From the NCBI RefSeq assembly GCF_022842375.1, contig NZ_JALHPR010000003.1, positions 62,001 to 126,000 on the forward strand: a stretch of DNA of 64,000 bases, written 5' to 3'. The position numbers and the translations under genes were made by a program. Source of the stretch: Elioraea sp. GTDB lineage: Bacteria > Pseudomonadota > Alphaproteobacteria > Acetobacterales > Acetobacteraceae. The notes beneath the pieces are model-generated. The model was given only the letters and a program-made list of their open reading frames with translations, made no database searches and was not told where the DNA came from. Positions within the stretch are counted from its first letter, which is position 1. Every line of letters starts with the position of its first letter. Positions 1 to 64,000 of this stretch are shown one piece after another.

Positions 1-2780
<2,780 letters not shown>

Positions 2781-2790
2781 CGGGGCTGGT

Positions 2791-3972
2791 TCATTGCGCG
2801 AGGACAACGGTGGCGAAGTCCTGCCAGCGCACCGTCACCGCATCGTTCCACGTGATCGGCAGTTCCGTCATCCGCGTCTCGGTCGGGCGGCTGACGCGCA
2901 CGAGCGAGCCATCCGGCAGTGCGACGACATACATCACGAAGTCGCCGTAATAGGCGATGTCGCGCACGAGGCCGCTGAGCGCGTTGGTGCCGTGCGCCGT
3001 GCCCTCGGCGGATTTCTCGATGCGCATCTTCTCCGGCCGCACCGCGACGAAGACGCGCCCGCCTTCGGGCTTAGGCGGATCGGTGTCGCTCGCAAAGAAG
3101 GCATCGAAGGCCGTGCTCTCGACCAGCGCGCCGGCCGCACCCACACCACTCCCCTGGGCACGCTTGACGATGCCCTCGAACACGTTGGCGGTGCCGAGGA
3201 ATCCGGCGACGAAGCGACTCGCGGGATACTCGTACACCTCGGCAGGCGTTCCCACCTGCGCGAGGCGCCCATCCGTCATCACCGCGATGCGGGTGGCCAT
3301 TGTCATCGCCTCCTCCTGGTCATGCGTGACCATGATGAAGGTCGTGCCGGTACGCTCCTGGATGTTCACGAGCTCGAACTGCGTCGCCTCGCGCAACGAC
3401 TTGTCAAGCGCGCCGAGCGGTTCGTCGAGCAGCAGCAGCTTGGGCCGCTTGACCAGGCTGCGCGCGAGTGCGACGCGCTGGCGCTGCCCACCCGACAGCG
3501 CCTGCGGCCGCCGGGCGCCGAGGCCGCCGAGCTGCACGAGTTCGAGCATCTCCTCGACACGCCGCGCGATCTCGGCCCGCGCCACACCCTCGCGCCTGAG
3601 GCCATAGCCGATGTTGTCGGCAACGCTCATGTGCGGGAACAGCGCATAGGACTGGAACATCATGTTCACCGGCCGCTCATAGGGCGGCACGGGGGCAAGG
3701 TCCTGCCCCTCGAGCGTGATGCTCCCCTCGTCCGGCCGCTCGAAGCCCGCGAGCATGCGCAGCAGCGTCGACTTGCCCGAGCCCGATCCGCCCAGCAGCG
3801 CGAAGAGCTCACCCCGGTAGATGTCGAGGTCGATCGCATCGACCGCGACAACGTCGCCGAACCGGCGCGTCAGCCCACGCAGGCGGACATAGGGCTCGGC
3901 TTCCGGATCGCGCCAGGGCTCGGGTCCGCGCTCGGGCGCGCGTGGCCGTAGCCCTGGCGGCTGGGTCTGCAT
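2791..3972 (-). CDS. Polyamine-type ABC transporter ATPase (PotA/PotG-like)
   Basis: Cytoplasmic ATPase of 393 aa that powers the two adjacent permeases. Walker A is GGSGSGKST, the Q-loop is MMFQSYALFPHMSVADNI, the signature is ALSGGQRQRVALARSL and Walker B is LLLLDEPLGALD, followed by the switch histidine in THDQEEAM. Residues from about 260 form a C-terminal TOBE-type regulatory region (GTPAEVYEYPASRFVAGFLG onward). The proline-rich N-terminal extension of about 28 residues before YVRLRGLTRRFG is longer than usual. It follows the binding-protein gene by about 20 bp and precedes the permeases, in the order binding protein, ATPase, permease, permease. Confidence 0.92.
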   Translation of the reverse strand: MQTQPPGLRPRAPERGPEPWRDPEAEPYVRLRGLTRRFGDVVAVDAIDLDIYRGELFALLGGSGSGKSTLLRMLAGFERPDEGSITLEGQDLAPVPPYERPVNMMFQSYALFPHMSVADNIGYGLRREGVARAEIARRVEEMLELVQLGGLGARRPQALSGGQRQRVALARSLVKRPKLLLLDEPLGALDKSLREATQFELVNIQERTGTTFIMVTHDQEEAMTMATRIAVMTDGRLAQVGTPAEVYEYPASRFVAGFLGTANVFEGIVKRAQGSGVGAAGALVESTAFDAFFASDTDPPKPEGGRVFVAVRPEKMRIEKSAEGTAHGTNALSGLVRDIAYYGDFVMYVVALPDGSLVRVSRPTETRMTELPITWNDAVTVRWQDFATVVLAQ

Positions 3973-3991
3973 CGGCGGCCTGCGGGCGCGA

Positions 3992-5092
3992 TCAGCGGCC
4001 CGCCTTGAACCTGGCCCAGGTGCGGTTGCGCGCGCGGTCTGCCGCCTGCGGCACGCCCGAGACGGTGAAGAACCGCGCGAAATCCTCCTCCGTCGGATAG
4101 ACGTTGCGGTCCGACGTGATCGCCCGGTCGATCATTGGTTTCGAGGCAGGAACGGCGTTCGGGTAGCGCACCGCGTTGGTGATGGCGGCCATCACGTCGG
4201 GCTGCAGGATGAAGTTGATGAAGGCGTGCGCGTTCTCCGCGTTCGGCGCGTCGCGCGGGATGGCCATCACGTCGAACCAGAGCTGCGCGCCTTCCTTCGG
4301 CGCGACATACTGCACTGCCACGCCGCGATTGGCCTCGGCCGCGCGCACCTGTGCCTGGATCACGTCACCGGAATAGGTGAGCGCGAGGCATGCCTGGCCG
4401 GAGGCGAGCTGCTCGAGCGCGCCGCCCGAGGCGAAGCTGCGCACGGCGGGGCGGATGCCGAGCAGCGTCTGCTCGACGCGGCGGAGATCCTCGTTGTGGG
4501 TGCTGTTCTGGTTCAGGCCGAGATAGCGCAGCACCGTCGGCACCACGTCGGTCTGGCTGTCCATGATGGTGATGCCGCAGCGGGCGATGGCGCGGGCGTT
4601 CTCCGGCTTGAACAGCAGGTCCCAGCTGTCGAGCGGCGCGTTGGGCGCGAGCGCGCGGATGCGCTCGACGTTCAGCCCGAGGCCGATCGTGCCCCAGAGA
4701 TAGATCAGCCCGTGGCGGTTGCCGGCGTCGGAACTGTCGAGGCGGCCCATCAGCGCCGGGTCGAGCCCGGCCGCATTCGGGATCCTCGACCGGTCGAGCG
4801 GCATCAGCGCACCCGCCGCGATCAGTCGCGAGAACGTCGGCTCCGAGGTCGGCACGATCACGTCATAGCCCGACCGCCCGGCCGACATCCTGGCTTCCAG
4901 CGTCTCGAGGCTGTCGAACACGTCATAGCGGACGCGGATGCCGGTCTCCGCCGTGAACCGCTCGACCACCTTGGGGTCGATGTAGTCGGTCCAGTTGAAC
5001 ACGTTCACCACCCGCTCCTGCGCCGCCGCGGGCATGGCGGCGAAGGCGCAGGCGAGCAGGGCGGCGCCAAGCTGGCGGAAACCCATGGGCAT
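3992..5092 (-). CDS. Periplasmic polyamine-type solute-binding protein (PotD/PotF-like)
   Basis: Secreted binding protein of 366 aa for the downstream transporter. The ATG at 5090-5092 was chosen because a GAGGAGA ribosome-binding site sits just upstream and a clean signal peptide follows (FRQLGAALLACAFAAMPAAA). The mature start, RVVNVFNWTDYIDPKVVERF, is the hallmark of spermidine/putrescine binding proteins; the aromatic and acidic residues in VFNWTDYID line the ligand pocket in characterised members. Further family features are DVIVPTSEPTFSRLIAAGAL and LALTYSGDVIQA. Ligand identity (putrescine, spermidine or another amine) is inferred, not shown. Confidence 0.9.
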   Translation of the reverse strand: MPMGFRQLGAALLACAFAAMPAAAQERVVNVFNWTDYIDPKVVERFTAETGIRVRYDVFDSLETLEARMSAGRSGYDVIVPTSEPTFSRLIAAGALMPLDRSRIPNAAGLDPALMGRLDSSDAGNRHGLIYLWGTIGLGLNVERIRALAPNAPLDSWDLLFKPENARAIARCGITIMDSQTDVVPTVLRYLGLNQNSTHNEDLRRVEQTLLGIRPAVRSFASGGALEQLASGQACLALTYSGDVIQAQVRAAEANRGVAVQYVAPKEGAQLWFDVMAIPRDAPNAENAHAFINFILQPDVMAAITNAVRYPNAVPASKPMIDRAITSDRNVYPTEEDFARFFTVSGVPQAADRARNRTWARFKAGR

Positions 5093-5359
5093 TGCGTGTC
5101 TCTCCTCGGCGATTTCGAACGCGGGGAGGACGGTAACACGCACGCGTATCGTGGCCAGCGCGGGTTGATGGCGCGCCGGCGCGTGCTGTGACGATTTTCC
5201 TTGACTATATTCCTACTACACGGCATCGTCCGTTCCGTCAGCGGGATGCGTGCGTCCGCCGCGCTGCACCCCGCTTCCGAGACACCCCTCCACCGCCTGC
5301 CCCACCCGCCCTGCGCATGCAGGGCGGTGGCGCAGCATGCGCGGAAAGGTCACCGCAAC
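5093..5359. other. Divergent intergenic region
   Basis: About 267 bases separate the leftward transporter operon from the rightward phage-tail block. The segment is noticeably AT-richer around 5190-5225. TTGACT at 5201-5206 could serve as a -35 box for the rightward genes, but no convincing -10 box follows at normal spacing. Short frames here have no ribosome-binding sites or recognisable domains, and I see no RNA gene. Confidence 0.4.
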
Positions 5360-5695
5360 ATGGCGTTCGATCCAAGGAACCTCGGCGTCCTCGCCTACGC
5401 CGCCGGTTTCTCGCTCTGGCAGTACCGAAGCCTCGTCGACAACGCCGCGACCATCGCGGGCCCCGGCCACATGGACCCCGTGGCTGCGATGCTCAGGCCC
5501 GATGACGTGATCCTCGCCACCGCGGCCGATCGCGGGCTGCTGCTCCGCGTCGTCTCGCTGAACGGGGGCAGCGTTACGCTCGCCGAACTCGGCTCCGGCA
5601 CGGTGCAGCCGCCGAGCGTTCCCCTCACCGCCATTCTCGACATGGCCGACCAGCCGATCCTCGACGAGGCCGGCGCCTTCATCCTGCAGGAGTAG
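5360..5695 (+). CDS. Phage-tail-associated small protein (first of the tail-like block)
   Basis: Predicted 111-aa cytoplasmic protein of unknown role. The ATG at 5360 follows a GGAAAGG-like ribosome-binding site; the frame extends further upstream but without family-like sequence. The N-terminal half, FDPRNLGVLAYAAGFSLWQYR, is closely related to the last gene of this block (8955-9191, with VLAYANGFTLWHYR), so the block is bracketed by two paralogues. Small proteins of this kind are seen beside tail-fibre genes in alphaproteobacterial prophages and gene-transfer-agent-like clusters, from memory of the family. It lies 4 bp before the next gene. Confidence 0.6.
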   Translation: MAFDPRNLGVLAYAAGFSLWQYRSLVDNAATIAGPGHMDPVAAMLRPDDVILATAADRGLLLRVVSLNGGSVTLAELGSGTVQPPSVPLTAILDMADQPILDEAGAFILQE

Positions 5696-5699
5696 AGCG

Positions 5700-6368
5700 A
5701 TGCCCCGTATCTCCAAGTACCCGGCCGCCGGCGCGGCAGCCGGAACGGACGAACTCGTCGCCAACCAGTCGGGCACGACCCGCAAGCTCACGGTCACGCA
5801 GCTGCGCAATGGCTTGCAGCCGTCATCGGGCGCGCTCACGGCACTGGCCGGCGTTACCGGCACGGGCGTGATGCGGCGCACGGGCGCCGACGCCTTCACC
5901 GCGGGCCCGCTGCCGCTCGGGCAGATCGAGCAGGGCGGGGCTGCGTCCGGCCAGGTGCTGAAGTGGAACGGCACCGCCTGGGCGCCCGCGGCCGATGCCA
6001 CGGGCGGCGGCGGCTTCACCGGTGATTTCGGCGGCGGCCAGGCCTCGAACTATCTTGTCTCCGTGACGGAAAGTTCCGCCACCGCCATGACGCTGGCGGC
6101 GGGCCAGAGCGGCACGACGATGCGCCTGACCGCTGGCAGCACCGTGACGGTGACACTGCCGGCCGCGCTGCCCGTCGGGTTCAACGTCACCTTCATGCAG
6201 GCCGGAGCCGGCCAGGTGCAGTTCGTCACCGCCGCGGGGGCCACGCTCGTCAACCGCAGCGGCCATGTGCGCACGGCGGGCCAGCACGCGATGGTCTCGG
6301 TCATCGTCGGGGCGAACACGGGCGGCGCGGCTGCGATCTGGACGCTCTCCGGCGACACGGTGGCCTGA
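5700..6368 (+). CDS. Putative phage tail fibre/baseplate-type protein
   Basis: A 222-aa protein with no signal peptide. The start PRISKYPAAGAAAGTDELVA with VANQSGTTRKLTVTQLRN is a common head of phage tail fibres. The middle has the SGQVLKWNGTAWAPA motif of fibre shafts. The C-terminal 110 residues are small, polar and beta-rich (Gly, Thr, Ala, Val), as expected for a trimeric fibre or a receptor-binding tip. It is followed with a one-base stop/start overlap by the next gene. The exact structural role is inferred from composition and neighbours only. Confidence 0.6.
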   Translation: MPRISKYPAAGAAAGTDELVANQSGTTRKLTVTQLRNGLQPSSGALTALAGVTGTGVMRRTGADAFTAGPLPLGQIEQGGAASGQVLKWNGTAWAPAADATGGGGFTGDFGGGQASNYLVSVTESSATAMTLAAGQSGTTMRLTAGSTVTVTLPAALPVGFNVTFMQAGAGQVQFVTAAGATLVNRSGHVRTAGQHAMVSVIVGANTGGAAAIWTLSGDTVA

Positions 6369-7318
6369 TGCCAACCGCATACACGATGGGCGTGCGGGCA
6401 CGGCGCTTCACCGTCGTCCCGCCGCAAGGCCCGGCCCAGGCGACGAGCCTTGCCTGGACCGTCGACAGCACGCTCACGGCAAGCGCTGCCGGCCTCGGCA
6501 ACAACGAGATCAGCTACCGCGACGGGCTCTATGATTTCCGGGCGGACAACGACCTCCTGGTCACCACCGCGAACGGAGCCGTCTCGACACTTGCCTCCGG
6601 CCAGGGCTTCACCGGAACGCTGACGCAGGCGACCGCCGCGAACCAGCCAGCGCACAGCAGCGCGACCAGGACGATGAGCTTCGCGAGCGTCAGTGAAACC
6701 GACCTGGCGGCGGGAGACTGGCTCTCCCTGCCGCAGCTTGCCTCCTATGTCGGGACGAGCGGCAGCAACCGCCTCGGCGTCGCCTACATCCTGTTCCGCC
6801 GAACCGGCGCGTCGCACGCAACGACGCTACTGCGGGTTGGTGCCAACAACAGCACCTACGCAAGAGAGACCGCGCGTGCCTACCGCATCCGCATCGGCGG
6901 TACCAGCAACGTCACGCTGTCGCGCGAAGGCGACACCAGCGGCACGTATCTGGAGGCCGCGACGGCAAACAACCTCAGGACCGATGGCACCTGGTACGCG
7001 CTGGCGGCCGTGCTGAACGATGATCGCGACGAGAACGGTGCCCCCGACCAGGTCAGCCGCCTGTTCATCAAGGCATGGCCTGGCACCGACGTGAACTACC
7101 AGACGATGTTCATCGCGCAGACCGCGGCCACGACCAGCGTGACGAACCAGGCACAGGTCGCCGAAGTCAACCGCAGCCGCTGGAACAACAATGGCAGCGT
7201 GGCAGGCATCGGCACGAACCTCCAGGTGCACTCCTTCGGGTTCGACCGACTTCCGCCGATCACGAACGCCGGCATCGAGAACAACCTGGACAAGCTGCTC
7301 GCCCGGGTCTCGTCATGA
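6368..7318 (+). CDS. Putative phage tail protein, beta-rich (316 aa)
   Basis: Protein of 316 aa lacking signal peptide and membrane helices. From about residue 90 it alternates short hydrophobic strands with polar turns, including SRLFIKAWPGTDVNYQTMFI and LQVHSFGFDRLPPITNAGIE, which resembles a concanavalin-like (LamG-type) jelly roll; that fold is my inference. Such domains in tail fibres bind surface glycans. The stop overlaps the ATG of the next gene (ATGA at 7315-7318), showing tight coupling. I do not recognise a named family. Confidence 0.5.
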   Translation: MPTAYTMGVRARRFTVVPPQGPAQATSLAWTVDSTLTASAAGLGNNEISYRDGLYDFRADNDLLVTTANGAVSTLASGQGFTGTLTQATAANQPAHSSATRTMSFASVSETDLAAGDWLSLPQLASYVGTSGSNRLGVAYILFRRTGASHATTLLRVGANNSTYARETARAYRIRIGGTSNVTLSREGDTSGTYLEAATANNLRTDGTWYALAAVLNDDRDENGAPDQVSRLFIKAWPGTDVNYQTMFIAQTAATTSVTNQAQVAEVNRSRWNNNGSVAGIGTNLQVHSFGFDRLPPITNAGIENNLDKLLARVSS

Positions 7319-8517
7319 CCGCACGCTTCGGCAACGTCATGGTCGTCATCGGCGCGCAGTCGAAGGCGATCATGGCGCTGAGCGGTTCGGGCGAGACCGT
7401 GGACACGCCGATGCAATCTCTGCCAGCCGCCTCGCAGCGGCTGTTGTCGTTGCTGCAGGGCTTCATGCCGGCCGTTACCGTCGCCGTCGAAGGGCGGTCT
7501 GATGGCGGGCAGCCGGCGGGTGGCTGGACGGCGGTGAGCGATACCGCGGTCATGCGGTCGTACCAGTGGAGCTTCGGCAACGCATTCTGGCACGACACGA
7601 ACAATGCGTTCGATGTCCACGGCGTCGCGACACGCGACTACCTGGTGGCACGGGCCAGTCCAAGCCGCCTCTGCATCTACGTGCACTACATGCCGAGCAC
7701 GGACTTCGCCAACGCGAACACCAACTGGTCGGCGAGCCACTACGCCGACCATCTTGGTCGGTTCTACGACGCGCTCAACGCCGCCTGCGCGCCTGGCTTC
7801 GGCGAATTCCGCATCCTGCCCGTGCCGCAGGCAAGCCGCACCTCGGCCGATGCGCCACGCGTCGGCGAGGGCCGCGCGGCGATGGAGGCGCTCGCCGGCG
7901 GGCCGGCCTTCGCCGGCCTCGCCCGGCGGCCCTTCGTACTGAGGCCCGTGCATGTCGGCTCCGCCGTGCCGCGCGGCGGGTATGTCGAGGGCTCGAGCGA
8001 CTTCCTGCACGACATCCGCTCATCCGCCTGGCGCGCGATGGCGCATGTCGCGGTCAGGATCGCGGGCCACAACGGCTTCGTGCCCGAGCAGATCGACCAG
8101 CCGCGCCTCGTCAGGGCGGTGCGGATCAACGCGACGACCGTCCGCGCGTTCATCGCGTCACCGCAGCGGCTGCCGATCGTCAGGCAGGGAACGAACCCTG
8201 GCTTCGACCTGACCCTCGGCACGGTGACCGCAGCCGCGGCCGTGGACAACAGCGCCGTTGCAACGACCGGCTACGCCACGGTCGACCTCGCCGTGTCGAG
8301 CCTCGCGGCGACGTCGCGGCTGCGCTATGCGGCCGGCGGCGGCCAGTACACGAGCTTCGCCAACGGGACGACGCCGCCTCGCGGCGTGCTCTCGCGGGCG
8401 ATGTGGGCCAACCCGGGGCCCATCACGGCCATCACCGAGGCCGCGGAGGATGCGCTGAGCCCCGTTCCGGTCATGCACGTCGCGCCGCACGAGGCCGGCG
8501 TTCCCGTCGAACTCTAA
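7315..8517 (+). CDS. Putative phage tail-associated protein with SGNH/SASA-like features
   Basis: A 400-aa protein starting at the ATG that overlaps the previous stop. The first 280 residues show weak hallmarks of an SGNH or sialate-O-acetylesterase-like hydrolase: an N-terminal strand followed by VVIGAQSKAIMALSGSGE (compare GQSN of that family) and a late SSDFLHDIRSSAWRAMAHVA, where D-x-x-H could be the catalytic pair. The last 110 residues, AVDNSAVATTGYATVDLAVS onward, look like a separate beta-sandwich. If real, the enzyme would trim O-acetyl groups from surface polysaccharide. The nucleophile block is divergent, so activity is uncertain. Confidence 0.5.
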   Translation: MTARFGNVMVVIGAQSKAIMALSGSGETVDTPMQSLPAASQRLLSLLQGFMPAVTVAVEGRSDGGQPAGGWTAVSDTAVMRSYQWSFGNAFWHDTNNAFDVHGVATRDYLVARASPSRLCIYVHYMPSTDFANANTNWSASHYADHLGRFYDALNAACAPGFGEFRILPVPQASRTSADAPRVGEGRAAMEALAGGPAFAGLARRPFVLRPVHVGSAVPRGGYVEGSSDFLHDIRSSAWRAMAHVAVRIAGHNGFVPEQIDQPRLVRAVRINATTVRAFIASPQRLPIVRQGTNPGFDLTLGTVTAAAAVDNSAVATTGYATVDLAVSSLAATSRLRYAAGGGQYTSFANGTTPPRGVLSRAMWANPGPITAITEAAEDALSPVPVMHVAPHEAGVPVEL

Positions 8518-8529
8518 GGAAGCAGATCC

Positions 8530-8898
8530 ATGCCAAGCAACCTGACCACCGCCGGCGCGGCGGCGGCACTCGCTGCCGTCAGCGGCAGCTATTTCGTCGG
8601 CCTCGGCACCGGGCAGAGCCCATCCGGCCTCGTCGGCGAGGCGGCGAGCGGCGGCTATGCCCGCCAGCCCGCGACGCTGGTCCCGACAGGGACGACGGCG
8701 ACCAACGGTGCGGCCGTCACCTTCGCCGGCTTCACCACGACGCTCGGCTCCTTCACCCATGCCGGGCTGTTCACCGCCGCGACCGGCGGCACGTGCCTCT
8801 GGGTGGGTTCGCTCACTGCCGCGGTGAACATCACGGCCGGGGGAAGCATCACCTTCCAGGCCGGCGACCTCGACACCGCGATCGCCACGGCCGCCTGA
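8530..8898 (+). CDS. Putative phage tail fibre protein (small)
   Basis: A 122-aa protein built almost wholly of small residues. The pattern YFVGLGTG, GGYARQPATLVPTG, a THAGLFTAATGG block and a terminal GSITFQAGDLDTAIATA matches small phage tail-fibre or head-fibre proteins, in which GGYARQ and HAGLF are recurring elements. There is no signal peptide. It begins 12 bp after the previous gene, behind AAGGAAGCAGATCC, which supplies a good ribosome-binding site. The role as a tail tip or decoration protein is inferred. Confidence 0.6.
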   Translation: MPSNLTTAGAAAALAAVSGSYFVGLGTGQSPSGLVGEAASGGYARQPATLVPTGTTATNGAAVTFAGFTTTLGSFTHAGLFTAATGGTCLWVGSLTAAVNITAGGSITFQAGDLDTAIATAA

Positions 8899-8954
8899 GC
8901 CGCACTGACGTTCTCTATCGCTCCACCTTCCCCCTGGTCCAAGGAACCGATCCG

Positions 8955-9191
8955 ATGCCCTTCGACGTCCAGAAGCTCAGCGTGCTCGCCTATGCCAACG
9001 GCTTTACGCTCTGGCACTACCGCAACGACGCCGACAGCCGCGCGGCGATCCTCGCACCCGGCTATTTCGATTCGAGCGCGCACCTGCTTCGCCGCGGCGA
9101 CATGCTACTGACGCGTTCGTCCGACAGCTTCGCGATCCTGCACGTGACGACGAACACCGGCACCTCGGTCAGCGTCTCGGCGATCGTCTGA
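8955..9191 (+). CDS. Phage-tail-associated small protein, paralogue of 5360-5695
   Basis: A 78-aa protein beginning at ATG 8955, preceded by AAGGAACC as ribosome-binding site. FDVQKLSVLAYANGFTLWHY aligns directly with the N-terminus of the first protein of the block, and both continue with an A-x-I-x-x-PG-x-x-D motif and a strand-rich region (GDMLLTRSSDSFAILHV). It lacks the last 30 residues of its paralogue. Function is unknown. It closes the tail-like block, and no lysis, terminase, capsid or integrase gene follows. Confidence 0.58.
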   Translation: MPFDVQKLSVLAYANGFTLWHYRNDADSRAAILAPGYFDSSAHLLRRGDMLLTRSSDSFAILHVTTNTGTSVSVSAIV

Positions 9192-9276
9192 GGCGCGGCC
9201 CCGACCAGGCGGCGGGGGGGACGGCAGCGGTGCCGCGCTTCCCCGCCGGTGCCGCGGCACAGGCCGGGGGTGCGCA

Positions 9277-9351
<75 letters not shown>

Positions 9352-9471
9352 GCCGCCGGGTTCCTGCCACAGCGGCGGCCGCCAGACAAGGCGCACGCAG
9401 CAAGGGGCGGCGCCCGGCCGCCAACGACGGATGCCATTGACGTCGCTGCCGGGACCAGCCAGGACCGTGCG

Positions 9472-9672
9472 ATGCAGGACAGCGAAAGCCCCGGACGTCC
9501 CCGCGGGAAGCCCCCCTCCCCGGTATCCTCCCCAGCCCTCACCGAGGCGGGCCGCGAGGCCCGTGCAGCACGCGATGCCCGCAGTGCCGCGGCGCTGCGC
9601 GAGAACCTGATCCGCCGCAAGGCCCAGGCCCGCGCCCGCACCGGCCCCGCCGAGCCGCGGCAGGGCAGCTAG
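9472..9672 (+). CDS. Small basic conserved protein upstream of dcd
   Basis: A 66-aa, Arg/Ala-rich protein starting at ATG 9472. It has a disordered head (SESPGRPRGKPPSPVS) and a predicted helix with LREN-LIRRKAQARARTG. Short proteins with this helical RRKAQ tail are frequently found next to murA or dcd in Rhodospirillales, from memory of the clade; no function is known. The charged helix suggests nucleic-acid or ribosome contact, but this is conjecture. The longer frame running upstream through the tRNA-Thr region is not credible. Confidence 0.5.
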   Translation: MQDSESPGRPRGKPPSPVSSPALTEAGREARAARDARSAAALRENLIRRKAQARARTGPAEPRQGS

Positions 9673-9759
9673 CCGCCCCGCGCCTGGCGGCGGTTGAGCC
9701 GCCCCACTCCCTCCGCTACATCCTCGGGCATTCCTGACACCGCCGTGGAGTCGCGCCCG

Positions 9760-10314
9760 ATGGGCATCATGCCCGACCACTGGATCCGCCGCATGGCGAC
9801 CGAGCGCGGGATGATCTCGCCCTTCGTCGAGAAGCAGACGCGTGACGGCGTGATCAGCTACGGCCTCTCCTCCTACGGCTACGACGCGCGCGTCGGCCCC
9901 GACTTCAAGCTCTTCACGAATGTCGAGAGCGCGGTGGTCGACCCCAAGAACTTCACGCCCACCTCCTTCGTCGACCGTACGACGGATGTCTGCGTGATCC
10001 CGCCCAACTCCTTCGCACTCGCTCACACGATCGAGTATTTCCGCATCCCGCGCGACGTGCTCGTGATCTGCCTCGGCAAATCAACCTATGCGCGCTGCGG
10101 CATCATCGTGAACGTCACCCCGCTCGAACCCGAGTGGGAGGGCCAGGTGACGATCGAGATCTCCAACACCACGCCGCTGCCCGCGCGCATCTACGCCAAC
10201 GAGGGCATCTGCCAGTTCCTGTTCCTGCAGGGCACGGAGGTGTGCGAGACCTCCTACGCCGACAGGCGAGGCAAATACATGGGCCAGCGCGGCGTCGCGC
10301 TGCCGAAGCTCTAG
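9760..10314 (+). CDS. dcd: dCTP deaminase
   Basis: Cytoplasmic homotrimeric enzyme that converts dCTP to dUTP and ammonia, feeding dTMP synthesis. It has 184 aa, the normal length when started at ATG 9760 behind GGAG; the [13 protein letters not shown] start matches the family. Conserved active-site segments are [19 protein letters not shown] and [20 protein letters not shown], with the catalytic glutamate in TIEIS. The C-terminal [17 protein letters not shown] lid closes over nucleotide in known structures. It is followed 13 bp later by murA, so the two are probably co-transcribed. Confidence 0.96.
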
Positions 10315-10327
10315 AGGGGCGCGCGCG

Positions 10328-11590
<1,263 letters not shown>

Positions 11591-11751
11591 GAGCCCGATT
11601 GACAATGCTACTGTCACGGCCGCCTGGCTTTGGTGTCCTGCGCTTCCGGTGCTCACGGCCCTTGAGGCCGCTGCGCGCCGGTTCTCGGACACCGCGCCAT
11701 CCGGCTCATGACAGCGCATTCTCAAACGGGCTTTGAGCCTGAAGCGGGACG

Positions 11752-12936
11752 ATGCGCTCACTCGTCCGCACCAACCGCGACATCCGCGTCGATTTCTTCC
11801 GCGGCTTCGCGCTCTACTGCATCTTCGTCGGCCACATCCCCGACCATGCGCTCTGGGTGCTGACCCTGCAGGTGCTCGGGCCCTCCGACAGCACCGAGAG
11901 CTTCATCTTCCTCGCCGGCTACGCGGCCGCCTTCGCCTATGGCCGCGCCTATGAGCGGCATGGCTGGGCCTATGCGGCAGCGGCCGTCGTGCTGCGGGTC
12001 TGGTCGCTCTATGTCATGCACATCTTCATGTTCGTGGCGTTCGTGGCGCAGGTGTCGTGGTCGGCCGCGCGCTTCGCCAACCCTGCCTATATCGACGAGA
12101 TCAACATCGGCGCGTTCCTCGACGAACCGCACATCGCCGTGCTCGATGCGCTGTCGCTGCGCTTCCAGCCGGCGTTCATGGACATCCTGCCCCTCTACAT
12201 CGTCATCCTGCTGATCTTCGCGCTGATGCTGCCGCTGATCCGGCGTCCTCTCGTGCTGCTCTGCGTCTCCGGCGGGCTCTACCTGTTGATCAGGGTGACG
12301 CGCTTCAACCTCACGACCGCGCAGGGCGAGTGGTTCTTCAACCCGCTCGCCTGGCAGTTCTTGTTCGTGGGCGGTGCCGCCGTCGCGGTGATGCCTGATC
12401 GCGTGAAGGCCGCGCTGCAACGCGCCGGCCCCGTGCTGCTGCCGTTTGCGATCATGGGCGTGCTGGCGGGGTTGTTCATCAGCGCCGTCTGGCGCATCCC
12501 CGCGGTCTATGGCGCGCTGCCCGAGCCGGTCGCGGCGATGATCTACACGACGATCGACAAATCCGGGCTGCACCCGATCCGGCTGCTGCATTTTCTCTCG
12601 CTTGCCTACCTCGCCGCGCGGCTGGTGCCGCCGGGGGCGCGCTGGCTCACCTCCTGGGCGGCGCTGCCCTTCACAATGCCGGGCCAGCACGGGCTGGTGG
12701 TGTTCGCGCTTGGCGTATTCCTCTCCTTCCTCGGCCGACTGGTGATGCAGGAGTGGGACGCGACCTTCGCGACGCAGCTCGTCATCGCCATCGTCGGCTG
12801 GGCTGTCTGCGTCGCGATCTCGGCTTTCCAGGCCTGGTATGACGGCAAGGGCCGTGGCGGCCCGGGTACGAGGGAGAAGGCGACGCTGCCTTCTCCCTTG
12901 GCGCAACCATCGTCACCTGATAGCGGTGCTTCATGA
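11752..12936 (+). CDS. OpgC-family membrane acyltransferase
   Basis: Polytopic inner-membrane protein of 394 aa with about ten hydrophobic segments. OpgC relatives transfer succinyl or other acyl groups to osmoregulated periplasmic glucans. The conserved first block RDIRVDFFRGFALYCIFVGH contains the RxD-RG-A-H core of this acyltransferase superfamily, followed by ESFIFLAGYAAAFAYGR. The last 25 residues are polar and probably cytoplasmic. It overlaps the next gene, an SGNH hydrolase, by 4 bp, suggesting that both act on the same extracytoplasmic polymer. No opgG or opgH is in the window, so the substrate is unconfirmed. Confidence 0.85.
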   Translation: MRSLVRTNRDIRVDFFRGFALYCIFVGHIPDHALWVLTLQVLGPSDSTESFIFLAGYAAAFAYGRAYERHGWAYAAAAVVLRVWSLYVMHIFMFVAFVAQVSWSAARFANPAYIDEINIGAFLDEPHIAVLDALSLRFQPAFMDILPLYIVILLIFALMLPLIRRPLVLLCVSGGLYLLIRVTRFNLTTAQGEWFFNPLAWQFLFVGGAAVAVMPDRVKAALQRAGPVLLPFAIMGVLAGLFISAVWRIPAVYGALPEPVAAMIYTTIDKSGLHPIRLLHFLSLAYLAARLVPPGARWLTSWAALPFTMPGQHGLVVFALGVFLSFLGRLVMQEWDATFATQLVIAIVGWAVCVAISAFQAWYDGKGRGGPGTREKATLPSPLAQPSSPDSGAS

Positions 12937-13697
12937 CCGGTTGCCGCAGGCTCTTCGCCGCGCTGGCCCTGCTGGCCATGGCCGCGCATCCTCTGCCCCT
13001 CGCCGCCTCGGTGACGGGGGACAGGTGCGCCGCGCCCGCCGAATTCACCGTCGCGAGCGGTGCCCTGCCCGCCACCGCCGCCGCGGTGCGTAACCGGCGC
13101 ACCCTCCGCGTCCTCGTCGTCGGCACAGGGTCATCGACCAATGGCGGCACCTCCGGCCAGGGCAGTTCCTACCCCCAGCGGCTGGAGAAGGAGCTCGCCT
13201 CCGCGTTTCCAGGAATCACCGCCACGGTGCAGACGCGCGGCGGGCGCGGGCTGACGGCGGCCGACATGCTGCCGATGGTCATCGAAGGACTGGCCGAGTT
13301 CAGGCCTGATCTTCTCGTGTGGCAATCGGGCACGGTCGATGCCGTGCGAGGCCTCGACCCCGACGGCTACGGCGCGACGGTGGCCTCGGGCATCGAGAAG
13401 GCGGTGCGCCGTGGAGCCGACGCGGTGGTGATGGACATGCAGTTCAGCCGCTTCTCGCGCGCCACGCTGAACTATGGCCCGTTCCGGCATGCGCTCGAGA
13501 CGGCGGCGGCGGCAACGCCGGGTGCCGCGATGTTCCAGCGCTACGAGCTGATGCGCTTCTGGGCCGCCGCCGGGCAGATCGACCTCGAACGCGCGCCCAG
13601 GCCGGAATGGCAGAGTGCGGCCGACCAGCTGCATGCCTGCATCGCGCGAAAGCTGGCCGAGCTCATCCGCGATGGTGTGCGCCAGACCACGCGCTGA
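12933..13697 (+). CDS. Exported SGNH/GDSL-type hydrolase or acyltransferase
   Basis: A 254-aa protein with an N-terminal signal peptide (RRLFAALALLAMAAHPLPLA). The fold is suggested by LRVLVVGTGSSTNGG at about residues 60-74, where the usual GDS block reads GTGS, with the serine retained and the aspartate replaced. RGGRGLTAADMLP and LLVWQSGTVDAV occupy the positions of blocks II and III, and ADQLHACIARKLAEL carries the late D-x-x-H pair. It is translationally coupled to the OpgC-family gene (ATGA overlap), so a role in modifying or trimming a periplasmic glycan is the best inference. Confidence 0.75.
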   Translation: MTGCRRLFAALALLAMAAHPLPLAASVTGDRCAAPAEFTVASGALPATAAAVRNRRTLRVLVVGTGSSTNGGTSGQGSSYPQRLEKELASAFPGITATVQTRGGRGLTAADMLPMVIEGLAEFRPDLLVWQSGTVDAVRGLDPDGYGATVASGIEKAVRRGADAVVMDMQFSRFSRATLNYGPFRHALETAAAATPGAAMFQRYELMRFWAAAGQIDLERAPRPEWQSAADQLHACIARKLAELIRDGVRQTTR

Positions 13698-13760
13698 GAC
13701 GCGTGCGAGGCGCCTGCCGGCGGCTTGTTGCCCCTTCCCCCCGATGCTACCACCCGCGCC

Positions 13761-14483
13761 GTGAACGCGACCAGCACCACCGGCTTTTCCACCCCCACCC
13801 TCGCGCGCGCAGCCGCAGCACCACTCGTGCTCGCCCTGCCGAAGGGGCGGATCATGGCCGAGCTGTCGCCGCTGCTCGCCCGCGCCGGCGTCGTGCCCGA
13901 CGCCGACTACGCCGACGAGGACAGCCGCCGCCTGCGGTTTGCCACTGCCGATGCCGGGCTCGACGTCGTCCGCGTGCGCCCCTTTGATGTCGCGACCTTC
14001 GTCGCCTTCGGGGCTGCCGCGATCGGCATCGTCGGCTCCGACGTGCTGGCCGAGTTCGACTATCCCGAGCTCTACGCCCCACTCGACCTCGGCCTCGGCC
14101 TCTGCCGCCTCTCGATCGCGGCCCCCGCGGCCGATGCGCATGGCGAGGGGACCTGGGCCGACGATCCCTCGCGCTGGAGCCAGGTGCGGGTGGCGACCAA
14201 GTATCCCAACACCGCCCGCCGTCACTTCGCCGCGCGCGGCGTCACGGCCGATGTCGTCCACCTGTCCGGCGCGATGGAGCTTGCACCCTCGCTCGGCCTG
14301 TCCCGGCTGATCCTCGACCTGGTGCAGACCGGCTCGACGCTCAGGGCCAACGGCCTGGTCGAGGTGGAGCATGTGGCCGACGTCTCCTCCCGCCTGATCG
14401 TCAACCGCGCTGCGCTCAAGACGCGCCCCGAACTGCTCGGCGGGTGGATCGCGCGGTTCCGCGCCGCCGCCGCCGCGGCATGA
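13761..14483 (+). CDS. hisG: ATP phosphoribosyltransferase, short form
   Basis: First enzyme of histidine synthesis (ATP + PRPP to phosphoribosyl-ATP), cytoplasmic. The GTG at 13761 gives about 240 aa. The frame extends to a TTG at 13725 and the exact start is uncertain. Landmarks are LVLALPKGRIMAELSPLL, the VRPFDVATFVAFGAAAIGIV segment and the PRPP-binding LILDLVQTGSTLRANGL. It lacks the C-terminal regulatory domain of long HisG, so it should need the HisZ partner, which is not in this window. hisD follows with a 4-bp overlap. Confidence 0.94.
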   Translation: MNATSTTGFSTPTLARAAAAPLVLALPKGRIMAELSPLLARAGVVPDADYADEDSRRLRFATADAGLDVVRVRPFDVATFVAFGAAAIGIVGSDVLAEFDYPELYAPLDLGLGLCRLSIAAPAADAHGEGTWADDPSRWSQVRVATKYPNTARRHFAARGVTADVVHLSGAMELAPSLGLSRLILDLVQTGSTLRANGLVEVEHVADVSSRLIVNRAALKTRPELLGGWIARFRAAAAAA

Positions 14484-15775
14484 GCGACGTGCGCAGGCTC
14501 GCCACCACCGATCCCGGGTTCGAGGACGGCTTCGCCGCCCTGCTGGCCGACCGCGCCGAGGCGAACGTCGATGCCGAGGCCGCAGCCGCTGCGATCATCG
14601 CCGAGGTTCGCGCCCGCGGCGACGCGGCAATCGCCGCGTACACGCAGCGGTTCGACCGCGTGGCGATCACGCCCGACCGGTTCCGCGTGACGGAGGCCGA
14701 GATCGCAGCTGCCGATGCCGCGACCTCGCCGGCCCTTGCCGCCGCGCTCGACATGGCCGCTGCCCGGATCGCGGCATTCCACCGCGCGCAGATGCCCGCC
14801 GACCTTGCGACGCGCGATGCGTCGGGCGTTCACCTCGGCATGCGCTGGGGCGCTCTCGATGCCGTCGGCATCTACGTGCCTGGCGGCAAGGCGGCCTACC
14901 CCTCCTCGGTGCTGATGAATGCGATTCCCGCGCGCGTGGCGGGCGTGTCTCGCGTCGCCATGGTCGTTCCCGCACCCGATGGCGTGCTGAACCCGCTCGT
15001 GCTTGCCGCGGCGAGGCGGGCGGGGGTGAGCGAGATCTGGCGCATCGGGGGCGCGCAGGCCATCGCGGCACTTGCCTACGGCACCGAGACGATCGCGCCC
15101 GTCGACCGCATCGTCGGCCCCGGCAACGCCTATGTCGCGGCCGCCAAGCGCCAGGTGTTCGGCACGGTCGGCATCGACATGATCGCCGGTCCCTCAGAGG
15201 TCGTCGTGGTCGCCGATGGCCTGAACGACCCGCGCTGGATCGCCGTCGACCTGCTGGCCCAGGCGGAGCATGACGAGGCGGCACAGGCGATCCTGGTCAC
15301 CGATGATGCCGGCTTCGCCGACCGCGTCGCCGCCGCGGTGCAGGATGAGCTCACCCTCAGCCCGCGCGCGGCGATCGCCGGCGCCTCCTGGCGCGACCAT
15401 GGCGCCATCGTGGTGGTGCGCGACCTCGGCGAGGCGGCTGAGCTGGTGAACCGCCTCGCACCCGAGCATCTCGAGCTTGCGGTAGCGGAGCCGGCCGCCC
15501 TGTTCGGACGCATCCGCCATGCGGGGGCGGTGTTCCTCGGCCGCCACTGCCCCGAGGCGCTGGGCGACTACGTGGCGGGGCCGAACCACGTCCTGCCCAC
15601 CTCGCGCACCGCCCGCTTCGCCTCTGGCCTCTCGGTGTTCGATTTCCTCAAGCGCACGACGTGGGTGTCGGCCGATGCCGCGGCACTGGCCGCGATCGGC
15701 GCAGCGGCGGTGGCCCTCGCGGAAGCCGAGGGGCTGCCGGCCCATGCCCGTTCCATCGCGCTCAGGCTTGGATAG
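14480..15775 (+). CDS. hisD: Histidinol dehydrogenase
   Basis: Zinc enzyme catalysing the last two steps of histidine synthesis, histidinol to histidine with two NAD. It has 431 aa from the ATG that overlaps the hisG stop. Recognisable segments are the GIYVPGGKAAYPSSVLMN motif, GPGNAYVAAAKRQVFG, IDMIAGPSEVVVVAD, LLAQAEHDEAAQAILVT (Gln and His zinc ligands) and the catalytic Glu-His pair in NRLAPEHLEL. A late zinc ligand region, GLSVFDFLKRTTWV, is also present. It forms a two-gene his unit; the other his genes must lie elsewhere. Confidence 0.96.
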   Translation: MSDVRRLATTDPGFEDGFAALLADRAEANVDAEAAAAAIIAEVRARGDAAIAAYTQRFDRVAITPDRFRVTEAEIAAADAATSPALAAALDMAAARIAAFHRAQMPADLATRDASGVHLGMRWGALDAVGIYVPGGKAAYPSSVLMNAIPARVAGVSRVAMVVPAPDGVLNPLVLAAARRAGVSEIWRIGGAQAIAALAYGTETIAPVDRIVGPGNAYVAAAKRQVFGTVGIDMIAGPSEVVVVADGLNDPRWIAVDLLAQAEHDEAAQAILVTDDAGFADRVAAAVQDELTLSPRAAIAGASWRDHGAIVVVRDLGEAAELVNRLAPEHLELAVAEPAALFGRIRHAGAVFLGRHCPEALGDYVAGPNHVLPTSRTARFASGLSVFDFLKRTTWVSADAAALAAIGAAAVALAEAEGLPAHARSIALRLG

Positions 15776-15880
15776 GGCAAGGCGCGCGCCCGGCTCAGCT
15801 TGACCCGTCTTCCGGCGGGGATCATGTTCCCGCCGCAACACGGAACGCCCCCGCTCGGCGGGGCAAGATCACGGGGTTCG

Positions 15881-16099
15881 ATGCCGAAAGAAGACATGAT
15901 CGAGTTCGACGGCATGGTGACGGAGCTTCTGCCCAACGCCATGTTCCGCGTGAAACTCGACAACGACCACATCATCCTCGCCCACACCTCGGGCAAGATG
16001 CGCAAGAACCGCATCCGAGTTCTTGCCGGCGACAGGGTCAAGGTCGAGATGACCCCGTATGACCTGTCCAAGGGTCGCATCACCTTCCGGTTCAAGTAG
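15881..16099 (+). CDS. infA: Translation initiation factor IF-1
   Basis: A 72-aa single OB-fold protein that binds the ribosomal A site during initiation. The start at ATG 15881 gives the canonical [18 protein letters not shown], and the body contains [20 protein letters not shown] and [20 protein letters not shown], which are practically invariant in alphaproteobacteria. The frame open upstream to 15800 is not needed. It heads a cluster with maf, an RNase E/G-like gene and yacG that is a conserved arrangement in the clade. Confidence 0.97.
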
Positions 16100-16117
16100 C
16101 CGGCCAGGCGGCGTCCC

Positions 16118-16726
16118 GTGCGGCCGCCCCTCGTTCTCGCCTCCGCCTCGCCGCGGCGGCTGGACCTCCTGCGCCAGATCGGCCTGGTTCCCGACGCGGT
16201 CGACCCTGCCGCGATCGACGAGACGCCACGCCCCCGCGAGCTGCCGGCCCGGCTTGCCGCGAGGCTCGCCGCCGCCAAGGCGGACGCGGTCGCAGCGCGC
16301 CATCCAGGCGCCTTCGTGCTCGCCGCCGATACCGTCGTCGCCCTCGGCCGCCGCACACTCCCAAAGGCCGAGACGGAGGAGGAGGCGCTGGCCTGCCTCG
16401 CCGCCCTCTCGGGCCGGCGGCACAGCGTTCTCGGCGGCATCGCCCTGGTCGGCCCGGACGGGCGGCGGGCCGAGCGGCTGGTCACCACCGCCGTGCGGTT
16501 CCGCAGGCTCGACCGGCGCGAGATCGTGGCCTATCTCGCGCTGGGTGAGTGGCGCGGCAAGGCGGGTGGCTACGCCATCCAGGGCATGGCGGCGGCCTTC
16601 ATCCCCTATCTCGGCGGCAGCCACAGCAACGTCGTCGGCCTTGCGCTGGCCGAGACGGCATCGCTGCTCGCCGGCCTCGGCTATCCCGGACCATGGGCGA
16701 CGCCATGGACACCGACAGGCTCCTGA
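16118..16726 (+). CDS. maf: Maf-family nucleotide pyrophosphatase
   Basis: Cytoplasmic house-cleaning enzyme hydrolysing dTTP, UTP or modified nucleotides. It has 202 aa from GTG 16118. The N-terminal LVLASASPRRLDLLRQIG is the family signature, followed by FVLAADTVVALGRR with the metal-binding aspartate, GGIALV and the GYAIQGMAAAFI segment. The start lies 18 bp after infA, and its 3' end overlaps the RNase-like gene by about 30 bp. YhdE- and YceF-type Maf proteins differ in substrate; the sequence was not assigned to either with certainty. Confidence 0.93.
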   Translation: MRPPLVLASASPRRLDLLRQIGLVPDAVDPAAIDETPRPRELPARLAARLAAAKADAVAARHPGAFVLAADTVVALGRRTLPKAETEEEALACLAALSGRRHSVLGGIALVGPDGRRAERLVTTAVRFRRLDRREIVAYLALGEWRGKAGGYAIQGMAAAFIPYLGGSHSNVVGLALAETASLLAGLGYPGPWATPWTPTGS

Positions 16727-17910
16727 TCGCAGCAAGTCCCGGTGAGCGGCGGCTCGCCCGCCTCCGCGCCGGGCGGCTCGTCGCCTACACGATCGAGCGG
16801 ACCTCGCAGGCGGACCTCGTGGGCGCGCTCTGCCACGCCCGCGTGACTGCGGTCGCCCAGGCACTGGCGGGTGCGTTCATCGCCATCGGTGGTGGTGCCG
16901 TCGCCTTCCTCCCGGCAGACGAGGCCGACCCGGCACGGGCTGACGGCACGCCCGCACGCCCGATCGGCGCGATCGTCACGGTCGGACAGGCCCTCCCCGT
17001 CCGCATCACCCGGGCGCCGATGGGCGGCAAGGGGTCGCGAGCCAGCGCGCGCCTCGACGCGGCAGACCGCGAGGCAGCGCTGCGGGTTCCACCCCCCGCC
17101 CTCGTCTCGCCAGGCCCAGGTGCCGTCGCCCGCGCGCTGGCCGACCCGCCGGGCGCGATCGTGACCGATGACCCAGACCTCGCCGCGACCCTCCGCGCCG
17201 GCTTCCCAGCACTTGCCGGGCGGATCGCGACAGCCCCAGCCCCGCTGTTCGACGCGGCACTGGAGGAGGAGATCGAGGGGCTTGGAGCGCCCGAGGTACC
17301 GTTGCCGCGCGGCGGCAGGCTCGCGATCGCGATCACGGCGGCGGTGACGACGATCGACATCGACACGGGCAGTGGGGGCGGTGGCGGGGGGGGCGGCGCA
17401 CGCGCCGTGCGCGAGGCGGCGAACCGCACGGGGCTTCTGGAGGCGGCGCGCCAGGTGGCGCTGCGCAGCCTCTCGGGCAACATCGTGATCGACCTCGCCG
17501 GGCTTCCCGGCGGCAAGGGCGGGCGCGCGGCGCTGCTTGCCGCCGCCGAAGCCGCCTTCGCCGCCACGGTGCCCGACGCGCGGGTGCTCGGCTTTTCCCG
17601 CCTCGGGCTGCTCGAGGTCGTTCGCCCACGCATCCATCCAGCCCTGGCCGAATTGCTGGGCACGCCAGCGTCTGGCGTGGTTCCCTCCCCGCTCAGCGAG
17701 GCGCTGGCTGCGTTCCGCGCGGCGCTTCGACTGGCGGCCGAGCCGGGTGCGGCACCAAGGCTCGTCGCCTCCCGTGCCGTGGTCGCCGCTGCACGGAGCG
17801 GTGAAGCGCTGGCGGCCTATGCTGCGAAGGCCGGTCGGCCGCTGGCCCTCGTGGAGGAGCCGGGCTTGCCCGACGCGGCCTGGCGTGTGGAGGATGGCCG
17901 CCGACGATGA
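16693..17910 (+). CDS. Short ribonuclease E/G-like protein
   Basis: About 405 aa (ATG 16693; ATG 16705 is an equally plausible start). The N-terminal part has the degenerate S1-like strand set ending KGSRASARLDAADREAALRV. The two catalytic aspartates of RNase E/G are retained as IDIDTG and IVIDLAG (about residues 222 and 272). The stretch joining them, usually a basic RATRG-like loop, is an eight-glycine run. The CPxC zinc-link cysteines that mediate RNase E/G dimerisation are absent. It is followed by yacG with a 4-bp overlap. Function in rRNA or tRNA maturation is plausible but reduced or altered activity is possible. Confidence 0.82.
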   Translation: MGDAMDTDRLLIAASPGERRLARLRAGRLVAYTIERTSQADLVGALCHARVTAVAQALAGAFIAIGGGAVAFLPADEADPARADGTPARPIGAIVTVGQALPVRITRAPMGGKGSRASARLDAADREAALRVPPPALVSPGPGAVARALADPPGAIVTDDPDLAATLRAGFPALAGRIATAPAPLFDAALEEEIEGLGAPEVPLPRGGRLAIAITAAVTTIDIDTGSGGGGGGGGARAVREAANRTGLLEAARQVALRSLSGNIVIDLAGLPGGKGGRAALLAAAEAAFAATVPDARVLGFSRLGLLEVVRPRIHPALAELLGTPASGVVPSPLSEALAAFRAALRLAAEPGAAPRLVASRAVVAAARSGEALAAYAAKAGRPLALVEEPGLPDAAWRVEDGRRR

Positions 17911-18104
17911 ATGCACCTCGACGCCAGCTCTGCCCGATCTGCCGCCGCCCGCTCAGCCCCGCACCCGAGGCAGCGCGGCTCCGGCCGTTCTGCAGCAAGC
18001 GCTGCGCTGACATCGACCTGCACCGCTGGCTCTCCGGTGGCTACCGCGTCGAGACCGACGAGACGACAGGCTCGACGGGGGATGACGGCGGCGATGAGCG
18101 CTGA
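17907..18104 (+). CDS. yacG: YacG-type zinc protein (DNA gyrase inhibitor family)
   Basis: A 65-aa treble-clef zinc protein. The four ligands are visible as LCPICRRPL and FCSKRCADIDLHRWL, followed by the Trp-Leu-Ser-Gly-Gly-Tyr box and an acidic tail. E. coli YacG binds and inhibits GyrB. In alphaproteobacteria the gene is usually found next to the short RNase E/G gene, as here, with ATGA overlap. Since the adjacent RNase lacks its own zinc-link, a functional partnership is an attractive guess only. Confidence 0.92.
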   Translation: MNAPRRQLCPICRRPLSPAPEAARLRPFCSKRCADIDLHRWLSGGYRVETDETTGSTGDDGGDER

Positions 18105-18175
18105 ACTCAAGCTCTGGTGCGGGGGGTGATGGACAGGTGCGGCGCGGTCTTGTATCACCGCCCGCCTCTGCTGGT

Positions 18176-18251
18176 GCCCAGGTAGCTCAGTTGGTAGAGC
18201 ATGCGACTGAAAATCGCAGTGTCGCTGGTTCGATTCCGGCCCTGGGCACCA
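18176..18251 (+). tRNA. tRNA-Phe (anticodon GAA)
   Basis: A 76-nt tRNA with acceptor GCCCAGG/CCTGGGC, discriminator A and encoded CCA. The D-arm is AGCTCAGTTGGTAGAGC. The anticodon stem TGCGA/TCGCA encloses CTGAAAA (anticodon GAA). The T-arm is GCTGGTTCGATTCCGGC. Placed after yacG in the usual clade order. Its last 21-24 nt recur imperfectly at 37286-37308, beyond the far end of the selenium-associated cluster. Confidence 0.97.
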
Positions 18252-18494
18252 TTTTATTCAAATGTCCCGGATCGAGCGCACCGGGTAGCGGTCCAGCGCG
18301 AAACGGGGAGCCGATCAGCCTGTCGCGTCATGAGGTTCTCCCGACCCATGACCTCATTCGCCACGGACGCGGGCTTGGCTGCCGTCGAGGCCGGCATGGC
18401 CCCGCCGCGCCGCCGCCGCAGCCCTGCCCCACAGCAGCGCGTAACCTGTCCGCCACCGACCGCGAAAGGATTGGGAACGTCCGGGAGCACGCGC

Positions 18495-19361
18495 ATGGGT
18501 TCAGGGGTTGCCGGTGATCAATCGTCGCGTGGCTTTGCGCAACGCTCCGCCCCAGGCCCAGCAACAGCCGCTGTCTGGCCCAATGCCGCTTCGATTGAGA
18601 GGGACGGGGCGGCGCTCGCAGCGAAGGCTGCCTCGCAGCTTTGGTCGGCTGAGTGCGACATCGATTGGCGTCTCGCGCCGGTGCGGCCCTGGTGGCTGCC
18701 GCGGCGCAACCACGTGATGTTGGCCAGCCAGTTCCTGCATGGCGAACGGGCGGCACGATCGGCGTGCGAGGCTCTCCTACCGCTGCTGCCGGACGGCGCG
18801 CTGCGGCTTGCCCTGGCAACCCAGATCACGGACGAGGCACGGCATTGCGAGGCCTACGAACGCTATCTCGCTCGTCTCGGCGACATCAGCCCACGCCGGA
18901 CGCTCCTGGCCGACGCGTTCAGCCGGATCGCCGACTGGAAGGGCCCAGCCGGGGGTCTGGTTCTCGCCACGCACGTGGTGCTGGAGAGCGAAGCGCTGGC
19001 AATCCAGCAGGACCTCGTGCGCGACTTTCCCTGCCCGATCCTCCAGCGCATCTGCCAGCTCGCCGGGCGTGACGAAAGTCGGCATCTCGCCCTGGGCCGC
19101 ATTCTGCTGAAGGCAGCTGACCTGGCCGCCCGTCCGATCGATGAACGGCTGGCGCTGCATCATGCGTTGCATCGCTTGTGGCAGGACTGCGCACAGGCCG
19201 TCGTCGAGGACCACGGCGTGATCCTGTGGCGTGCTGTCCCACGCTCGCGGCTGGACGCCGGCTGGCGCCGCCTGCAGGTGACGTTCCGGCGGGTGGGGCT
19301 CATCGGCCACGGCGAGGCGCGGGCCTTCGGTGCCGCCGAGGCCGCGGTCCCTGCCGGATGA
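18495..19361 (+). CDS. Ferritin-like di-iron protein, unknown substrate
   Basis: A 288-aa soluble protein starting at ATG 18495 behind a GGGAG ribosome-binding site. A complete ferritin-superfamily carboxylate di-iron set can be read: E84 (LHGERAARS), E114 and H117 (DEARH), E164 (LESEAL), E194 and H197 (DESRH), i.e. the E, ExxH, E, ExxH pattern on four helices. Members of this superfamily oxidise amines, desaturate or deformylate substrates, or store iron. Its stop overlaps the start of the selenodomain-associated glycosyltransferase gene, so the two should act together. I do not recognise a named subfamily. Confidence 0.8.
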   Translation: MGSGVAGDQSSRGFAQRSAPGPATAAVWPNAASIERDGAALAAKAASQLWSAECDIDWRLAPVRPWWLPRRNHVMLASQFLHGERAARSACEALLPLLPDGALRLALATQITDEARHCEAYERYLARLGDISPRRTLLADAFSRIADWKGPAGGLVLATHVVLESEALAIQQDLVRDFPCPILQRICQLAGRDESRHLALGRILLKAADLAARPIDERLALHHALHRLWQDCAQAVVEDHGVILWRAVPRSRLDAGWRRLQVTFRRVGLIGHGEARAFGAAEAAVPAG

Positions 19362-20050
19362 TCTCGGTCGTCATCCCGGCATTGAACGAGGCCGCGCGGC
19401 TGCCGGGCTTGCTGGCGCAACTGCGCGCGGATGCACCGTTGCACGAAATCCTCGTCAGCGACGGCGGCAGCGTCGATGACACGGCTGCGGTCGCGGCTGC
19501 CAATGGCGCCCGTTGCATCGGTGGCACGCCCGGCCGTGGCGTGCAGCTGGCACGCGGGATTGCCGCATCGCGCGGCAGCGTCGTTCTGATGCTGCATGCC
19601 GATTCGCGCTTCCCGCATGGCGGCCTCGCCGCGATCGAGGCCGCCCTGTCGGCGCGGCCAGAGGCCCAGGGCGGCAATTTCCGCCTGCTGTTCGATGGCG
19701 ATGATCCCTTCTCTCGCTGGCTAGAGGGGTTCTATGCGCGGCTGCGGCGGCACGGCGTTTATTACGGCGACAGCGGCATCTTCATCCGTCGTTCCGCCCT
19801 CGACGCGATCGGCGGGATCAGGCCGATCGCGCTGATGGAGGATTTCGATCTTGCCCGCCGCATGGAGCGTGCCGGCCCGACCGTCACCATAGCGCAACCC
19901 GCCCTGACCACGTCGTCGCGCCGTTTCGTCGGCCGCGGGCCACGGGCGATCGTGACGGGGTGGATAAGGCTGCACCTTCTGCATGCGCTCGGCGTGTCGC
20001 CCGATCAGCTCGCCCGGATCTACGATTCCGCTCGCGAGCGGGTGCGATGA
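19358..20050 (+). CDS. GT2-like glycosyltransferase, rSAM/selenodomain-associated transferase 2 family (TIGR04283)
   Basis: A 230-aa GT-A fold enzyme without membrane segments. MISVVIPALNEAARLPGLLA, ILVSDGGSVDDTAAVA, the VLMLHADSRFP nucleotide/metal motif (DxD-like), and VYYGDSGIFIRRSALDAIGG with MEDFDLARRM are characteristic of the family first named transferase 2, rSAM/selenodomain-associated and later called arsenosugar biosynthesis glycosyltransferase. It is coupled by ATGA overlap to the ferritin-like gene upstream and the DUF3047 gene downstream. The partner family (transferase 1) is at 35643-36365 and selD at 28.7-31.0 kb, as the family name would predict. Confidence 0.85.
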   Translation: MISVVIPALNEAARLPGLLAQLRADAPLHEILVSDGGSVDDTAAVAAANGARCIGGTPGRGVQLARGIAASRGSVVLMLHADSRFPHGGLAAIEAALSARPEAQGGNFRLLFDGDDPFSRWLEGFYARLRRHGVYYGDSGIFIRRSALDAIGGIRPIALMEDFDLARRMERAGPTVTIAQPALTTSSRRFVGRGPRAIVTGWIRLHLLHALGVSPDQLARIYDSARERVR

Positions 20051-20748
20051 GCACGCCGCGGCGGAGCCTGCCGGCGATGCTCGCGGCCCTCGCGATGCCA
20101 CGTCCCGTGCACGCCGATACGACAGACCCGGCACGCGACCCCGCCGGGTGGCAGCGTCTCGACGTGCCGGGGCGCGCGCCGGTGCGGTTCTGCCTGCTGT
20201 CGGATGGGGTGGTCACGATCGACGCCGAACGCGCGGTCGGCTTCCTGCTGCGCCCGATCGCGCCGGGCGAAGTGCCGTCGCCCGGCTATCGCATGGTGTG
20301 GCGCTGGTGTGTCATGGCCACCCCGCCAGCCAGCGACGCGACGGCGATCGGCGCAGACGACCGACCGGCCAGCGTCCATCTGCTGTTCGCCGGCGCGGGA
20401 AGCGGCGGCGGGCTTGGTGCCGTGCTGCGGCGGGGCCTGAGACGCGGCCTGCTCGGCAGCGCCTTCTCCGGCCGCGCGCTGAGCTATGTGTGGGGCGGGC
20501 GGGCGCCAGCGGGAACCGTGATGCCCAACCCGCACCTCGCGCCTGACGGCATCCTCCTGGTCAGGAAGGGGCCTGACGCGCCGCTTGGCACCTGGTGTGA
20601 CGAACGGGTGGACCCAGCTTCTGACTATCGCGCGGCGTTCGGCGATGCCGCACCGCCGCCGACGCACCTCGCGCTGTCAGCCGACACCGACGATCTCGGT
20701 GGGCGCGCCGCCGTCGCACTCCTGCCACCCCGGTTCGTGGCGGGCTGA
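20047..20748 (+). CDS. DUF3047-family exported protein
   Basis: A 233-aa protein with an apparent N-terminal export signal (RRSLPAMLAALAMPRPVHA). The body matches the pattern of DUF3047: a central YRMVWRWCVM, DDRPASVHLLFAG, LSYVWGGRAPAGTVMPNPH, and a terminal DYRAAFGDAAPPPTHLALS with DTDDLGGRAAV. The family is thought to be a periplasmic beta-sandwich; no activity is known. It is the last gene of a three-gene, overlapping operon with the ferritin-like and glycosyltransferase genes. Confidence 0.8.
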   Translation: MSTPRRSLPAMLAALAMPRPVHADTTDPARDPAGWQRLDVPGRAPVRFCLLSDGVVTIDAERAVGFLLRPIAPGEVPSPGYRMVWRWCVMATPPASDATAIGADDRPASVHLLFAGAGSGGGLGAVLRRGLRRGLLGSAFSGRALSYVWGGRAPAGTVMPNPHLAPDGILLVRKGPDAPLGTWCDERVDPASDYRAAFGDAAPPPTHLALSADTDDLGGRAAVALLPPRFVAG

Positions 20749-20755
20749 TCCCGCC
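20739..20755. terminator. Weak hairpin between convergent genes
   Basis: GGCGGG, a 5-nt loop and CCCGCC form a 6-bp GC stem over the stop of the DUF3047 gene and just ahead of the convergent peroxiredoxin gene. There is no T-tract, so it would be at best a weak or bidirectional terminator. Confidence 0.25.
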
Positions 20756-20776
20756 GGGAGCCCGGGGGCGCTCGGC

Positions 20777-21298
20777 TCAGGCGAGCGTGCCGCGGATCGG
20801 GTAGTTCATCTCCTGGATGCGCTTCGCCCCACGCGCGATGCCGCCGAGGTCTGGGCGGGCGAAGGGCGCGTTGGAGATGTCGATCAGCTGCGCCTGGCCG
20901 GCGGGATTGATCAGGAACAGCCCGGGCTCGGCGAAGGGACGGTCGGTCTCCTGCGGCGAGCGCGGGTGCGAGATGTAGAGGCCCATCGCCTGCATCTGCG
21001 GCACGCTCAGCCCGTAGCCCAGCGGAAAGCGCCAGCCGAACTCGGCATGATCGGCCGCTGCCTTCTCCTCCGGATCGGCAGAGATGGCAGCGACCGCGAC
21101 GCCGGCCGCGGCAAACTCATCGAGCAGTGAGTCGAGCGTGCCGAGATAGGGCTTGCAGAGCGGGCAGTGCTTGCCGCGATAGACCACGAGCAGCCGCCAG
21201 CCCTGCATCGTGGCGGGCGCGATCTCGCCGCCGCCCAGGCGCGGCACCGCGATGGCCGGGAATGCCTCGCCCGCGGCGAGCTTCGTCGATTGGGTCAT
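20777..21298 (-). CDS. Peroxiredoxin-like protein (AhpC/TSA family)
   Basis: A 173-aa cytoplasmic thioredoxin-fold protein. The start at 21298 follows a GGGAGAGAG ribosome-binding site; the longer open frame upstream is not supported. The active-site region WRLLVVYRGKHCPLCKPYL holds CxxC rather than the single PxxxTxxC cysteine of classic AhpC, as in PrxQ/AhpC-like 2 proteins. DRPFAEPGLFLINPAGQAQL follows. Probable role: reduction of peroxides using a thiol donor. The two glutathione transferases upstream in the same direction make a thiol-stress unit likely. Confidence 0.82.
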   Translation of the reverse strand: MTQSTKLAAGEAFPAIAVPRLGGGEIAPATMQGWRLLVVYRGKHCPLCKPYLGTLDSLLDEFAAAGVAVAAISADPEEKAAADHAEFGWRFPLGYGLSVPQMQAMGLYISHPRSPQETDRPFAEPGLFLINPAGQAQLIDISNAPFARPDLGGIARGAKRIQEMNYPIRGTLA

Positions 21299-21452
21299 GG
21301 TCGGCTCTCTCCCGTTCATGGTGATGTCGCGTCCTGATCCCGCCTGACACGCCGATGGGCGGACGAGGAGCATCGCCTCGCTCGCATCGTGCACGCCGGG
21401 TCTCCGTGCGCGTCCGCCGGTGCCGCGCCGGGTGATGTGGTCGCGGGCGTGC

Positions 21453-22142
21453 TCATGCGCCGAAGCAAGGGCTGCGCCGCGCCATGCCGCCGTGCAGGTC
21501 GAGCAGGCGTTCGCGCCAGACCAGCACGACGTCGCCCTCCTCCAGCAGCGACAGCGGGCTCGTGCTGCGCGCCCACATGAAGCTGCCGAACACGATGTAG
21601 TCGGCGTAGTCGGGCGCATCGCCGCCGAGGAATGGCCCGTGGGCGAGCGCCAGGCGCAACGGCTGCAGCGTGGCGCGGAAGGCCGGCAGCTTCTGCTCGC
21701 GGTCGGCGGTGACCTGGTCGAGCGTCATGCCGAACCGCTTCTCGCGGCTTGCCACGAAATAGCTCCGCTCCGCCTCGCGCAGCAGGGGCGGGATGTCGGA
21801 GACGATCAGCCGCGCGATGCCGGGCTGAAGAACCGCATCGTTCCACGCCGCGACGAAGCGATAGGGCTCTGGCCGCCCATGCAGCAGGCTCGGCCGGTCG
21901 GGATAGGCCTCGTCGAGGTAGCGCGCGATGGTCCAGGAATCGGCCACCGTCCGGTCGCCGTCCACCAGCACGGGCACCTTGGCATGCTGCGCGAAGGCGA
22001 GGCGGTCCGTCTCGGTGAAGCGCCAGGGGATGCTCTCGAAGTCGAGGCCCTTGTGCGCCAGTGCCATGCGGCTGCGCCAGCAGAACGGGCTGAACACGCG
22101 GTCCGGGTCGGCACCGCAGAGTTCGTAGAGGTGACGTGCCAC
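21453..22142 (-). CDS. Glutathione S-transferase family protein
   Basis: A 229-aa cytoplasmic protein starting at GTG 22142 with AGGGGC upstream. The N-terminal thioredoxin-like domain carries FSPFCWRSRMALAHKGLDFE (Ser/Cys at the active position), KVPVLVDGDRTVADSWTIARYLDE (cis-Pro and the glutathione gamma-Glu site), and an all-helical C-terminal domain from about residue 90. FSPFCWRSRMAL resembles the beta-etherase-like (LigE/LigF) subgroup; substrate is unknown. It lies 5 bp after the second GST gene, forming a TetR-GST-GST unit. Confidence 0.85.
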   Translation of the reverse strand: MARHLYELCGADPDRVFSPFCWRSRMALAHKGLDFESIPWRFTETDRLAFAQHAKVPVLVDGDRTVADSWTIARYLDEAYPDRPSLLHGRPEPYRFVAAWNDAVLQPGIARLIVSDIPPLLREAERSYFVASREKRFGMTLDQVTADREQKLPAFRATLQPLRLALAHGPFLGGDAPDYADYIVFGSFMWARSTSPLSLLEEGDVVLVWRERLLDLHGGMARRSPCFGA

Positions 22143-22146
22143 GGTA

Positions 22147-22857
22147 TCAGCGCCCCTTCACTGTCGTTGCGGTCTGGCCGAACAGCAGCGCTGCCGAGGC
22201 GGCGGTCACGGTCGGTTCCGTATTGACCTCGGTGGCGCGCGCATAGGCACGCGCCGTCGCTGGCCGCGCCGCGATGGCTGCGAACCACCGCGCGATGTGC
22301 GGGAAGTCGGCGAGGTCCTGGCCCTGGCGTGCGTGCGGCACGACCCATGGGTAGCAGGCCATGTCGGCGATCGAGTAGTCGGGGCCGGCGATGAACGCAC
22401 GGTCGGACAGGCGCTTGTCGAGCACGCCGTACAGGCGCCCTGTTTCGTTCACGTACCGATTGATCGCGTAAGCGATCGGCTCGGGCGCGTAGTGCGCGAA
22501 ATGGTGGTTCTGCCCGGCCATCGGGCCAAGCCCGCCCATCTGCCAGAACAGCCATTGCAGCACCTCCGCCTGCCCGCGGATGTCGGTAGGATGCGGCATG
22601 AAGCGGCCGGTCTTCGCCGCGAGGTAGAGCAGGATGGCGCCGCTCTCGAACAGCGGCACGGGCGCGCCGCCATCGGCCGGGGCATGATCGACGATGGCAG
22701 GGATCCGGTTGTTCGGCGCGATGGCGAGGAACTCGGGCTTGAACTGGTCGCCCCGCGAGATGTTCACCGGGATGATGCGGTAGGCGAGCTCCGCCTCCTC
22801 GAGGAACATCGTGACCTTGTGGCCATTGGGCGTGGTCCAGTAGTGCAGGTCGATCAT
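22147..22857 (-). CDS. Glutathione S-transferase, YfcG/Ure2p-like
   Basis: A 236-aa protein starting at ATG 22857. MIDLHYWTTPNGHKVTMFLE, the VNISRGDQFKPEFLAIAPNN segment and NRIPAIVDHAP correspond to the N-terminal domain of YfcG/YghU-type transferases, in which TxPNxxK replaces the catalytic cysteine or tyrosine; these enzymes often show disulfide-bond reductase activity. The helical domain contains FIAGPDYSIADMACYPWV. The start overlaps the TetR stop by 4 bp, so the regulator and both transferases are one operon. Confidence 0.88.
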   Translation of the reverse strand: MIDLHYWTTPNGHKVTMFLEEAELAYRIIPVNISRGDQFKPEFLAIAPNNRIPAIVDHAPADGGAPVPLFESGAILLYLAAKTGRFMPHPTDIRGQAEVLQWLFWQMGGLGPMAGQNHHFAHYAPEPIAYAINRYVNETGRLYGVLDKRLSDRAFIAGPDYSIADMACYPWVVPHARQGQDLADFPHIARWFAAIAARPATARAYARATEVNTEPTVTAASAALLFGQTATTVKGR

Positions 22858-23453
22858 GCGCGGTGCTCCGGGGCGGGGGGATCGAGGAGGGCAAGGGCCT
22901 GGCGCGCGGCACCGCGCAGCAGCGCGGCATCGGCCCTGGCGCGGGACAGCACGCGCAGGCCCATCACCGTGCACAGCAGAAGCCGCGAGAGGTCGTGCGC
23001 CGATGGCTGCGGCGCGATCGTGCCGTCGCGCTGGCCGGCCAGCACGCAGCGGCGGAAGAAGCCCTCCAGCTCGGCCAGCCGGGCCGCCACGACGGCGCCG
23101 ATCGCCTGATCGTGCGGGCCGACTTCCAGCGCGGAATTGACCAGCAGGCACCCGCGCGGATCAGCCAGCGATCGCGTGACGATCTCGTTCAGGAAACAGG
23201 TGATCGCCGCGTGCGGTGGGCGTTCTCGCTCCAGCCGCGCGATCCTCTCCCGCATGTTCCGATCGAGGTAGCGATCGAGGCAGCGGGTGAACAGCGCATG
23301 CTTGTCGCCGAACGCGTTGTAGAGGCTCGCCGGCACCAACCCCATCGACCGGCCGAGGTCGCGCACCGACGTTCCGGCATAGCCATGCTGCCAGAACTGA
23401 TCGGTGGCGGCGTCAAGCACCGCGATCTCGTCGAACGCACGCGGGCGCGCCAT
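22854..23453 (-). CDS. TetR/AcrR-family transcriptional regulator
   Basis: A 199-aa repressor-type protein. The N-terminal helix-turn-helix reads ATDQFWQHGYAGTSVRDLGR and SMGLVPASLYNAFGDKHALF (about residues 15-54), which is the AcuR/YxaF style of TetR head. The C-terminal ligand domain contains RGCLLVNSALEVGPHD. It heads the GST-GST operon and probably represses it until an electrophile binds. The approximately 200 bp upstream hold no gene and are AT-richer (TTTTAGAGCGACTGTTATAG near 23488-23507), a likely location for its promoter/operator. Confidence 0.9.
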   Translation of the reverse strand: MARPRAFDEIAVLDAATDQFWQHGYAGTSVRDLGRSMGLVPASLYNAFGDKHALFTRCLDRYLDRNMRERIARLERERPPHAAITCFLNEIVTRSLADPRGCLLVNSALEVGPHDQAIGAVVAARLAELEGFFRRCVLAGQRDGTIAPQPSAHDLSRLLLCTVMGLRVLSRARADAALLRGAARQALALLDPPAPEHRA

Positions 23454-23661
23454 GCGGCCGCATCCCCTCGGCTGGAGGCATCACTTGTTTTAGAGCGACT
23501 GTTATAGAACATCCACAAGGCGTGGCAAGAGGCCGATCTCCTCATGTCAGGCGCGGGTTGCCTTCGCTATTGCAACGGCTGCGGCGCGCCACCCACCGCC
23601 CGTGATCGGCGGAGCGGATCGCAGCGTTCCGGAAACGGCGCGATGATGGAGATCGACGCCC
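23454..23661. promoter_or_regulatory. Probable promoter region of the TetR-GST operon
   Basis: The 208 bases between the regulator and the convergent end of the radical SAM gene have no credible ORF. Around 23484-23520 the sequence is AT-rich, and the inverted-repeat-like TAGAGCGACTGTTATAG (near 23491) lies some 40 bp before the TetR start, where TetR-type operators normally sit. No direct evidence of binding. Confidence 0.3.
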
Positions 23662-24696
23662 TCAGCGCCGCGCCGTCACGATGGTCGTGCAGGCGCTCTC
23701 GAGCTTCGGCAGGTCACGCTGCGGCGCCATGCGGATCCGCAGCCGCCGGTCATCGCCGCGCACCACCGGGCAATAGGGGTCCGGCTCGTCCAGCGCCTCC
23801 ATCAGCCGCCGGCGCCCCGCGCAGCCGCCGCCGCAGGTGGCGCGGTGCGCGCAGGGCTCGCAGGCAGGCGGCACCGATCGCGCGGCGACGAAGGGCGCGC
23901 TCTCCACGATCGCCTCTCCGGCACCGAGCAGCAAATCGAGCGGCGCGCCGCCGCCCGGCCAGTAGACGCAAGGCTGCACCGTGGCGCGCGGCGTCACCCG
24001 CACCGTCGCCACGCCGCAGCCGCCCTGGCGCGGCGGCAGCCCCGCCATGGCGCGCACCAGCGGCTCTCCCACGGCGATTGCGTCGGTCTCGGCGAACAGC
24101 CTGGCGAAGCCGTCCCAGTATTCGTCATAGGTGAGCGCGTAGCTGTCGCTGCGCACCGACTGGTACACGTTGAGGCGCAGCGGCGCGTCGAATGCGGCAG
24201 CGACCTCGGCGATCTCGGCGAGGCGCAGGTGGTTGCTGCGCATCATGACCGCGATGATCGTGACGCCAACGCCCATTTCCCGGCAGCGGCGCGCCTGGCG
24301 CTGGATCAGGTCCCAATTGCCGTCCCCGCGCTGGGCGTCCTGCTCCTCGCGTGTCGGGTAGTCGAGCGAGAATTCCACGTCGGCGAAGCTGCGCAGCTCG
24401 GCATCATCCAGCACCTCGATCGAATGGCCGTTGGAGGTGATGGTGAGCTTGACCGGCTGGCTGCGGAAATAGCCGAGCATGTCCCGGAACTCCGGGTGCA
24501 TGCCGTTCTCGCCGGTGCCGAGGTTGACCGAGCGCACCGGCAGCCGGTCAAGCACCGACCGCACCTGGTCGAGGCCCAGGCGATCGGTCCGCGTCGGGTC
24601 GCGGTAGCAGAAGGCGCAGGCGAGGTTGCACTCGTTGGTCAGCCCGAGCCCGAGGGCGAAGCGCCGCTCCGTGGCGACCTGTCCCTCAACGGTCAT
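23662..24696 (-). CDS. Radical SAM protein with SPASM-like C-terminus
   Basis: A 344-aa iron-sulfur protein. The CxxxCxxC cluster motif is C23, C27, C30 in CNLACAFCYRDP. SAM-binding features are VNLGTGENGMHPEF and KLTITSNGHS. A second cysteine-rich region near the C-terminus, QGGCGVATVRVTPRATVQPC, then CEPCAHRATCGGGCAGRR and YCPV, can ligate one or two auxiliary clusters as in SPASM enzymes. Such proteins modify peptides, sugars or nucleosides by 5'-deoxyadenosyl radical chemistry. It is divergent from the methyltransferase/selenate-transport/selD run with only 34 bp between, so shared regulation is likely. Substrate unknown; no RiPP precursor seen next to it. Confidence 0.88.
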   Translation of the reverse strand: MTVEGQVATERRFALGLGLTNECNLACAFCYRDPTRTDRLGLDQVRSVLDRLPVRSVNLGTGENGMHPEFRDMLGYFRSQPVKLTITSNGHSIEVLDDAELRSFADVEFSLDYPTREEQDAQRGDGNWDLIQRQARRCREMGVGVTIIAVMMRSNHLRLAEIAEVAAAFDAPLRLNVYQSVRSDSYALTYDEYWDGFARLFAETDAIAVGEPLVRAMAGLPPRQGGCGVATVRVTPRATVQPCVYWPGGGAPLDLLLGAGEAIVESAPFVAARSVPPACEPCAHRATCGGGCAGRRRLMEALDEPDPYCPVVRGDDRRLRIRMAPQRDLPKLESACTTIVTARR

Positions 24697-24730
24697 GGTG
24701 TGCGCTCCCCGCCACGGCTACGCTTCGACG

Positions 24731-25612
24731 ATGCATCCAACGTCCCCCTCCGCTCTGCCCACGCCGAGCTCCCCCGATCCTCGCATGCCCGAGGCCGTGC
24801 CGGCGACCCTCCAGCCCGACCAGGACGCCGCCCGCTGGGACCGGCATGCCGAAGCCTACGAAGCCGTGTTCGAAGGCCTCACCGATGCCTTCGCAACCGC
24901 AGCGCTCGATCTGCTCGAACCGCTCCGCGACGCGCGCCTGCTCGACCTCGCCGCCGGTGCGGGCGGCGCGGCCTTGCAGGCGGCCGCGCGCGGCGCCCAC
25001 GTCACTGCATTCGATGCATCGGCCGCCATGGTTACACGCATCCGGCACCGTGGTGCCGGGGCTGCGATCCTGGCCGAGCAGGTTGATGCCCGGCTGCCCC
25101 TGCCGCGGCCGGATGGCGCCTTCGACCTGGCGCTGTCGTGCTTCGGCGTCGTGCTCCTGCCAGACCCCGTCCCGGCCTTGCGGGAGCTGCATCGGGTGCT
25201 GCGGCCCGGTGGGGTTCTGGCCGTGGTGACCTGGACCGAGCCTGGCCGCTACGAGCTCGCCGCGAGGCTCCGGTCAGCGGTCGAACGGGTCAGCGGGGCC
25301 CCGCCGCCGGCAGGGCCGATCCCAGCGCAACTCCGCTACACCGAGCCGGCGGCGCTGGTGGCGCTGCTCGACGCAGGCGGGTTCGGCGCCGCCAGGGTCA
25401 TGCGGGTGGAGGCGACGCTGCACGCCGCCTCGGCCCGCGCGCTCGCCGCCGCGCTCGACTTCGCGCCGGGAATGGCAGCGCTGCTCGATGGCCTCGGACC
25501 CGACCGCACGGCGGTGGAAGCGGCCTTCGCCGAGGCGCTCGAGGCCGACCAGGGCGTCGGGCCGGTCGCGCTTGGCGCGGTCGCGCAGATCGGCGTCGCG
25601 ATGCGGACGTAA
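24731..25612 (+). CDS. Class I SAM-dependent methyltransferase
   Basis: About 293 aa from ATG 24731 (an internal ATG at 24785 is an alternative; neither has a strong ribosome-binding site). Motif I is LLDLAAGAGGAALQAAARGA, followed by VTAFDASAAMV (acidic ribose-binding Asp), the FDLALSCFGVVLLPDP motif, and LRELHRVLRPGGVLAVVTWT, all typical UbiE/COQ5-like methyltransferases. It lacks the conserved thiols of ArsM arsenite methyltransferases. The next genes are the selenate-type transporter and selD, so a selenium- or arsenic-containing acceptor is possible but purely contextual. Confidence 0.85.
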   Translation: MHPTSPSALPTPSSPDPRMPEAVPATLQPDQDAARWDRHAEAYEAVFEGLTDAFATAALDLLEPLRDARLLDLAAGAGGAALQAAARGAHVTAFDASAAMVTRIRHRGAGAAILAEQVDARLPLPRPDGAFDLALSCFGVVLLPDPVPALRELHRVLRPGGVLAVVTWTEPGRYELAARLRSAVERVSGAPPPAGPIPAQLRYTEPAALVALLDAGGFGAARVMRVEATLHAASARALAAALDFAPGMAALLDGLGPDRTAVEAAFAEALEADQGVGPVALGAVAQIGVAMRT

Positions 25613-25659
25613 CCTTTCGTCGGGCGCTGGCGAAACCTTTCGATAATCGGGAGACAAGC

Positions 25660-26544
25660 ATGCACAGCCGACGCCCCCTGCTCGCCCTGCTCGCCGGCAG
25701 CGCCATCGCACGCCCGGCGCTGGCGCCGCCAGCTGTGGCCCAGGCGCCGGCCCGCCTGGTGTTCACCGCAATCCCCGACCAGGACGAGACGCGCCTGGTC
25801 GAGCGTTTCCGGAGGGTCGTCGGCTATCTCGAGCGCGCGCTCGGCGTGCCGGTCCAGTATGCGGCGGTGAAGAGCTATGCGGCCGCGGTCACCGCCTTCA
25901 CCAACAACCAGGTGCAGCTCGCCTGGTTCGGCGGGCTGACCAGCAGCCAGGCGCGCCGCGCCGTGCCGGGTGCCGAGGCGATCGTGCAGGGGGCCGAGGA
26001 TGCGGCGTTCTTCAGCTACTTCATCGCCAATACCAGCACCGGGCTTGCCCGGTCTGACGCCTTCCCCGCGGGCATCGCCGGGCGAAGCTTCACCTTCGGC
26101 TCGCGCGCCTCGACCTCGGGGCGGGTGATGCCGGAACACTTCATCCGCCAGAATCTCGGCCGCGCGCCCGACCAGGTGTTCTCCCGCGTCGGCTTCTCGG
26201 GCGATCATTCGCGCACCATCCAGGTGGTGCAGTCCGGCGCCTTCGAGGTCGGCGCCGTCGACTTCACCGTCTTCGACCTCGAGAGCCGGCTCGGGCGGGT
26301 GGACCCGGCGAAGGTGCAGTTCATCTGGCAGACGCCGCGCTTCCCAAATTACAACTGGACCATCCGCGGCGACGTCGACCAGCGGTTCGGGCCTGGGTTC
26401 AAGGAGCGGGTCAGGGCAGCGCTGCTCGCCATCGAGGATCCGGCGATCCTCGAGATCTTCCCGCGCTCGCGGTTCATCCCGACATCCAACGCGGAATACG
26501 CCCCGATGGAAGCCGCCGCGCGGGCCCTCGGGGTGCTCGACTGA
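25660..26544 (+). CDS. PhnD-like periplasmic binding protein, putative selenate-transporter family
   Basis: A 294-aa exported protein (signal LLALLAGSAIARPALA, AxA-type end near residue 28) with a GGGAG ribosome-binding site. FTAIPDQDETRLVERFRRVV and VQYAAVKSYAAAVTAFTNNQ with LAWFGGLTSSQARR are the PhnD fold. The tail FIPTSNAEYAPMEAAARALG is typical of a PhnD-like group described as putative selenate-binding because it co-occurs with selD. The oxyanion-binding site is suggested by FGSRASTSGRVMPEHF. It leads a four-gene transport/selD run. Phosphonate or phosphite as ligand cannot be excluded from sequence. Confidence 0.82.
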   Translation: MHSRRPLLALLAGSAIARPALAPPAVAQAPARLVFTAIPDQDETRLVERFRRVVGYLERALGVPVQYAAVKSYAAAVTAFTNNQVQLAWFGGLTSSQARRAVPGAEAIVQGAEDAAFFSYFIANTSTGLARSDAFPAGIAGRSFTFGSRASTSGRVMPEHFIRQNLGRAPDQVFSRVGFSGDHSRTIQVVQSGAFEVGAVDFTVFDLESRLGRVDPAKVQFIWQTPRFPNYNWTIRGDVDQRFGPGFKERVRAALLAIEDPAILEIFPRSRFIPTSNAEYAPMEAAARALGVLD

Positions 26545-26546
26545 GC

Positions 26547-27206
26547 ATGCCGGCACCGCTGCTCGACCTGCGGGACGCCACGGCGGGCTATGCCGGGCGG
26601 GCGGTGCTGCACGGGCTCGACCTGACCCTGCGCGCGGGCGAACACGTCGCCGTGCTCGGGCGGTCAGGCGCGGGCAAGTCGACCCTGCTGAGCCTGCTGC
26701 ATGAGCGCCTGAGCGACCGCGCGGCGCTGATCCCGCAGGCGGCCGCGCTGGTCGGGACGCTCAGCGTGTTCCACAACGTCTACATGGGCCGGCTTGACCG
26801 TCATTCCGCCTGGCGCAACCTGCGGATGCTGGCTTTCCCCGTGCGCGCGGAAGTGGATGCGGTGCGCGGCGTCCTCGGCGGCGTGGGGATGGAGGAGTAT
26901 GTGTTCCGCCGCGCCGGCGCGCTCTCGGGCGGGCAGCAGCAGCGCGTTTCGGTGGCGCGCGCACTCTACAACGGCCGGCCGGTGGTGATCGGTGACGAGC
27001 CTGTCTCGTCGCTCGACCGGCTCCAGGGTGCCGAGGTGCTGCGCCGCCTCGCCGCGCGGCACGAGACGATGGTGCTGGCGATGCACGACATCGGCCTCGC
27101 CCTCGCCCATGCGCACCGCATCCTGGTGCTCGATGACGGGCGCATCGTGCTCGACGCGCCGGCCGAGAGCCTGACGGTCGGCGACCTGCTGCCGTTCTAT
27201 GGCTGA
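26547..27206 (+). CDS. PhnC-like ABC transporter ATPase
   Basis: A 219-aa ATPase for the selenate/phosphonate-type importer. Walker A LGRSGAGKSTLLSLL, Q-loop LIPQAAALVGTLSVFHNVYM, signature ALSGGQQQRVSVARAL, Walker B PVVIGDEPVSSLD and switch H in LAMHDIGLALAH are all intact. It is shorter than phosphonate PhnC (about 260 aa), as in the selenate-associated set. It starts 2 bp after the binding-protein gene and overlaps the permease gene by 8 bp. Confidence 0.9.
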   Translation: MPAPLLDLRDATAGYAGRAVLHGLDLTLRAGEHVAVLGRSGAGKSTLLSLLHERLSDRAALIPQAAALVGTLSVFHNVYMGRLDRHSAWRNLRMLAFPVRAEVDAVRGVLGGVGMEEYVFRRAGALSGGQQQRVSVARALYNGRPVVIGDEPVSSLDRLQGAEVLRRLAARHETMVLAMHDIGLALAHAHRILVLDDGRIVLDAPAESLTVGDLLPFYG

Positions 27207-28746
27207 GCCGGCACGCCTCGGCTACGCCAGCGCGACACGCTGGTTCCTGCTGGCGGCGGTCGTCTCGCTGGTGGCAGCCGACATGGCGGTGGCAGCGCTC
27301 GATCCCTGGGCGGAGATGCGCCGGCTGCTCGCCGGCATCCTGTGGCCCGACTGGGCCGCCGTGGCGGGGCGCAGCGTGGTGCTGACGGTCGCGTTCGCGG
27401 TGCTGGGCGTCTCTCTCGGAGCCAGCGCGGGCCTGCTCTTGTCGCTCGTGTTCCACCGGTTCGGCGCGGTCCGCGCGCTGGCCGCGGCGCTGCGCTCGGT
27501 GCATGAGCTGTTCTGGGCGCTGCTGCTGATGCAGGTGGTGGGGATCTCGCCGGCCACCGGCATCCTCGCCATCGCCATCCCCTATGCCGGCATCTTCGCC
27601 AAGGTGTTCTCCGAGATCATCGAGGAGGCAGACCTCAGCGCCGACCGGGTGTTGCCCGCCGGCACGGGCGTCGTCTCGCGCTTCGCCTATGCGCGCATCC
27701 CGGTGCTGGCCGGGCCGTTCGGCACCTACCTGTTGTATCGCCTCGAATGCGGCATGCGCTCCACCCTGGTGCTCGGCTTCATCGGCCTGCCGACCATGGG
27801 GTTCGAGCTCGAGAGCTATTTCCGCCAGGGACGCTACGCGGAAGCCGCCGCCTTCGTCGCGGTGTTCTACGCGCTGATCGGCTCACGCCGGCTGTGGGTG
27901 CGGCCGGCGACGCTGCCCTTCCTCATCCTCGGCAGCATCCTGGCGCTCGGCTGGCTGACCGAGCCGCTGCTGGGCGACAGCCTGTGGCAGAACCTCGCGC
28001 GCTTCCTCGGCAACGACATCGTGCCGCGGCCGCTGCGCGGGGCCGATCTCGCCGCACCTTCCACCTGGAGCGCCCTGCTGGCCTGGCTGCTGCCGATCCT
28101 GCGTGACCAGGCGCTGCCGGGGCTGGTCAACACGCTGGTGCTCTCCCAGGTCGCGCTGGTGGCGAGCGGCATGCTCGCACTGGTGCTGTTCCCGCTGGTG
28201 TGCCGCCGCTTCGCCGGCGCCGCCGGCCGGCCGCTCGGGCGCGTGCTGCTCGTGGTGATGCGCTCGACCCCGGAATACATGCTGGCCTACGTCCTGCTGC
28301 AGACGCTTGGCCCCTCGATGCTGCCGGCCGCGATTGCGCTCGCGCTGCACAATGGCGGCATCATCGGCTACCTGCTCGGCCGCCACGCCGATGCATTGAC
28401 CTACCGGGCGGATGCGCCGCACGGGCTGAACCTGTACCTGTACGAAACCGTGCCGCGGCTCTACGGCCAGTTCCTGGCCTATGCGCTCTACCGATGGGAG
28501 ATCATCGTGCGGGAAAGCGCCATCTTCGGCATCCTTGGCGTGCTGACACTCGGCTATCACATCGATGCCGCGATCGCCGAGCTCCGGCTCGACACCGCCG
28601 TGGTGCTGATCGTCGTCACCGGCCTGCTCTCGCTCGGCATCGATGCGCTGTCGCGGACCTTGCGCCGCGGGCTCAGGATCGAGGATCGGCCGGTGCGCCT
28701 TTCGGTCGCGACGGTCGCCGTGAAAGGAGCGCGCGCATGCGCATGA
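27199..28746 (+). CDS. Fused double PhnE-like ABC permease
   Basis: A 515-aa inner-membrane protein in which two PhnE-type permease domains are joined. The first (about residues 50-240) has LRSVHELFWALLLMQVVGIS, EEADLSADRVLPAGTG and a glycine-rich GFIGLPTMG. The second (about 290-500) has VMRSTPEYMLAYVLLQTLGP and the matching LYRWEIIVRESAIFGILGVL. About twelve hydrophobic segments are predicted. Normal PhnE is about 270 aa and acts as a homo- or heterodimer, so here one chain can form the whole channel. Start overlaps the ATPase end; end overlaps selD start. Confidence 0.88.
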   Translation: MAEPARLGYASATRWFLLAAVVSLVAADMAVAALDPWAEMRRLLAGILWPDWAAVAGRSVVLTVAFAVLGVSLGASAGLLLSLVFHRFGAVRALAAALRSVHELFWALLLMQVVGISPATGILAIAIPYAGIFAKVFSEIIEEADLSADRVLPAGTGVVSRFAYARIPVLAGPFGTYLLYRLECGMRSTLVLGFIGLPTMGFELESYFRQGRYAEAAAFVAVFYALIGSRRLWVRPATLPFLILGSILALGWLTEPLLGDSLWQNLARFLGNDIVPRPLRGADLAAPSTWSALLAWLLPILRDQALPGLVNTLVLSQVALVASGMLALVLFPLVCRRFAGAAGRPLGRVLLVVMRSTPEYMLAYVLLQTLGPSMLPAAIALALHNGGIIGYLLGRHADALTYRADAPHGLNLYLYETVPRLYGQFLAYALYRWEIIVRESAIFGILGVLTLGYHIDAAIAELRLDTAVVLIVVTGLLSLGIDALSRTLRRGLRIEDRPVRLSVATVAVKGARACA

Positions 28747-31043
28747 ATGCTGGCCCGGTGGTGAAGGACGTGGTGCTGGTCGGCGCCGGCCATGCGCATG
28801 TCGCGGTGTTGCGGAACTTCGGCATGACGCCGCTGCCCGGCGTGCGCCTCACCCTGATCACGCGCGAGGTCGACACGCCCTATTCCGGCATGCTGCCCGG
28901 CCACATCGCCGGCCACTACGCCGCGGACGAGATCCATATCGACACCGGCCCGCTGGCGCGCTTCGCCGGCGCGCGGCTCTACCAGGACGAGGTGGTCGGC
29001 CTCGATGTCGCGGGCCGTCGCGTGATCTGCCGTGACCGGCCGCCCGTGCCCTACGATATCGTCTCGCTCGACATCGGCTCGCGCCCCAACACCGCCGACA
29101 TTCCCGGCGCGGCCGAGCATGCACTGCCGGTCAAGCCGATCGATGGCTTCCTGCCGCGCTTCGCTGCGCTGCGCGCGCGCGTGCTGGCGGGAACCTCACG
29201 CCATGTGCTGCTTGTCGGCGCCGGTGCGGGCGGGGTGGAACTGCTGCTCGCCACCGAGCACCGGCTGCGGCGCGAGGTGGCAGACCCGGCCGCGCTCCGC
29301 TTCACGCTCGTCGCCGGCAGCGGTGGCGTTCTGCCAGGCTTCCCGGCAGCCTTGCGCGCCCGGTTCCGCGCCGTGCTCGCCGCGCGCGGCATCGCGGTGG
29401 AGGCGGGAGCGCGCGTTGCTGCGGTGGAGGCTGGCGCGATCACCCTGTCCGACGGCCGCCGGATCGCGGCAGACGAGATCCTGTGGACGACGCAGGCGGC
29501 ACCCGCGGCCTGGCTTGCCGAGACAGGGCTCGCCCTCGACGAACGTGGCTTCCTCCGCGTCGATGCGATGCTGCGCGCGACAGGGCGGGAGGATGTATTC
29601 GCCGCCGGCGACACCATCGCCTTCGATCCCGCGCCGATCCCGCGCTCCGGCGTCTATGCGGTGCGTGCCGGCCCTGTTCTCGCCGACAACATCCGCGCCA
29701 CGCTGACCGGCGGGGCACTCCGCCCCTACAGGCCGCAGCGCGACGCGCTCTACCTCATCTCGACCGGTGACCCGCACGCGGTCGGCACCCGCAACGGCCT
29801 CGTCCTCGGCGGCAGGTGGGTCTGGCGGTGGAAGGACTGGATCGATCGCCGCTTCATGCGTCGCTTCCGCGACCTTCCGGCGATGCCGGGGGCTGCTTCC
29901 GGGCCCGCCGCCGGGCCTGCCTCGCCGCTCGCCGACAAGGCAGCACTGCGTGACATCTCGGCGATCGCGATGCGCTGCGGCGGCTGCGGCGCCAAGGTGG
30001 GCGCGACCGTGCTGTCGCGTGCGCTGGGCGCCATCGCGCCCTTCCCGCGCCCGGAGGTGCTGGTCGGCCTCGCCGCGCCGGACGATGCGGCGGTGGTCGA
30101 TACCGGCGGGCCGCGGCTGTCGGTGCAGACGGTCGACTACTTCCGCGCCATCGTCGACGACCCGTGGCGCTTCGGCATGATCGCGGCGAACCACGCGCTT
30201 GGCGACATCTACGCCATGGGCGGCGAGCCGCAGACAGCGCTCGCAATCGCCACCGTTCCCTATGGGCTGGAAGCCAAGGTCGAGGCCGATCTGTCGGCCA
30301 TGATGGACGGCGCCAACGCGGTGCTGCGCGAGGCCGGCTGCGCGCTGGTCGGCGGCCATACCAGCGAGGGCGCTGAACTCTCGCTTGGCTTCGCCGTCAA
30401 CGGGCTGGTCGCGCGCGACGCCTTCCTGCGCAAGGGCGGGCTCAGGCCCGGCGATGCGCTGGTGCTGACCAAGCCGATCGGTACCGGAACGTTGCTTGCC
30501 GCCGACATGCGCGGACTGGCGCGCGCCCGCTGGGTGCAGGCGGCGATCAGGCACATGTGCGTCTCGAACCGCCGCGCCGCCGAGGTGCTCGCACACCACG
30601 ACGTCAGTGCCGCGACCGACGTGACCGGCTTCGGCCTGCTCGGCCATCTCGTCGAGATGACGCGCGCGAGCGAGGTGGATGCGCGCCTCATCCTCGACCG
30701 CATCCCAGTGCTGGACGGCGCGCGGGAAAGCGTCGGGCGCGGGGTGTTCTCCTCGTTGCAGCCGCAGAACGTACGGCTGCGCCGCGCCGTGCGCGACCTC
30801 GACCGCGCGCAGGCGCTCTCCGACTACCCGCTGCTGTTCGACCCGCAGACCGCCGGCGGGCTGCTCGCGAGCGTGCCCGCCGCGCGCGCCGAGGCCTGCA
30901 TCGCCGCACTGCACGAAGCGGGATACGCGGCCGCTTCGGTGATCGGCCATGTGCTGGCGCGCTCCGACGCGCTGGAGCCGATCGTGCTGGTGCCGAGCGA
31001 GCCCGCTGCCAGGCCGGCCGCGCGCGAGGCCGTGCCCGCATGA
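28737..31043 (+). CDS. selD: Fused FAD-dependent pyridine nucleotide oxidoreductase / selenide, water dikinase
   Basis: A 768-aa bifunctional protein. The start at 28737 lies 7 nt after AAAGGAG; ATG 28743 is an alternative. Residues 1-390 are an NDH-2-like flavoprotein: FAD site LVGAGHAHVAVLRNFG, NAD site LLVGAGAGGVELLLATEHRL and C-terminal FAD block DVFAAGDTIAF. Residues about 400-760 are selenophosphate synthase: AMRCGGCGAKVG with catalytic C417 and K420 (a cysteine, not a selenocysteine, codon), DDAAVVD, NHALGDIYAMGGEP, GGHTSEGAELSLG and DVTGFGLLGHL. SelD makes selenophosphate from selenide and ATP. The flavin domain may supply reducing power to make selenide, which is inference. No selA, selB or selU adjoins it. 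Confidence 0.95.
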   Translation: MRMNAGPVVKDVVLVGAGHAHVAVLRNFGMTPLPGVRLTLITREVDTPYSGMLPGHIAGHYAADEIHIDTGPLARFAGARLYQDEVVGLDVAGRRVICRDRPPVPYDIVSLDIGSRPNTADIPGAAEHALPVKPIDGFLPRFAALRARVLAGTSRHVLLVGAGAGGVELLLATEHRLRREVADPAALRFTLVAGSGGVLPGFPAALRARFRAVLAARGIAVEAGARVAAVEAGAITLSDGRRIAADEILWTTQAAPAAWLAETGLALDERGFLRVDAMLRATGREDVFAAGDTIAFDPAPIPRSGVYAVRAGPVLADNIRATLTGGALRPYRPQRDALYLISTGDPHAVGTRNGLVLGGRWVWRWKDWIDRRFMRRFRDLPAMPGAASGPAAGPASPLADKAALRDISAIAMRCGGCGAKVGATVLSRALGAIAPFPRPEVLVGLAAPDDAAVVDTGGPRLSVQTVDYFRAIVDDPWRFGMIAANHALGDIYAMGGEPQTALAIATVPYGLEAKVEADLSAMMDGANAVLREAGCALVGGHTSEGAELSLGFAVNGLVARDAFLRKGGLRPGDALVLTKPIGTGTLLAADMRGLARARWVQAAIRHMCVSNRRAAEVLAHHDVSAATDVTGFGLLGHLVEMTRASEVDARLILDRIPVLDGARESVGRGVFSSLQPQNVRLRRAVRDLDRAQALSDYPLLFDPQTAGGLLASVPAARAEACIAALHEAGYAAASVIGHVLARSDALEPIVLVPSEPAARPAAREAVPA

Positions 31044-31876
31044 CCTCACCGCTGCTCGACGCGAAGGATTTCGGCGCACCATCCGTATTCCAGCCGGCGG
31101 CGCTGCTGCGCGAGGCACGGCGGCAGAAGACCCTGCCCGAGATTGCCGTGCCGCCCGCCTGCCTGCTCGACCCGGACGGCGACATCGTAGCGCACCTGCT
31201 ACGCACGGGGCGGGCGCGGCCGCATCCGGGCTGGGCCTGCTACCATACCGACCTGTTCACCTTCGATCTCCCCGGCGTCGCGCACCCGGTCGGCGTGATC
31301 GGGCGCGCGGTCGGCGCTCCCTTCGCGGTGCTGCTGGCCGAGCAGCTCTTTGCCAGCGGCTGCGCCACGCTGCTCAGCATCACGTCGTCAGGCCGTATCG
31401 CCAAGGATCTGCCCGCCGCACCGCATTTCCTGCTGATCGATCGTGCGCTGCGCGACGAGGGCACCAGCCACCACTACCTGCCGCCCAGCGCCTTCGCCGC
31501 CATGCCGGAACCCGCGCTGATCGAGGCGGCCGCCGTGCGCTTGGCCGCAGAGGCGCCGGGGATCACCGTGCTCCGCGGCGCGACATGGACGACCGACGCG
31601 CCGTTCCGCGAGACGGCAGCGGCGATCGCCACCGCGCGCGCCGCAGGCTGCCTAGCGGTCGAGATGGAAGCCGCTGCCCTCTACGCGTTCGCCACCGCCA
31701 CGCGCCGCCGTGTCCTGTGCGTCGCTCACGTAACGAATGCCATGGGTCAGGACGAAGGAGATTTCGAGAAGGGCGAGGCGGACGGTGCGGCCGATGCGCT
31801 GCAATTGTTGTCGGTGTTGATCCGCACGGTCTTGCCATTGGCTGAGAACGGTACCTTGCCTGCCAACAGGGAGTGA
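31040..31876 (+). CDS. Nucleoside phosphorylase-family protein
   Basis: A 278-aa cytoplasmic protein of the PNP/UDP phosphorylase fold, coupled to selD by a 4-bp overlap. FTFDLPGVAHPVGVIGRAVG, LLSITSSGRIAKDL, LIDRALRDEGTSHHYLPP and the ribose/base site CLAVEMEAAALYAFA are present. Such enzymes cleave nucleosides (or MTA and 5'-deoxyadenosine analogues) with phosphate. In arsenosugar synthesis an adenine-releasing enzyme follows radical SAM chemistry, so a similar step on a 5'-modified adenosine is conceivable here; this is inference from neighbourhood alone. Confidence 0.86.
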   Translation: MTSPLLDAKDFGAPSVFQPAALLREARRQKTLPEIAVPPACLLDPDGDIVAHLLRTGRARPHPGWACYHTDLFTFDLPGVAHPVGVIGRAVGAPFAVLLAEQLFASGCATLLSITSSGRIAKDLPAAPHFLLIDRALRDEGTSHHYLPPSAFAAMPEPALIEAAAVRLAAEAPGITVLRGATWTTDAPFRETAAAIATARAAGCLAVEMEAAALYAFATATRRRVLCVAHVTNAMGQDEGDFEKGEADGAADALQLLSVLIRTVLPLAENGTLPANRE

Positions 31877-31882
31877 CTTCCG

Positions 31883-32527
31883 ATGCGGACCAACCCCTTC
31901 ACCGACACGTTCCAGTTCCTGATCGGCCAACAGCCCGACCAGCTGACCCTCGGCCTCTTCGGCTGGGTCTTCCTCGCGCTGTTCTGGGCTCTGCTGATCG
32001 GCAGCGTCGTGATCGCCGTGCGCAACTGGCAGGCCGATCCGGCGCAGCGCAGCGCGGCGCATCTCTGGACCTGGGTGGCGCGCACCATGATGGGAGCGAT
32101 GTGGTTCCAGGGCGCGCTGTGGAAGCTGCCCTTTCCGCAATCGCCCGGCTTCTTCCACTGGACCAGTCAGATCGCCGAGCACGCAGCCTTCGGCTGGCAC
32201 CGCGCTCTGGCAAGCGAGGTGATGCTGCCGCTGCTGCCGCTGTTCCAGGCGGTCGCTTTCTTCGGCGAGATGTTCTTCGCGATCAGCCTGATGCTCGGCC
32301 TCGCCGTCCGGCTGTCGAGCCTGCTGGCGATCGGCTTCGTGGTGCAACTCTGGCTCGGCCTCTACCGCGTCAGTTTCGAGTGGCCGTGGCTGTTCTGGTT
32401 CATGATCTTCACGCTCGGCTGGTTCATCGTGCACCGGGCGGGGCGCAGCCTTGGGCTCGATGCAGTGCTGCTGCGCGAGCGGCGCCTCTCGCCGCCGCTC
32501 GCACGCTGGCACGCGCTGGTCTCGTAG
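31883..32527 (+). CDS. DoxX-like integral membrane protein
   Basis: A 214-aa membrane protein with about five hydrophobic helices, starting behind GGGAG. The pattern WVFLALFWALLIGSVVIAV, VARTMMGAMWFQGALWKLP, QAVAFFGEMFFAISLMLGLA, and LFWFMIFTLGWFIVHRAG matches the DoxX/DoxD group, several of which are thiosulfate:quinone oxidoreductase subunits or thiol-linked membrane proteins. It lies 6 bp after the phosphorylase gene and is the last rightward gene of the run. Role in quinone-linked selenium or sulfur redox is possible, unproven. Confidence 0.72.
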   Translation: MRTNPFTDTFQFLIGQQPDQLTLGLFGWVFLALFWALLIGSVVIAVRNWQADPAQRSAAHLWTWVARTMMGAMWFQGALWKLPFPQSPGFFHWTSQIAEHAAFGWHRALASEVMLPLLPLFQAVAFFGEMFFAISLMLGLAVRLSSLLAIGFVVQLWLGLYRVSFEWPWLFWFMIFTLGWFIVHRAGRSLGLDAVLLRERRLSPPLARWHALVS

Positions 32528-32534
32528 GGCCCGG

Positions 32535-33233
32535 TCAGCCGCGCCGCAGCGCGGCGGCCAGGCGCAGGAAGGTGGTGGCGATGCTCCAGCTCGCCGCCGC
32601 CACCGCGCGCGGATTGCCCGACACCTTCGAGACGCCACCGAACCGCCGCCGCTGCCCCACCGCGACCTCCTCGGAAGCAATGCCCGCCGCGGCGACGCGC
32701 ATCAGCATCTCGAGGTTCCAGCCATAGGTCTCCTCGCGCATGCCGAGGCGCGCGAGCGCGTCACGGCGGATCGCGCGGAAGGGCGACATATCGGAGAAGC
32801 GCGCGCCATAGAACAGCCTCAGCAGCACCTGCGCGATGCGCCCGGCGGCCACCTGCTGGGGGGAGAGCGCGCCCGGTTCGCGTTCGCCCTTCACACGCGT
32901 GCCGTGCACGAAGTCGGCGCGGCCGGCCAGGATCGGCGTCAGCACATCGGGGATGCGTTCCGGCGGGTCACTGCCATCGCCATCGAGGAACAGCACGATC
33001 GCGGCATCCGGCGGCAGCGCGGCGATCCCCGATTGCACCGCGCGGCCGTAGCCGCGCCGCGTCTCCTCCACCACGGTCGCACCCGCCATGCGCGCCCGCG
33101 CCACGGTGGCATCGCGCGACCCGCCGTCCACCACGATCACGGTCGCGACCCCTTGCGCGCGCACCCCTGCCACCACCTGCCCGATCGCCGCTTCCTCATC
33201 CAGGCAGGGGATGATCGCGGCGACCGCGCCCAT
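32535..33233 (-). CDS. GT2-family glycosyltransferase (polyprenyl-phosphate type)
   Basis: A 232-aa GT-A enzyme. MGAVAAIIPCLDEEAAIGQV, VIVVDGGSRDATV, RRGYGRAVQSGIA, the LFLDGDGSDPPE DxD motif and DMSPFRAIRRDALARLGM place it near dolichyl/undecaprenyl-phosphate glycosyltransferases and UDP-glucose transferases. No membrane helices of its own. It follows the second radical SAM gene by 11 bp in the leftward operon with the GT87-like mannosyltransferase. A polyprenyl-phosphate sugar donor made here could be used by the GT87-like enzyme upstream. Confidence 0.85.
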   Translation of the reverse strand: MGAVAAIIPCLDEEAAIGQVVAGVRAQGVATVIVVDGGSRDATVARARMAGATVVEETRRGYGRAVQSGIAALPPDAAIVLFLDGDGSDPPERIPDVLTPILAGRADFVHGTRVKGEREPGALSPQQVAAGRIAQVLLRLFYGARFSDMSPFRAIRRDALARLGMREETYGWNLEMLMRVAAAGIASEEVAVGQRRRFGGVSKVSGNPRAVAAASWSIATTFLRLAAALRRG

Positions 33234-33244
33234 TTCAGGGCCCG

Positions 33245-34327
33245 TCAGAGGCTCCACCGCATCCCGCATCCCGCGCAGCTGCCGGGTGGTGTGTCGGAGA
33301 GGAGTGCGGTGCGGAAATCCTGGTAGGCCGCGCCGTTCCAGATCTCGCTGAGCGTCTGCTGCGTGGCGTCGCCCAGCGTGTAGTTCTCGTAGCCGCGCTG
33401 CGAGAACGGCGCGATGCAGCAGGGCAGCGCGCGGCCATTGGCGGTGAAGTACATCACCGACCACGGGCGCCGGCACAGCGACCATGGATTGGCGTCGGCC
33501 TCGCGCTTCAGGCTCATGCCCGGCTCGCTCGCGGCACCGGAGGCGCTGAAGTGCATGCCGAGCGCGGCCGCGACGTGAGCGGCCTCGTCGAGATGCACCG
33601 CCTCCTCGCGCGACATGCGCTCGAACAACGCCTGGTCGGGGCGGGCATGGCCGATCGCGTCGTCCTCGAAGAACACCAGCCGCTGCAGGTAGACCTCCTT
33701 CACCCCGGCCTCGTGCGCGACACGCACGAAGGCGGGCAGCTGCTCGATCGTCTCGCGCAGGCCCGTCAGCCACATCGAGACGCGCGGCTTCTCCAGCCCC
33801 TCGCGCGCCTGCATCTCGGTGAAGGCGCGCACGTTGCGCAGGATGCGCGCGAAGAAATCCTTGCCGCGGACCTCCCGGTACGTCGCGGCGTCGGCGGCAT
33901 CGAGCGAGACACGAAGCTCGTCGAGCCCGGCCTCGGCGAGGTCGCGGCCCTTGCGCGGGGTCAGCAGCGTTCCGTTGGTGTTGAACAGCACATAGGCGCC
34001 GCGGTCCTTCAGGTAGCGCACCTGGCGCGGCAGGTCCTTCACCAGCATCGGCTCGCCGACGCCGTGCAGCACCACGCGGGCGATGTTCGGCACCTGGTCG
34101 ACGATGCCGGTGAACATCTCCCAGCTCATGTCCGCCGGCGGCTCGAGCTCCTCATAGGTGCGCGGGCAGGTGGTGCAGAGGAGGTTGCAGCGGTTCGTCG
34201 TCTCGAGGTAGAGGCAGACGGGCGGGGCCTTTGCGACCGGCCCGTCGGGGCTGACCGCCTCGTGGTAGCGGCGCGGGTCGATGCGTGGCGGTTCGGCCAC
34301 GGACGTGTTCGTCTGACCGGTGCTCAT
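33245..34327 (-). CDS. Radical SAM protein with auxiliary-cluster C-terminus
   Basis: A 360-aa protein. The start at 34327 overlaps the upstream gene by 4 bp; the longer frame is antisense extension into neighbours. The CxxxCxxC motif is C47, C51, C54 in NRCNLLCTTCPRTYEE. SAM-fold elements VVLHGVGEPMLVKDLP and YVLFNTNGTLLTP follow. C-terminal cysteines, SLCRRPWSVMYFTANGRALP with CCIAPF, and GSCAGCGMRW at the end, form a twitch/SPASM-like auxiliary site. It sits between two glycosyltransferases, so the likely substrate is a sugar, lipid-sugar or nucleotide-sugar, by context only. Confidence 0.88.
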   Translation of the reverse strand: MSTGQTNTSVAEPPRIDPRRYHEAVSPDGPVAKAPPVCLYLETTNRCNLLCTTCPRTYEELEPPADMSWEMFTGIVDQVPNIARVVLHGVGEPMLVKDLPRQVRYLKDRGAYVLFNTNGTLLTPRKGRDLAEAGLDELRVSLDAADAATYREVRGKDFFARILRNVRAFTEMQAREGLEKPRVSMWLTGLRETIEQLPAFVRVAHEAGVKEVYLQRLVFFEDDAIGHARPDQALFERMSREEAVHLDEAAHVAAALGMHFSASGAASEPGMSLKREADANPWSLCRRPWSVMYFTANGRALPCCIAPFSQRGYENYTLGDATQQTLSEIWNGAAYQDFRTALLSDTPPGSCAGCGMRWSL

Positions 34328-35646
34328 GGCGTGGCTCCTGAGGTGGCAAGCGTGTGGGCCGCACGGCGCCGGCGCAGCGCGAGCGGTAGTGTCGCAAGGA
34401 TGGCGAGGTGCAGCGCCGTGTCGCGCAGCATGAAGTCCACCTCGAAGCCCTCGTCGATCACGTCGTAGAGCACGAAGGCACCGATCGTCGCCGCCCAGCC
34501 GGGAGCGAAGCCGGTCAGCGCCACGAAGGGCAGCAGGATCAACCAGTACCAGGGATAGTCCGGCGAGAGCAGGAAGACGAAGGCGAAGACCGCCCAGCAG
34601 AGGCGCGTCAGCACGGCCTCGGGCGTGCGGTCGGTGTGCAGCGCGACACGCAGCGCCAGCGCACCGACGATGCCGACCGCGAGCGCGAGATAGATCGGCG
34701 TCGCAAGGCGCAGAGGACCGAGCTGTGCCTTCAGCAGGGAGACCATCCAGAAGCCCTCGGCGGTGGCGATGCGTTCCTCGCCCAGATATCCCGGCAGGAA
34801 ACCGAGCACGCCGGAGCCCACCGAGAGATACGGAAGGTACAGTGCCACCGCGACGGCGATGGCGAGAGCCGGCGCGCGCCAGTCCCAGGCGCGCCAGGTG
34901 ACGGCCAGCGCGATCGCCGCCGGCGGCTTGACCAGCGCCGCAACCGCCAGCACCGCCGCCGCCAGCAGCCGCCGTCCCGCGACCAGCGCGATCCAGATCC
35001 CGCTCATCATCATCGCGATCATTGCCGCATCGAGATGGCCGCTGCCGGCGATCTCCCACACCGCCAGCGGATGCCACGCATAGGCCAGCACGCGCACGGC
35101 CGGCTGCCTGATACGCCGCAGAAGATCGAACAGCACCGCGACGATCACCACCTCGCACAGCACGAAGGCAAGACGCATCGCGAGCAGCGTGTCGCTGATC
35201 CGCGCGACCAGCTGGAACAGCATCTGCGCCGCTGGCGGATAGATGGTCGGCGCATAATCGGCGCGGTTGATGTTCGGGAAGATCGCCGCGTCGCGCAGCG
35301 CCTCCAGCGCGGGGTCGGTCGGAATGTAGCGATACGGGTTGATGCCGGCCGCCTGCACGCGGCCATCCCAGACATAGCGATAGGCGTCGGTCGACAGATG
35401 CGGATCGACCGGCAGCACGACGAGCCGCAACGCCACCGCGACGACGGCGATCACCGCCAGCGCCGGCCCCGGCGGGCAGCGCAGCGCGAGGCGCAGCGCC
35501 AGCAACACCATGAGCCCCTGTGCGACCGCAAGTGCCGAGAAGGCGATGTCGCCGATGCCGAGATGCAACGATTGGCCGACCCACGTCGTCGCGACCAGGA
35601 CCAGCCCGATCGCGGCAAGCAGGGCGAGGGAGCGGGACGGCGTCAC
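34324..35646 (-). CDS. Polytopic GT87-like mannosyltransferase-family protein
   Basis: A 440-aa membrane protein with about eleven hydrophobic segments, starting at GTG 35646. Features of the GT-C/GT87 (DUF2029) class are the first-loop acidic site DAYRYVWDGRVQAAGINPYR, followed by the NRADYAPTIYPPAAQMLFQL segment, and VLAYAWHPLAVWEIAGSGHLD. Relatives transfer mannose or other sugars from polyprenyl-phosphate donors on the periplasmic face. It overlaps both neighbours by 4 bp, in order: transferase-1-family gene, this gene, radical SAM, GT2. Confidence 0.84.
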   Translation of the reverse strand: MTPSRSLALLAAIGLVLVATTWVGQSLHLGIGDIAFSALAVAQGLMVLLALRLALRCPPGPALAVIAVVAVALRLVVLPVDPHLSTDAYRYVWDGRVQAAGINPYRYIPTDPALEALRDAAIFPNINRADYAPTIYPPAAQMLFQLVARISDTLLAMRLAFVLCEVVIVAVLFDLLRRIRQPAVRVLAYAWHPLAVWEIAGSGHLDAAMIAMMMSGIWIALVAGRRLLAAAVLAVAALVKPPAAIALAVTWRAWDWRAPALAIAVAVALYLPYLSVGSGVLGFLPGYLGEERIATAEGFWMVSLLKAQLGPLRLATPIYLALAVGIVGALALRVALHTDRTPEAVLTRLCWAVFAFVFLLSPDYPWYWLILLPFVALTGFAPGWAATIGAFVLYDVIDEGFEVDFMLRDTALHLAILATLPLALRRRRAAHTLATSGATP

Positions 35647-36365
35647 GCCGCCCGGCCGCCGCTGCCGGCGGCAAGCAACGCGCGCGTGTGCCGCGGCTCC
35701 GCGCCGACGATGCCGGGCGCGGCGAAGGCAGGCTGCGTCCCGGCGAGTTCCGCTTCCAGGACGCCGAGGGTCTCGGCGTCGTCCACGTCGTACCAGGTCG
35801 GCAGCAGGACGACCGGCAGGCTGATCTCGGCCGCCCGCTCCCGGCTCTCTGCCAGAACCGTCGGCGTGCTCCAGGCGATGTCCTCGAACAGGCGGGCATG
35901 CGACCGCTTCAGCCCGATGAGGTAATAGCCGCCATCGCTCGCCGGGCCGAACACCGCACGGTCGCCCGGCGCGCGCAACGCCGCGACCGCCTGCTCGACC
36001 AGGCCGGCCGGTAGGGTCGGACTATCGGCGTTCACTACCAGGGCGCAATCATGACCCTCCGCCAGGAAGGCGGTAGTGCTTGCGTGCAGCACCTCGCCGA
36101 TCGTCGCGGCCTGCTGGAAGTGCAGGCGCCAGAGTGGCGGCAGCAGGGGCCGCAGCGCATCCTCCGACCCGGCGGGGCTGTAGATCGCGATCCGGCTGCC
36201 GCCGATCGCGGGCGCGAGTGCGTCGAGCGTGGCGGCGATGTCGCGGATGAAGCAGGCCGAGAGCGCCGCCACCCTGTCCGCGCCGAGCACAGGACGCAGG
36301 CGCGACTTCCCACCGCCGACACCCGGCGTCTTGCAGACGATCGCAACTGCTGCGCCCTTACCCAT
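35643..36365 (-). CDS. CofC-like transferase, rSAM/selenodomain-associated transferase 1 family (TIGR04282)
   Basis: A 240-aa nucleotidyl/glycosyl-transferase-like protein starting at ATG 36365 behind GAGAGGGG. VAIVCKTPGVGGGKSRLRPV is the K-TPxxG-KSRL signature of the family (DUF2064), with DCALVVNADSPTLPAGLVEQ and VFGPASDGGYYLIGLKRSHA as donor-site motifs. This family was first defined as transferase 1, rSAM/selenodomain-associated and later linked to arsenosugar biosynthesis. Its companion family is at 19358-20050, and selD is between them. It is the first gene of the leftward four-gene glycan operon. Confidence 0.87.
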   Translation of the reverse strand: MGKGAAVAIVCKTPGVGGGKSRLRPVLGADRVAALSACFIRDIAATLDALAPAIGGSRIAIYSPAGSEDALRPLLPPLWRLHFQQAATIGEVLHASTTAFLAEGHDCALVVNADSPTLPAGLVEQAVAALRAPGDRAVFGPASDGGYYLIGLKRSHARLFEDIAWSTPTVLAESRERAAEISLPVVLLPTWYDVDDAETLGVLEAELAGTQPAFAAPGIVGAEPRHTRALLAAGSGGRAA

Positions 36366-36549
36366 CCGGGAGCCCCTCTCCGCCAACTCCCCGTTCGCCG
36401 GGGGGGCGCCAAAGGTTACACTCCACCGATCGGCGGTGCAGGTCGTTTTGGTGACACGGCGGCCGTGTCGGGCAGGCCCCGGCAAGGAAGGGGGCGCGCA
36501 ATTTTTGGCAACACAGCATCACGAACCAGCGCCCTCACCTGCCACGGGC
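36366..36549. promoter_or_regulatory. Divergent promoter region
   Basis: The 184-bp gap between the leftward transferase operon and the rightward phosphatase gene has a run of AT-rich sequence (CGCAATTTTTGGCAACACAGC, about 36497-36517) unlike its surroundings. Two promoters facing outward must lie here, but I cannot fix -35/-10 boxes with confidence, and no small ORF with a good ribosome-binding site is visible. Confidence 0.35.
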
Positions 36550-37179
36550 ATGCGACGGCTCTTCCTGCTCCGCCACGGGGAGGCAGCACCCGCTGCGCAG
36601 GACGGCCCCAGCGCAGACCCATGGGTAGCGCCGCTGACGCCGCGCGGGCGCGCGCAGGTCGCCGACCTTGCCGAGGCCCTGGCGGCGCTCAGCCTCGACC
36701 TCATCGTCACCTCGACGGTGCCGCGCGCATTGGAGACGGCCGCGATCCTGGCCCATCGCACCGCCCTGACACCCATCGCGGATGATGGCCTCGACGAACT
36801 CCGCCCCGGCCGGGTGGTGGCAGGACCGCCGGAGGCGGTGCGGATGGCCGTGCGTCAGGCCTATCGCGATGCCGGGCAGCCGGGCGCCCGCTTCCTCGAC
36901 GGCGAGGCCTTCGCAGCCTTCGGCCTACGGGTCGACCAGGCGCTGGCCCGCATCCTCTCGCGGCCGGGCTGGAGCCGGGCAGCCGTGGTCACGCACGAGC
37001 CTGCGCTGCGCTATGTGCTCGCGCGCTGCCACGGCCTCGGCCTCGCTGGCCTCGATGCCTTCGAGGCAGCGAATGCCTCGGTCACTGTCCTCGATTGCTC
37101 GCCCGGAGTGATCGCCTGGGACGCAGCCGCACTTCGGCTGGCGAATGGCACGGGAGACGAAGCCACGCGACTGAAGTGA
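36550..37179 (+). CDS. Histidine phosphatase family protein (SixA-like)
   Basis: A 209-aa phosphoglycerate-mutase-fold protein. The phosphohistidine motif is RRLFLLRHGEAAPA (R8, H9, G10), with the arginine of TSTVPRALETAAIL and the second histidine in AAVVTHEPALRYVLA. WVAPLTPRGRAQVADLAEAL is SixA-like. The chain is longer than SixA (about 160 aa), nearer to cobalamin or alpha-ribazole phosphatases and undefined phosphatases. It stands alone between the glycan operon and an empty 600-bp stretch; substrate unknown. Confidence 0.85.
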   Translation: MRRLFLLRHGEAAPAAQDGPSADPWVAPLTPRGRAQVADLAEALAALSLDLIVTSTVPRALETAAILAHRTALTPIADDGLDELRPGRVVAGPPEAVRMAVRQAYRDAGQPGARFLDGEAFAAFGLRVDQALARILSRPGWSRAAVVTHEPALRYVLARCHGLGLAGLDAFEAANASVTVLDCSPGVIAWDAAALRLANGTGDEATRLK

Positions 37180-37285
37180 CGGCACTGGCCAGGGACGTAT
37201 CGCCAGCAGGGCTTGGTATCTGCGTTGGCATGCGTTCGACCTGCGCAGTTTTGTGCTCGCCATTCAAAAGCATGGCGCAGATGTG

Positions 37286-37308
37286 CGATTCCGGCCCTGA
37301 CACCATTT
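37286..37308 (+). repeat. Partial copy of the tRNA-Phe 3' end (possible attachment-site remnant)
   Basis: CGATTCCGGCCCTG is identical for 14 nt to 18231-18244 (T-arm and acceptor strand of tRNA-Phe). After one substitution and one missing base it continues with CACCATTT, matching the CCA end and first flanking bases of the tRNA. Same orientation as the tRNA gene. A direct repeat of a tRNA 3' end is the classic footprint of site-specific integration. The match is short and imperfect, so chance or other origin is possible. Confidence 0.45.
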
Positions 37309-37412
37309 CCCCTGGCGCGATGCCCGCCAACCCATCGCGCCGGTGCGATTTCGCTCCGCCCAACCGCACCATTCTGCCTCTGGAATAACGCACTTTACCT
37401 GCGTGGTGCGTC

Positions 37413-37433
37413 CGATCAGCGCGCGACTGATCG
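37413..37433. repeat. Perfect 7-bp inverted repeat
   Basis: CGATCAG, a 7-base CGCGCGA spacer and CTGATCG form a perfect hairpin. No T-run follows, so it is not a typical terminator. It lies within the gene-less stretch downstream of both converging genes. It may be an element remnant or a protein-binding site. Confidence 0.4.
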
Positions 37434-37780
37434 AAGGTCAGACTGGCGGACGGGCCACGCTGCAAAGGCAACGGGCCACCGCTGCAAAAGCATAGGCCGT
37501 CGGCGGCGCACGCCCGAGCCTCTCCGCCCATGTGCCGCAGCCGCCGGTTCAAATGATGCCAGGCCCCAGCGACCTCACGCGCTTCATCCACACCGAGGCG
37601 CTGGATCAAGCGCCGCTGCGGCAGGCGATCAGCGGCACGAACCTTGTCCACCCGGGGGCGCGGCATCCAGAGTCGCATCAGGTTGAACCGGCGCGCTGGC
37701 GCTCTGCGTTCGTTCCGCGATCATTCCGGAAGTCAATCGCGGCTGGGCGAAATTCCATCCCACGACAATCAGACCACGCC

Positions 37781-39040
37781 TCACCGACCTTCGAGCCATC
37801 GCCACGCCGCCAGCGAATGCGTACGGAGGACGTGCAGCACCTCGTCGACCCGCACGCCTTCGTCGATGCCGGCCATGCCTTCCGGAGAGGGCCCGTACAC
37901 GAAGGCCGGAACGCCGCGCCGCCGCCAGAATCGGCAATCGGTGCCGCCCAGCGAAATCACTGCCGCGGGGCGTGCGCCCATCAGCTCCTCCGCCGTGTCC
38001 TGCAGGATGCCGAGCATGGGGTGGTTCGGGTCCGACAATGTCGGGTCGACCGGCATGCGCGGCGGGAGCTCGATGCTGACTTCAGGGAAACGGCTGGTGA
38101 TCCGCCTGACCGTCTCCAGCATCTCCGCCGAGGTGATCCCCGGCGGCAGGCGGATATCGACGCCGATGTCGCACTCGCCCGGCAGCATGTTGACGAGCAC
38201 GCCGCCCGACAGCGTACCGATGTTGAGCGTCACGCGCTGCGCCACGTCGGCCGCTCCTCTGCCGAGGCCGCGATCGTAGGCTGCGATCACCTCTGGCTTT
38301 GCGAGCATGCTCACGACGTGCTCGGGCATCCGCGCGCGAACGGTCTCGACCTCCGTCAGCGCCTCGATCACCGACGCTGCGATGCGCGTCGCACTCGCCG
38401 AGAGATGAGGATAGGCGCCATGGCCGCCCTGCGTGCGCACCTTGAGCTTCAGCCAGAACATGCATTTCTCGCCGAAGCGCACCGTGTGGGGGGATGACGG
38501 TTCTGCGTTCAGCACGCAATCACCCAACACCTCGTCACCCAGCTCTGACGTCAGGTAGTCCGCGCCCCATCGACCGCCCGTCTCCTCGTCCGACACCACC
38601 GTGAGCGTCAGCTTTCCGGCCGTCTCGCCGATCAGGCGCGAAAGGTAGAGATAGGTGAAGATCGAGGCTGTGGTGCCGGCCTTCATGTCCACGGTGCCGC
38701 GGCCCCAGACGCGGCCATCGGCGAGTTCGCCGCCAAGCGGGTCGCGCGTCCAGCGCGAATGGTCACCGATCGGGAAAACGTCGATATGGCCGTTCAGCAC
38801 CAGGTGCTTCTTCGGAGCGGCGGATGCGACGGCGGCGACGAGGTTCGGGTTGTCCTGCTTCGGCGCAACGGTGCGGAAGCTCAATCCCTCCTTCTCGAGG
38901 AAGTTCGCGACATAGGCAGCGCCCGCGCGCGTGTCACCTGGTGGGTTGGAGGTGTCGATCCGCGTAAAGCCCTGCAGGAAGCCGATGACCTTGTCGCGGT
39001 CCTGCTCGATCCAGGAAAGAAGCGTGTCGCGCGCGCCCAT
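37781..39040 (-). CDS. M20-family metallohydrolase, paralogue 1 (last gene of operon)
   Basis: A 419-aa cytoplasmic ArgE/DapE-like amidohydrolase without signal peptide. ATG 39040 follows AAAGGG; TTG 39046 is rejected. Metal and catalytic residues: H85 and D87 in LVLNGHIDVFP, D118 in GTVDMKAGT, E152-E153 in SDEETGGRWG and E180 in LNAEPSS. The usual C-terminal zinc histidine (H four residues before a conserved E) is replaced: the segment reads PEGMAGIDEGVRVDE. The lid/dimer domain occupies about 190-310. Probable substrate: an N-acyl amino acid, N-acyl diamino acid or dipeptide imported by the co-encoded ABC transporter. Confidence 0.88.
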   Translation of the reverse strand: MGARDTLLSWIEQDRDKVIGFLQGFTRIDTSNPPGDTRAGAAYVANFLEKEGLSFRTVAPKQDNPNLVAAVASAAPKKHLVLNGHIDVFPIGDHSRWTRDPLGGELADGRVWGRGTVDMKAGTTASIFTYLYLSRLIGETAGKLTLTVVSDEETGGRWGADYLTSELGDEVLGDCVLNAEPSSPHTVRFGEKCMFWLKLKVRTQGGHGAYPHLSASATRIAASVIEALTEVETVRARMPEHVVSMLAKPEVIAAYDRGLGRGAADVAQRVTLNIGTLSGGVLVNMLPGECDIGVDIRLPPGITSAEMLETVRRITSRFPEVSIELPPRMPVDPTLSDPNHPMLGILQDTAEELMGARPAAVISLGGTDCRFWRRRGVPAFVYGPSPEGMAGIDEGVRVDEVLHVLRTHSLAAWRWLEGR

Positions 39041-39042
39041 GG

Positions 39043-40308
39043 TCAACCCTTTCCGACGTTGAGGTAACGCGCCGCGGCGAGTGTGTGGGTGCGGAGGATG
39101 TGGAGAAAGTCATCAACGGGAATGTTCTCGTCAGCCGCGGCCATGCTCGCTGGTGAAGGGCCGTACACGTAGGCAGGCACACCGTGATATCGCCACAGCC
39201 GGGTATCGGTGGCGCCGAGCGTGATGACGGGAACCGGTGCCGGGCGGCCGAGCTCCCGCACCGTGTGACGGAGAATGCCCATCATCTCGCCATCGGGGTC
39301 GGACCAGTTCGGCACGTCCTCGGGCGGGGAGAGCTCCTCGAGCGTGGCTTCGGGAAACTGCGCGACGATACGGGCCACCTCGGCGCGGACGGCCTCGCGC
39401 GTGAGCCCGATAGGCAGGCGGACATCCGCCTCGATCCTGCATTCCGAGGGCAGCACGTTCATCTTGAGCCCGCCGCTCATCCGCCCGATGTTCAGCGTGA
39501 TCTCGGGGATCACCGCGGCGTGGCCTTCGCCACACCCTTCGTCAACCTGCCGCGCGATCGCCGTGTCACGGAACATCGCGACGACGTTGTCAGGAGCGCG
39601 GACCTCGAGCCCCCTCACCTCCTCGAGCGCTGTCGCCACGCGCGCGGCGATCTTGGTCGCGGAGGCGGATGAGTGTGTGTAGGCGCCGTGGCCGCCCTTC
39701 GTGCGCACCGTGATCGCGACCCAGTAGGGCGACTTCTCGCCGAAGCGGATGCATTGCGGCGAGGAAGGCTCGCCCGACAGCAGGCAGTCGCCCATCATCA
39801 GGTCGCGCTGGTGCTCGAACATCCAGCGCGCGCCCCAGGGGCCGAATGTCTCCTCGTCGGAAACGGCCGTGAACGTCACGCGGCCCGCGAGCCTGTCGCG
39901 GTGGCGATGCAGGTGCAGGAAGGCGAGCAGGAGCGAGGCGAGCCCGCCCTTCATGTCGCATGCACCGCGGCCGTAGATCCGCCCCTCGGTGATCTCTCCG
40001 CCCCAGGGGTCGCGTGACCATTCATGCGCGGCGACCGGGAAGACATCGATGTGCCCGTTGAGCACGAGGTGCCTGCCAGGCCGACCACCGTCGAAGCGCG
40101 CAACGATGTTGGGCAGCTCCGGATGGGGTGAGAACACCATCGGTTCGAGGCCGGCCTTCGTCAGCGCATCGATGAGGAGAGCCGCGGCGGCACGCGTATC
40201 GCCAGGCGGGTTCGGGGAGGGCGCACGCAGCAGCGCCTGCAGGAATGCAATTGACCTGTCCTGCTCCGCCTCGAGGCCCGCCAGGAGGTCGTGGGAAAGT
40301 GCATCCAT
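39043..40308 (-). CDS. M20-family metallohydrolase, paralogue 2
   Basis: A 421-aa paralogue of the adjacent genes. ATG 40308 was chosen because the sequence MDALSHDLLAGLEAEQDRSI aligns with the other five starts. Motifs: LLRAPSPNPPGDTR, LVLNGHIDVFPV, GACDMKGGLAS, SDEETFGPWGARW and LLSGEPSSPQC. The C-terminal histidine position is alanine (SMAAADENIPVDD). TFGP replaces TGGR after the Glu pair, as in paralogues 4 and 6, suggesting different substrate pockets within the set. Two bases separate it from paralogue 1. Confidence 0.88.
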   Translation of the reverse strand: MDALSHDLLAGLEAEQDRSIAFLQALLRAPSPNPPGDTRAAAALLIDALTKAGLEPMVFSPHPELPNIVARFDGGRPGRHLVLNGHIDVFPVAAHEWSRDPWGGEITEGRIYGRGACDMKGGLASLLLAFLHLHRHRDRLAGRVTFTAVSDEETFGPWGARWMFEHQRDLMMGDCLLSGEPSSPQCIRFGEKSPYWVAITVRTKGGHGAYTHSSASATKIAARVATALEEVRGLEVRAPDNVVAMFRDTAIARQVDEGCGEGHAAVIPEITLNIGRMSGGLKMNVLPSECRIEADVRLPIGLTREAVRAEVARIVAQFPEATLEELSPPEDVPNWSDPDGEMMGILRHTVRELGRPAPVPVITLGATDTRLWRYHGVPAYVYGPSPASMAAADENIPVDDFLHILRTHTLAAARYLNVGKG

Positions 40309-40313
40309 CGCCG

Positions 40314-41582
40314 TCACTCCCCACCCAGATAGGCTGCCGCCGAGAGCGTGTGCACCCTCACGACGTTGAGGAACTCCTCGAGCGCTACGGACTCGTCGTA
40401 GGTGCCGACGAGGTCGAATGCGCAGCCGTAGATGTAGGCGGGCACGCCGGCGTTGCGCCAGAACCGCGCATCGGTCGCCGCCAGTGTAATGACCGGCGCA
40501 GGCGTGATGCCGGCGATGCGCGTCGCGCGGTCCTGGATGATGTGCAGCATTTCGCCCTCCGGGTCGCACCAGTTCGCCCCCTCCTCCTCGGGAATCGATT
40601 GTTCCTCGACCGTGACGGAGGGGAAGTCCTGCATGATCTCGCGCACCATTGCCCAGATTCGCGCCTTGGGAACGCCGACGGGAAGCCGGATATCGGCCTC
40701 GACGCGGCATTCGGAGGGGATCATGTTTGTCTTGAGTCCTCCCTCGACCATGCCGATGTTCAGCGTCACGGCCGCGACCGTATCGGCTGCGCCAACGCCC
40801 AGGCCGGTCTCGAGTGCCTGTCGCACGGAGGGTTCGGCCAGGTTGCGGGCGACCTTCCCCGGCATTTCAGGCTTCACCGCCGTGACCGCCTCGAGACGGT
40901 CGATCAGCGCGGCGGCAATCTTGGTAGCACTCTCGGAGAGGTGCACATAGGCGCCGTGCGCGCCCCGCGCACGGGCGGTGAACACGAGCCAAAGCGGTGC
41001 CTTCTCGCCATATCGGACCGTGTAGGCCGAGGATGGTTCGCCGTTGAGGCAGCAGTCGCCCATCACGAGGTCTGGGTGGTTGGCGAAGAGAAACCCCGTT
41101 CCCCAGCGCCCGCCCGTCTCCTCATCCGACACGGCCGTAAGGGTGAGCCGCCCGCGAAGCCTGTCGCGATGCTTCGCCAGGAGCGAGTAGGCGATGAACG
41201 ACGCCGAGGTTCCGCACTTCATGTCGGCGGTGCCGCGGCCGTAGAGCCGTCCGTCCTCGATCGTGCCGGACCAGGGTGAGCCATGCCGCCATCGCGCCGG
41301 ATCGCCGGCGGGGAACACGTCGATATGGCCGTTCAGCACGAGGTGCCGGCCGGGCCTCTCGAAACGGTGGTCTGCAACGATGTTGGGCCATTCCGGTACC
41401 GGTGCGATCACCTGGTAGGGAAGTCCCCGCGCCTCGAGGAAGGCACGGAGGAAGGCCGCCGCCTCGCGCGTCTCCCCGGGCGGGTTGGGCGTGGCGATGC
41501 GCGTGAAACCCTGGAAGAACGCGATCAACTCGTCTCGCGCCGCGTCGATGTCGGCGAGCAGCGTTGCCTCGAGCGATGTCAC
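40314..41582 (-). CDS. M20-family metallohydrolase, paralogue 3
   Basis: A 422-aa paralogue beginning at GTG 41582, supported by GTGA overlap with the upstream stop and by alignment of the N-terminus. Motifs: RIATPNPPGETR, LVLNGHIDVFPA, GTADMKCGTSAS, SDEETGGRWGTGF and CLNGEPSSAYT. The C-terminal metal-histidine position is glycine (LVGTYDESVALEE). It has the longest insertion near the end (AYIYGCAFDLVG), so its pocket entrance probably differs. Part of the same leftward operon. Confidence 0.88.
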   Translation of the reverse strand: MTSLEATLLADIDAARDELIAFFQGFTRIATPNPPGETREAAAFLRAFLEARGLPYQVIAPVPEWPNIVADHRFERPGRHLVLNGHIDVFPAGDPARWRHGSPWSGTIEDGRLYGRGTADMKCGTSASFIAYSLLAKHRDRLRGRLTLTAVSDEETGGRWGTGFLFANHPDLVMGDCCLNGEPSSAYTVRYGEKAPLWLVFTARARGAHGAYVHLSESATKIAAALIDRLEAVTAVKPEMPGKVARNLAEPSVRQALETGLGVGAADTVAAVTLNIGMVEGGLKTNMIPSECRVEADIRLPVGVPKARIWAMVREIMQDFPSVTVEEQSIPEEEGANWCDPEGEMLHIIQDRATRIAGITPAPVITLAATDARFWRNAGVPAYIYGCAFDLVGTYDESVALEEFLNVVRVHTLSAAAYLGGE

Positions 41583-42838
41583 CGGTTTGTTTCCTCCGTC
41601 AGGTAGTCGAGCGCGGAAAGCGCATGGACCCGGACGACCTTCAGCCACTCGGCGAGGTCGGTGTTCTCATCCGGCATCGCGACGTTCGTCGCGGTCGTGC
41701 CGTAGGTGAAGGCCGGCACGCCACGCTCGCGCCACAGGCGCGAATCGGTGCCGGCGAGGCTCGGGATCGGCCGCACCGCCCAGCCCGCCACCGCCGCGGC
41801 GTTGCGCTGAATGTGGCCGACCATCGGGTGGGCAGGATCGGACCAGCGCGGCGTCTGCTTCGAGATCACGCGCAGCGTCGTACCTTCGTGGCGGCCGACG
41901 ATCTCGTTCGCGCGCGCAACGATGGCATCAGGGTCGATCCCCCAGGGCACTCGGATATCCGCTTCGATGGCGCAATGGCCGGGGAGCATGTTCACGATCA
42001 CCCCGCCCTGCCAGGTGCCGATGTTGAGCGTGACCGCGCCCATGGTCCGTGCTGCGCCGGGAAGGTGCACGCGGTCGATCTCCGCAGCCCCGGCCGCGAT
42101 CGCCTCCGCGACGGCGCGGGGAAGAGGCACCTCGGTGTCCTCGAGCGCAGCAAGCTCCTCGATGATCGCAGCCGCTATCTTGGTCGCGCTCGGGCTCTTG
42201 TGCGTGTAGGCACCGTGGCAGCCCATCGTCTGGACTTCGATGCGGAGCCAGAGCGGGGATTTTTCCGCGAACCGCACCGTCGTCGGCGCGCCGGGCTCGG
42301 TGTTCAGCAGGCAGTCGCCGAGCACCTCGGCCGCGTGGTGCTCGACGAGGTAGCGCGCGCCGTTCGGCCCGAAGGTTTCCTCGTCCGAGACCGCCGTCAG
42401 GGTCAGGCGCCCGGCGAGCCTGTCGCGCATCGCATGCAGCCAGCAGAACAGCGCGACCAGCGAGGCCGTTCCCTGCTTCATGTCGCTCGCCCCCGTGCCA
42501 TACAGCCGGCCACCGACGACGGCGCCGCCGAGCGGGTCCTCGGTCCAGCGATCGGCGGCAACGGTGGGGAATGTGTCGATGTGGCCATTCAGCACCAGAT
42601 GCGGGCCTGGTCGCGCGCCCTCGAAGCTCGCCAGGATGTTCGGCATGGCCGGATCCGGCCCGACCACGCGGAAAGGCGCGCCATGCCGGTCGAGCCAGGC
42701 CGTCAGCACCCCAGCGGCGTCGCGCGTGTCGCCCGGCGGGTTTGGTGAGGCGGCGCGCACAACGTCGCCCAGCAGGCCGATCAGGGCAGTCTCGTCGCTG
42801 GTGATCCGGGCCAACAGCTCATCGCGCGGCGTCATCAT
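41579..42838 (-). CDS. M20-family metallohydrolase, paralogue 4
   Basis: A 419-aa paralogue beginning at ATG 42838, with ATGA overlap with the upstream gene. Motifs: VVRAASPNPPGDTR, LVLNGHIDTFPT (Thr replaces the usual Val), GASDMKQGTASL, SDEETFGPNGARY and LLNTEPGAPTT. TMGCHGAYTHKSPSATKI marks the lid domain. The C-terminal histidine position is alanine (NVAMPDENTDLAEW). It is most similar to paralogue 5, with which it shares AFTYGTTATNVAMPDE, pointing to a recent tandem duplication. Confidence 0.88.
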   Translation of the reverse strand: MMTPRDELLARITSDETALIGLLGDVVRAASPNPPGDTRDAAGVLTAWLDRHGAPFRVVGPDPAMPNILASFEGARPGPHLVLNGHIDTFPTVAADRWTEDPLGGAVVGGRLYGTGASDMKQGTASLVALFCWLHAMRDRLAGRLTLTAVSDEETFGPNGARYLVEHHAAEVLGDCLLNTEPGAPTTVRFAEKSPLWLRIEVQTMGCHGAYTHKSPSATKIAAAIIEELAALEDTEVPLPRAVAEAIAAGAAEIDRVHLPGAARTMGAVTLNIGTWQGGVIVNMLPGHCAIEADIRVPWGIDPDAIVARANEIVGRHEGTTLRVISKQTPRWSDPAHPMVGHIQRNAAAVAGWAVRPIPSLAGTDSRLWRERGVPAFTYGTTATNVAMPDENTDLAEWLKVVRVHALSALDYLTEETNR

Positions 42839-44097
42839 CGTGCGGCCTCCGCGTGGAGCCAGGAATGCGCCGCGAGGGTGAGCGTCTTCACGACACCGAT
42901 CCACTCGGCGATGTCGGTGTGTTCGTCGGGCATCGCAACGTTGGTCGCGGTCGTTCCATACGTGAAGGCGGGAACGCCCTTGCCGCGCCACTTCCGTGCA
43001 TCGGTGGCGGCGAGGGAGGCGATCGCACGCGGGCGGAAGCCGCAGGTCTCCTCGCAGGACGCCGCAAGCGCCGTGACCATGGGGTGGTTCGGGCTTGACC
43101 ACGTCGGCTCGCTCAGCCCGGTGATCTCGATCGAGGCTTCGGGGAAGCGGCCGACGATCCGCTCCACTTCGGCAAGCACCGTGGCACTCCGCTCACCGGG
43201 CGGGATGCGGATGTCGAACGCGAGGTCGCACGCGCCCGGCAGCATGTTCACCTTCGTTCCGCCGCGCACCACGCCGAGATTGAGCGAGAAGCGGCGCATC
43301 ACCGCGGCAGCACCGGGGAGGTGGATCCTGTCCATCTCCCGCGCGCCGGTCTCGAGCGCGTGCTCGACCTCCGGTTCCATCGCGACAGGCAGGTCGGTGA
43401 TGGCCTCGAGTTCGCGCACCAGGCGCGCTGCGATGCGGGTGGCGCTTGGGCTCTTGTGGGTGTAGGCGCCGTGACAGCCAGGCGTGCGGATGGAGATGCC
43501 AAGCCGGAGGATGCCCTTCTCGCCGAAGCGGATCGTCGTCGGCGCACCTGGCTCGGCGTTCAGCAGGCAATCGCCGAGCACCTCCGGGTGGTTGTCGACG
43601 AGATATTGCGCGCCCCAGGTTCCGCCCGTCTCCTCATCGGACACCGCCGTCAGCGTCACAGTTCCAGGAAGCGTGTCGGCAAGCCGCGCGAGCCATGTGT
43701 GGGCGAACAGCAGCGCCGCCGTGCCGTTCTTCATGTCGGAGACGCCGCGGCCATAGACCCGCCCCTCCGTCACCTCCCCGCCCCATGGTGCGTGCGTCCA
43801 GCGATGCGCATCGTCGCAGGGAAACACATCGATGTGGCCGTTGAGCACGAGATGCTTGCCGGGACGGCCACCGTCGAGGCGCGCGACGATGTTCGGCGCC
43901 TCCGGCAGGGGCGCGATCAGCCGGTAGGGAAGCCCTGCTTCGCCGAGCCATTCGGTGAGCACGCCGGTTGCCTCGCGCGTGTCGCCGGGCGGGTTCGGGC
44001 TTGCCGCGCGCGTGAAGCGTGAGAGAAACGCGACGAGGCTCGGCGTTTCCGCCTCGATCCAGTGAAGCAGCCTTGCCCGCTCACCAGCGACCGTCAT
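42835..44097 (-). CDS. M20-family metallohydrolase, paralogue 5
   Basis: A 420-aa paralogue, the first of the five after the transporter genes and overlapping the ATPase gene by 4 bp. Motifs: RAASPNPPGDTREATGVLTE, LVLNGHIDVFPC, GVSDMKNGTAALL, SDEETGGTWGAQY and LLNAEPGAPTTIRFGEKG. The C-terminal region VPAFTYGTTATNVAMPDEHT again lacks the zinc histidine at the canonical spot, although a histidine stands two residues after the conserved E. Cytoplasmic; same inferred role as the other copies. Confidence 0.88.
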   Translation of the reverse strand: MTVAGERARLLHWIEAETPSLVAFLSRFTRAASPNPPGDTREATGVLTEWLGEAGLPYRLIAPLPEAPNIVARLDGGRPGKHLVLNGHIDVFPCDDAHRWTHAPWGGEVTEGRVYGRGVSDMKNGTAALLFAHTWLARLADTLPGTVTLTAVSDEETGGTWGAQYLVDNHPEVLGDCLLNAEPGAPTTIRFGEKGILRLGISIRTPGCHGAYTHKSPSATRIAARLVRELEAITDLPVAMEPEVEHALETGAREMDRIHLPGAAAVMRRFSLNLGVVRGGTKVNMLPGACDLAFDIRIPPGERSATVLAEVERIVGRFPEASIEITGLSEPTWSSPNHPMVTALAASCEETCGFRPRAIASLAATDARKWRGKGVPAFTYGTTATNVAMPDEHTDIAEWIGVVKTLTLAAHSWLHAEAAR

Positions 44098-45062
44098 GGG
44101 GCGATCTCCTTGTGGCGGATGCAGGCAACGCTGTGCGCGGGCCCGGCCGGCTCGAGTACGGGATCGATCGTCTCGCACTCGGCGACCGCTGCGCTGCATC
44201 GCGGAGCGAACCGGCAGCCGCCCGCGACCGGCGCACCACCCGACATGAGCTTCGCCGGCAGCGGCGTGGGCGCCACGGTAGGATCAGGAACCGGCACCGC
44301 GGCAATCAGCGCGCGCGTATAGGGATGCACCGGCCGTTGCAGCACGTCGCGGACGGGGCCGTGCTCGACGAACCGGCCGCGATACATCACCGCGAGTTCG
44401 TCGCACACCGAGGCCACGATCGAGAGGTCGTGGGTGATGAACACCATCGCCATCTCGCTCTCGTGAACCAAGCGGTTGAGCAGCCTCAGGATTCCCGCCC
44501 GCACCGATACGTCGAGCATCGAGACCGGCTCGTCCGCCACAAGCAGGCGTGGGCGGAGAACGATGGCGCGCGCAATTGCCACGCGCTGGCGCTGGCCACC
44601 CGAGAGTTCGTGCGGATAACGGTCCATGAAGGCCTCGCCGGGGCGAAGCTCCGCCTCATCGAGCGCCGCTACTGCGCGCGCATGCCGTTCCGCTGGCGAA
44701 CCGAGGCGGTGAATCAGCAGTGGCTCGCCGACCGTGTCGCCCACGGTAAAGCGCGGATTGATGGAGCCGAACGGGTCCTGGAACACCATCTGCACGCTGC
44801 GGCGGAAGTCAGCATCAGGCTTGCGGCCGAGTGGCCGCCCGCCGACCGCGATCTCCCCGCCTGTCGGCAGTTCAAGCCCGACGAGCAGGTTCGCGATCGT
44901 CGACTTTCCGCTGCCGCTCTCGCCCGCAATGCCGAGGACGCGCCCCGGCGCGATCGTGAACGACACGCCATCGACGGCGTGGACCGTGGTTCCGCCACCG
45001 AACAGCCGGCGTGAGGCGACGAAGGTCTTGCGCGCATCGGTGACTGAGACCGCCATGCTCAT
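44094..45062 (-). CDS. Oligopeptide/dipeptide-type ABC transporter ATPase (DppF/OppF-like)
   Basis: A 322-aa ATPase starting at ATG 45062, overlapping the previous gene by 4 bp. Walker A GESGSGKSTIANLL, Q-loop MVFQDPFGSINPRFTVGDTV, signature ELSGGQRQRVAIARAI, Walker B LLVADEPVSMLDVSVRAGIL and H in FITHDLSIVASVCDEL. The C-terminal extension carries the cysteine motif GGCRFAPRCSAAVAECET, seen in DppD/DppF/OppD/OppF proteins, which can bind an iron-sulfur cluster in some members. It pairs with the 45059-46060 ATPase to drive the import channel. Confidence 0.92.
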   Translation of the reverse strand: MSMAVSVTDARKTFVASRRLFGGGTTVHAVDGVSFTIAPGRVLGIAGESGSGKSTIANLLVGLELPTGGEIAVGGRPLGRKPDADFRRSVQMVFQDPFGSINPRFTVGDTVGEPLLIHRLGSPAERHARAVAALDEAELRPGEAFMDRYPHELSGGQRQRVAIARAIVLRPRLLVADEPVSMLDVSVRAGILRLLNRLVHESEMAMVFITHDLSIVASVCDELAVMYRGRFVEHGPVRDVLQRPVHPYTRALIAAVPVPDPTVAPTPLPAKLMSGGAPVAGGCRFAPRCSAAVAECETIDPVLEPAGPAHSVACIRHKEIAP

Positions 45063-46060
45063 GCGGCAGCGTCCCACAGGGCAGGATCGCGTGCCCGGTC
45101 GCGGAGAGCTTCCGCATCGGCCGCGAAATGGCACGCGACGGCCCTGCCATCCGGGCCGGCAACGAGCGACGGGACGGTGTTGTGGCACAGCGGCTGGGCG
45201 AACGGGCAGCGCGGCGCGAAGGGGCAGCCCTGCGGTGGCGCCGAGAGCCGCGGCGGATGCCCGGCGATGGAGACGATCGACCGTTCCGGATGACGGATGT
45301 CGGGAAACGCGCGCTGCAGGCCCATCGTATAGGGATGGTTGGGAAGCGAAAACACCCTGTCCGTCGCGCCGCTTTCCATCACCTTGCCGGCGTAGAGCAC
45401 CGCGACATGGCTGCAGAGCTCGGCCACGACGCCGATGTCATGGCTGATGAACAGGAGCGCGAGGCCATCCTCGGTTCGCAGGTCACGCAGCAGGTCGATC
45501 ACCTGGCGCTGCACGATCACGTCGAGCCCGGTTGTCGGCTCGTCGGCGACGAGGAGCGACGGGCCGAAGAGCAGGGCAAGCGCAATCATCGCGCGCTGCC
45601 GCATGCCGCCCGAGAGTTCGTGGGGGAACCGGTCGAGGATGGCGGGGTCGAGCTCGACACGCTGGAACAGTGCAGCGGCACGCTCATCGGCCGCGGCACT
45701 GCGCATCCCGTGCGCCGCGGCCGTGTCGCGGAACTGCCTGCGCAGCGAATGCACCGGCACCAGGGCGTTCTGCGCGCTCTGCGGGACATAGGCCATGCGC
45801 GTCCAGCGGAGCCTGCGCAGCTTCGCCTCCGGCAGCGTGGCGAGATCCTGCCCCTCGAGCCGAACCGCGCCGCTGGAGAGCCGCGCCTCCGGCGGCAGGA
45901 GCGAGAGTGCCGCGAGCGCGAGCGTGCTCTTGCCGCAGCCCGATTCTCCGACGAGCCCGAGAGAACCGCCCACCGGAAGGTGCAGCGTCACACCCGAGAC
46001 GGCCTGCACCGGCCCGCTCCGGGCAGCATAGATGATCGAGACGTCATCCAGCGCGAGCAT
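45059..46060 (-). CDS. Oligopeptide/dipeptide-type ABC transporter ATPase (DppD/OppD-like)
   Basis: A 333-aa ATPase. Walker A GESGCGKSTLALAALSLL, Q-loop YVPQSAQNALVPVHSLRRQF, signature ELSGGMRQRAMIALALL, Walker B LLVADEPTTGLDVIVQRQVI and switch LFISHDIGVVAELCSHV are visible. The C-terminal GCPFAPRCPFAQPLC motif is the oligopeptide-transporter cysteine tail. It overlaps the DppC-like permease by one base and the second ATPase by 4 bp. Operon order is binding protein, B, C, D, F, then five M20 enzymes. Confidence 0.92.
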   Translation of the reverse strand: MLALDDVSIIYAARSGPVQAVSGVTLHLPVGGSLGLVGESGCGKSTLALAALSLLPPEARLSSGAVRLEGQDLATLPEAKLRRLRWTRMAYVPQSAQNALVPVHSLRRQFRDTAAAHGMRSAAADERAAALFQRVELDPAILDRFPHELSGGMRQRAMIALALLFGPSLLVADEPTTGLDVIVQRQVIDLLRDLRTEDGLALLFISHDIGVVAELCSHVAVLYAGKVMESGATDRVFSLPNHPYTMGLQRAFPDIRHPERSIVSIAGHPPRLSAPPQGCPFAPRCPFAQPLCHNTVPSLVAGPDGRAVACHFAADAEALRDRARDPALWDAAA

Positions 46061-46953
46061 CAGCGCAACCTCGGATTGGCCAGCCGCTCATATTCGCGGC
46101 CGACGAGGAAGACCGCGATCACGAACAGCGACAGCGCAGCACCAGGCGGAACCGTCCACCACCATGCCTGGCGGATCGAGCCCGAGACGTAGGCCAGGTA
46201 GAGCATCTGGCCCCAGCTCGTCTGATGCGGGTCGCCGAACCCGAGGAAGCTGATCGAGGCCTCGGCGAGAACGGCCCAGGCGATGTCGAACGAAACGTAG
46301 AGGAGCGCCATCGGCAGCACATTGGGGAAAATGTGGACGTAAAGGATGCGCATGTCGGAGGCACCTGCAATCCGCGCGGCCTTCACGAAGCCACGCTCGC
46401 GCAGGCTCAGCACCTGGGAGCGGATCACCCTCGCCGTGCTGCGCCACATCAGGAAGCTGATCGCGATGATCGTGTTCCAGAGAGACGGGCCGAGCAGTGC
46501 GACGAGCACGACAGCGAACGGAATGAAGGGAACGCCGAAGGCCAGGTCGGTCGCACGCATCAGCACGGTGTCGACGCGCCCGCCGTAGTATCCGGCGATG
46601 AGGCCGATATTGGTGCCGATCAGGGCGATCAGGACCGCACACGTGATGCCGACGATCAGCACGATGCGCGTGCCGTGGATCAGCTGCGAGAGCACGTCGA
46701 GCCCGTAATAGGTCGTGCCCAGGAGATGCGCGGCCGAAGGTGGCGCGAGGCGGCGAAGCTGGCCGGCGGCATCGAAGTTGTTGACGAGCGGGTCGTAGGG
46801 CGAGAGCCAGGGCGCGAGCACCGCGATCAGCACCACCAAGGAGAGGAAGATCGCGCCAAACCCGCCAGACCACGACGCGAAGGGCGACATCGCACTGCGC
46901 CACACCGAATCCCTGCGCGCTGGGCGAGCGGCTGCAACGCTGGCATCACTCAC
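46060..46953 (-). CDS. Dipeptide-type ABC transporter permease (DppC-like)
   Basis: A 297-aa inner-membrane permease starting at GTG 46953 (GTGA overlap). About six membrane segments are predicted, the first being FGAIFLSLVVLIAVLAPWLS, followed by the DppC-type external loop PYDPLVNNFDAAGQLRRLAP. HLLGTTYYGLDVLSQLIHGT is the family signature. The coupling motif FVKAARIAGASDMRILYVHI contacts the ATPases. Partners are the adjacent DppB-like permease and two ATPases. Confidence 0.9.
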   Translation of the reverse strand: MSDASVAAARPARRDSVWRSAMSPFASWSGGFGAIFLSLVVLIAVLAPWLSPYDPLVNNFDAAGQLRRLAPPSAAHLLGTTYYGLDVLSQLIHGTRIVLIVGITCAVLIALIGTNIGLIAGYYGGRVDTVLMRATDLAFGVPFIPFAVVLVALLGPSLWNTIIAISFLMWRSTARVIRSQVLSLRERGFVKAARIAGASDMRILYVHIFPNVLPMALLYVSFDIAWAVLAEASISFLGFGDPHQTSWGQMLYLAYVSGSIRQAWWWTVPPGAALSLFVIAVFLVGREYERLANPRLR

Positions 46954-47924
46954 TGCCTGATCCTCGGATCAAGCCACCCATAGGCGAGGTCGACGAGGAG
47001 ATTCAGCGTGACGACGGCAGCAGCCATCAGGAAGAACGTCGCCTGCGCCACCGGATAGTCGCGCTGGCTGACGGAGTTCACCATCAGCCTGCCGATGCCT
47101 GGCCAGTTGAAGACCACCTCGAGGAGAACCTGCCCGCCGAACGCGAAGCCGACCATGATCGCAGAGTAGGTGAGCACGGGCAGGAAGGCCGTGCGCCGCG
47201 CGAGCCGCCTCTGCGCCCTCTCGGTCAGGCCTCGCGCACGCGCATGGGTCATGAAGTCCTCGTGCTTCACCTCGATGAGCGCCGTGCGCTGGATCATCAG
47301 CGGGTCGGCCATCGAGGTGAGCACGCCGGCCGCGACCGGAAGCACGAGGTGCCGGGCCACGTCGAAGAAGGGCAGCTCCTGATACCAGGTCTCGGGGAAG
47401 AAGAAGGCCTGGCGCATGCCGCCGATCGGGAACCAGCGGAGCTCGTAGGCGAACAGTGCGAGCAGCACGATGCCGATCCAGAACACCGGCAGCGCACGCG
47501 GGATCAGCGCCAGGATCGCGCCGATCTCCTCGATCCGCTCGCCCCGCCTCCAGCCAAGCCAGGTGCCGATGACGACGCCAAGCACGATGGAGATCACGAC
47601 GACGGGCGTCATCAGCACGAGCGTGTTCAGCAGCATCGGCCAGACGATCTCGATGACCGGCCGACGGAAATAGAACGACATGCCGAGGTCGCCCGTCAGC
47701 AGGTTCCCGGCATAGGTGACGAATTGCTGCCACTGGGGCCTGTCCAGACCCCAGAGCTCGCGCAGCCTCTGCTGCGCCTCGAAGGGCAATTCCCCCGTGC
47801 CGAGCATGATCGTCGTCGGATCGCCCGGCACGAGGCGGAACAGCACGTACATGAAGACAAGGAGCAGCACGAGCGTGACGGCGGTGTGCGCCGCACGCCG
47901 TGCCGCATAGAGCCAGAATGCCAT
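46950..47924 (-). CDS. Dipeptide-type ABC transporter permease (DppB-like)
   Basis: A 324-aa permease starting at ATG 47924. The N-terminus AHTAVTLVLLLVFMYVLFRL, then RLVPGDPTTIMLGTGE and the LTGDLGMSFYFRRPVIEIVW segment, is typical of DppB/OppB proteins. The ATPase-contact helix reads EVKHEDFMTHARARGLTERA, and the tail VLLEVVFNWPGIGRLMVNSV is conserved. Stop of the binding-protein gene and start of this gene share one base. No sign of truncation. Confidence 0.91.
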   Translation of the reverse strand: MAFWLYAARRAAHTAVTLVLLLVFMYVLFRLVPGDPTTIMLGTGELPFEAQQRLRELWGLDRPQWQQFVTYAGNLLTGDLGMSFYFRRPVIEIVWPMLLNTLVLMTPVVVISIVLGVVIGTWLGWRRGERIEEIGAILALIPRALPVFWIGIVLLALFAYELRWFPIGGMRQAFFFPETWYQELPFFDVARHLVLPVAAGVLTSMADPLMIQRTALIEVKHEDFMTHARARGLTERAQRRLARRTAFLPVLTYSAIMVGFAFGGQVLLEVVFNWPGIGRLMVNSVSQRDYPVAQATFFLMAAAVVTLNLLVDLAYGWLDPRIRQ

Positions 47925-49633
47925 CAGGCGGCGGGCATCACGAGGCGCCCCTGAGGGTTCCAGGTAAAGCCGGCGTCGCGGAGTACCGCGCGCGCCCTGT
48001 CGACGGAGACTTCGGGCGCGCTGATCGCCGGATTGGCCCAGTTATCGAGCGCCGGCGTGATCGGTGCGCCGTTCGAGACGACGCCCGCGCCGGAGAAGAT
48101 GATGTCGAGGAGCTTCTTGCGGTCCGTCACATGCTGGAGCGCGCGACGGAATGCCTTGTTGTTCGTCGGCGCCATCCCGAGGTTCAGCCGCACCTCATGC
48201 TGCCCATGTGTCGGGGTACGGACGACCTCGAGTTCAGGGTTGCGGCTGATGCGCGCGCCGAGCGTCATGTCGAGGTTCCAGGCCAGCATGTCGGAGTCGC
48301 CGCGCTCGAGCATGCCCACCATGCTTTCCATCTGAGGCACCGGCAGCACCACCATGCCATCGAGCTTCGGCTTCATGAAGAAGTCGGGATTGGCGGCGAA
48401 CTGGAGGTACTCGGCCTTCCGCCACTCGACGAACTTCCAGGGGCCGCTGCCCACCGGCTTGTCGTTCGGCCAGTCAGCAGGCGTGGCAAGGTTCGATGGG
48501 ACCCGCTCCCAGATGTGCTTCGGCGCGAGGAAGGCGTAGCCAAGCACGTTCGCCGTGAAGGGTGCCGACGGCATCCGCAGCTTGAGACGCACCGTCAGGT
48601 CGCCGGTGATCTCGGCGCTCTCCACCGTCTCGTAGATCCGCGACAGCGCCGGGAAGCGATGCCTGTTGATGAAGTCGAAGGTGAACTTCACGTCCTCCGC
48701 CGTCGCGGGGCGGCCGTCGTGGAACTTCGTGTTGCCGCGCAGCGTGATGTCGACGGTCGTGGGATTGACGATGTTCCAGCGCTCGAGCGCCCAGGGCATC
48801 ACGTCGGCCTTCTCGTCGCGCGTCGTGAACGTCGCGTAGATCAGCCGCAGCGTCGTCGAATTGTAGATCTCGGGGGTGAGGAACGGGTTCAACGATGCGA
48901 TGTCGTAGATCGACGTGAGCCGTATGAATTTCCGCGGCGTCAGCGGCGTGATGTCCATGTAGGAGAGCGGCATGTAGGGAAAGCCGATGCCATTGCCGAG
49001 GATCGGCTTCATGCCGGAGAAGCGCCGCTTGTTGTAGGCGTGGATGATGTCGCGATGGAACAGCACGATCGAGGGGCTGTCCTCGACGATATGTGTCTGG
49101 GCCTCGCGCACGAGTTGCTGGCGCTTCGCCGGGTCCATCTCGCTTCGCTGCGCATCGGCCAGCTTGTCGAACGCTTCGTTGCGGTAGAAGCCGAAATTCA
49201 GGCCGCCGCGGGCCGTACGGCGGCTGTGGAACATCTCAGACAGGAAGTAGTCCGGATCAAGCCTGTCGGGTGCACCGCCCCACGACATGCTGCCCATGTG
49301 CGGCAGCTTCTGCTCCGCGACGATCTGCGAGACGAAGGTGTCGAGCGTGCCCTGCTGAAGGTCGAGCTCGATGCCGATCGCCTGCCACTCGCGCGAGAGC
49401 TGCCGCCACAGCTCGACCTGGTCGGGCCAGTTCGGCAGATAGACGCCCAGGCGCGGAACGGGCTGCCCGGCGGCGGCCTGCGCCGAGGCGGATTTCAGCG
49501 CGCCATCGATCGCGGAAACGAGAGCGGCGGTCGGCACGGTCAATCCGAATCCGCCGAGGAATCGCAGAACCTCGCGGCGACGAGCGCGCAGCCGGCGCCC
49601 TTCGGCAGGCGAAACGTCGCTATTGCTTCCCAT
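47924..49633 (-). CDS. SBP_bac_5-family solute-binding protein with apparent circular permutation
   Basis: A 569-aa exported binding protein starting at ATG 49633 behind AGGAGG. The head ARRREVLRFLGGFGLTVPTA suggests a Tat-type signal. The order of the mature part is unusual. Residues 58-225 (LGVYLPNWPDQVELWRQLSR, EWQAIGIELDLQQG, YRNEAFDKLADAQRSEMDPA, EAQTHIVEDSPSIVLFH) are what normally forms the C-terminal third of OppA/DppA-like proteins. Residues 236-569 (IYDIASLNPFLTPEIYNSTT, ITLRGNTKFHDGRPATAEDV, AFRRALQHVTDRKKLLDII, ending AVLRDAGFTWNPQGRLVMPA) are what normally comes first. The end and beginning would join in a standard protein. Ligand probably a peptide, opine or N-acyl amino acid. 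Confidence 0.85.
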   Translation of the reverse strand: MGSNSDVSPAEGRRLRARRREVLRFLGGFGLTVPTAALVSAIDGALKSASAQAAAGQPVPRLGVYLPNWPDQVELWRQLSREWQAIGIELDLQQGTLDTFVSQIVAEQKLPHMGSMSWGGAPDRLDPDYFLSEMFHSRRTARGGLNFGFYRNEAFDKLADAQRSEMDPAKRQQLVREAQTHIVEDSPSIVLFHRDIIHAYNKRRFSGMKPILGNGIGFPYMPLSYMDITPLTPRKFIRLTSIYDIASLNPFLTPEIYNSTTLRLIYATFTTRDEKADVMPWALERWNIVNPTTVDITLRGNTKFHDGRPATAEDVKFTFDFINRHRFPALSRIYETVESAEITGDLTVRLKLRMPSAPFTANVLGYAFLAPKHIWERVPSNLATPADWPNDKPVGSGPWKFVEWRKAEYLQFAANPDFFMKPKLDGMVVLPVPQMESMVGMLERGDSDMLAWNLDMTLGARISRNPELEVVRTPTHGQHEVRLNLGMAPTNNKAFRRALQHVTDRKKLLDIIFSGAGVVSNGAPITPALDNWANPAISAPEVSVDRARAVLRDAGFTWNPQGRLVMPAA

Positions 49634-49805
49634 CAGGGCCTCCTTCGGGGTGTGCCGTGCAAACGATCCGGTCCCGCACCATTGAGGTGCATTTGTTACA
49701 AGGCAAGGGTATGCACGCGTGGCATCGAGTGGCAAGACACTCTCGAAACAAAGCCGTTCCGCGCACCGATTCATCGCGGTTCGATACAGAAGGAGGCCTC
49801 CGGCA
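49634..49805. promoter_or_regulatory. Divergent promoter/operator region of the Dpp-M20 locus
   Basis: A 172-bp gap between the leftward transporter/M20 operon and the rightward sixth M20 gene. Each gene has a strong AAGGAGG-type ribosome-binding site at its edge. The inverted repeat GCACC-ATTGA-GGTGC at 49676-49690 and the adjacent AT-rich TTTGTTACAAGG (about 49692-49703) are the best candidates for an operator and a promoter element shared by both directions. No regulator gene is adjacent. Confidence 0.35.
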
Positions 49806-51050
49806 ATGGCGACGAAACACGAACTTTCGGCGATGATCGACCGGGACAGGGAGGAGATCATCGACTTCCTCTGCCGTTTTGTCCGCGCACCGTCGCCCAA
49901 TCCGCCAGGCGACACGCGCGAGGCCACGTCGGTGATCACAGCCTTCCTGGACAGGCACGGCCTGCCATGGCGGACGGTTGCGCCGGTTCCGGAGTGGCCG
50001 AACATCATCGGCACCTTCGGCGGGGCCCGCGAGGGCAAGCACCTCGTTCTCAACGGGCACATCGATGTCTTTCCCGTCGACGAGACCGAGGCGTGGACGC
50101 ACGCGCCCTGGTCGGGCGCGATCGCTGACGGCAAGATCTGGGGCCGCGGCGTGACCGACATGAAGGCAGGCACGGCGGCGATGGTGATGACCTACCGCTA
50201 TCTCCACGTGCTGCGCGACCAACTCGCCGGCAAACTGACGCTCACCTGTGTTTCCGACGAGGAGACCTTCGGCCCCTATGGCGCGCGCTGGCTTGTCGCC
50301 AAGGAACCGGAAGTTCTCGGCGACTGCGTGCTGAACGGCGAACCGTCCTCGCCGTTCACGATCCGCTTCGGCGAGAAGGCGCCGTTCTGGATCCGCTTCA
50401 CGGTGCGCACGCCAGGAGCACACGGCGCCTACACGCACCTGAGCGAGAGCGCGACAATGACCGCCGCGCGGCTGATCTGCGAGCTGCAGGCAATCACCGG
50501 TGACGTCGTCGCACCGCCTGGCCGCATCGGCGAAGCGCTCGTGATCGGGGCCGAGGCAGCCGACCGCGCCATGGGCCGAGGTGCGGCCGACACGGTGCAG
50601 CGCTATACGCTCAACATCGGCACGATCCAGGGTGGGCTCAAGGTCAACATGATCCCCGGTGCATGCAGCTTCGAGGCCGATTTCCGACTGCCCGTAGGCG
50701 GCAGAAAGGAAGAGCTTCTCGCCCGCATCGGCAAGGTCCTGGAGCGGTTCCCAAGCGCCGCGATGGAGGAACTGAACTTCACCGAGCCCGCCGCCTGCGA
50801 TCCGTTCCACGAGATGGTCGGCTTGCTTCGCGAGAATGCACGCACCGTCGCCGGCATCGACCCGCAGCCCATCCTGTCACTGGGCGGGTCGGATGCGCGG
50901 CTCTGGCGACAGCTTGGCATTCCAGCCTTCATCTATGGGCCGCATCCGCGGGGAATGGGGCAGAAGGACGAGAACGTCGACATCGAGGAGTATCTCCATG
51001 TCGTGAAGGTGCATGTGCTGTCGGCCTTCGATTACCTTCAGGGGCCGTAG
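49806..51050 (+). CDS. M20-family metallohydrolase, paralogue 6 (divergent)
   Basis: A 414-aa paralogue of the five operon copies, transcribed away from them. ATG 49806 has AAGGAGG at good spacing. Residues: H85 and D87 (LVLNGHIDVFPV), D118 (GVTDMKAGTAAM), E152-E153 (SDEETFGPYGARW) and E179 (LNGEPSSPFT). The C-terminal metal histidine position is glycine (RGMGQKDENVDIEE). Sharing FGP after the Glu pair with paralogues 2 and 4 places it in that subgroup. Likely co-regulated with the transporter through the common intergenic region. Confidence 0.88.
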   Translation: MATKHELSAMIDRDREEIIDFLCRFVRAPSPNPPGDTREATSVITAFLDRHGLPWRTVAPVPEWPNIIGTFGGAREGKHLVLNGHIDVFPVDETEAWTHAPWSGAIADGKIWGRGVTDMKAGTAAMVMTYRYLHVLRDQLAGKLTLTCVSDEETFGPYGARWLVAKEPEVLGDCVLNGEPSSPFTIRFGEKAPFWIRFTVRTPGAHGAYTHLSESATMTAARLICELQAITGDVVAPPGRIGEALVIGAEAADRAMGRGAADTVQRYTLNIGTIQGGLKVNMIPGACSFEADFRLPVGGRKEELLARIGKVLERFPSAAMEELNFTEPAACDPFHEMVGLLRENARTVAGIDPQPILSLGGSDARLWRQLGIPAFIYGPHPRGMGQKDENVDIEEYLHVVKVHVLSAFDYLQGP

Positions 51051-51360
51051 CGCGGCACGGCGCGCCGTCTCGCAGGCAGGGGACGCGGCGTAAGGTCGGC
51101 ACGCATGCCCATGCATGCGCCGCGCAGCAAGGCCGGTGCGCCGTCTCGCCCGGAGCGGGCAGGCCATCGCTGCCGGCCAGGTTCGGCGCCGACCGGACCC
51201 CGGGCGATGCACCGGCCCCTCGTGCAGCACGCGCAGGATGAAGAACGTGGGGGAGTTCACGCCTCACATCGCCGTTTCGCCCTCGTGCTGGCGTGCCGCA
51301 GGACGCAGGACCGGACCATCCCCCCTCGACATCCCACCGGATGGCAAATATCTGCATCCG
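51051..51360. other. 310-bp intergenic region
   Basis: Sequence between the sixth M20 gene and the histidine kinase. Short frames exist (one is continuous with the kinase frame from 51115) but they read as Arg/Pro/Gly-rich noise with no domain and no good ribosome-binding site. I see no RNA gene or clear terminator; the kinase promoter presumably lies in its right half. Confidence 0.4.
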
Positions 51361-52962
51361 ATGTTCTCGCGCCGCCTCCGTCTCGCGTTTCTCCTGATGG
51401 GTTCGCTCGCGGTCGCCCTGGGCGCCATGGCCTGGTGGGTCGCGCGCGAGGCCGATCACCGTGTCCTGCGCGGCCGCCTCGCCGCCGACCTGCAGGCCGG
51501 CCTTCTCGAACTCTCGACGGAGAAGCTCCGCCTGCAGACCTGGTCGCTGGAAATGCTGATGGGCGCTGCGCCCGATCCGACGATCGGCGAGGCCATCACC
51601 GGCTCCATGATCGAGCGGATCGCGGCCCTGCGCGCGACCAGCGACACGGCCGAACGGCTCGACCGGGCACGCGGCAAGGACCCTGCGCAGCACGCCAGGC
51701 GCAGGGCCGCGCTGGCCACGCTGCAGGAGGCCGTGCTCTCCCTCCGCGCGCAGGTCGCTGCCCTGCCCGGCCAGCTGCCGCCGCACGATCTGCTGGCGGC
51801 CTGGGGGCGGCTCGACGCGCTGTTCAGCACGGCCGAGGCGACCGACCTGCGGCAGATCCTGCGCGCGGGGATCCGCGCCGAAGCCGCCTCCGTCGCCGAG
51901 GAGCGCGTAGCGGCCGATGCGTCGCTGCGCCGGGTGCGCGTGATCGTCGCGGCCGGCACGGCAACGCTCGTGACACTCGCCCTCGCCCTCGCCCTGCTGT
52001 TCACCGCCGCGCTGCGCCGCCCGGTCCAGCGGCTGCGCGATGGGGCGGCGGCCCTTGCGCAGGGCGATCTCGACCATCGCATCGGCGGCATGGCCGAGGA
52101 TGAATTCGGCGAACTGGCCGCGTGCATGAACCGGATGTCCGCCGACCTTGCGCGCAGCCACGCAGCCGAGCGGGCGCTCCGCGCCGGGCTGGAGCGCGAG
52201 GTGGCGTCCCGCACGCAGGACCTGTCGCACGCGCTCGATGAACTGGCCCAGGCCGAGACCCAGCGCCGCCAGCTGCTCGCCGATATCGGGCACGAGCTCC
52301 GCACGCCCGCGACCGTGATCCGCGGGGAAGTGGAGGTGGCGCTCCGCGCGCGGTCGATGGACGAAGCCGGCCATCGCGAGGTCCTGGCGCGCATCCGGGA
52401 GACGGCGCTCGAGCTCGGCGTGCTGGTCGAGGACGTGCTGGTGCTGGCAAGCGCCGAAGCCGCCGCGCTGTCGGTCGACCTCTCCGAAGTGCAGGCAGGG
52501 CCGCAGGTTCTGGCCGTCGTCCAGGCAGGCCGGGTCAAGGCGCGTGACCGCAGCGTGGCGTTGCGCCACATCCCGGCGCGCGAGAACGCGATCCTGCTGG
52601 CCGATGCCGGCAGGCTGCGCCAGGTGGCGGGCATCCTGGTCGACAATGCCATGCGCTATGGCCGCACGGGCAGCGAGGTCGTGGTGAGCGAGACGATCGA
52701 CCACGCCACCGCGACCTGGCGGCTCGAGGTTCTCGACCGCGGCATCGGCGTGGAGGCGGAGGAGGTGCCGCGGCTGTTCGAGCGCGGCTACCGCTCCGCC
52801 GCCGCACGCGAACACCGGGCTGACGGAACGGGCCTCGGCCTCGCGATCGCGCGCGCCCTGACCGACAGGCTGGGCGGCGAGGTCACCCTCGCCCCGCGCG
52901 AGGGCGGCGGCACCGTCGCGCGGCTCAGCCTGCCCGTGATCCGGCATGAGGCAGCGGCATGA
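51361..52962 (+). CDS. Membrane sensor histidine kinase
   Basis: A 533-aa kinase from ATG 51361. TM1 is residues 6-26 (LAFLLMGSLAVALGAMAWWV), then a helical periplasmic sensor of about 170 residues with no recognised ligand domain, TM2 near 198-220, and HAMP from about 220 (RPVQRLRDGAAALAQGDLDH). The DHp helix has the phospho-accepting histidine at about 311 in LLADIGHELRTPATVI. The catalytic domain shows LVDNAMRYGRTG (N box), VLDRGIGVEAEEV (G1), and GTGLGLAIARALTDRLGG (G2). It is coupled to the response regulator by ATGA overlap. Confidence 0.92.
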   Translation: MFSRRLRLAFLLMGSLAVALGAMAWWVAREADHRVLRGRLAADLQAGLLELSTEKLRLQTWSLEMLMGAAPDPTIGEAITGSMIERIAALRATSDTAERLDRARGKDPAQHARRRAALATLQEAVLSLRAQVAALPGQLPPHDLLAAWGRLDALFSTAEATDLRQILRAGIRAEAASVAEERVAADASLRRVRVIVAAGTATLVTLALALALLFTAALRRPVQRLRDGAAALAQGDLDHRIGGMAEDEFGELAACMNRMSADLARSHAAERALRAGLEREVASRTQDLSHALDELAQAETQRRQLLADIGHELRTPATVIRGEVEVALRARSMDEAGHREVLARIRETALELGVLVEDVLVLASAEAAALSVDLSEVQAGPQVLAVVQAGRVKARDRSVALRHIPARENAILLADAGRLRQVAGILVDNAMRYGRTGSEVVVSETIDHATATWRLEVLDRGIGVEAEEVPRLFERGYRSAAAREHRADGTGLGLAIARALTDRLGGEVTLAPREGGGTVARLSLPVIRHEAAA

Positions 52963-53696
52963 ACGTGCTGATCGTCGAGGATGATCCGCGCGTGGCCGGG
53001 TTCCTGGAGCGCGGCCTGCGCGCCGAGGGCTACCGCATCCGGCTGGCGCGCAACGGCGCCGATGGGCTGGAGCAGGCGCGCAGCCTGGCGCACGAGAGCG
53101 CCGAGACGGCCCAGGCGGCGATCGTGATCCTCGACCTGAACCTCCCCGGCATGTCGGGGATGGACGTGCTGGCAACGCTCCGGGCAGAGCGCAACGCGCT
53201 GCCCATCCTGGTGCTGACGGCGCTCGGCAGCACCGCCGCACGCGTCGCCGGGCTGCGCGGCGGGGCGGACGACTATCTCGCCAAGCCCTTCGCCTTCGAG
53301 GAACTGCTGGCCCGCATCGAGGCACTCGGCCGGCGCGGGCGCGACACCCGGCCCACGCGCCCCGACAGCCTGCGCGCCGGCGAGCTGGAGCTCGACCGCG
53401 CCCGCTGCGTCGCCCGCCGGGCGGGAACGGAGATCCGCCTCACCGCGCGGGAGCTCGCCGTGCTCGACCTGCTGATCTCGGCACCCGGCCGCGTGTTCAG
53501 CCGCGAGCGCATCCTCGCCGCCGTGTGGGGGGCGAGCGCCGACCCGCTGACCAACATCGTCGATGTCTACATCCGGCGCCTGCGCGCCAAGATCGACGAC
53601 CCTTTCGCCACCCCGCTCATCGAGACGGTGCGCGGCCTCGGCTATCGGCTGGAGGCGGCCCCGGCGGCTGGGAGCAACGCGCCGCCGGGGACCTGA
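52959..53696 (+). CDS. OmpR-family response regulator
   Basis: A 245-aa two-domain regulator. The receiver has the acidic pair in VLIVEDDPRVAG, phosphoacceptor D59 in VILDLNLPGMSGMD, and the conserved lysine in DDYLAKPFAFEELLARI. The C-terminal winged helix contains IRLTARELAVLDLLISAPGR and FSRERILAAVWG, then IVDVYIRRLRAKIDDP and TVRGLGYRLEA. Stop-start coupled to the kinase. Targets are not evident; the next gene is convergent, so the system need not regulate its neighbour. Confidence 0.94.
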   Translation: MNVLIVEDDPRVAGFLERGLRAEGYRIRLARNGADGLEQARSLAHESAETAQAAIVILDLNLPGMSGMDVLATLRAERNALPILVLTALGSTAARVAGLRGGADDYLAKPFAFEELLARIEALGRRGRDTRPTRPDSLRAGELELDRARCVARRAGTEIRLTARELAVLDLLISAPGRVFSRERILAAVWGASADPLTNIVDVYIRRLRAKIDDPFATPLIETVRGLGYRLEAAPAAGSNAPPGT

Positions 53697-53699
53697 CGC

Positions 53700-54272
53700 T
53701 CAGCGCGTGTGCGGCAGCGAGGAGTGGTGCAGCACGATGCGGACGACGCCCGCATCGTCACGGTGGAAGCCCCAGGTCTTGTCCACCGTGGTCACGCGGC
53801 CCTGCCCGTCGGTCAGGCGGACATTGCCCTGCGTCACGGCCGTGCGGCCCTCGATGAAGATGGCGGCGTTCTGCACCTCGACGCCGGTCCAGCCATTGAA
53901 CGCGAAGCCGGTGTCGTTCGGGAAGGCGGGGTTGCCGCCGGCGAAATAGGCCAGCGCACCCTCGCGGGTGGTGCGGAAGGTCTGCGGCGCGAGGGTCAGG
54001 GTCGGCTTGAACAGCACTGGGCCACTCGCATAGCCATAGGCGGCATCGAGCACCTGGCCGGCAACGGCGCGGCCGCGCTCCGCCCCGCCTTCGCGATGCG
54101 CGGTGGCGATGCTCACCAGGCCCCGGCCCCAGGCCTGCTGCGCCGCGAGGACCTGCTCGAGGGTGATGTTGTCGTTGCGCGCAGGCGTCTGGGCCGAGGC
54201 GCCGACGCCAAGTGTGGACAGGCCGAGGGCGAGGCCGACGCCAAGGGCGAAGCGGCGGGCGGAAAGGGTCAT
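53700..54272 (-). CDS. Exported NTF2/SnoaL-like protein, unknown function
   Basis: A 190-aa protein with a signal peptide (FALGVGLALGLSTLGVGASA). ITLEQVLAAQQAWGRGLVSI and SGPVLFKPTLTLAPQTFRTT with the GALAYFAGG segment, then VRIVLHHSSLPH at the end, match a widespread exported family often mislabelled phosphoribosyl-AMP cyclohydrolase; it has none of the HisI metal-binding cysteines. The alpha-plus-beta pattern is that of a cone-shaped NTF2-like fold, a binding or lyase scaffold. Start at 54272 after GGAGA. It converges on the two-component system with 3 bp between. Confidence 0.75.
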   Translation of the reverse strand: MTLSARRFALGVGLALGLSTLGVGASAQTPARNDNITLEQVLAAQQAWGRGLVSIATAHREGGAERGRAVAGQVLDAAYGYASGPVLFKPTLTLAPQTFRTTREGALAYFAGGNPAFPNDTGFAFNGWTGVEVQNAAIFIEGRTAVTQGNVRLTDGQGRVTTVDKTWGFHRDDAGVVRIVLHHSSLPHTR

Positions 54273-54449
54273 CGTCAGGTCTCCGTGTTCATGGGGCGAT
54301 TGCACGCCGTGTCCACGAGAGATGGCGAGGCACCATGGCAGGCGCCTTTCAGGATGATGAAGGCAGGCCGCGATCCAGATGAAGGGAAGATGAACAGGGC
54401 AAGCCTTGCCGCGCCCTGCCCCTCCTTTCCGGACAGCCCCGGGGCTGCG
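54273..54449. other. Intergenic region upstream of the NTF2-like gene
   Basis: About 177 bases with no ORF of merit. It should contain the promoter of the exported NTF2-like gene; no regulatory motif could be fixed. Confidence 0.3.
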
Positions 54450-54800
54450 TCACGCGTGTGGCGCGAGCGGCTGGCAGGCGGCGCCGGCCGGCCTGATCGC
54501 CCATACGTCGAGGCCCACCCGCGCGCCGCCCCAGAGGGCAGCGACGCCGATCGTGTTGCGGGCGGGAAACGGCTCGGTGACATCCTCGCGCATGATCGCG
54601 TCCATCTCGGCACAGCGGCCGATGCCGGTCAGCGACACCGTGACGCGGATGATATCGGCGAAGCCGCACCCGGCCGCGCGCAGCACCGCATCGATGTTGT
54701 CCATCGCCCGCCGCATCTCCGCCGCGAAACCACCGGGCACGACGCCCGAGCAGATGCGGAAGATCCACGGGCCGGAGCACATCAGGACCGGCGGTGGCAT
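54450..54800 (-). pseudogene. RidA/YjgF-family gene, 5' truncated
   Basis: A 116-aa frame whose body is clearly RidA-like: VLMCSGPWIFRICSGVVPGG, FAAEMRRAMDNIDAVLRAAG, ADIIRVTVSLTGIG and EPFPARNTIGVAALWGGARV. About 20-25 residues of the first strand and loop (the usual YSHAV/GD portion) are missing: an in-frame stop lies just before the ATG, and the sequence beyond belongs to another gene fragment. RidA hydrolyses reactive enamines/imines. It may still be translated but is probably inactive. Confidence 0.55.
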
Positions 54801-54921
54801 CTTCTACGCCACACGCCGCATGGCCATATCGGCGACCCGAGCCTCGCCTCCGCCGAGACGGGCGAGCGGGGCTGTGACGTGATCGTCGACTGGATCGCCG
54901 GCGTGCTCGCCCGCGACTTCT
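54801..54921 (+). pseudogene. C-terminal fragment of a creatininase-family gene
   Basis: On the plus strand, reading from 54801, the sequence RHTPHGHIGDPSLASAETGE, then RGCDVIVDWIAGVLARDF corresponds to the conserved end of creatininase-family amidohydrolases (G-x-x-GDP-x-x-A-x-x-E-x-G). No start codon or catalytic N-terminal half is present; immediately to the left lies the truncated RidA frame on the other strand. It looks like the debris of a deletion or inversion junction. Confidence 0.55.
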
Positions 54922-54993
54922 TCGTGACGTCACCGCGTGACCCGCTCAACCGCTGCGCCGGCGGCTGGCCCGCATGGCGCGCTGGCGGAACGA

Positions 54994-55551
54994 TCAGCGC
55001 GAGGGCTGGAAGCGCGAGATCTTCGAACCCTGCAGCCCGAGCCCGCCCATGATGCCACTCTGGCCGAAGATGAAGGCGAGCACGTCCTGCGTCACGGTGG
55101 TGCTCGACATCCGCTTGGCCATGCCCTTGTCCATCAGCACCACGCTTGGGCCGGTGCCGACCTCCCAGCCGTCCGACCGGTCGATGTAGCGCCGCGCCTC
55201 GGGCGTCATCAGCATCATCACGTAGCTGTAGCGCTGTGCGCCTGCCTGCAGCCCGTAGGAGGCGGCCGTCAGCCGGTAGTAGCCGACGGTGTTGCGCCCC
55301 TCGCGCAGCGCGCCCTCGCCATACTCGCCGCCGATCATCAGCCCCGCCTTCAAGATCTCGGGGAAAACGAGGATGCCCACGGCGCGCTCCGCGAGGGCCT
55401 TGGCCTCGGGCTCCGCCCGGAACAATCGGGCGAGCGTCTCGTCGACGCCGCGGTTGATCTCCGCGCGCGTCTTGGCCGCGGCGTGGCGCGGCAGGAATGC
55501 CAGCGCCGCCGCTCCGCCAATCAGAATGCGTCTGCCAATTCCGTCCTGCAT
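54994..55551 (-). CDS. SYLF (Ysc84)-domain exported protein
   Basis: A 185-aa protein with an N-terminal signal (RRILIGGAAALAFLPRHAAA). ATG 55551 was preferred over 55557 because AGGAG is better spaced. The body shows the SYLF lipid-binding pattern: RAVGILVFPEILKAGLMIGG, YGEGALREGRNTVGYYRLTA, SYGLQAGAQRYSYVMMLMTP and TGPSVVLMDKGMAKRMSS. Members bind phosphoinositides or other lipids in eukaryotes; bacterial exported forms are of unknown function, perhaps in envelope lipid handling. Confidence 0.85.
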   Translation of the reverse strand: MQDGIGRRILIGGAAALAFLPRHAAAKTRAEINRGVDETLARLFRAEPEAKALAERAVGILVFPEILKAGLMIGGEYGEGALREGRNTVGYYRLTAASYGLQAGAQRYSYVMMLMTPEARRYIDRSDGWEVGTGPSVVLMDKGMAKRMSSTTVTQDVLAFIFGQSGIMGGLGLQGSKISRFQPSR

Positions 55552-55609
55552 GTCCATCGCTCCTGGCTTATTGCGCCACACTCTGCCTGCCGGGGCCGGG
55601 TCGCAAGCC

Positions 55610-56701
55610 TCAGCGCAGGTAGACCGCCTCGAGGCGCGCGAGCGGCCTGCCATCCGCTGCCAGCAAGGCCAGCCTGGTACCGTCGAGGCGGTACGACGCG
55701 GTCTCGCGCAGCAGCGCTCCCAGCGCGCGTTCGGCGGCATCGAGCGGCGGCGGGCAGGCCATCATCGTGGAGGGGCCAGACTGGAAGCGGAGCGTCGTCG
55801 CGGTGGTCTCGACGCCGCCGATCATCTGGTTGCAGCCAACGGTCGCGGCGAAGCGCTGTGCCTCGCCGCTCAGGAGCAGCGAGGCCTCGCGACGTCCAGG
55901 CGCCGTCGCGAGCGTGGTGCCGCCGATCGAGACGATGCGCCAGTAGGTGTTGCGCAGCGTGGTCGCGGGCGCGGGCCTGTCGCAGCCCTCGCCAGGGTGG
56001 ACGGAGACGAAACGATCGACCACCACGGTGGCCATCGTGTCGTCGCCTTCCATGCGCGGGCGTTCGGCGATGCGGGCCTCGACCCGCGCCATCACCGGCG
56101 TCTGCGGGGCCTGGCGCCCGGCCAGGTAGGCGCGCTGGAGGGCAACGAAGTCCCCCTCCATCGCAACGGGCCAGCTGCGGCCGGAGACGCATTCGGTGAG
56201 GCGCGCCGCATCGGCGAAGTAGAGGAACATCCCGCGCAGGGCGAGCTTCGGGGTGAACGGCGCGAAGCTGTCCGCGCGGCTCAGCGTGTAGGGCAGCGCA
56301 CTCTCGATCCGCTTCCCGTCCTGGTCGAGCAGGCGGAGATTGCCGTTGCCGAGGATCTCGAACGCCGGCGCCTGGCCGCCCGCTGCCGTCAGCACGAGCG
56401 CCCGGCGATCGGGGTCGACATGCCAGCGGCCCAGCATGTCCTCCTCCGTCGTGGTGCCGATCCAGCTGCGGCGAAGCTGGAACACCTGGTCGGGCCAGAG
56501 GTCGAGCACGTGGCGGATGCCGGGGCCGCTCGCCGCCGGCAGGTCGCCCATGAAGCTGCCGGGCAGCATCAGCCCGTGCGCGCCGGCCCGCGGCTCCGGC
56601 TGCGCCCCGGGCGCCTGCGCGCGGGCCGAGCCGGGCGGAGCGAGAAGCGCTGCCGCGCACAGCAGCAGGATCATGGCAAAGGCCACGCGGGGATGTTTCA
56701 T
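55610..56701 (-). CDS. Exported NlpE-like plus META (HslJ-like) domain protein
   Basis: A 363-aa envelope protein, start 56701 with an AGGGAG-type site. Signal: FAMILLLCAAALLAPPGSARA. Residues about 45-170 resemble the NlpE N-terminal barrel (LPGSFMGDLPAASGPGIRHV, LDLWPDQVFQLRRSW, GRWHVDPDRRALVL). Residues about 255-363 are a META/HslJ domain (LRNTYWRIVSIGGTTLATAP, RFAATVGCNQMIGGVETTA, and STMMACPPPLDAAERALGAL). No lipobox cysteine is obvious, so it may be periplasmic, not lipidated. Probable role in envelope or metal stress by family analogy. Confidence 0.82.
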   Translation of the reverse strand: MKHPRVAFAMILLLCAAALLAPPGSARAQAPGAQPEPRAGAHGLMLPGSFMGDLPAASGPGIRHVLDLWPDQVFQLRRSWIGTTTEEDMLGRWHVDPDRRALVLTAAGGQAPAFEILGNGNLRLLDQDGKRIESALPYTLSRADSFAPFTPKLALRGMFLYFADAARLTECVSGRSWPVAMEGDFVALQRAYLAGRQAPQTPVMARVEARIAERPRMEGDDTMATVVVDRFVSVHPGEGCDRPAPATTLRNTYWRIVSIGGTTLATAPGRREASLLLSGEAQRFAATVGCNQMIGGVETTATTLRFQSGPSTMMACPPPLDAAERALGALLRETASYRLDGTRLALLAADGRPLARLEAVYLR

Positions 56702-56765
56702 CCGGCTTCTCCCTAAAGGGCACACAGCCTACCTCGGCGCCGCAGCAGCGCGACAGGGGCGCGCG

Positions 56766-58127
56766 TCAATCGAGCATGCCGCGGGGCAGGTACAGCACGA
56801 TGTCGGGGAAGGCGATGATGAGAGCGAGGCCGATGACCTGGAGCACCATGAACGGCGTGACACCCCAGTAGATGTCGCCCAGCGTGACAGACTTCGGCGC
56901 GGTGCCCTTGAGGTAGAAGAGCGTCGCGCCGAAGGGCGGCGAGAGGAACGAGTTCTGCAGGTTCACGGCCAGCAGGATGGCGAACCAGAACATCTGCTCG
57001 TTCTTCGCCACATGCCCGCCGAGGTCGAGGTTCTGGAAAATGGTGTAGAACACCGGCAGGACGATCAGCAGGATCTCGATCCAGTCGAGATAGATGCCGA
57101 GCAGGAACACGATGACCATGATGCCGACGAGGATGCCCCAATCCCCCACCGGCATCGCCTGCATCGCATCGCGCACGAGATCATCGCCACCGAGGCTGCG
57201 GAACACGTAGGCAAAGCAGGTCGCGGCGACGATCAGCATGAACACCATGCCGATCGTCACGGCAGAGGCATCGAGCACCGACCGCAGCGTGGGCAGGGTG
57301 AGCCGCCCGTTCGCCCAGGCCAGCAGGGTCGCTCCCAGCGCGCCGACGCCGGAGGCTTCCGTCGGCGTGGCGAAGCCGCCGAAGATCGAGCCGAGCACGA
57401 ACACGATCAGCGCCGTCGGCGGCACCAGGCCCTCGACCACGAGGCGCACGAGCGCCATCCCGCGTGGGCCTTCCCCGGCCGCGAGCGGCGGGGCGAGGGC
57501 AGGGTTCCACCAGCACACTGCCAGCACGTAGACGACGTAGAGCACCGCAAGCAGCAGCCCCGGCACGATCGCCGCGACGAACAGCACGCCGACCGAGAGG
57601 TTCATCAGGTCGCCCATGATCACGAGCATGATCGAGGGCGGAATGAGGATGCCGAGCGTTCCTGAAGCCGCGATCACGCCGGTGGACAGGCGCTTGTCGT
57701 AGCCCTGGTTGACCATCATCGGCAGCGCGAGCAGCGACAGCATGACCACCGAGGCACCGACGATCCCGGTGGTGGCCGCAAGGATCGTGCCCATCAGGAT
57801 GACGGCAAGCGCAAGCCCGCCCGGCACGCGGCGGAGCAGCACCTGCAGGCAGTAGAGCAGCTTCTCGGCGATGCCGCTGCGCTCGAGCATCAGCCCCATG
57901 AAGATGAACAGCGGCACGGCAACGAGCACGATGTTGTCTGCCGCCTGGCCGTAGATGCGCGGCCAGAACGTGTAGAACTCGACCAGGCGGAACACGTCGT
58001 ACCACCAGCCGATCAGCGCGAAGATGATGGCGCTGCCGGCCATCACGCCGGCGACTGGAAAACCGCAGAACACGAACACGGCGAGGAACACGAACATGCC
58101 CGCCGGCAGGAGGTCCTCGATGAACAT
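56766..58127 (-). CDS. TRAP transporter large permease (DctM-like)
   Basis: A 453-aa polytopic protein (about twelve segments) of the TRAP secondary transporters, which couple solute uptake to a sodium gradient. ATG 58127 follows GAGGAGGG. Typical motifs: VLVAVPLFIFMGLMLERSGI, GTILAATTGIVGASVVMLSL, GVIAASGTLGILIPPSIMLV, GGFATPTEASGVGALGATLL, and LLAVNLQNSFLSPPFGATLF near the end. It follows the small permease gene after 9 bp. The long acidic-aromatic start RVFVFCGFP pattern is common in clades transporting 2-oxo or hydroxy acids, though that is not diagnostic. Confidence 0.93.
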   Translation of the reverse strand: MFIEDLLPAGMFVFLAVFVFCGFPVAGVMAGSAIIFALIGWWYDVFRLVEFYTFWPRIYGQAADNIVLVAVPLFIFMGLMLERSGIAEKLLYCLQVLLRRVPGGLALAVILMGTILAATTGIVGASVVMLSLLALPMMVNQGYDKRLSTGVIAASGTLGILIPPSIMLVIMGDLMNLSVGVLFVAAIVPGLLLAVLYVVYVLAVCWWNPALAPPLAAGEGPRGMALVRLVVEGLVPPTALIVFVLGSIFGGFATPTEASGVGALGATLLAWANGRLTLPTLRSVLDASAVTIGMVFMLIVAATCFAYVFRSLGGDDLVRDAMQAMPVGDWGILVGIMVIVFLLGIYLDWIEILLIVLPVFYTIFQNLDLGGHVAKNEQMFWFAILLAVNLQNSFLSPPFGATLFYLKGTAPKSVTLGDIYWGVTPFMVLQVIGLALIIAFPDIVLYLPRGMLD

Positions 58128-58136
58128 CGGCCCTCC

Positions 58137-58736
58137 TCAGATCCCGTCGGCGCGGTCGGCGGACAGCGGGAACACCTCCCGCTCGAAGCTCAGCCCCGGG
58201 CGGGGCGAGACGAGGGCGGCGACCGCCCGCAGCAGCACCGCGAGCGTCGCGAGCGTGACCAGCACGAAGCCCGAGACGAGCAGCCCCTTGATGACGAACC
58301 GCGCACCGACGCCGCCGACGGCCGGCGAGGTCTCTGCCGTGCGGAACGAATGCTCGACGAAGCCGAAGCCGTAGCCGAGCAGGATCGCGTTCAGCGGCAT
58401 CAGGAACAGCAGGATGCCGAGGATCTCGATCCAGAGCTTCATCGTCTTGGACCGCCCCTCGCGCAGGAGATCGATCCTGACCTGCGCGTTGCGCAGATAG
58501 GCATAGCCGAGCACGGCGCTGAACAGCACCGTGTGGACGTGCCACTGCAACTCCTGCAGCCGTGTCGAGGACACCGCGTTGCCGAGCATGTTCTGCCACA
58601 CGTGGTAGCTGAAGCCCGGAATGGCGCGCGTGACGATGTCGAGCATGATCAGCCCGAGCAGCAGCAGGAACAGCCAGGCCGCCGCCCGCCCCGTCGCGGC
58701 GACGATCGTTTCGAGGATGTCGGCGACCTGCCTCAT
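58137..58736 (-). CDS. TRAP transporter small permease (DctQ-like)
   Basis: A 199-aa membrane protein with four hydrophobic segments. ATG 58736 was chosen (MRQVADILETIVAATGR); a GTG at 58766 extends the frame by ten residues. AAAWLFLLLLGLIMLDIVTR, HVHTVLFSAVLGYAYLRNAQ with VRIDLLRE, and a MKLWIEILGILLFLMPLNAI segment show the DctQ pattern. The interhelical loop between TM3 and TM4 is longer than in most DctQ proteins. Forms the membrane complex with the large permease. Confidence 0.9.
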   Translation of the reverse strand: MRQVADILETIVAATGRAAAWLFLLLLGLIMLDIVTRAIPGFSYHVWQNMLGNAVSSTRLQELQWHVHTVLFSAVLGYAYLRNAQVRIDLLREGRSKTMKLWIEILGILLFLMPLNAILLGYGFGFVEHSFRTAETSPAVGGVGARFVIKGLLVSGFVLVTLATLAVLLRAVAALVSPRPGLSFEREVFPLSADRADGI

Positions 58737-58781
58737 CGGATGGCGGGGCGCGCGCGGGCTTGCCACGCGCGCCCCTGTGCC

Positions 58782-59867
58782 TCAGCCGAAGTTGATCTTC
58801 TGGTAGGAATAGGCGAGGTCGGCGAAGGCGTTGTAGCGCGCGAGGAACGCCTGCAGGGACTCCCAGGTTTCCTTGAACTTCGGATCGCGCGCGATGTTCT
58901 CGGCCACCACCTCCTGCCAGGCACGGTGGGCGGCCCGCGTGACGTCCTCGGGCATGGTCGCCACCGTCACGCCACGGTCGCGGAAGCGTTGCAACACGGG
59001 GCCCTGCACGGAATTCGACATCGCCACCTGCTCGATCGAGCTGGCGTGGTTGAGCCTGGTGAACAGCTTCCGCTGCGGCTCGGTGAGCGCGTTCCACCGG
59101 TCACGGTTCACGATGAAGCAGGCGAGCGAGAACGGCTCGTGCCAGGACGGGAAGTAGTAGTGCTTGGCGATGCGCCAGAACCCTGCCTCCTCGTCGTTCA
59201 GCGGGGTGGAGAACTCGGTGGCATCGATGGTGCCGAGCTCGAGCGCCTGGTAGATCTCTCCCGGCGGCAGCAGCTGCGGCGAGACGCCGAGCTTCTGCAA
59301 CACGGCACCCGCATAGCCGAACACGCGCATCCTGAGGCCGCGCAGGTCCTCGACCGAGTTGATCGGCCGGCGGAACCAGCCGAGCCCCTGCGCGCCGATC
59401 ATCCCCGAGACGACGCCGACGACGTTGAACTCGGCCAGGTACTTGTTGAACAGCTCCGTGCCGCCGCCCTGCGTCATCCAGGCGTACTGCCCGACGGCGT
59501 CTGGCCCGAAGGGGATCGAGGAGAACAGCGGTGCGACGGAGAACCGGCCGGCGAAGAAGCCGGGCGAAATGAAGGCGCAGTCGATCGCGCCACGGCCCAC
59601 CGCCTCGAGGAACTCGGCCGTCGGCACCAGCGTGCCAGGCTCGTTCCAGCGGATGCGGAAGGAATTGTCCGTGGTGGCGGCGACATCCTCGGTCACGCGG
59701 TGCGCCCAGGCACCGATCAGCTGCGTGTTCTGGCTGATGAAGCTCGCACACCGCCAGTTGACCCGGCCCTGGGCCTGCGCCGGGCGGATCGCCGGCGCGG
59801 CGACGGCGCCGGCAGCGCCGAGCGCGGTGGCGCGGATCATGGTGCGTCGTGAAGGTCGTTCCGTCAT
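58782..59867 (-). CDS. TRAP transporter solute-binding protein (DctP-like)
   Basis: A 361-aa periplasmic protein. ATG 59867 follows GGGAGAG. The head PSRRTMIRATALGAAGAVAA with an AQA cleavage region looks like a Tat/Sec signal. RWNEPGTLVPTAEFLEAVGR, EDLRGLRMRVFGYAGAVLQK, LGVSPQLLPPGEIYQALELG and TIDATEFSTPLNDEEAGFWR are the DctP landmarks, including the arginine (RVFG) that binds the ligand carboxylate. WHEPFSLACFIVNRDRW follows. Likely ligands are 2-hydroxy, 2-oxo or amino-derived acids; the adjacent dehydrogenase and aldolase fit such compounds. Confidence 0.91.
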   Translation of the reverse strand: MTERPSRRTMIRATALGAAGAVAAPAIRPAQAQGRVNWRCASFISQNTQLIGAWAHRVTEDVAATTDNSFRIRWNEPGTLVPTAEFLEAVGRGAIDCAFISPGFFAGRFSVAPLFSSIPFGPDAVGQYAWMTQGGGTELFNKYLAEFNVVGVVSGMIGAQGLGWFRRPINSVEDLRGLRMRVFGYAGAVLQKLGVSPQLLPPGEIYQALELGTIDATEFSTPLNDEEAGFWRIAKHYYFPSWHEPFSLACFIVNRDRWNALTEPQRKLFTRLNHASSIEQVAMSNSVQGPVLQRFRDRGVTVATMPEDVTRAAHRAWQEVVAENIARDPKFKETWESLQAFLARYNAFADLAYSYQKINFG

Positions 59868-59928
59868 CGTTCTCTCCCGTGTTCGTCGTTGCGATGAATT
59901 CAGCGGCCCGCGGGCTTGCCTGCCCGTC

Positions 59929-60993
59929 TCATTCCCTCCGCGCGGCGGAATACAGCGCGGCATTGCGCGCGAGCCTGCCCAGGAATTCGGGATGGTCGGA
60001 CACCTCGCGGTTCAGCAGGCCCTTCGGCACCTCGCCCCGCATCACCGCGAGGCAGGCGGCGACATCGACCGCGCCGTTGCCGGCGAAGCACTGGTCGGTC
60101 CAGCAGAGCGCGTGCGGGGCGACGATCACGTTCGGCATGGCAAACAGCGGGTTGTCGGCCGGCGAGGGTTCCACCTCGAACACGTCGAGGCCGGCGCCTG
60201 CGATCCTGCCCTCGCGCAGTGCAGCGACCAGCGCTCTCTCGTCGACCACGGGGCCACGCGCGGTGTTGATGAGGAAGGACGTCGGCCGCATCAGCGCCAG
60301 GCGCCGCGCATTGACGAAGTGGTGCGTCGCGGGCGAGAGCGGCACGCTGATGGAGAGGAAATCGCTATCGCGGAACAGCGTCTCCTCGTCGACCATCGTC
60401 ACGCCAAGCGCGGCGGCAGCGGCGGCATCGACAAAGGGATCATGCGCGATCAGCCGCATGCCAAAGGGTGCGAGCAGGCGGATCACCTCCGCCCCGATAT
60501 TGCCGAGACCGAGCTGCCCGAACGTGCGGCCGACGAGGCCGAGGCCCATGAACCGAGCGCGCTGGGCCCATCCCTCAGGCCCCAGCCGCGTCAGCCGGTC
60601 CTTGACCAGCAGGTGCTGCGACAGCGCGAGCAGGAACGTCACGATCGACACAGCCACCGGCCGCCGCACGCCGTCGGGCGTCGTGACGAGGGCGATGCCT
60701 GCCTCCGTCAGCGCCGGCACCTCCACCGTGTCGTAGCCAACGCCGAGGCGCGCGACGAGGGCGAGCCGCCCGTCGCGGGGGATCGAGGCGCGGTCGAACC
60801 GCGGGGCGAGCAGCACGAGCGCGTCATGCCCGGCCAGGTCCTCGGCCCGCATCCTGCCCTCGACGGGTGCCACGAAGCTGACCTCGATCCGCGGATCGGC
60901 GGTCAGCGGCGAGAGATCGATCATCGGGTAGGCGAAGCTGCCATCGGCCCGGCGGAAATCGCCGCTGAAGGCGACGCGGAACGGAGCGCTCAC
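59929..60993 (-). CDS. D-2-hydroxyacid dehydrogenase family protein
   Basis: A 354-aa NAD(P)-dependent oxidoreductase from GTG 60993 (GTGA overlap with the aldolase gene). The Rossmann motif is GQLGLGNIGAEVIRLLAPFG. Catalytic residues are R in LINTARGPVVDERAL, E in LDVFEVEPSPADNPL and H in VIVAPHALCWTDQC. Such enzymes reduce 2-oxoacids to D-2-hydroxyacids or the reverse (glyoxylate/hydroxypyruvate, phosphoglycerate-like). With the TRAP system and HpcH/HpaI aldolase, it probably serves catabolism of a hydroxy acid. Confidence 0.9.
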   Translation of the reverse strand: MSAPFRVAFSGDFRRADGSFAYPMIDLSPLTADPRIEVSFVAPVEGRMRAEDLAGHDALVLLAPRFDRASIPRDGRLALVARLGVGYDTVEVPALTEAGIALVTTPDGVRRPVAVSIVTFLLALSQHLLVKDRLTRLGPEGWAQRARFMGLGLVGRTFGQLGLGNIGAEVIRLLAPFGMRLIAHDPFVDAAAAAALGVTMVDEETLFRDSDFLSISVPLSPATHHFVNARRLALMRPTSFLINTARGPVVDERALVAALREGRIAGAGLDVFEVEPSPADNPLFAMPNVIVAPHALCWTDQCFAGNGAVDVAACLAVMRGEVPKGLLNREVSDHPEFLGRLARNAALYSAARRE

Positions 60994-61772
60994 AGCGCCC
61001 CTCCGAGGCCGGCGCGGATGCCATCGATCCCCTGCCTGAGCGCCCCCTGCAACAGCCACACATCCCCGCCGTAGCAGAGCCAGTCGAACCCGCGGGACCC
61101 CTCGCGCACGCCTTCCTCGACCGAGGTGACGAGGCGGCCCATGCCCTTGCCGTTGCGCTTCGCCGCCGCGACCACGCGGTCGACCGCGGCGTTGAAGTGG
61201 GGATGGTCGAACTGCCCCGGGATGCCCATGGAACAGGTGAGGTCGAAATGCCCCATCCACAGCACGTCCACCCCCTCGACCGCGGCGATCTCGTCGACAT
61301 TCTCGACGCCAGCGGCCGTCTCGATGAGCGGGATGAACACCATGCGGTTGTTCAGCGCCGCGAGCTTCGAGAGCACCGGCCCGTCGCGGTAGTCGTCATG
61401 CGCGAGCGCAAGCCCGACGCCGCGATGCCCGCGCGGGGTGTAGCGGATGTGCCGCGCGCATTCGGCGGCCTCCTCGGCGGAGGAGACCATCGGCACCATG
61501 ATGCCCTCGGCTCCGATGTCGGCGGCACGCGCCATCAGCTGGTAGTCACGCCCCGGCACGCGCACGAAGGTCGGCAACCCCGCCGCCTGGGCGTAGCGGA
61601 CGACCGATTTCACGGTCTCGAAGCTGAAGCCGGAATGTTCCATGTCCAGGAACATGAACTCGGCGCCGGTCGCGGCCAGGACATGGCCGATGCCAGGTGT
61701 CGCGAACTCGAACACGGCGTGGCCAAGCTTCGGCTCACGCCTGGTCACGAGGTCTCTCAAGGTTCCCGCCAT
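60990..61772 (-). CDS. HpcH/HpaI-family aldolase
   Basis: A 260-aa class II-type aldolase of the phosphoenolpyruvate/pyruvate superfamily, cleaving or forming 2-oxo-4-hydroxyacids. MFLDMEHSGFSFETVKSVVR, TFVRVPGRDYQLMARAADIG, AEGIMVPMVSSAEEA and VFIPLIETAAGVENVDEIAA carry the metal and pyruvate site (E of LIETA; D of the GHFDLTCSMG segment). Start at ATG 61772. It is followed by the dehydrogenase with overlap and preceded by the GntR regulator by 6 bp. Confidence 0.9.
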   Translation of the reverse strand: MAGTLRDLVTRREPKLGHAVFEFATPGIGHVLAATGAEFMFLDMEHSGFSFETVKSVVRYAQAAGLPTFVRVPGRDYQLMARAADIGAEGIMVPMVSSAEEAAECARHIRYTPRGHRGVGLALAHDDYRDGPVLSKLAALNNRMVFIPLIETAAGVENVDEIAAVEGVDVLWMGHFDLTCSMGIPGQFDHPHFNAAVDRVVAAAKRNGKGMGRLVTSVEEGVREGSRGFDWLCYGGDVWLLQGALRQGIDGIRAGLGGAL

Positions 61773-61778
61773 TCCCGT

Positions 61779-62573
61779 TCACTCCCTGTCGCGGGGCTGC
61801 GCCGCCGCTTTCGTTGCCTCGCCCGCCCGCCGCGCCGATCCGCGGCGGCGCCCGCGGGCGACCTCCGCCCAGTAGGTGTCGGTGACGGAGGCGAGATGGT
61901 CGCGCATCGCCTGGTCTGCCGCGTCGCCGTCGCCGGCAAGGACGGCATCGAGGATCATCCGGTGCTCCTGCACCGTCCTCTCGCGGGATGTGCGGCTGAC
62001 GCTCGTGGTCGTGCGCTGTTCGGTGAGCCAGCCGCGCATCGCCTCGCCGAGCGCGGCGATGATGGGGTTGGCGGCCACCGCCGCGATCTCGCTGTGGAAG
62101 GCGACGTCGGTGCGGGAGAAGGCGGCGGGGTCGGCCAGGGCGTCGCGGTTCACCTGCCAGGCAGCCTCGATCCGCGCGCGGTGCGCCGCATCGGCGGCGA
62201 TGGCGGCATGGCGGGCGATGCCGCCCTCGAAGAACTGCCGCGCCTGCTGCAGGTGCCGGACGTTCTGGGGCTCGGCCAGGAGCAGCCGCACGGGGGCGGA
62301 AAGGCTCTCGATCAGCCCGTTCGCGGTTGGACGCGCGACCCGCGCACGCTCGCCGTTGGCGACCCTGACAAGGCCGGTGCGCTCGAGCGTGAGAAGCGCC
62401 TGCCGGACCGCCGGGCGGCCGACGCCGAAACGTTCCATCAGCTCGCGCTCGGAGGGCAGCGCCTCGCCTTCGCCGAGATGCGCCGACAGGATCAGCGCCT
62501 CGAGCTGGGCGGCAACCTCGTCATGCACCTTGCGTCGTTGCACCGGTGCAAGCGGCAGGGACGCGCTGGACAC
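61779..62573 (-). CDS. GntR-family regulator, FadR (FCD) subfamily
   Basis: A 264-aa transcription factor from GTG 62573, with AAGGAG upstream. The winged helix includes GEALPSERELMERFGVGR and PAVRQALLTLERTGLVRV; the FCD effector domain spans about residues 95-235 with metal-site type histidines (TDVAFHSEI, EHRMILDAVLAG, MRDHLASVTD). It reads in the same direction as the aldolase/dehydrogenase/TRAP genes and is divergent to the amidohydrolase gene, so it probably regulates both through the 160-bp gap. Effector likely a small organic acid. Confidence 0.92.
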   Translation of the reverse strand: MSSASLPLAPVQRRKVHDEVAAQLEALILSAHLGEGEALPSERELMERFGVGRPAVRQALLTLERTGLVRVANGERARVARPTANGLIESLSAPVRLLLAEPQNVRHLQQARQFFEGGIARHAAIAADAAHRARIEAAWQVNRDALADPAAFSRTDVAFHSEIAAVAANPIIAALGEAMRGWLTEQRTTTSVSRTSRERTVQEHRMILDAVLAGDGDAADQAMRDHLASVTDTYWAEVARGRRRGSARRAGEATKAAAQPRDRE

Positions 62574-62586
62574 GCGGCACCGCTCC

Positions 62587-62622
62587 TTGTTCGTTTCACT
62601 CCAGGCTATATCCTAGGTTCAA
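62587..62622 (+). promoter_or_regulatory. Candidate promoter/operator between GntR gene and amidohydrolase gene
   Basis: TTGTTC (62587-62592), a 16-base spacer and TATCCT (62609-62614) form a plausible sigma-70 promoter for the rightward amidohydrolase gene with a leader of about 115 nt. The -10 region overlaps the palindrome TCCTAGG-like element ATCCTAGGTT, where a GntR/FadR-type regulator could bind. The match is by eye and unproven. Confidence 0.35.
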
Positions 62623-62734
62623 AGGCCAGGGCGCCGCAAGCTCCCCGGGCGCCAGCGGGCGCCCCCTCGCCAAGCGGGCGCGCCCGGTTCATCCTCGCTT
62701 CACCAGCAGCTTCTCCCGAGGAGACCGAGAACCG

Positions 62735-63937
62735 ATGCAGACCCCCGTGATCGAGGGCGTCAGCGCCTGGGCTGACGAGCTCACCGCGATCCGCCGCGAC
62801 ATCCACGCCCACCCGGAAATGGGGATGGAGGAGCACCGCACCGCGGCACTCGTCGCCGCGAAGCTCAGGGAATGGGGCGTCGAGGTCACGGAAGGCGTCG
62901 GCAAGCTCGGCGTCGTCGGCACGGTGAAGGGCACGCGGCCGGGGCAACGCGCCATCGGGCTTCGCGCCGACATGGATGCGCTGCAGATCCCGGAGGCGAC
63001 GGGCGCGCCCTGGGCCTCGACCAACCCGGGCGTGATGCATGCCTGTGGGCATGACGGGCACACCACCATGCTGTTGGGCGCTGCCCGCTGGCTCGCGCAG
63101 AACCGCGATTTCGCCGGCACGGTGCACCTGATCTTCCAGCCGGCCGAGGAAGGCCGCGGTGGTGCGCGCGCGATGCTGGCGGACGGGCTGTTCCAGCGCT
63201 TCCCGTGCGATGCCGTCTATGGCCTGCACAACAAGCCGACGATCGCGGCCGGCCGCTTCGCCACCCGCAAGGGCCCGACGCTGGCCGCGGCAGACCGCTT
63301 CGCCGTCACCTTCAAGGGAACCGGCGGGCATGGCGGCTCCACCCCCCATCTCGCGACCGACGTGACGATCGTGCAGGCGCATTTCGTGCTCGCGTTGCAG
63401 ACCATCATCGGCCGCAACGTGCCGGCACTCGAGAGTGCCGTGCTCAGTGTCGGGTCGATCGCTGGCGGCTCGCCGCTCTCGTCGAACGTGATGCCGGCGG
63501 AACTCGTCGTCACCGGCACCTCGCGCAGCTACAGCCCCGCCGTGCGCGAGCTGCTCGAGCGCCGGATCGGCGAGCTGGCGCAGGGCCTGGCGTTGGCCCA
63601 TGGCTGCACGGCGGAGGCGGTGTATCGCCGCGGCGTCTCGGCCACCGTGAACCACGCCGAGCAGACCGACGTGGCACTCGCCGTCGCCGCCGGGCTGGTG
63701 GGCGAGGAGGCGGTGAACGGCGCGATGGTGCCCGTGACGGGGGCGGAGGATTTCGGCCTCATGCTCGAGGCCTGCCCTGGCAACTTCATGTTCATCGGCG
63801 GCGGCACGGGGGCGGACGGCACCTCGCCCAACCTGCACACCCCGCATTTCGACTTCAACGACGCGATCATCCCCCTCGGCGTTGCCTACTGGGTCGGCCT
63901 GGTCGAGCAGGAGCTCGGCTTGCAGCGCCAGGGGTGA
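62735..63937 (+). CDS. M20 amidohydrolase (hippurate hydrolase/IAA-amino acid hydrolase-like)
   Basis: A 400-aa protein of the M20D branch, distinct from the six M20 paralogues at 38-51 kb. ATG 62735 follows GAGGAGA. IRRDIHAHPEMGMEEHRTAA, the VMHACGHDGHTTMLLG metal/cysteine motif, and LIFQPAEEGRGGARAML are diagnostic, with a late TGAEDFGLML. Such enzymes hydrolyse N-acyl amino acids (hippurate, indoleacetyl conjugates, N-acetyl diaminopimelate-like compounds). It is divergent from the GntR-aldolase-dehydrogenase-TRAP genes, so its acyl-amino acid may supply the substrate of that pathway. Confidence 0.92.
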   Translation: MQTPVIEGVSAWADELTAIRRDIHAHPEMGMEEHRTAALVAAKLREWGVEVTEGVGKLGVVGTVKGTRPGQRAIGLRADMDALQIPEATGAPWASTNPGVMHACGHDGHTTMLLGAARWLAQNRDFAGTVHLIFQPAEEGRGGARAMLADGLFQRFPCDAVYGLHNKPTIAAGRFATRKGPTLAAADRFAVTFKGTGGHGGSTPHLATDVTIVQAHFVLALQTIIGRNVPALESAVLSVGSIAGGSPLSSNVMPAELVVTGTSRSYSPAVRELLERRIGELAQGLALAHGCTAEAVYRRGVSATVNHAEQTDVALAVAAGLVGEEAVNGAMVPVTGAEDFGLMLEACPGNFMFIGGGTGADGTSPNLHTPHFDFNDAIIPLGVAYWVGLVEQELGLQRQG

Positions 63938-64000
63938 GTGTACTGCCTGACGGAACGCCCCCCGGCGCCGTCTCAAAGTGCGTGACACAGGCAAAAGGGA

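Follow-up and report, generated by a model that had tools for sequence, protein, structure and literature searches.

The window analysed here, a 64,000-nucleotide stretch of an Elioraea sp. genome, encodes a selenophosphate synthetase (SelD), which raises the question of what uses the selenophosphate in this organism. Reports of orphan SelD genes go back to 2008, and published strains with such a gene include Methylobacterium nodulans and Brevundimonas sp. BAL3. In the portions consulted of two surveys (Lin 2015, PMC5322559; 2016 ISME J survey, PMC5029168), SelD is described without known selenium traits, as in the window's genome, and an unknown SelD-based trait is proposed; an ABC ATPase near selD is named in the second (PMC5029168), while neither a radical SAM nor a glycosyltransferase partner, both present in the cluster described here, is mentioned in these portions. 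No paper on the present gene set was found among the open-access PMC articles listed. Our best reading is that the cluster encodes a new type of selenometabolite pathway that depends on SelD and is marked by a radical SAM family that we call rSAM1.

An apparently orphan SelD within a conserved gene cluster

The window SelD is fused to an NDH-type oxidoreductase (28743–31043, plus strand; alternative ATG at 28737). The fusion scores over the cut-offs of both TIGR03169 (456 bits, cut-off 310) and TIGR00476 (311 bits, cut-off 125), and its CGGCGAK motif contains the active-site Cys and Lys, which we take to be the catalytic residues. From the TIGR00476 score and these two residues, it is predicted to be a functional selenophosphate synthetase. 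The preliminary description of this DNA saw no selA, selU, senA, arsS or tRNA-Sec and proposed that selenophosphate may feed a small molecule. For the four protein genes, genome-wide searches agree: the best SelA match reached 51.3 of the required 267.9 bits, MnmH/SelU gave no matches, the SenA profile gave none at E 1e-25, and ArsS (TIGR04167) was over cut-off neither in the window's genome nor in six relatives. No YqeC match was found in the genome and no tRNA-Sec was called within the 64-kb window. By the tests for SelA, MnmH, YqeC and SenA, the SelD of this genome is an orphan. A rival SelD user combined with a lack of conserved synteny would have spoken against the small-molecule proposal; these four tests revealed no such user, and the synteny is strong. 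Selenophosphate in the window's genome is therefore most likely destined for a small molecule.

The conserved unit, as judged from synteny across 80 rSAM1 loci (79 relatives plus the window, each cut at 10 kb), spans 23662–36365. In this unit rSAM1 (23662–24696, minus strand), a SPASM-type radical SAM protein, is divergent from a plus-strand series that begins with a Methyltransf_11/UbiE-like SAM-dependent methyltransferase (24785–25612). Downstream are a PhnD periplasmic binding protein of the "putative selenate" family TIGR04553 (25660–26544; 354 bits, cut-off 250), a PhnC-like ABC ATPase (26547–27206), a double PhnE-like permease (27199–28746; two stretches matching TIGR01097 at 173 bits, under the cut-off of 217), the SelD fusion, a PNP_UDP_1 nucleoside phosphorylase (31040–31876) and a DoxX/DoxD-like membrane protein (31883–32527), which is conserved though under its Pfam cut-off. 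The remaining four genes lie on the minus strand and encode a CofC-like nucleotidyl/glycosyl transferase of TIGR04282/DUF2064 (35643–36365; TIGR04282 140.8, cut-off 134), a GT87-like membrane glycosyltransferase (34324–35646; 25.3, cut-off 25), a second radical SAM/SPASM protein, rSAM2 (33245–34327), and a GT2 glycosyltransferase of the AglJ/polyprenyl-phosphate type (32535–33269; alternative start 33233). The nearest families of rSAM2 are TIGR04317 and TIGR04311, and its scores of 141 and 128 bits fall far under their cut-offs of 380 and 400.

This unit is narrower than the single island of 18495–36365 drawn in the preliminary description. The genes at 18495–23453, encoding a ferritin-like protein, a TIGR04283 protein (187.9, cut-off 182), DUF3047, a peroxiredoxin, two GSTs and a TetR protein, have no counterpart at the locus syntenic to this one in Roseomonas sp. 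CECT 9278 (G294), and each is present at one or two of the 80 loci. The exception is the peroxiredoxin, with matches at 4 of the 80, those in the three besides the window being 24–34% identical. The co-occurrence of both rSAM/selenodomain-associated transferases, which had been offered as an argument for the island, also falls away: TIGR04283 sits in a neighbouring operon, is not conserved with SelD and is found at 2/80 loci, window counted. The "selenodomain" in the TIGR04282 and TIGR04283 names presumably refers to the ArsS family TIGR04167, which is without a match over cut-off in the genome. The gene list itself largely stands: the SelD-flavoprotein, PhnD, two radical SAM proteins, methyltransferase, phosphorylase, GT2, GT87 and TIGR04282/TIGR04283 proteins are present as described. 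Two identifications are weaker, the DoxX-like protein and the ferritin-like protein (18.6 bits to AurF, 20.8 to an R2-like oxidase) both being sub-threshold. The preliminary description listed the radical SAM proteins but did not pick out rSAM1 as a family or its link to SelD, which is the decisive element.

The rSAM1 family and its linkage to SelD

Among the matches listed, rSAM1 exceeds no NCBIfam cut-off. Its match to the ArsS profile (32.7 bits, cut-off 300) is confined to the first half of the protein, the radical SAM core. The CxxxCxxC motif and the seven SPASM cysteines (C-x15-C, CX2CX5CX3C and C, a pattern that we take to define SPASM domains) are kept in 76/76 aligned rows, five fragments being left out. 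Like rSAM1 in fold (Z about 18–22) and cysteine pattern are the SPASM enzymes SuiB, anSMEcpe, PqqE and BlsE; identity to these is 14–21%. Unlike them, rSAM1 carries an extra conserved C-terminal cysteine, Cys336, within S-x-C-T-T, and is partnered by SelD and glycosyltransferases. One scan with two exact peptide patterns, which misses proteins without them, recovered at least 79 relatives from Alphaproteobacteria, Acidobacteria, Methylomirabilota, Rokubacteria, Binatota, Planctomycetota and two Bacillota bins. Among 72,556 plasmid records, rSAM1 had no match at E 1e-30, and the SelD fusion had matches under 60% identity only.

The usual neighbours of rSAM1 are GT2, GT87, TIGR04282 and DoxX, together with a methyltransferase except in the minor phyla. 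At the 17 alphaproteobacterial loci that are well flanked (3 kb or more to each side), window counted, SelD is present in 15 and PhnD, PhnC and PhnE are each found in 15; the transporter genes are missing from the Acidobacterial loci. TIGR04282 and the phosphorylase appear in 9/17 and 8/17 of the same alphaproteobacterial loci, counts that the 10-kb limit on the loci lowers to some extent, and the phosphorylase/sugar-transfer step is therefore not universal. The alphaproteobacterial and Acidobacterial methyltransferases form separate clusters, about 30–35% identical, and the gene is present in 1/5 well-flanked loci of other phyla; thus a methyl donor is not general to the rSAM1 step. A LolA-like secreted protein accompanies 21/24 well-flanked Acidobacterial loci. 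The Acidobacterial protein of 246 aa has no solved relative by sequence and is LolA/LolB-like by fold.

Two separate SelD lineages, NDH-fused and stand-alone, adjoin rSAM1, and in the SelD tree 16 of the 17 fusions next to rSAM1 group in a single clade. From this tree seven duplicate or partial rows were left out, among them L195, which is rSAM1 locus L093 again. Low-confidence placements in the trees (L040, L054, L143 and L140) were not used. SelD was present in 52 of 54 rSAM1-bearing genomes examined, a set made up of the window's genome and those that hold 53 of the 79 relatives. For both exceptions, G445 and G449, the contig stops within the transporter genes, ahead of the usual place of SelD, which is no more than suggestive. 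In one Acidobacterial order, rSAM1 was found in 6/200 genomes and SelD in 89/200, with all six overlapping (Fisher p=0.007); in the family of G451 the numbers were 4/199 and 44/199, with an overlap of 3/4 (p=0.035). These tests are small, carry no correction for kinship and include genomes known beforehand to carry rSAM1. The congeners G001 and G002 have neither gene. No SelD was found near rSAM1 at the 43 Acidobacterial or 12 other loci outside Alphaproteobacteria, and SelD contains an in-frame TGA in 25/29 of the non-alphaproteobacterial rSAM1 genomes examined, so that selenocysteine use could account for SelD there. The selenium link is well supported in Alphaproteobacteria.

A candidate pathway and its alternatives

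The gene content suggests a route that begins with import of a selenium oxyanion by the PhnDCE-like transporter, as its TIGR04553 assignment and linkage would indicate. The NDH-SelD fusion, by established SelD chemistry, would then make selenophosphate. Using a 5'-deoxyadenosyl radical, rSAM1 may form a C-Se bond; the methyltransferase could supply a methylated selenium species for this step, and Cys336 or an auxiliary cluster would hold selenium or substrate. Family membership suggests that the phosphorylase could take the base off a seleno-nucleoside, and that TIGR04282, GT2 and GT87 could convert the sugar to an activated form, attach it to polyprenyl phosphate and pass it on at the membrane, giving an envelope selenosugar or selenoglycolipid. 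That oxyanion import, selenophosphate synthesis and an rSAM1 consuming selenophosphate-derived selenium occur jointly is probable from the sequences. A selenosugar or selenoglycolipid product, proposed by analogy with arsenosugar logic, is a plausible but tentative suggestion. The fuller version, in which rSAM1 forms C-Se bonds with selenium taken from selenophosphate and an envelope selenoglycolipid is the product in several phyla, we regard as somewhat unlikely.

In the selenoneine pathway (SelD, SenB, SenA), SelD likewise feeds selenophosphate to a small-molecule pathway. SenA is over cut-off in 13/57 genomes; 3/80 loci have it no more than 3 kb from rSAM1, and a fourth has a SenA fragment at such a distance; the window's genome, in contrast, has no SenA at E 1e-25, and its cluster has a core of radical SAM proteins and glycosyltransferases. 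The arsenosugar set, which we take to be ArsM, ArsS and TIGR04282/TIGR04283, also brings together a methyltransferase, a radical SAM protein and TIGR04282; the window adds a nucleoside phosphorylase, its rSAM1 is not ArsS, and SelD with a "selenate" transporter stands in place of arsenic genes. An arsenosugar-type cluster, in which arsenic would be the element handled by methyltransferase and rSAM1 and the presence of SelD would be incidental, could draw on the NCBIfam names of TIGR04282 and TIGR04283, now arsenosugar enzymes and both over cut-off in the window, the latter outside the conserved unit. Arsenite methyltransferases have conserved cysteines; the 14 aligned alphaproteobacterial methyltransferases have no conserved Cys column, whereas two mostly conserved columns (22/36 and 29/36) make the Acidobacterial enzymes compatible with arsenic. 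Radical SAM enzymes are known to adenosylate arsenic, according to the part consulted of PMC12159101, and ACR3 and ArsH are over cut-off beside rSAM1 in G014. However, this is 1/80 loci, and arsenic genes were rejected as core components; ArsS is over cut-off in none of seven genomes, and the usual alphaproteobacterial partners are SelD and the "selenate" transporter. We consider this reading improbable.

A similarly low probability attaches to metalloenzyme maturation, with selenium placed in a molybdenum or tungsten cofactor. The families nearest to rSAM2 are metalloenzyme maturases, and a DMSO-reductase-family enzyme with a TtrB-like partner lies directly upstream of rSAM1 in G294; yet the rSAM2 scores are remote from those families, the genome has no YqeC, and the constant partners are glycosyltransferases. 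The oxidoreductase is near rSAM1 in 2/80 loci, one at 24% identity, and a molybdoenzyme was accordingly set aside as a core component. That rSAM1 adds selenium to a ribosomal peptide would agree with its SPASM domain and its nearest solved folds, the peptide or protein modifiers SuiB, anSME, CteB and SkfB. Nothing convincing emerged as a conserved precursor: no ORF of 20–95 aa within 6 kb of rSAM1 was shared at E 1e-4 by at least four other loci, and under looser settings the twelve most shared were Arg- or Ser-rich low-complexity frames. The sole possible peptide exporter among shared gene clusters is a pair at four loci that looks efflux-like by eye, and a selenopeptide is very improbable. 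Equally hard to credit is linkage by chance, with SelD serving another unrecognised use while rSAM1 and the glycosyltransferases make a selenium-free glycolipid. Acidobacterial clusters without a local SelD and the many SelD genomes without rSAM1 would fit it; the linkage across many alphaproteobacterial lineages and two SelD lineages, the mostly rSAM1-linked SelD clade and the genome co-occurrence argue against it. The arsenic, RiPP and molybdenum-cofactor readings all fit worse than the selenium reading, and the best explanation is a selenium trait of its own, separate from those based on selenocysteine, selenouridine, the Se-molybdenum cofactor or selenoneine.

Meaning for orphan SelD genes

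Through this cluster some orphan SelD genes gain concrete partners, which may explain their use of selenium. The cluster points to a product class open to testing and to carriers known by name, among them Roseomonas sp. CECT 9278, Methylobacterium brachiatum and Methylobacterium oxalidis, and rSAM1 provides a marker gene by which any genome can be searched for the trait. If the selenium reading is true, selenium would enter the small-molecule or lipid chemistry of soil bacteria from several phyla, and some of its users, the window's genome included, show no other tested selenium pathway. Were the product an envelope selenoglycolipid, it would add another dedicated use to those that biology makes of selenium, and would be a first selenolipid.

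Gene layout and spread of the proposed selenium unit

The unit, at window positions 23662–36365, comprises two operons that converge and a single divergent gene. The plus-strand operon encodes, in order, a methyltransferase, the ABC transporter components PhnD, PhnC and PhnE, a fusion of an NDH-type oxidoreductase to selenophosphate synthetase (SelD), a nucleoside phosphorylase and a DoxX-like protein, with 4–8 base overlaps at the PhnC/PhnE, PhnE/SelD and SelD/phosphorylase junctions. PhnD matched TIGR04553 in a profile search (354 bits against a cut-off of 250). Upstream of this operon and divergent from it lies the marker gene of the unit, encoding the SPASM-type radical SAM protein rSAM1 (23662–24696, minus strand). 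The minus-strand operon encodes TIGR04282, GT87, a second radical SAM/SPASM protein, rSAM2 (33245–34327, minus strand), and GT2; there are 4-base overlaps at the first two junctions, and the rSAM2/GT2 junction is an overlap or an 11-base gap, depending on the GT2 start. The preliminary description placed a single candidate selenium or arsenic island at 18495–36365. Profile searches recovered the gene families that it named, but its boundaries must be narrowed, as 18495–23453 is a separate set (ferritin-like protein, TIGR04283, DUF3047, peroxiredoxin, two GSTs and TetR). The ferritin-like protein, TIGR04283 transferase and DUF3047 form one overlapping operon (18495–20748) just downstream of tRNA-Phe, which is not conserved together with the selenium unit. 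A tRNA-Ala called by ARAGORN at 17016–17108, inside a long coding frame and without Rfam support, is probably spurious.

Roseomonas sp. CECT 9278 (G294; loci L060/L061) is collinear with window 23657–37180 at 84–86% DNA identity. It has no counterpart of 18495–23453 and carries two molybdoenzyme genes in that place. These genes (L060 10446–13695), directly upstream of rSAM1, encode a TtrB/ArrB-like iron-sulfur protein and a PhsA/DMSO-reductase-family enzyme, every match being below the family cut-off. Genome G339 carries rSAM1, SelD, TIGR04282, GT87, rSAM2 and GT2, and genome G014 carries ACR3, ArsH, rSAM1, SelD and TIGR04282. Neither rSAM1 nor SelD was found in the congeners G001 and G002, and the unit is thus sporadic. 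Within the order, 3 of 395 genomes gave an rSAM1 match at E 1e-20; among 100 relatives, 31 had a SelD of some kind over its cut-off. Just beyond the cluster, 37283–37305 imperfectly repeats the 3' end of tRNA-Phe (18176–18251), with 14 exact bases, and 37283–37374 matches the G294 stretch at and directly after the tRNA-Phe end. Insertion of the cluster by tRNA targeting at tRNA-Phe is possible.

The rSAM1 family and its genomic partners

rSAM1 matches 41 NCBIfam families, and none of the 25 matches listed reaches its cut-off. One scan of a genome collection of 84,980 species with a four-row rSAM1 alignment yielded 79 loci, assigned by record title to Acidobacteria (43), Alphaproteobacteria (24) and others (12: Methylomirabilota/NC10, Rokubacteria, Binatota, Planctomycetota and two bins labelled Bacillota); metagenome bins account for all but six of the 79. 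All 76 full-length rows retain the radical SAM motif and seven SPASM cysteines, and 74 have Cys336, part of a C-terminal x-C-T-T motif, where the other two show a gap. The structural model (pLDDT 89.7) has a SPASM-type fold, its nearest folds being SuiB (Z 21.7, rmsd 3.9 over 305 residues), anSMEcpe and BlsE. Alphaproteobacterial rows form one group in a quick tree.

Partner genes were counted at loci that extend 3 kb or more to each side of rSAM1. The 17 alphaproteobacterial loci (window included) contain SelD, PhnD, PhnC, PhnE and DoxX (15 each), GT2 and rSAM2 (14 each), GT87 and methyltransferase (13 each), TIGR04282 (9) and phosphorylase (8). At the 24 Acidobacterial loci we found GT2 (23), GT87 and TIGR04282 (22 each), a secreted 246-residue protein (21), methyltransferase (19), DoxX (17) and phosphorylase (1), with rSAM2 and SelD at none; the five loci from other phyla carry GT87, TIGR04282 and DoxX (5 each), GT2 (4), the secreted protein (2), methyltransferase and rSAM2 (1 each) and no SelD. 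Counts are lower over all loci, short contigs included (TIGR04282: 11/25 alphaproteobacterial, 30/43 Acidobacterial, 6/12 others). The alphaproteobacterial and Acidobacterial methyltransferases fall into separate clusters and are therefore only putative equivalents. The predicted LolA/LolB-like fold of the secreted protein (best Z 11.9, rmsd 4.1 over 188 residues) hints at a role in lipid trafficking. Among 80 rSAM1 loci, the ferritin-like protein, DUF3047, GSTs, TetR and a histidine phosphatase each occur only at the window's own, the phosphatase being present in G294 too, outside the locus scanned; TIGR04283 occurs at two (window counted), and peroxiredoxin matches at four, three of them weak. 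An alternative partner set precedes rSAM1 in L138 of Methylomirabilota (7199–10951); its genes resemble those for a methyltransferase, a TIGR04283 transferase (37% to the window's) and a reductase. Three Acidobacterial loci (L115, L120, L126) have a phosphorylase 41–43% identical to the window's, then an efflux-like gene pair.

Association of rSAM1 with selenium

Of 57 genomes searched for SelD, 53 gave a match over its cut-off. rSAM1 is carried by 54 of the 57, namely the window's genome and those of 53 of the 79 loci (24/24 alphaproteobacterial, 12/12 from other phyla, 17/43 Acidobacterial), and SelD is present in 52 of the 54; the remaining three are the two congeners and G019, which has SelD, with rSAM1 not seen (contig edge). 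In the two misses, G445 and G449, the contig ends within transporter genes, short of SelD's usual place, an explanation that is suggestive only, because SelD can lie on rSAM1's other side (L088). Co-occurrence was also seen in fixed sets from an Acidobacterial order (rSAM1 6/200, SelD 89/200, overlap 6, p=0.007) and the family of genome G451 (4/199, 44/199, overlap 3, p=0.035), in tests that ignore kinship and sets that include known rSAM1 carriers. Chance linkage of SelD and rSAM1 fits poorly with so recurrent an association. SelD contains an in-frame TGA in 25 of 29 non-alphaproteobacterial genomes, and selenocysteine use may therefore explain SelD there.

Two SelD lineages, NDH-fused and stand-alone, adjoin rSAM1 in Alphaproteobacteria. 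Of the 17 rSAM1-adjacent fusions in the SelD-domain tree, 16 fall within a starred clade of 18 rows and one, L134, outside it; the clade's other two rows are G019 and a long-branched row whose genome gave no rSAM1 match. SenA, the selenoneine synthase, is encoded no more than 3 kb from rSAM1 in L088, L132 and L107 (510, 485 and 485 bits against a cut-off of 420) and as a fragment in L117, which adds another link to selenometabolites, albeit at just 4 of 80 loci. The two SenA-adjacent Acidobacterial rSAM1 proteins are sister to the alphaproteobacterial group with modest support.

The window's genome is 99.3% complete. Searches of it gave no match to MnmH (selenouridine), YqeC (Se-molybdenum cofactor) or, at E 1e-25, SenA, and none over cut-off to SelA (selenocysteine); by these tests its SelD is therefore an orphan. 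Further NDH-SelD fusions that belong to the same family (L037, L040, L043, L046, L050, L052) share a gene set that by eye looks like a dipeptide-type ABC transporter. MnmH had no match in their genomes, and they are possibly a second orphan-SelD use.

Alternative readings and a proposed pathway

An arsenic cluster would agree with the two mostly conserved cysteine columns of the Acidobacterial methyltransferases, but ACR3 and ArsH occur at one of 80 rSAM1 loci and no cysteine column is conserved in the 14 alphaproteobacterial methyltransferases aligned. A link to molybdoenzymes, as the G294 neighbourhood might imply, is seen at two of 80 loci, and a search near rSAM1 for the precursor of a ribosomal peptide that it might modify gave nothing convincing.

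Orphan SelD was described, and an unknown trait proposed, in earlier surveys (PMC5322559, PMC5029168), the later of which names an ABC ATPase among selD neighbours (PMC5029168), and a 2026 review includes selenoneine and ovoselenol among recently characterised selenometabolites (PMC13188914). We found no description of the present gene set in the open-access literature. Its methyltransferase, radical SAM enzyme, nucleoside phosphorylase, TIGR04282 and glycosyltransferases resemble arsenosugar synthesis, in which, as outlined in PMC12159101, a radical SAM enzyme adenosylates arsenic; unlike that system, the unit has SelD and a putative selenate transporter. From the observed gene content, linkage, co-occurrence and conserved motifs we infer transport and all chemical steps beyond selenophosphate: rSAM1 would make a C–Se bond, and the glycosyltransferases would build a selenosugar or selenoglycolipid.
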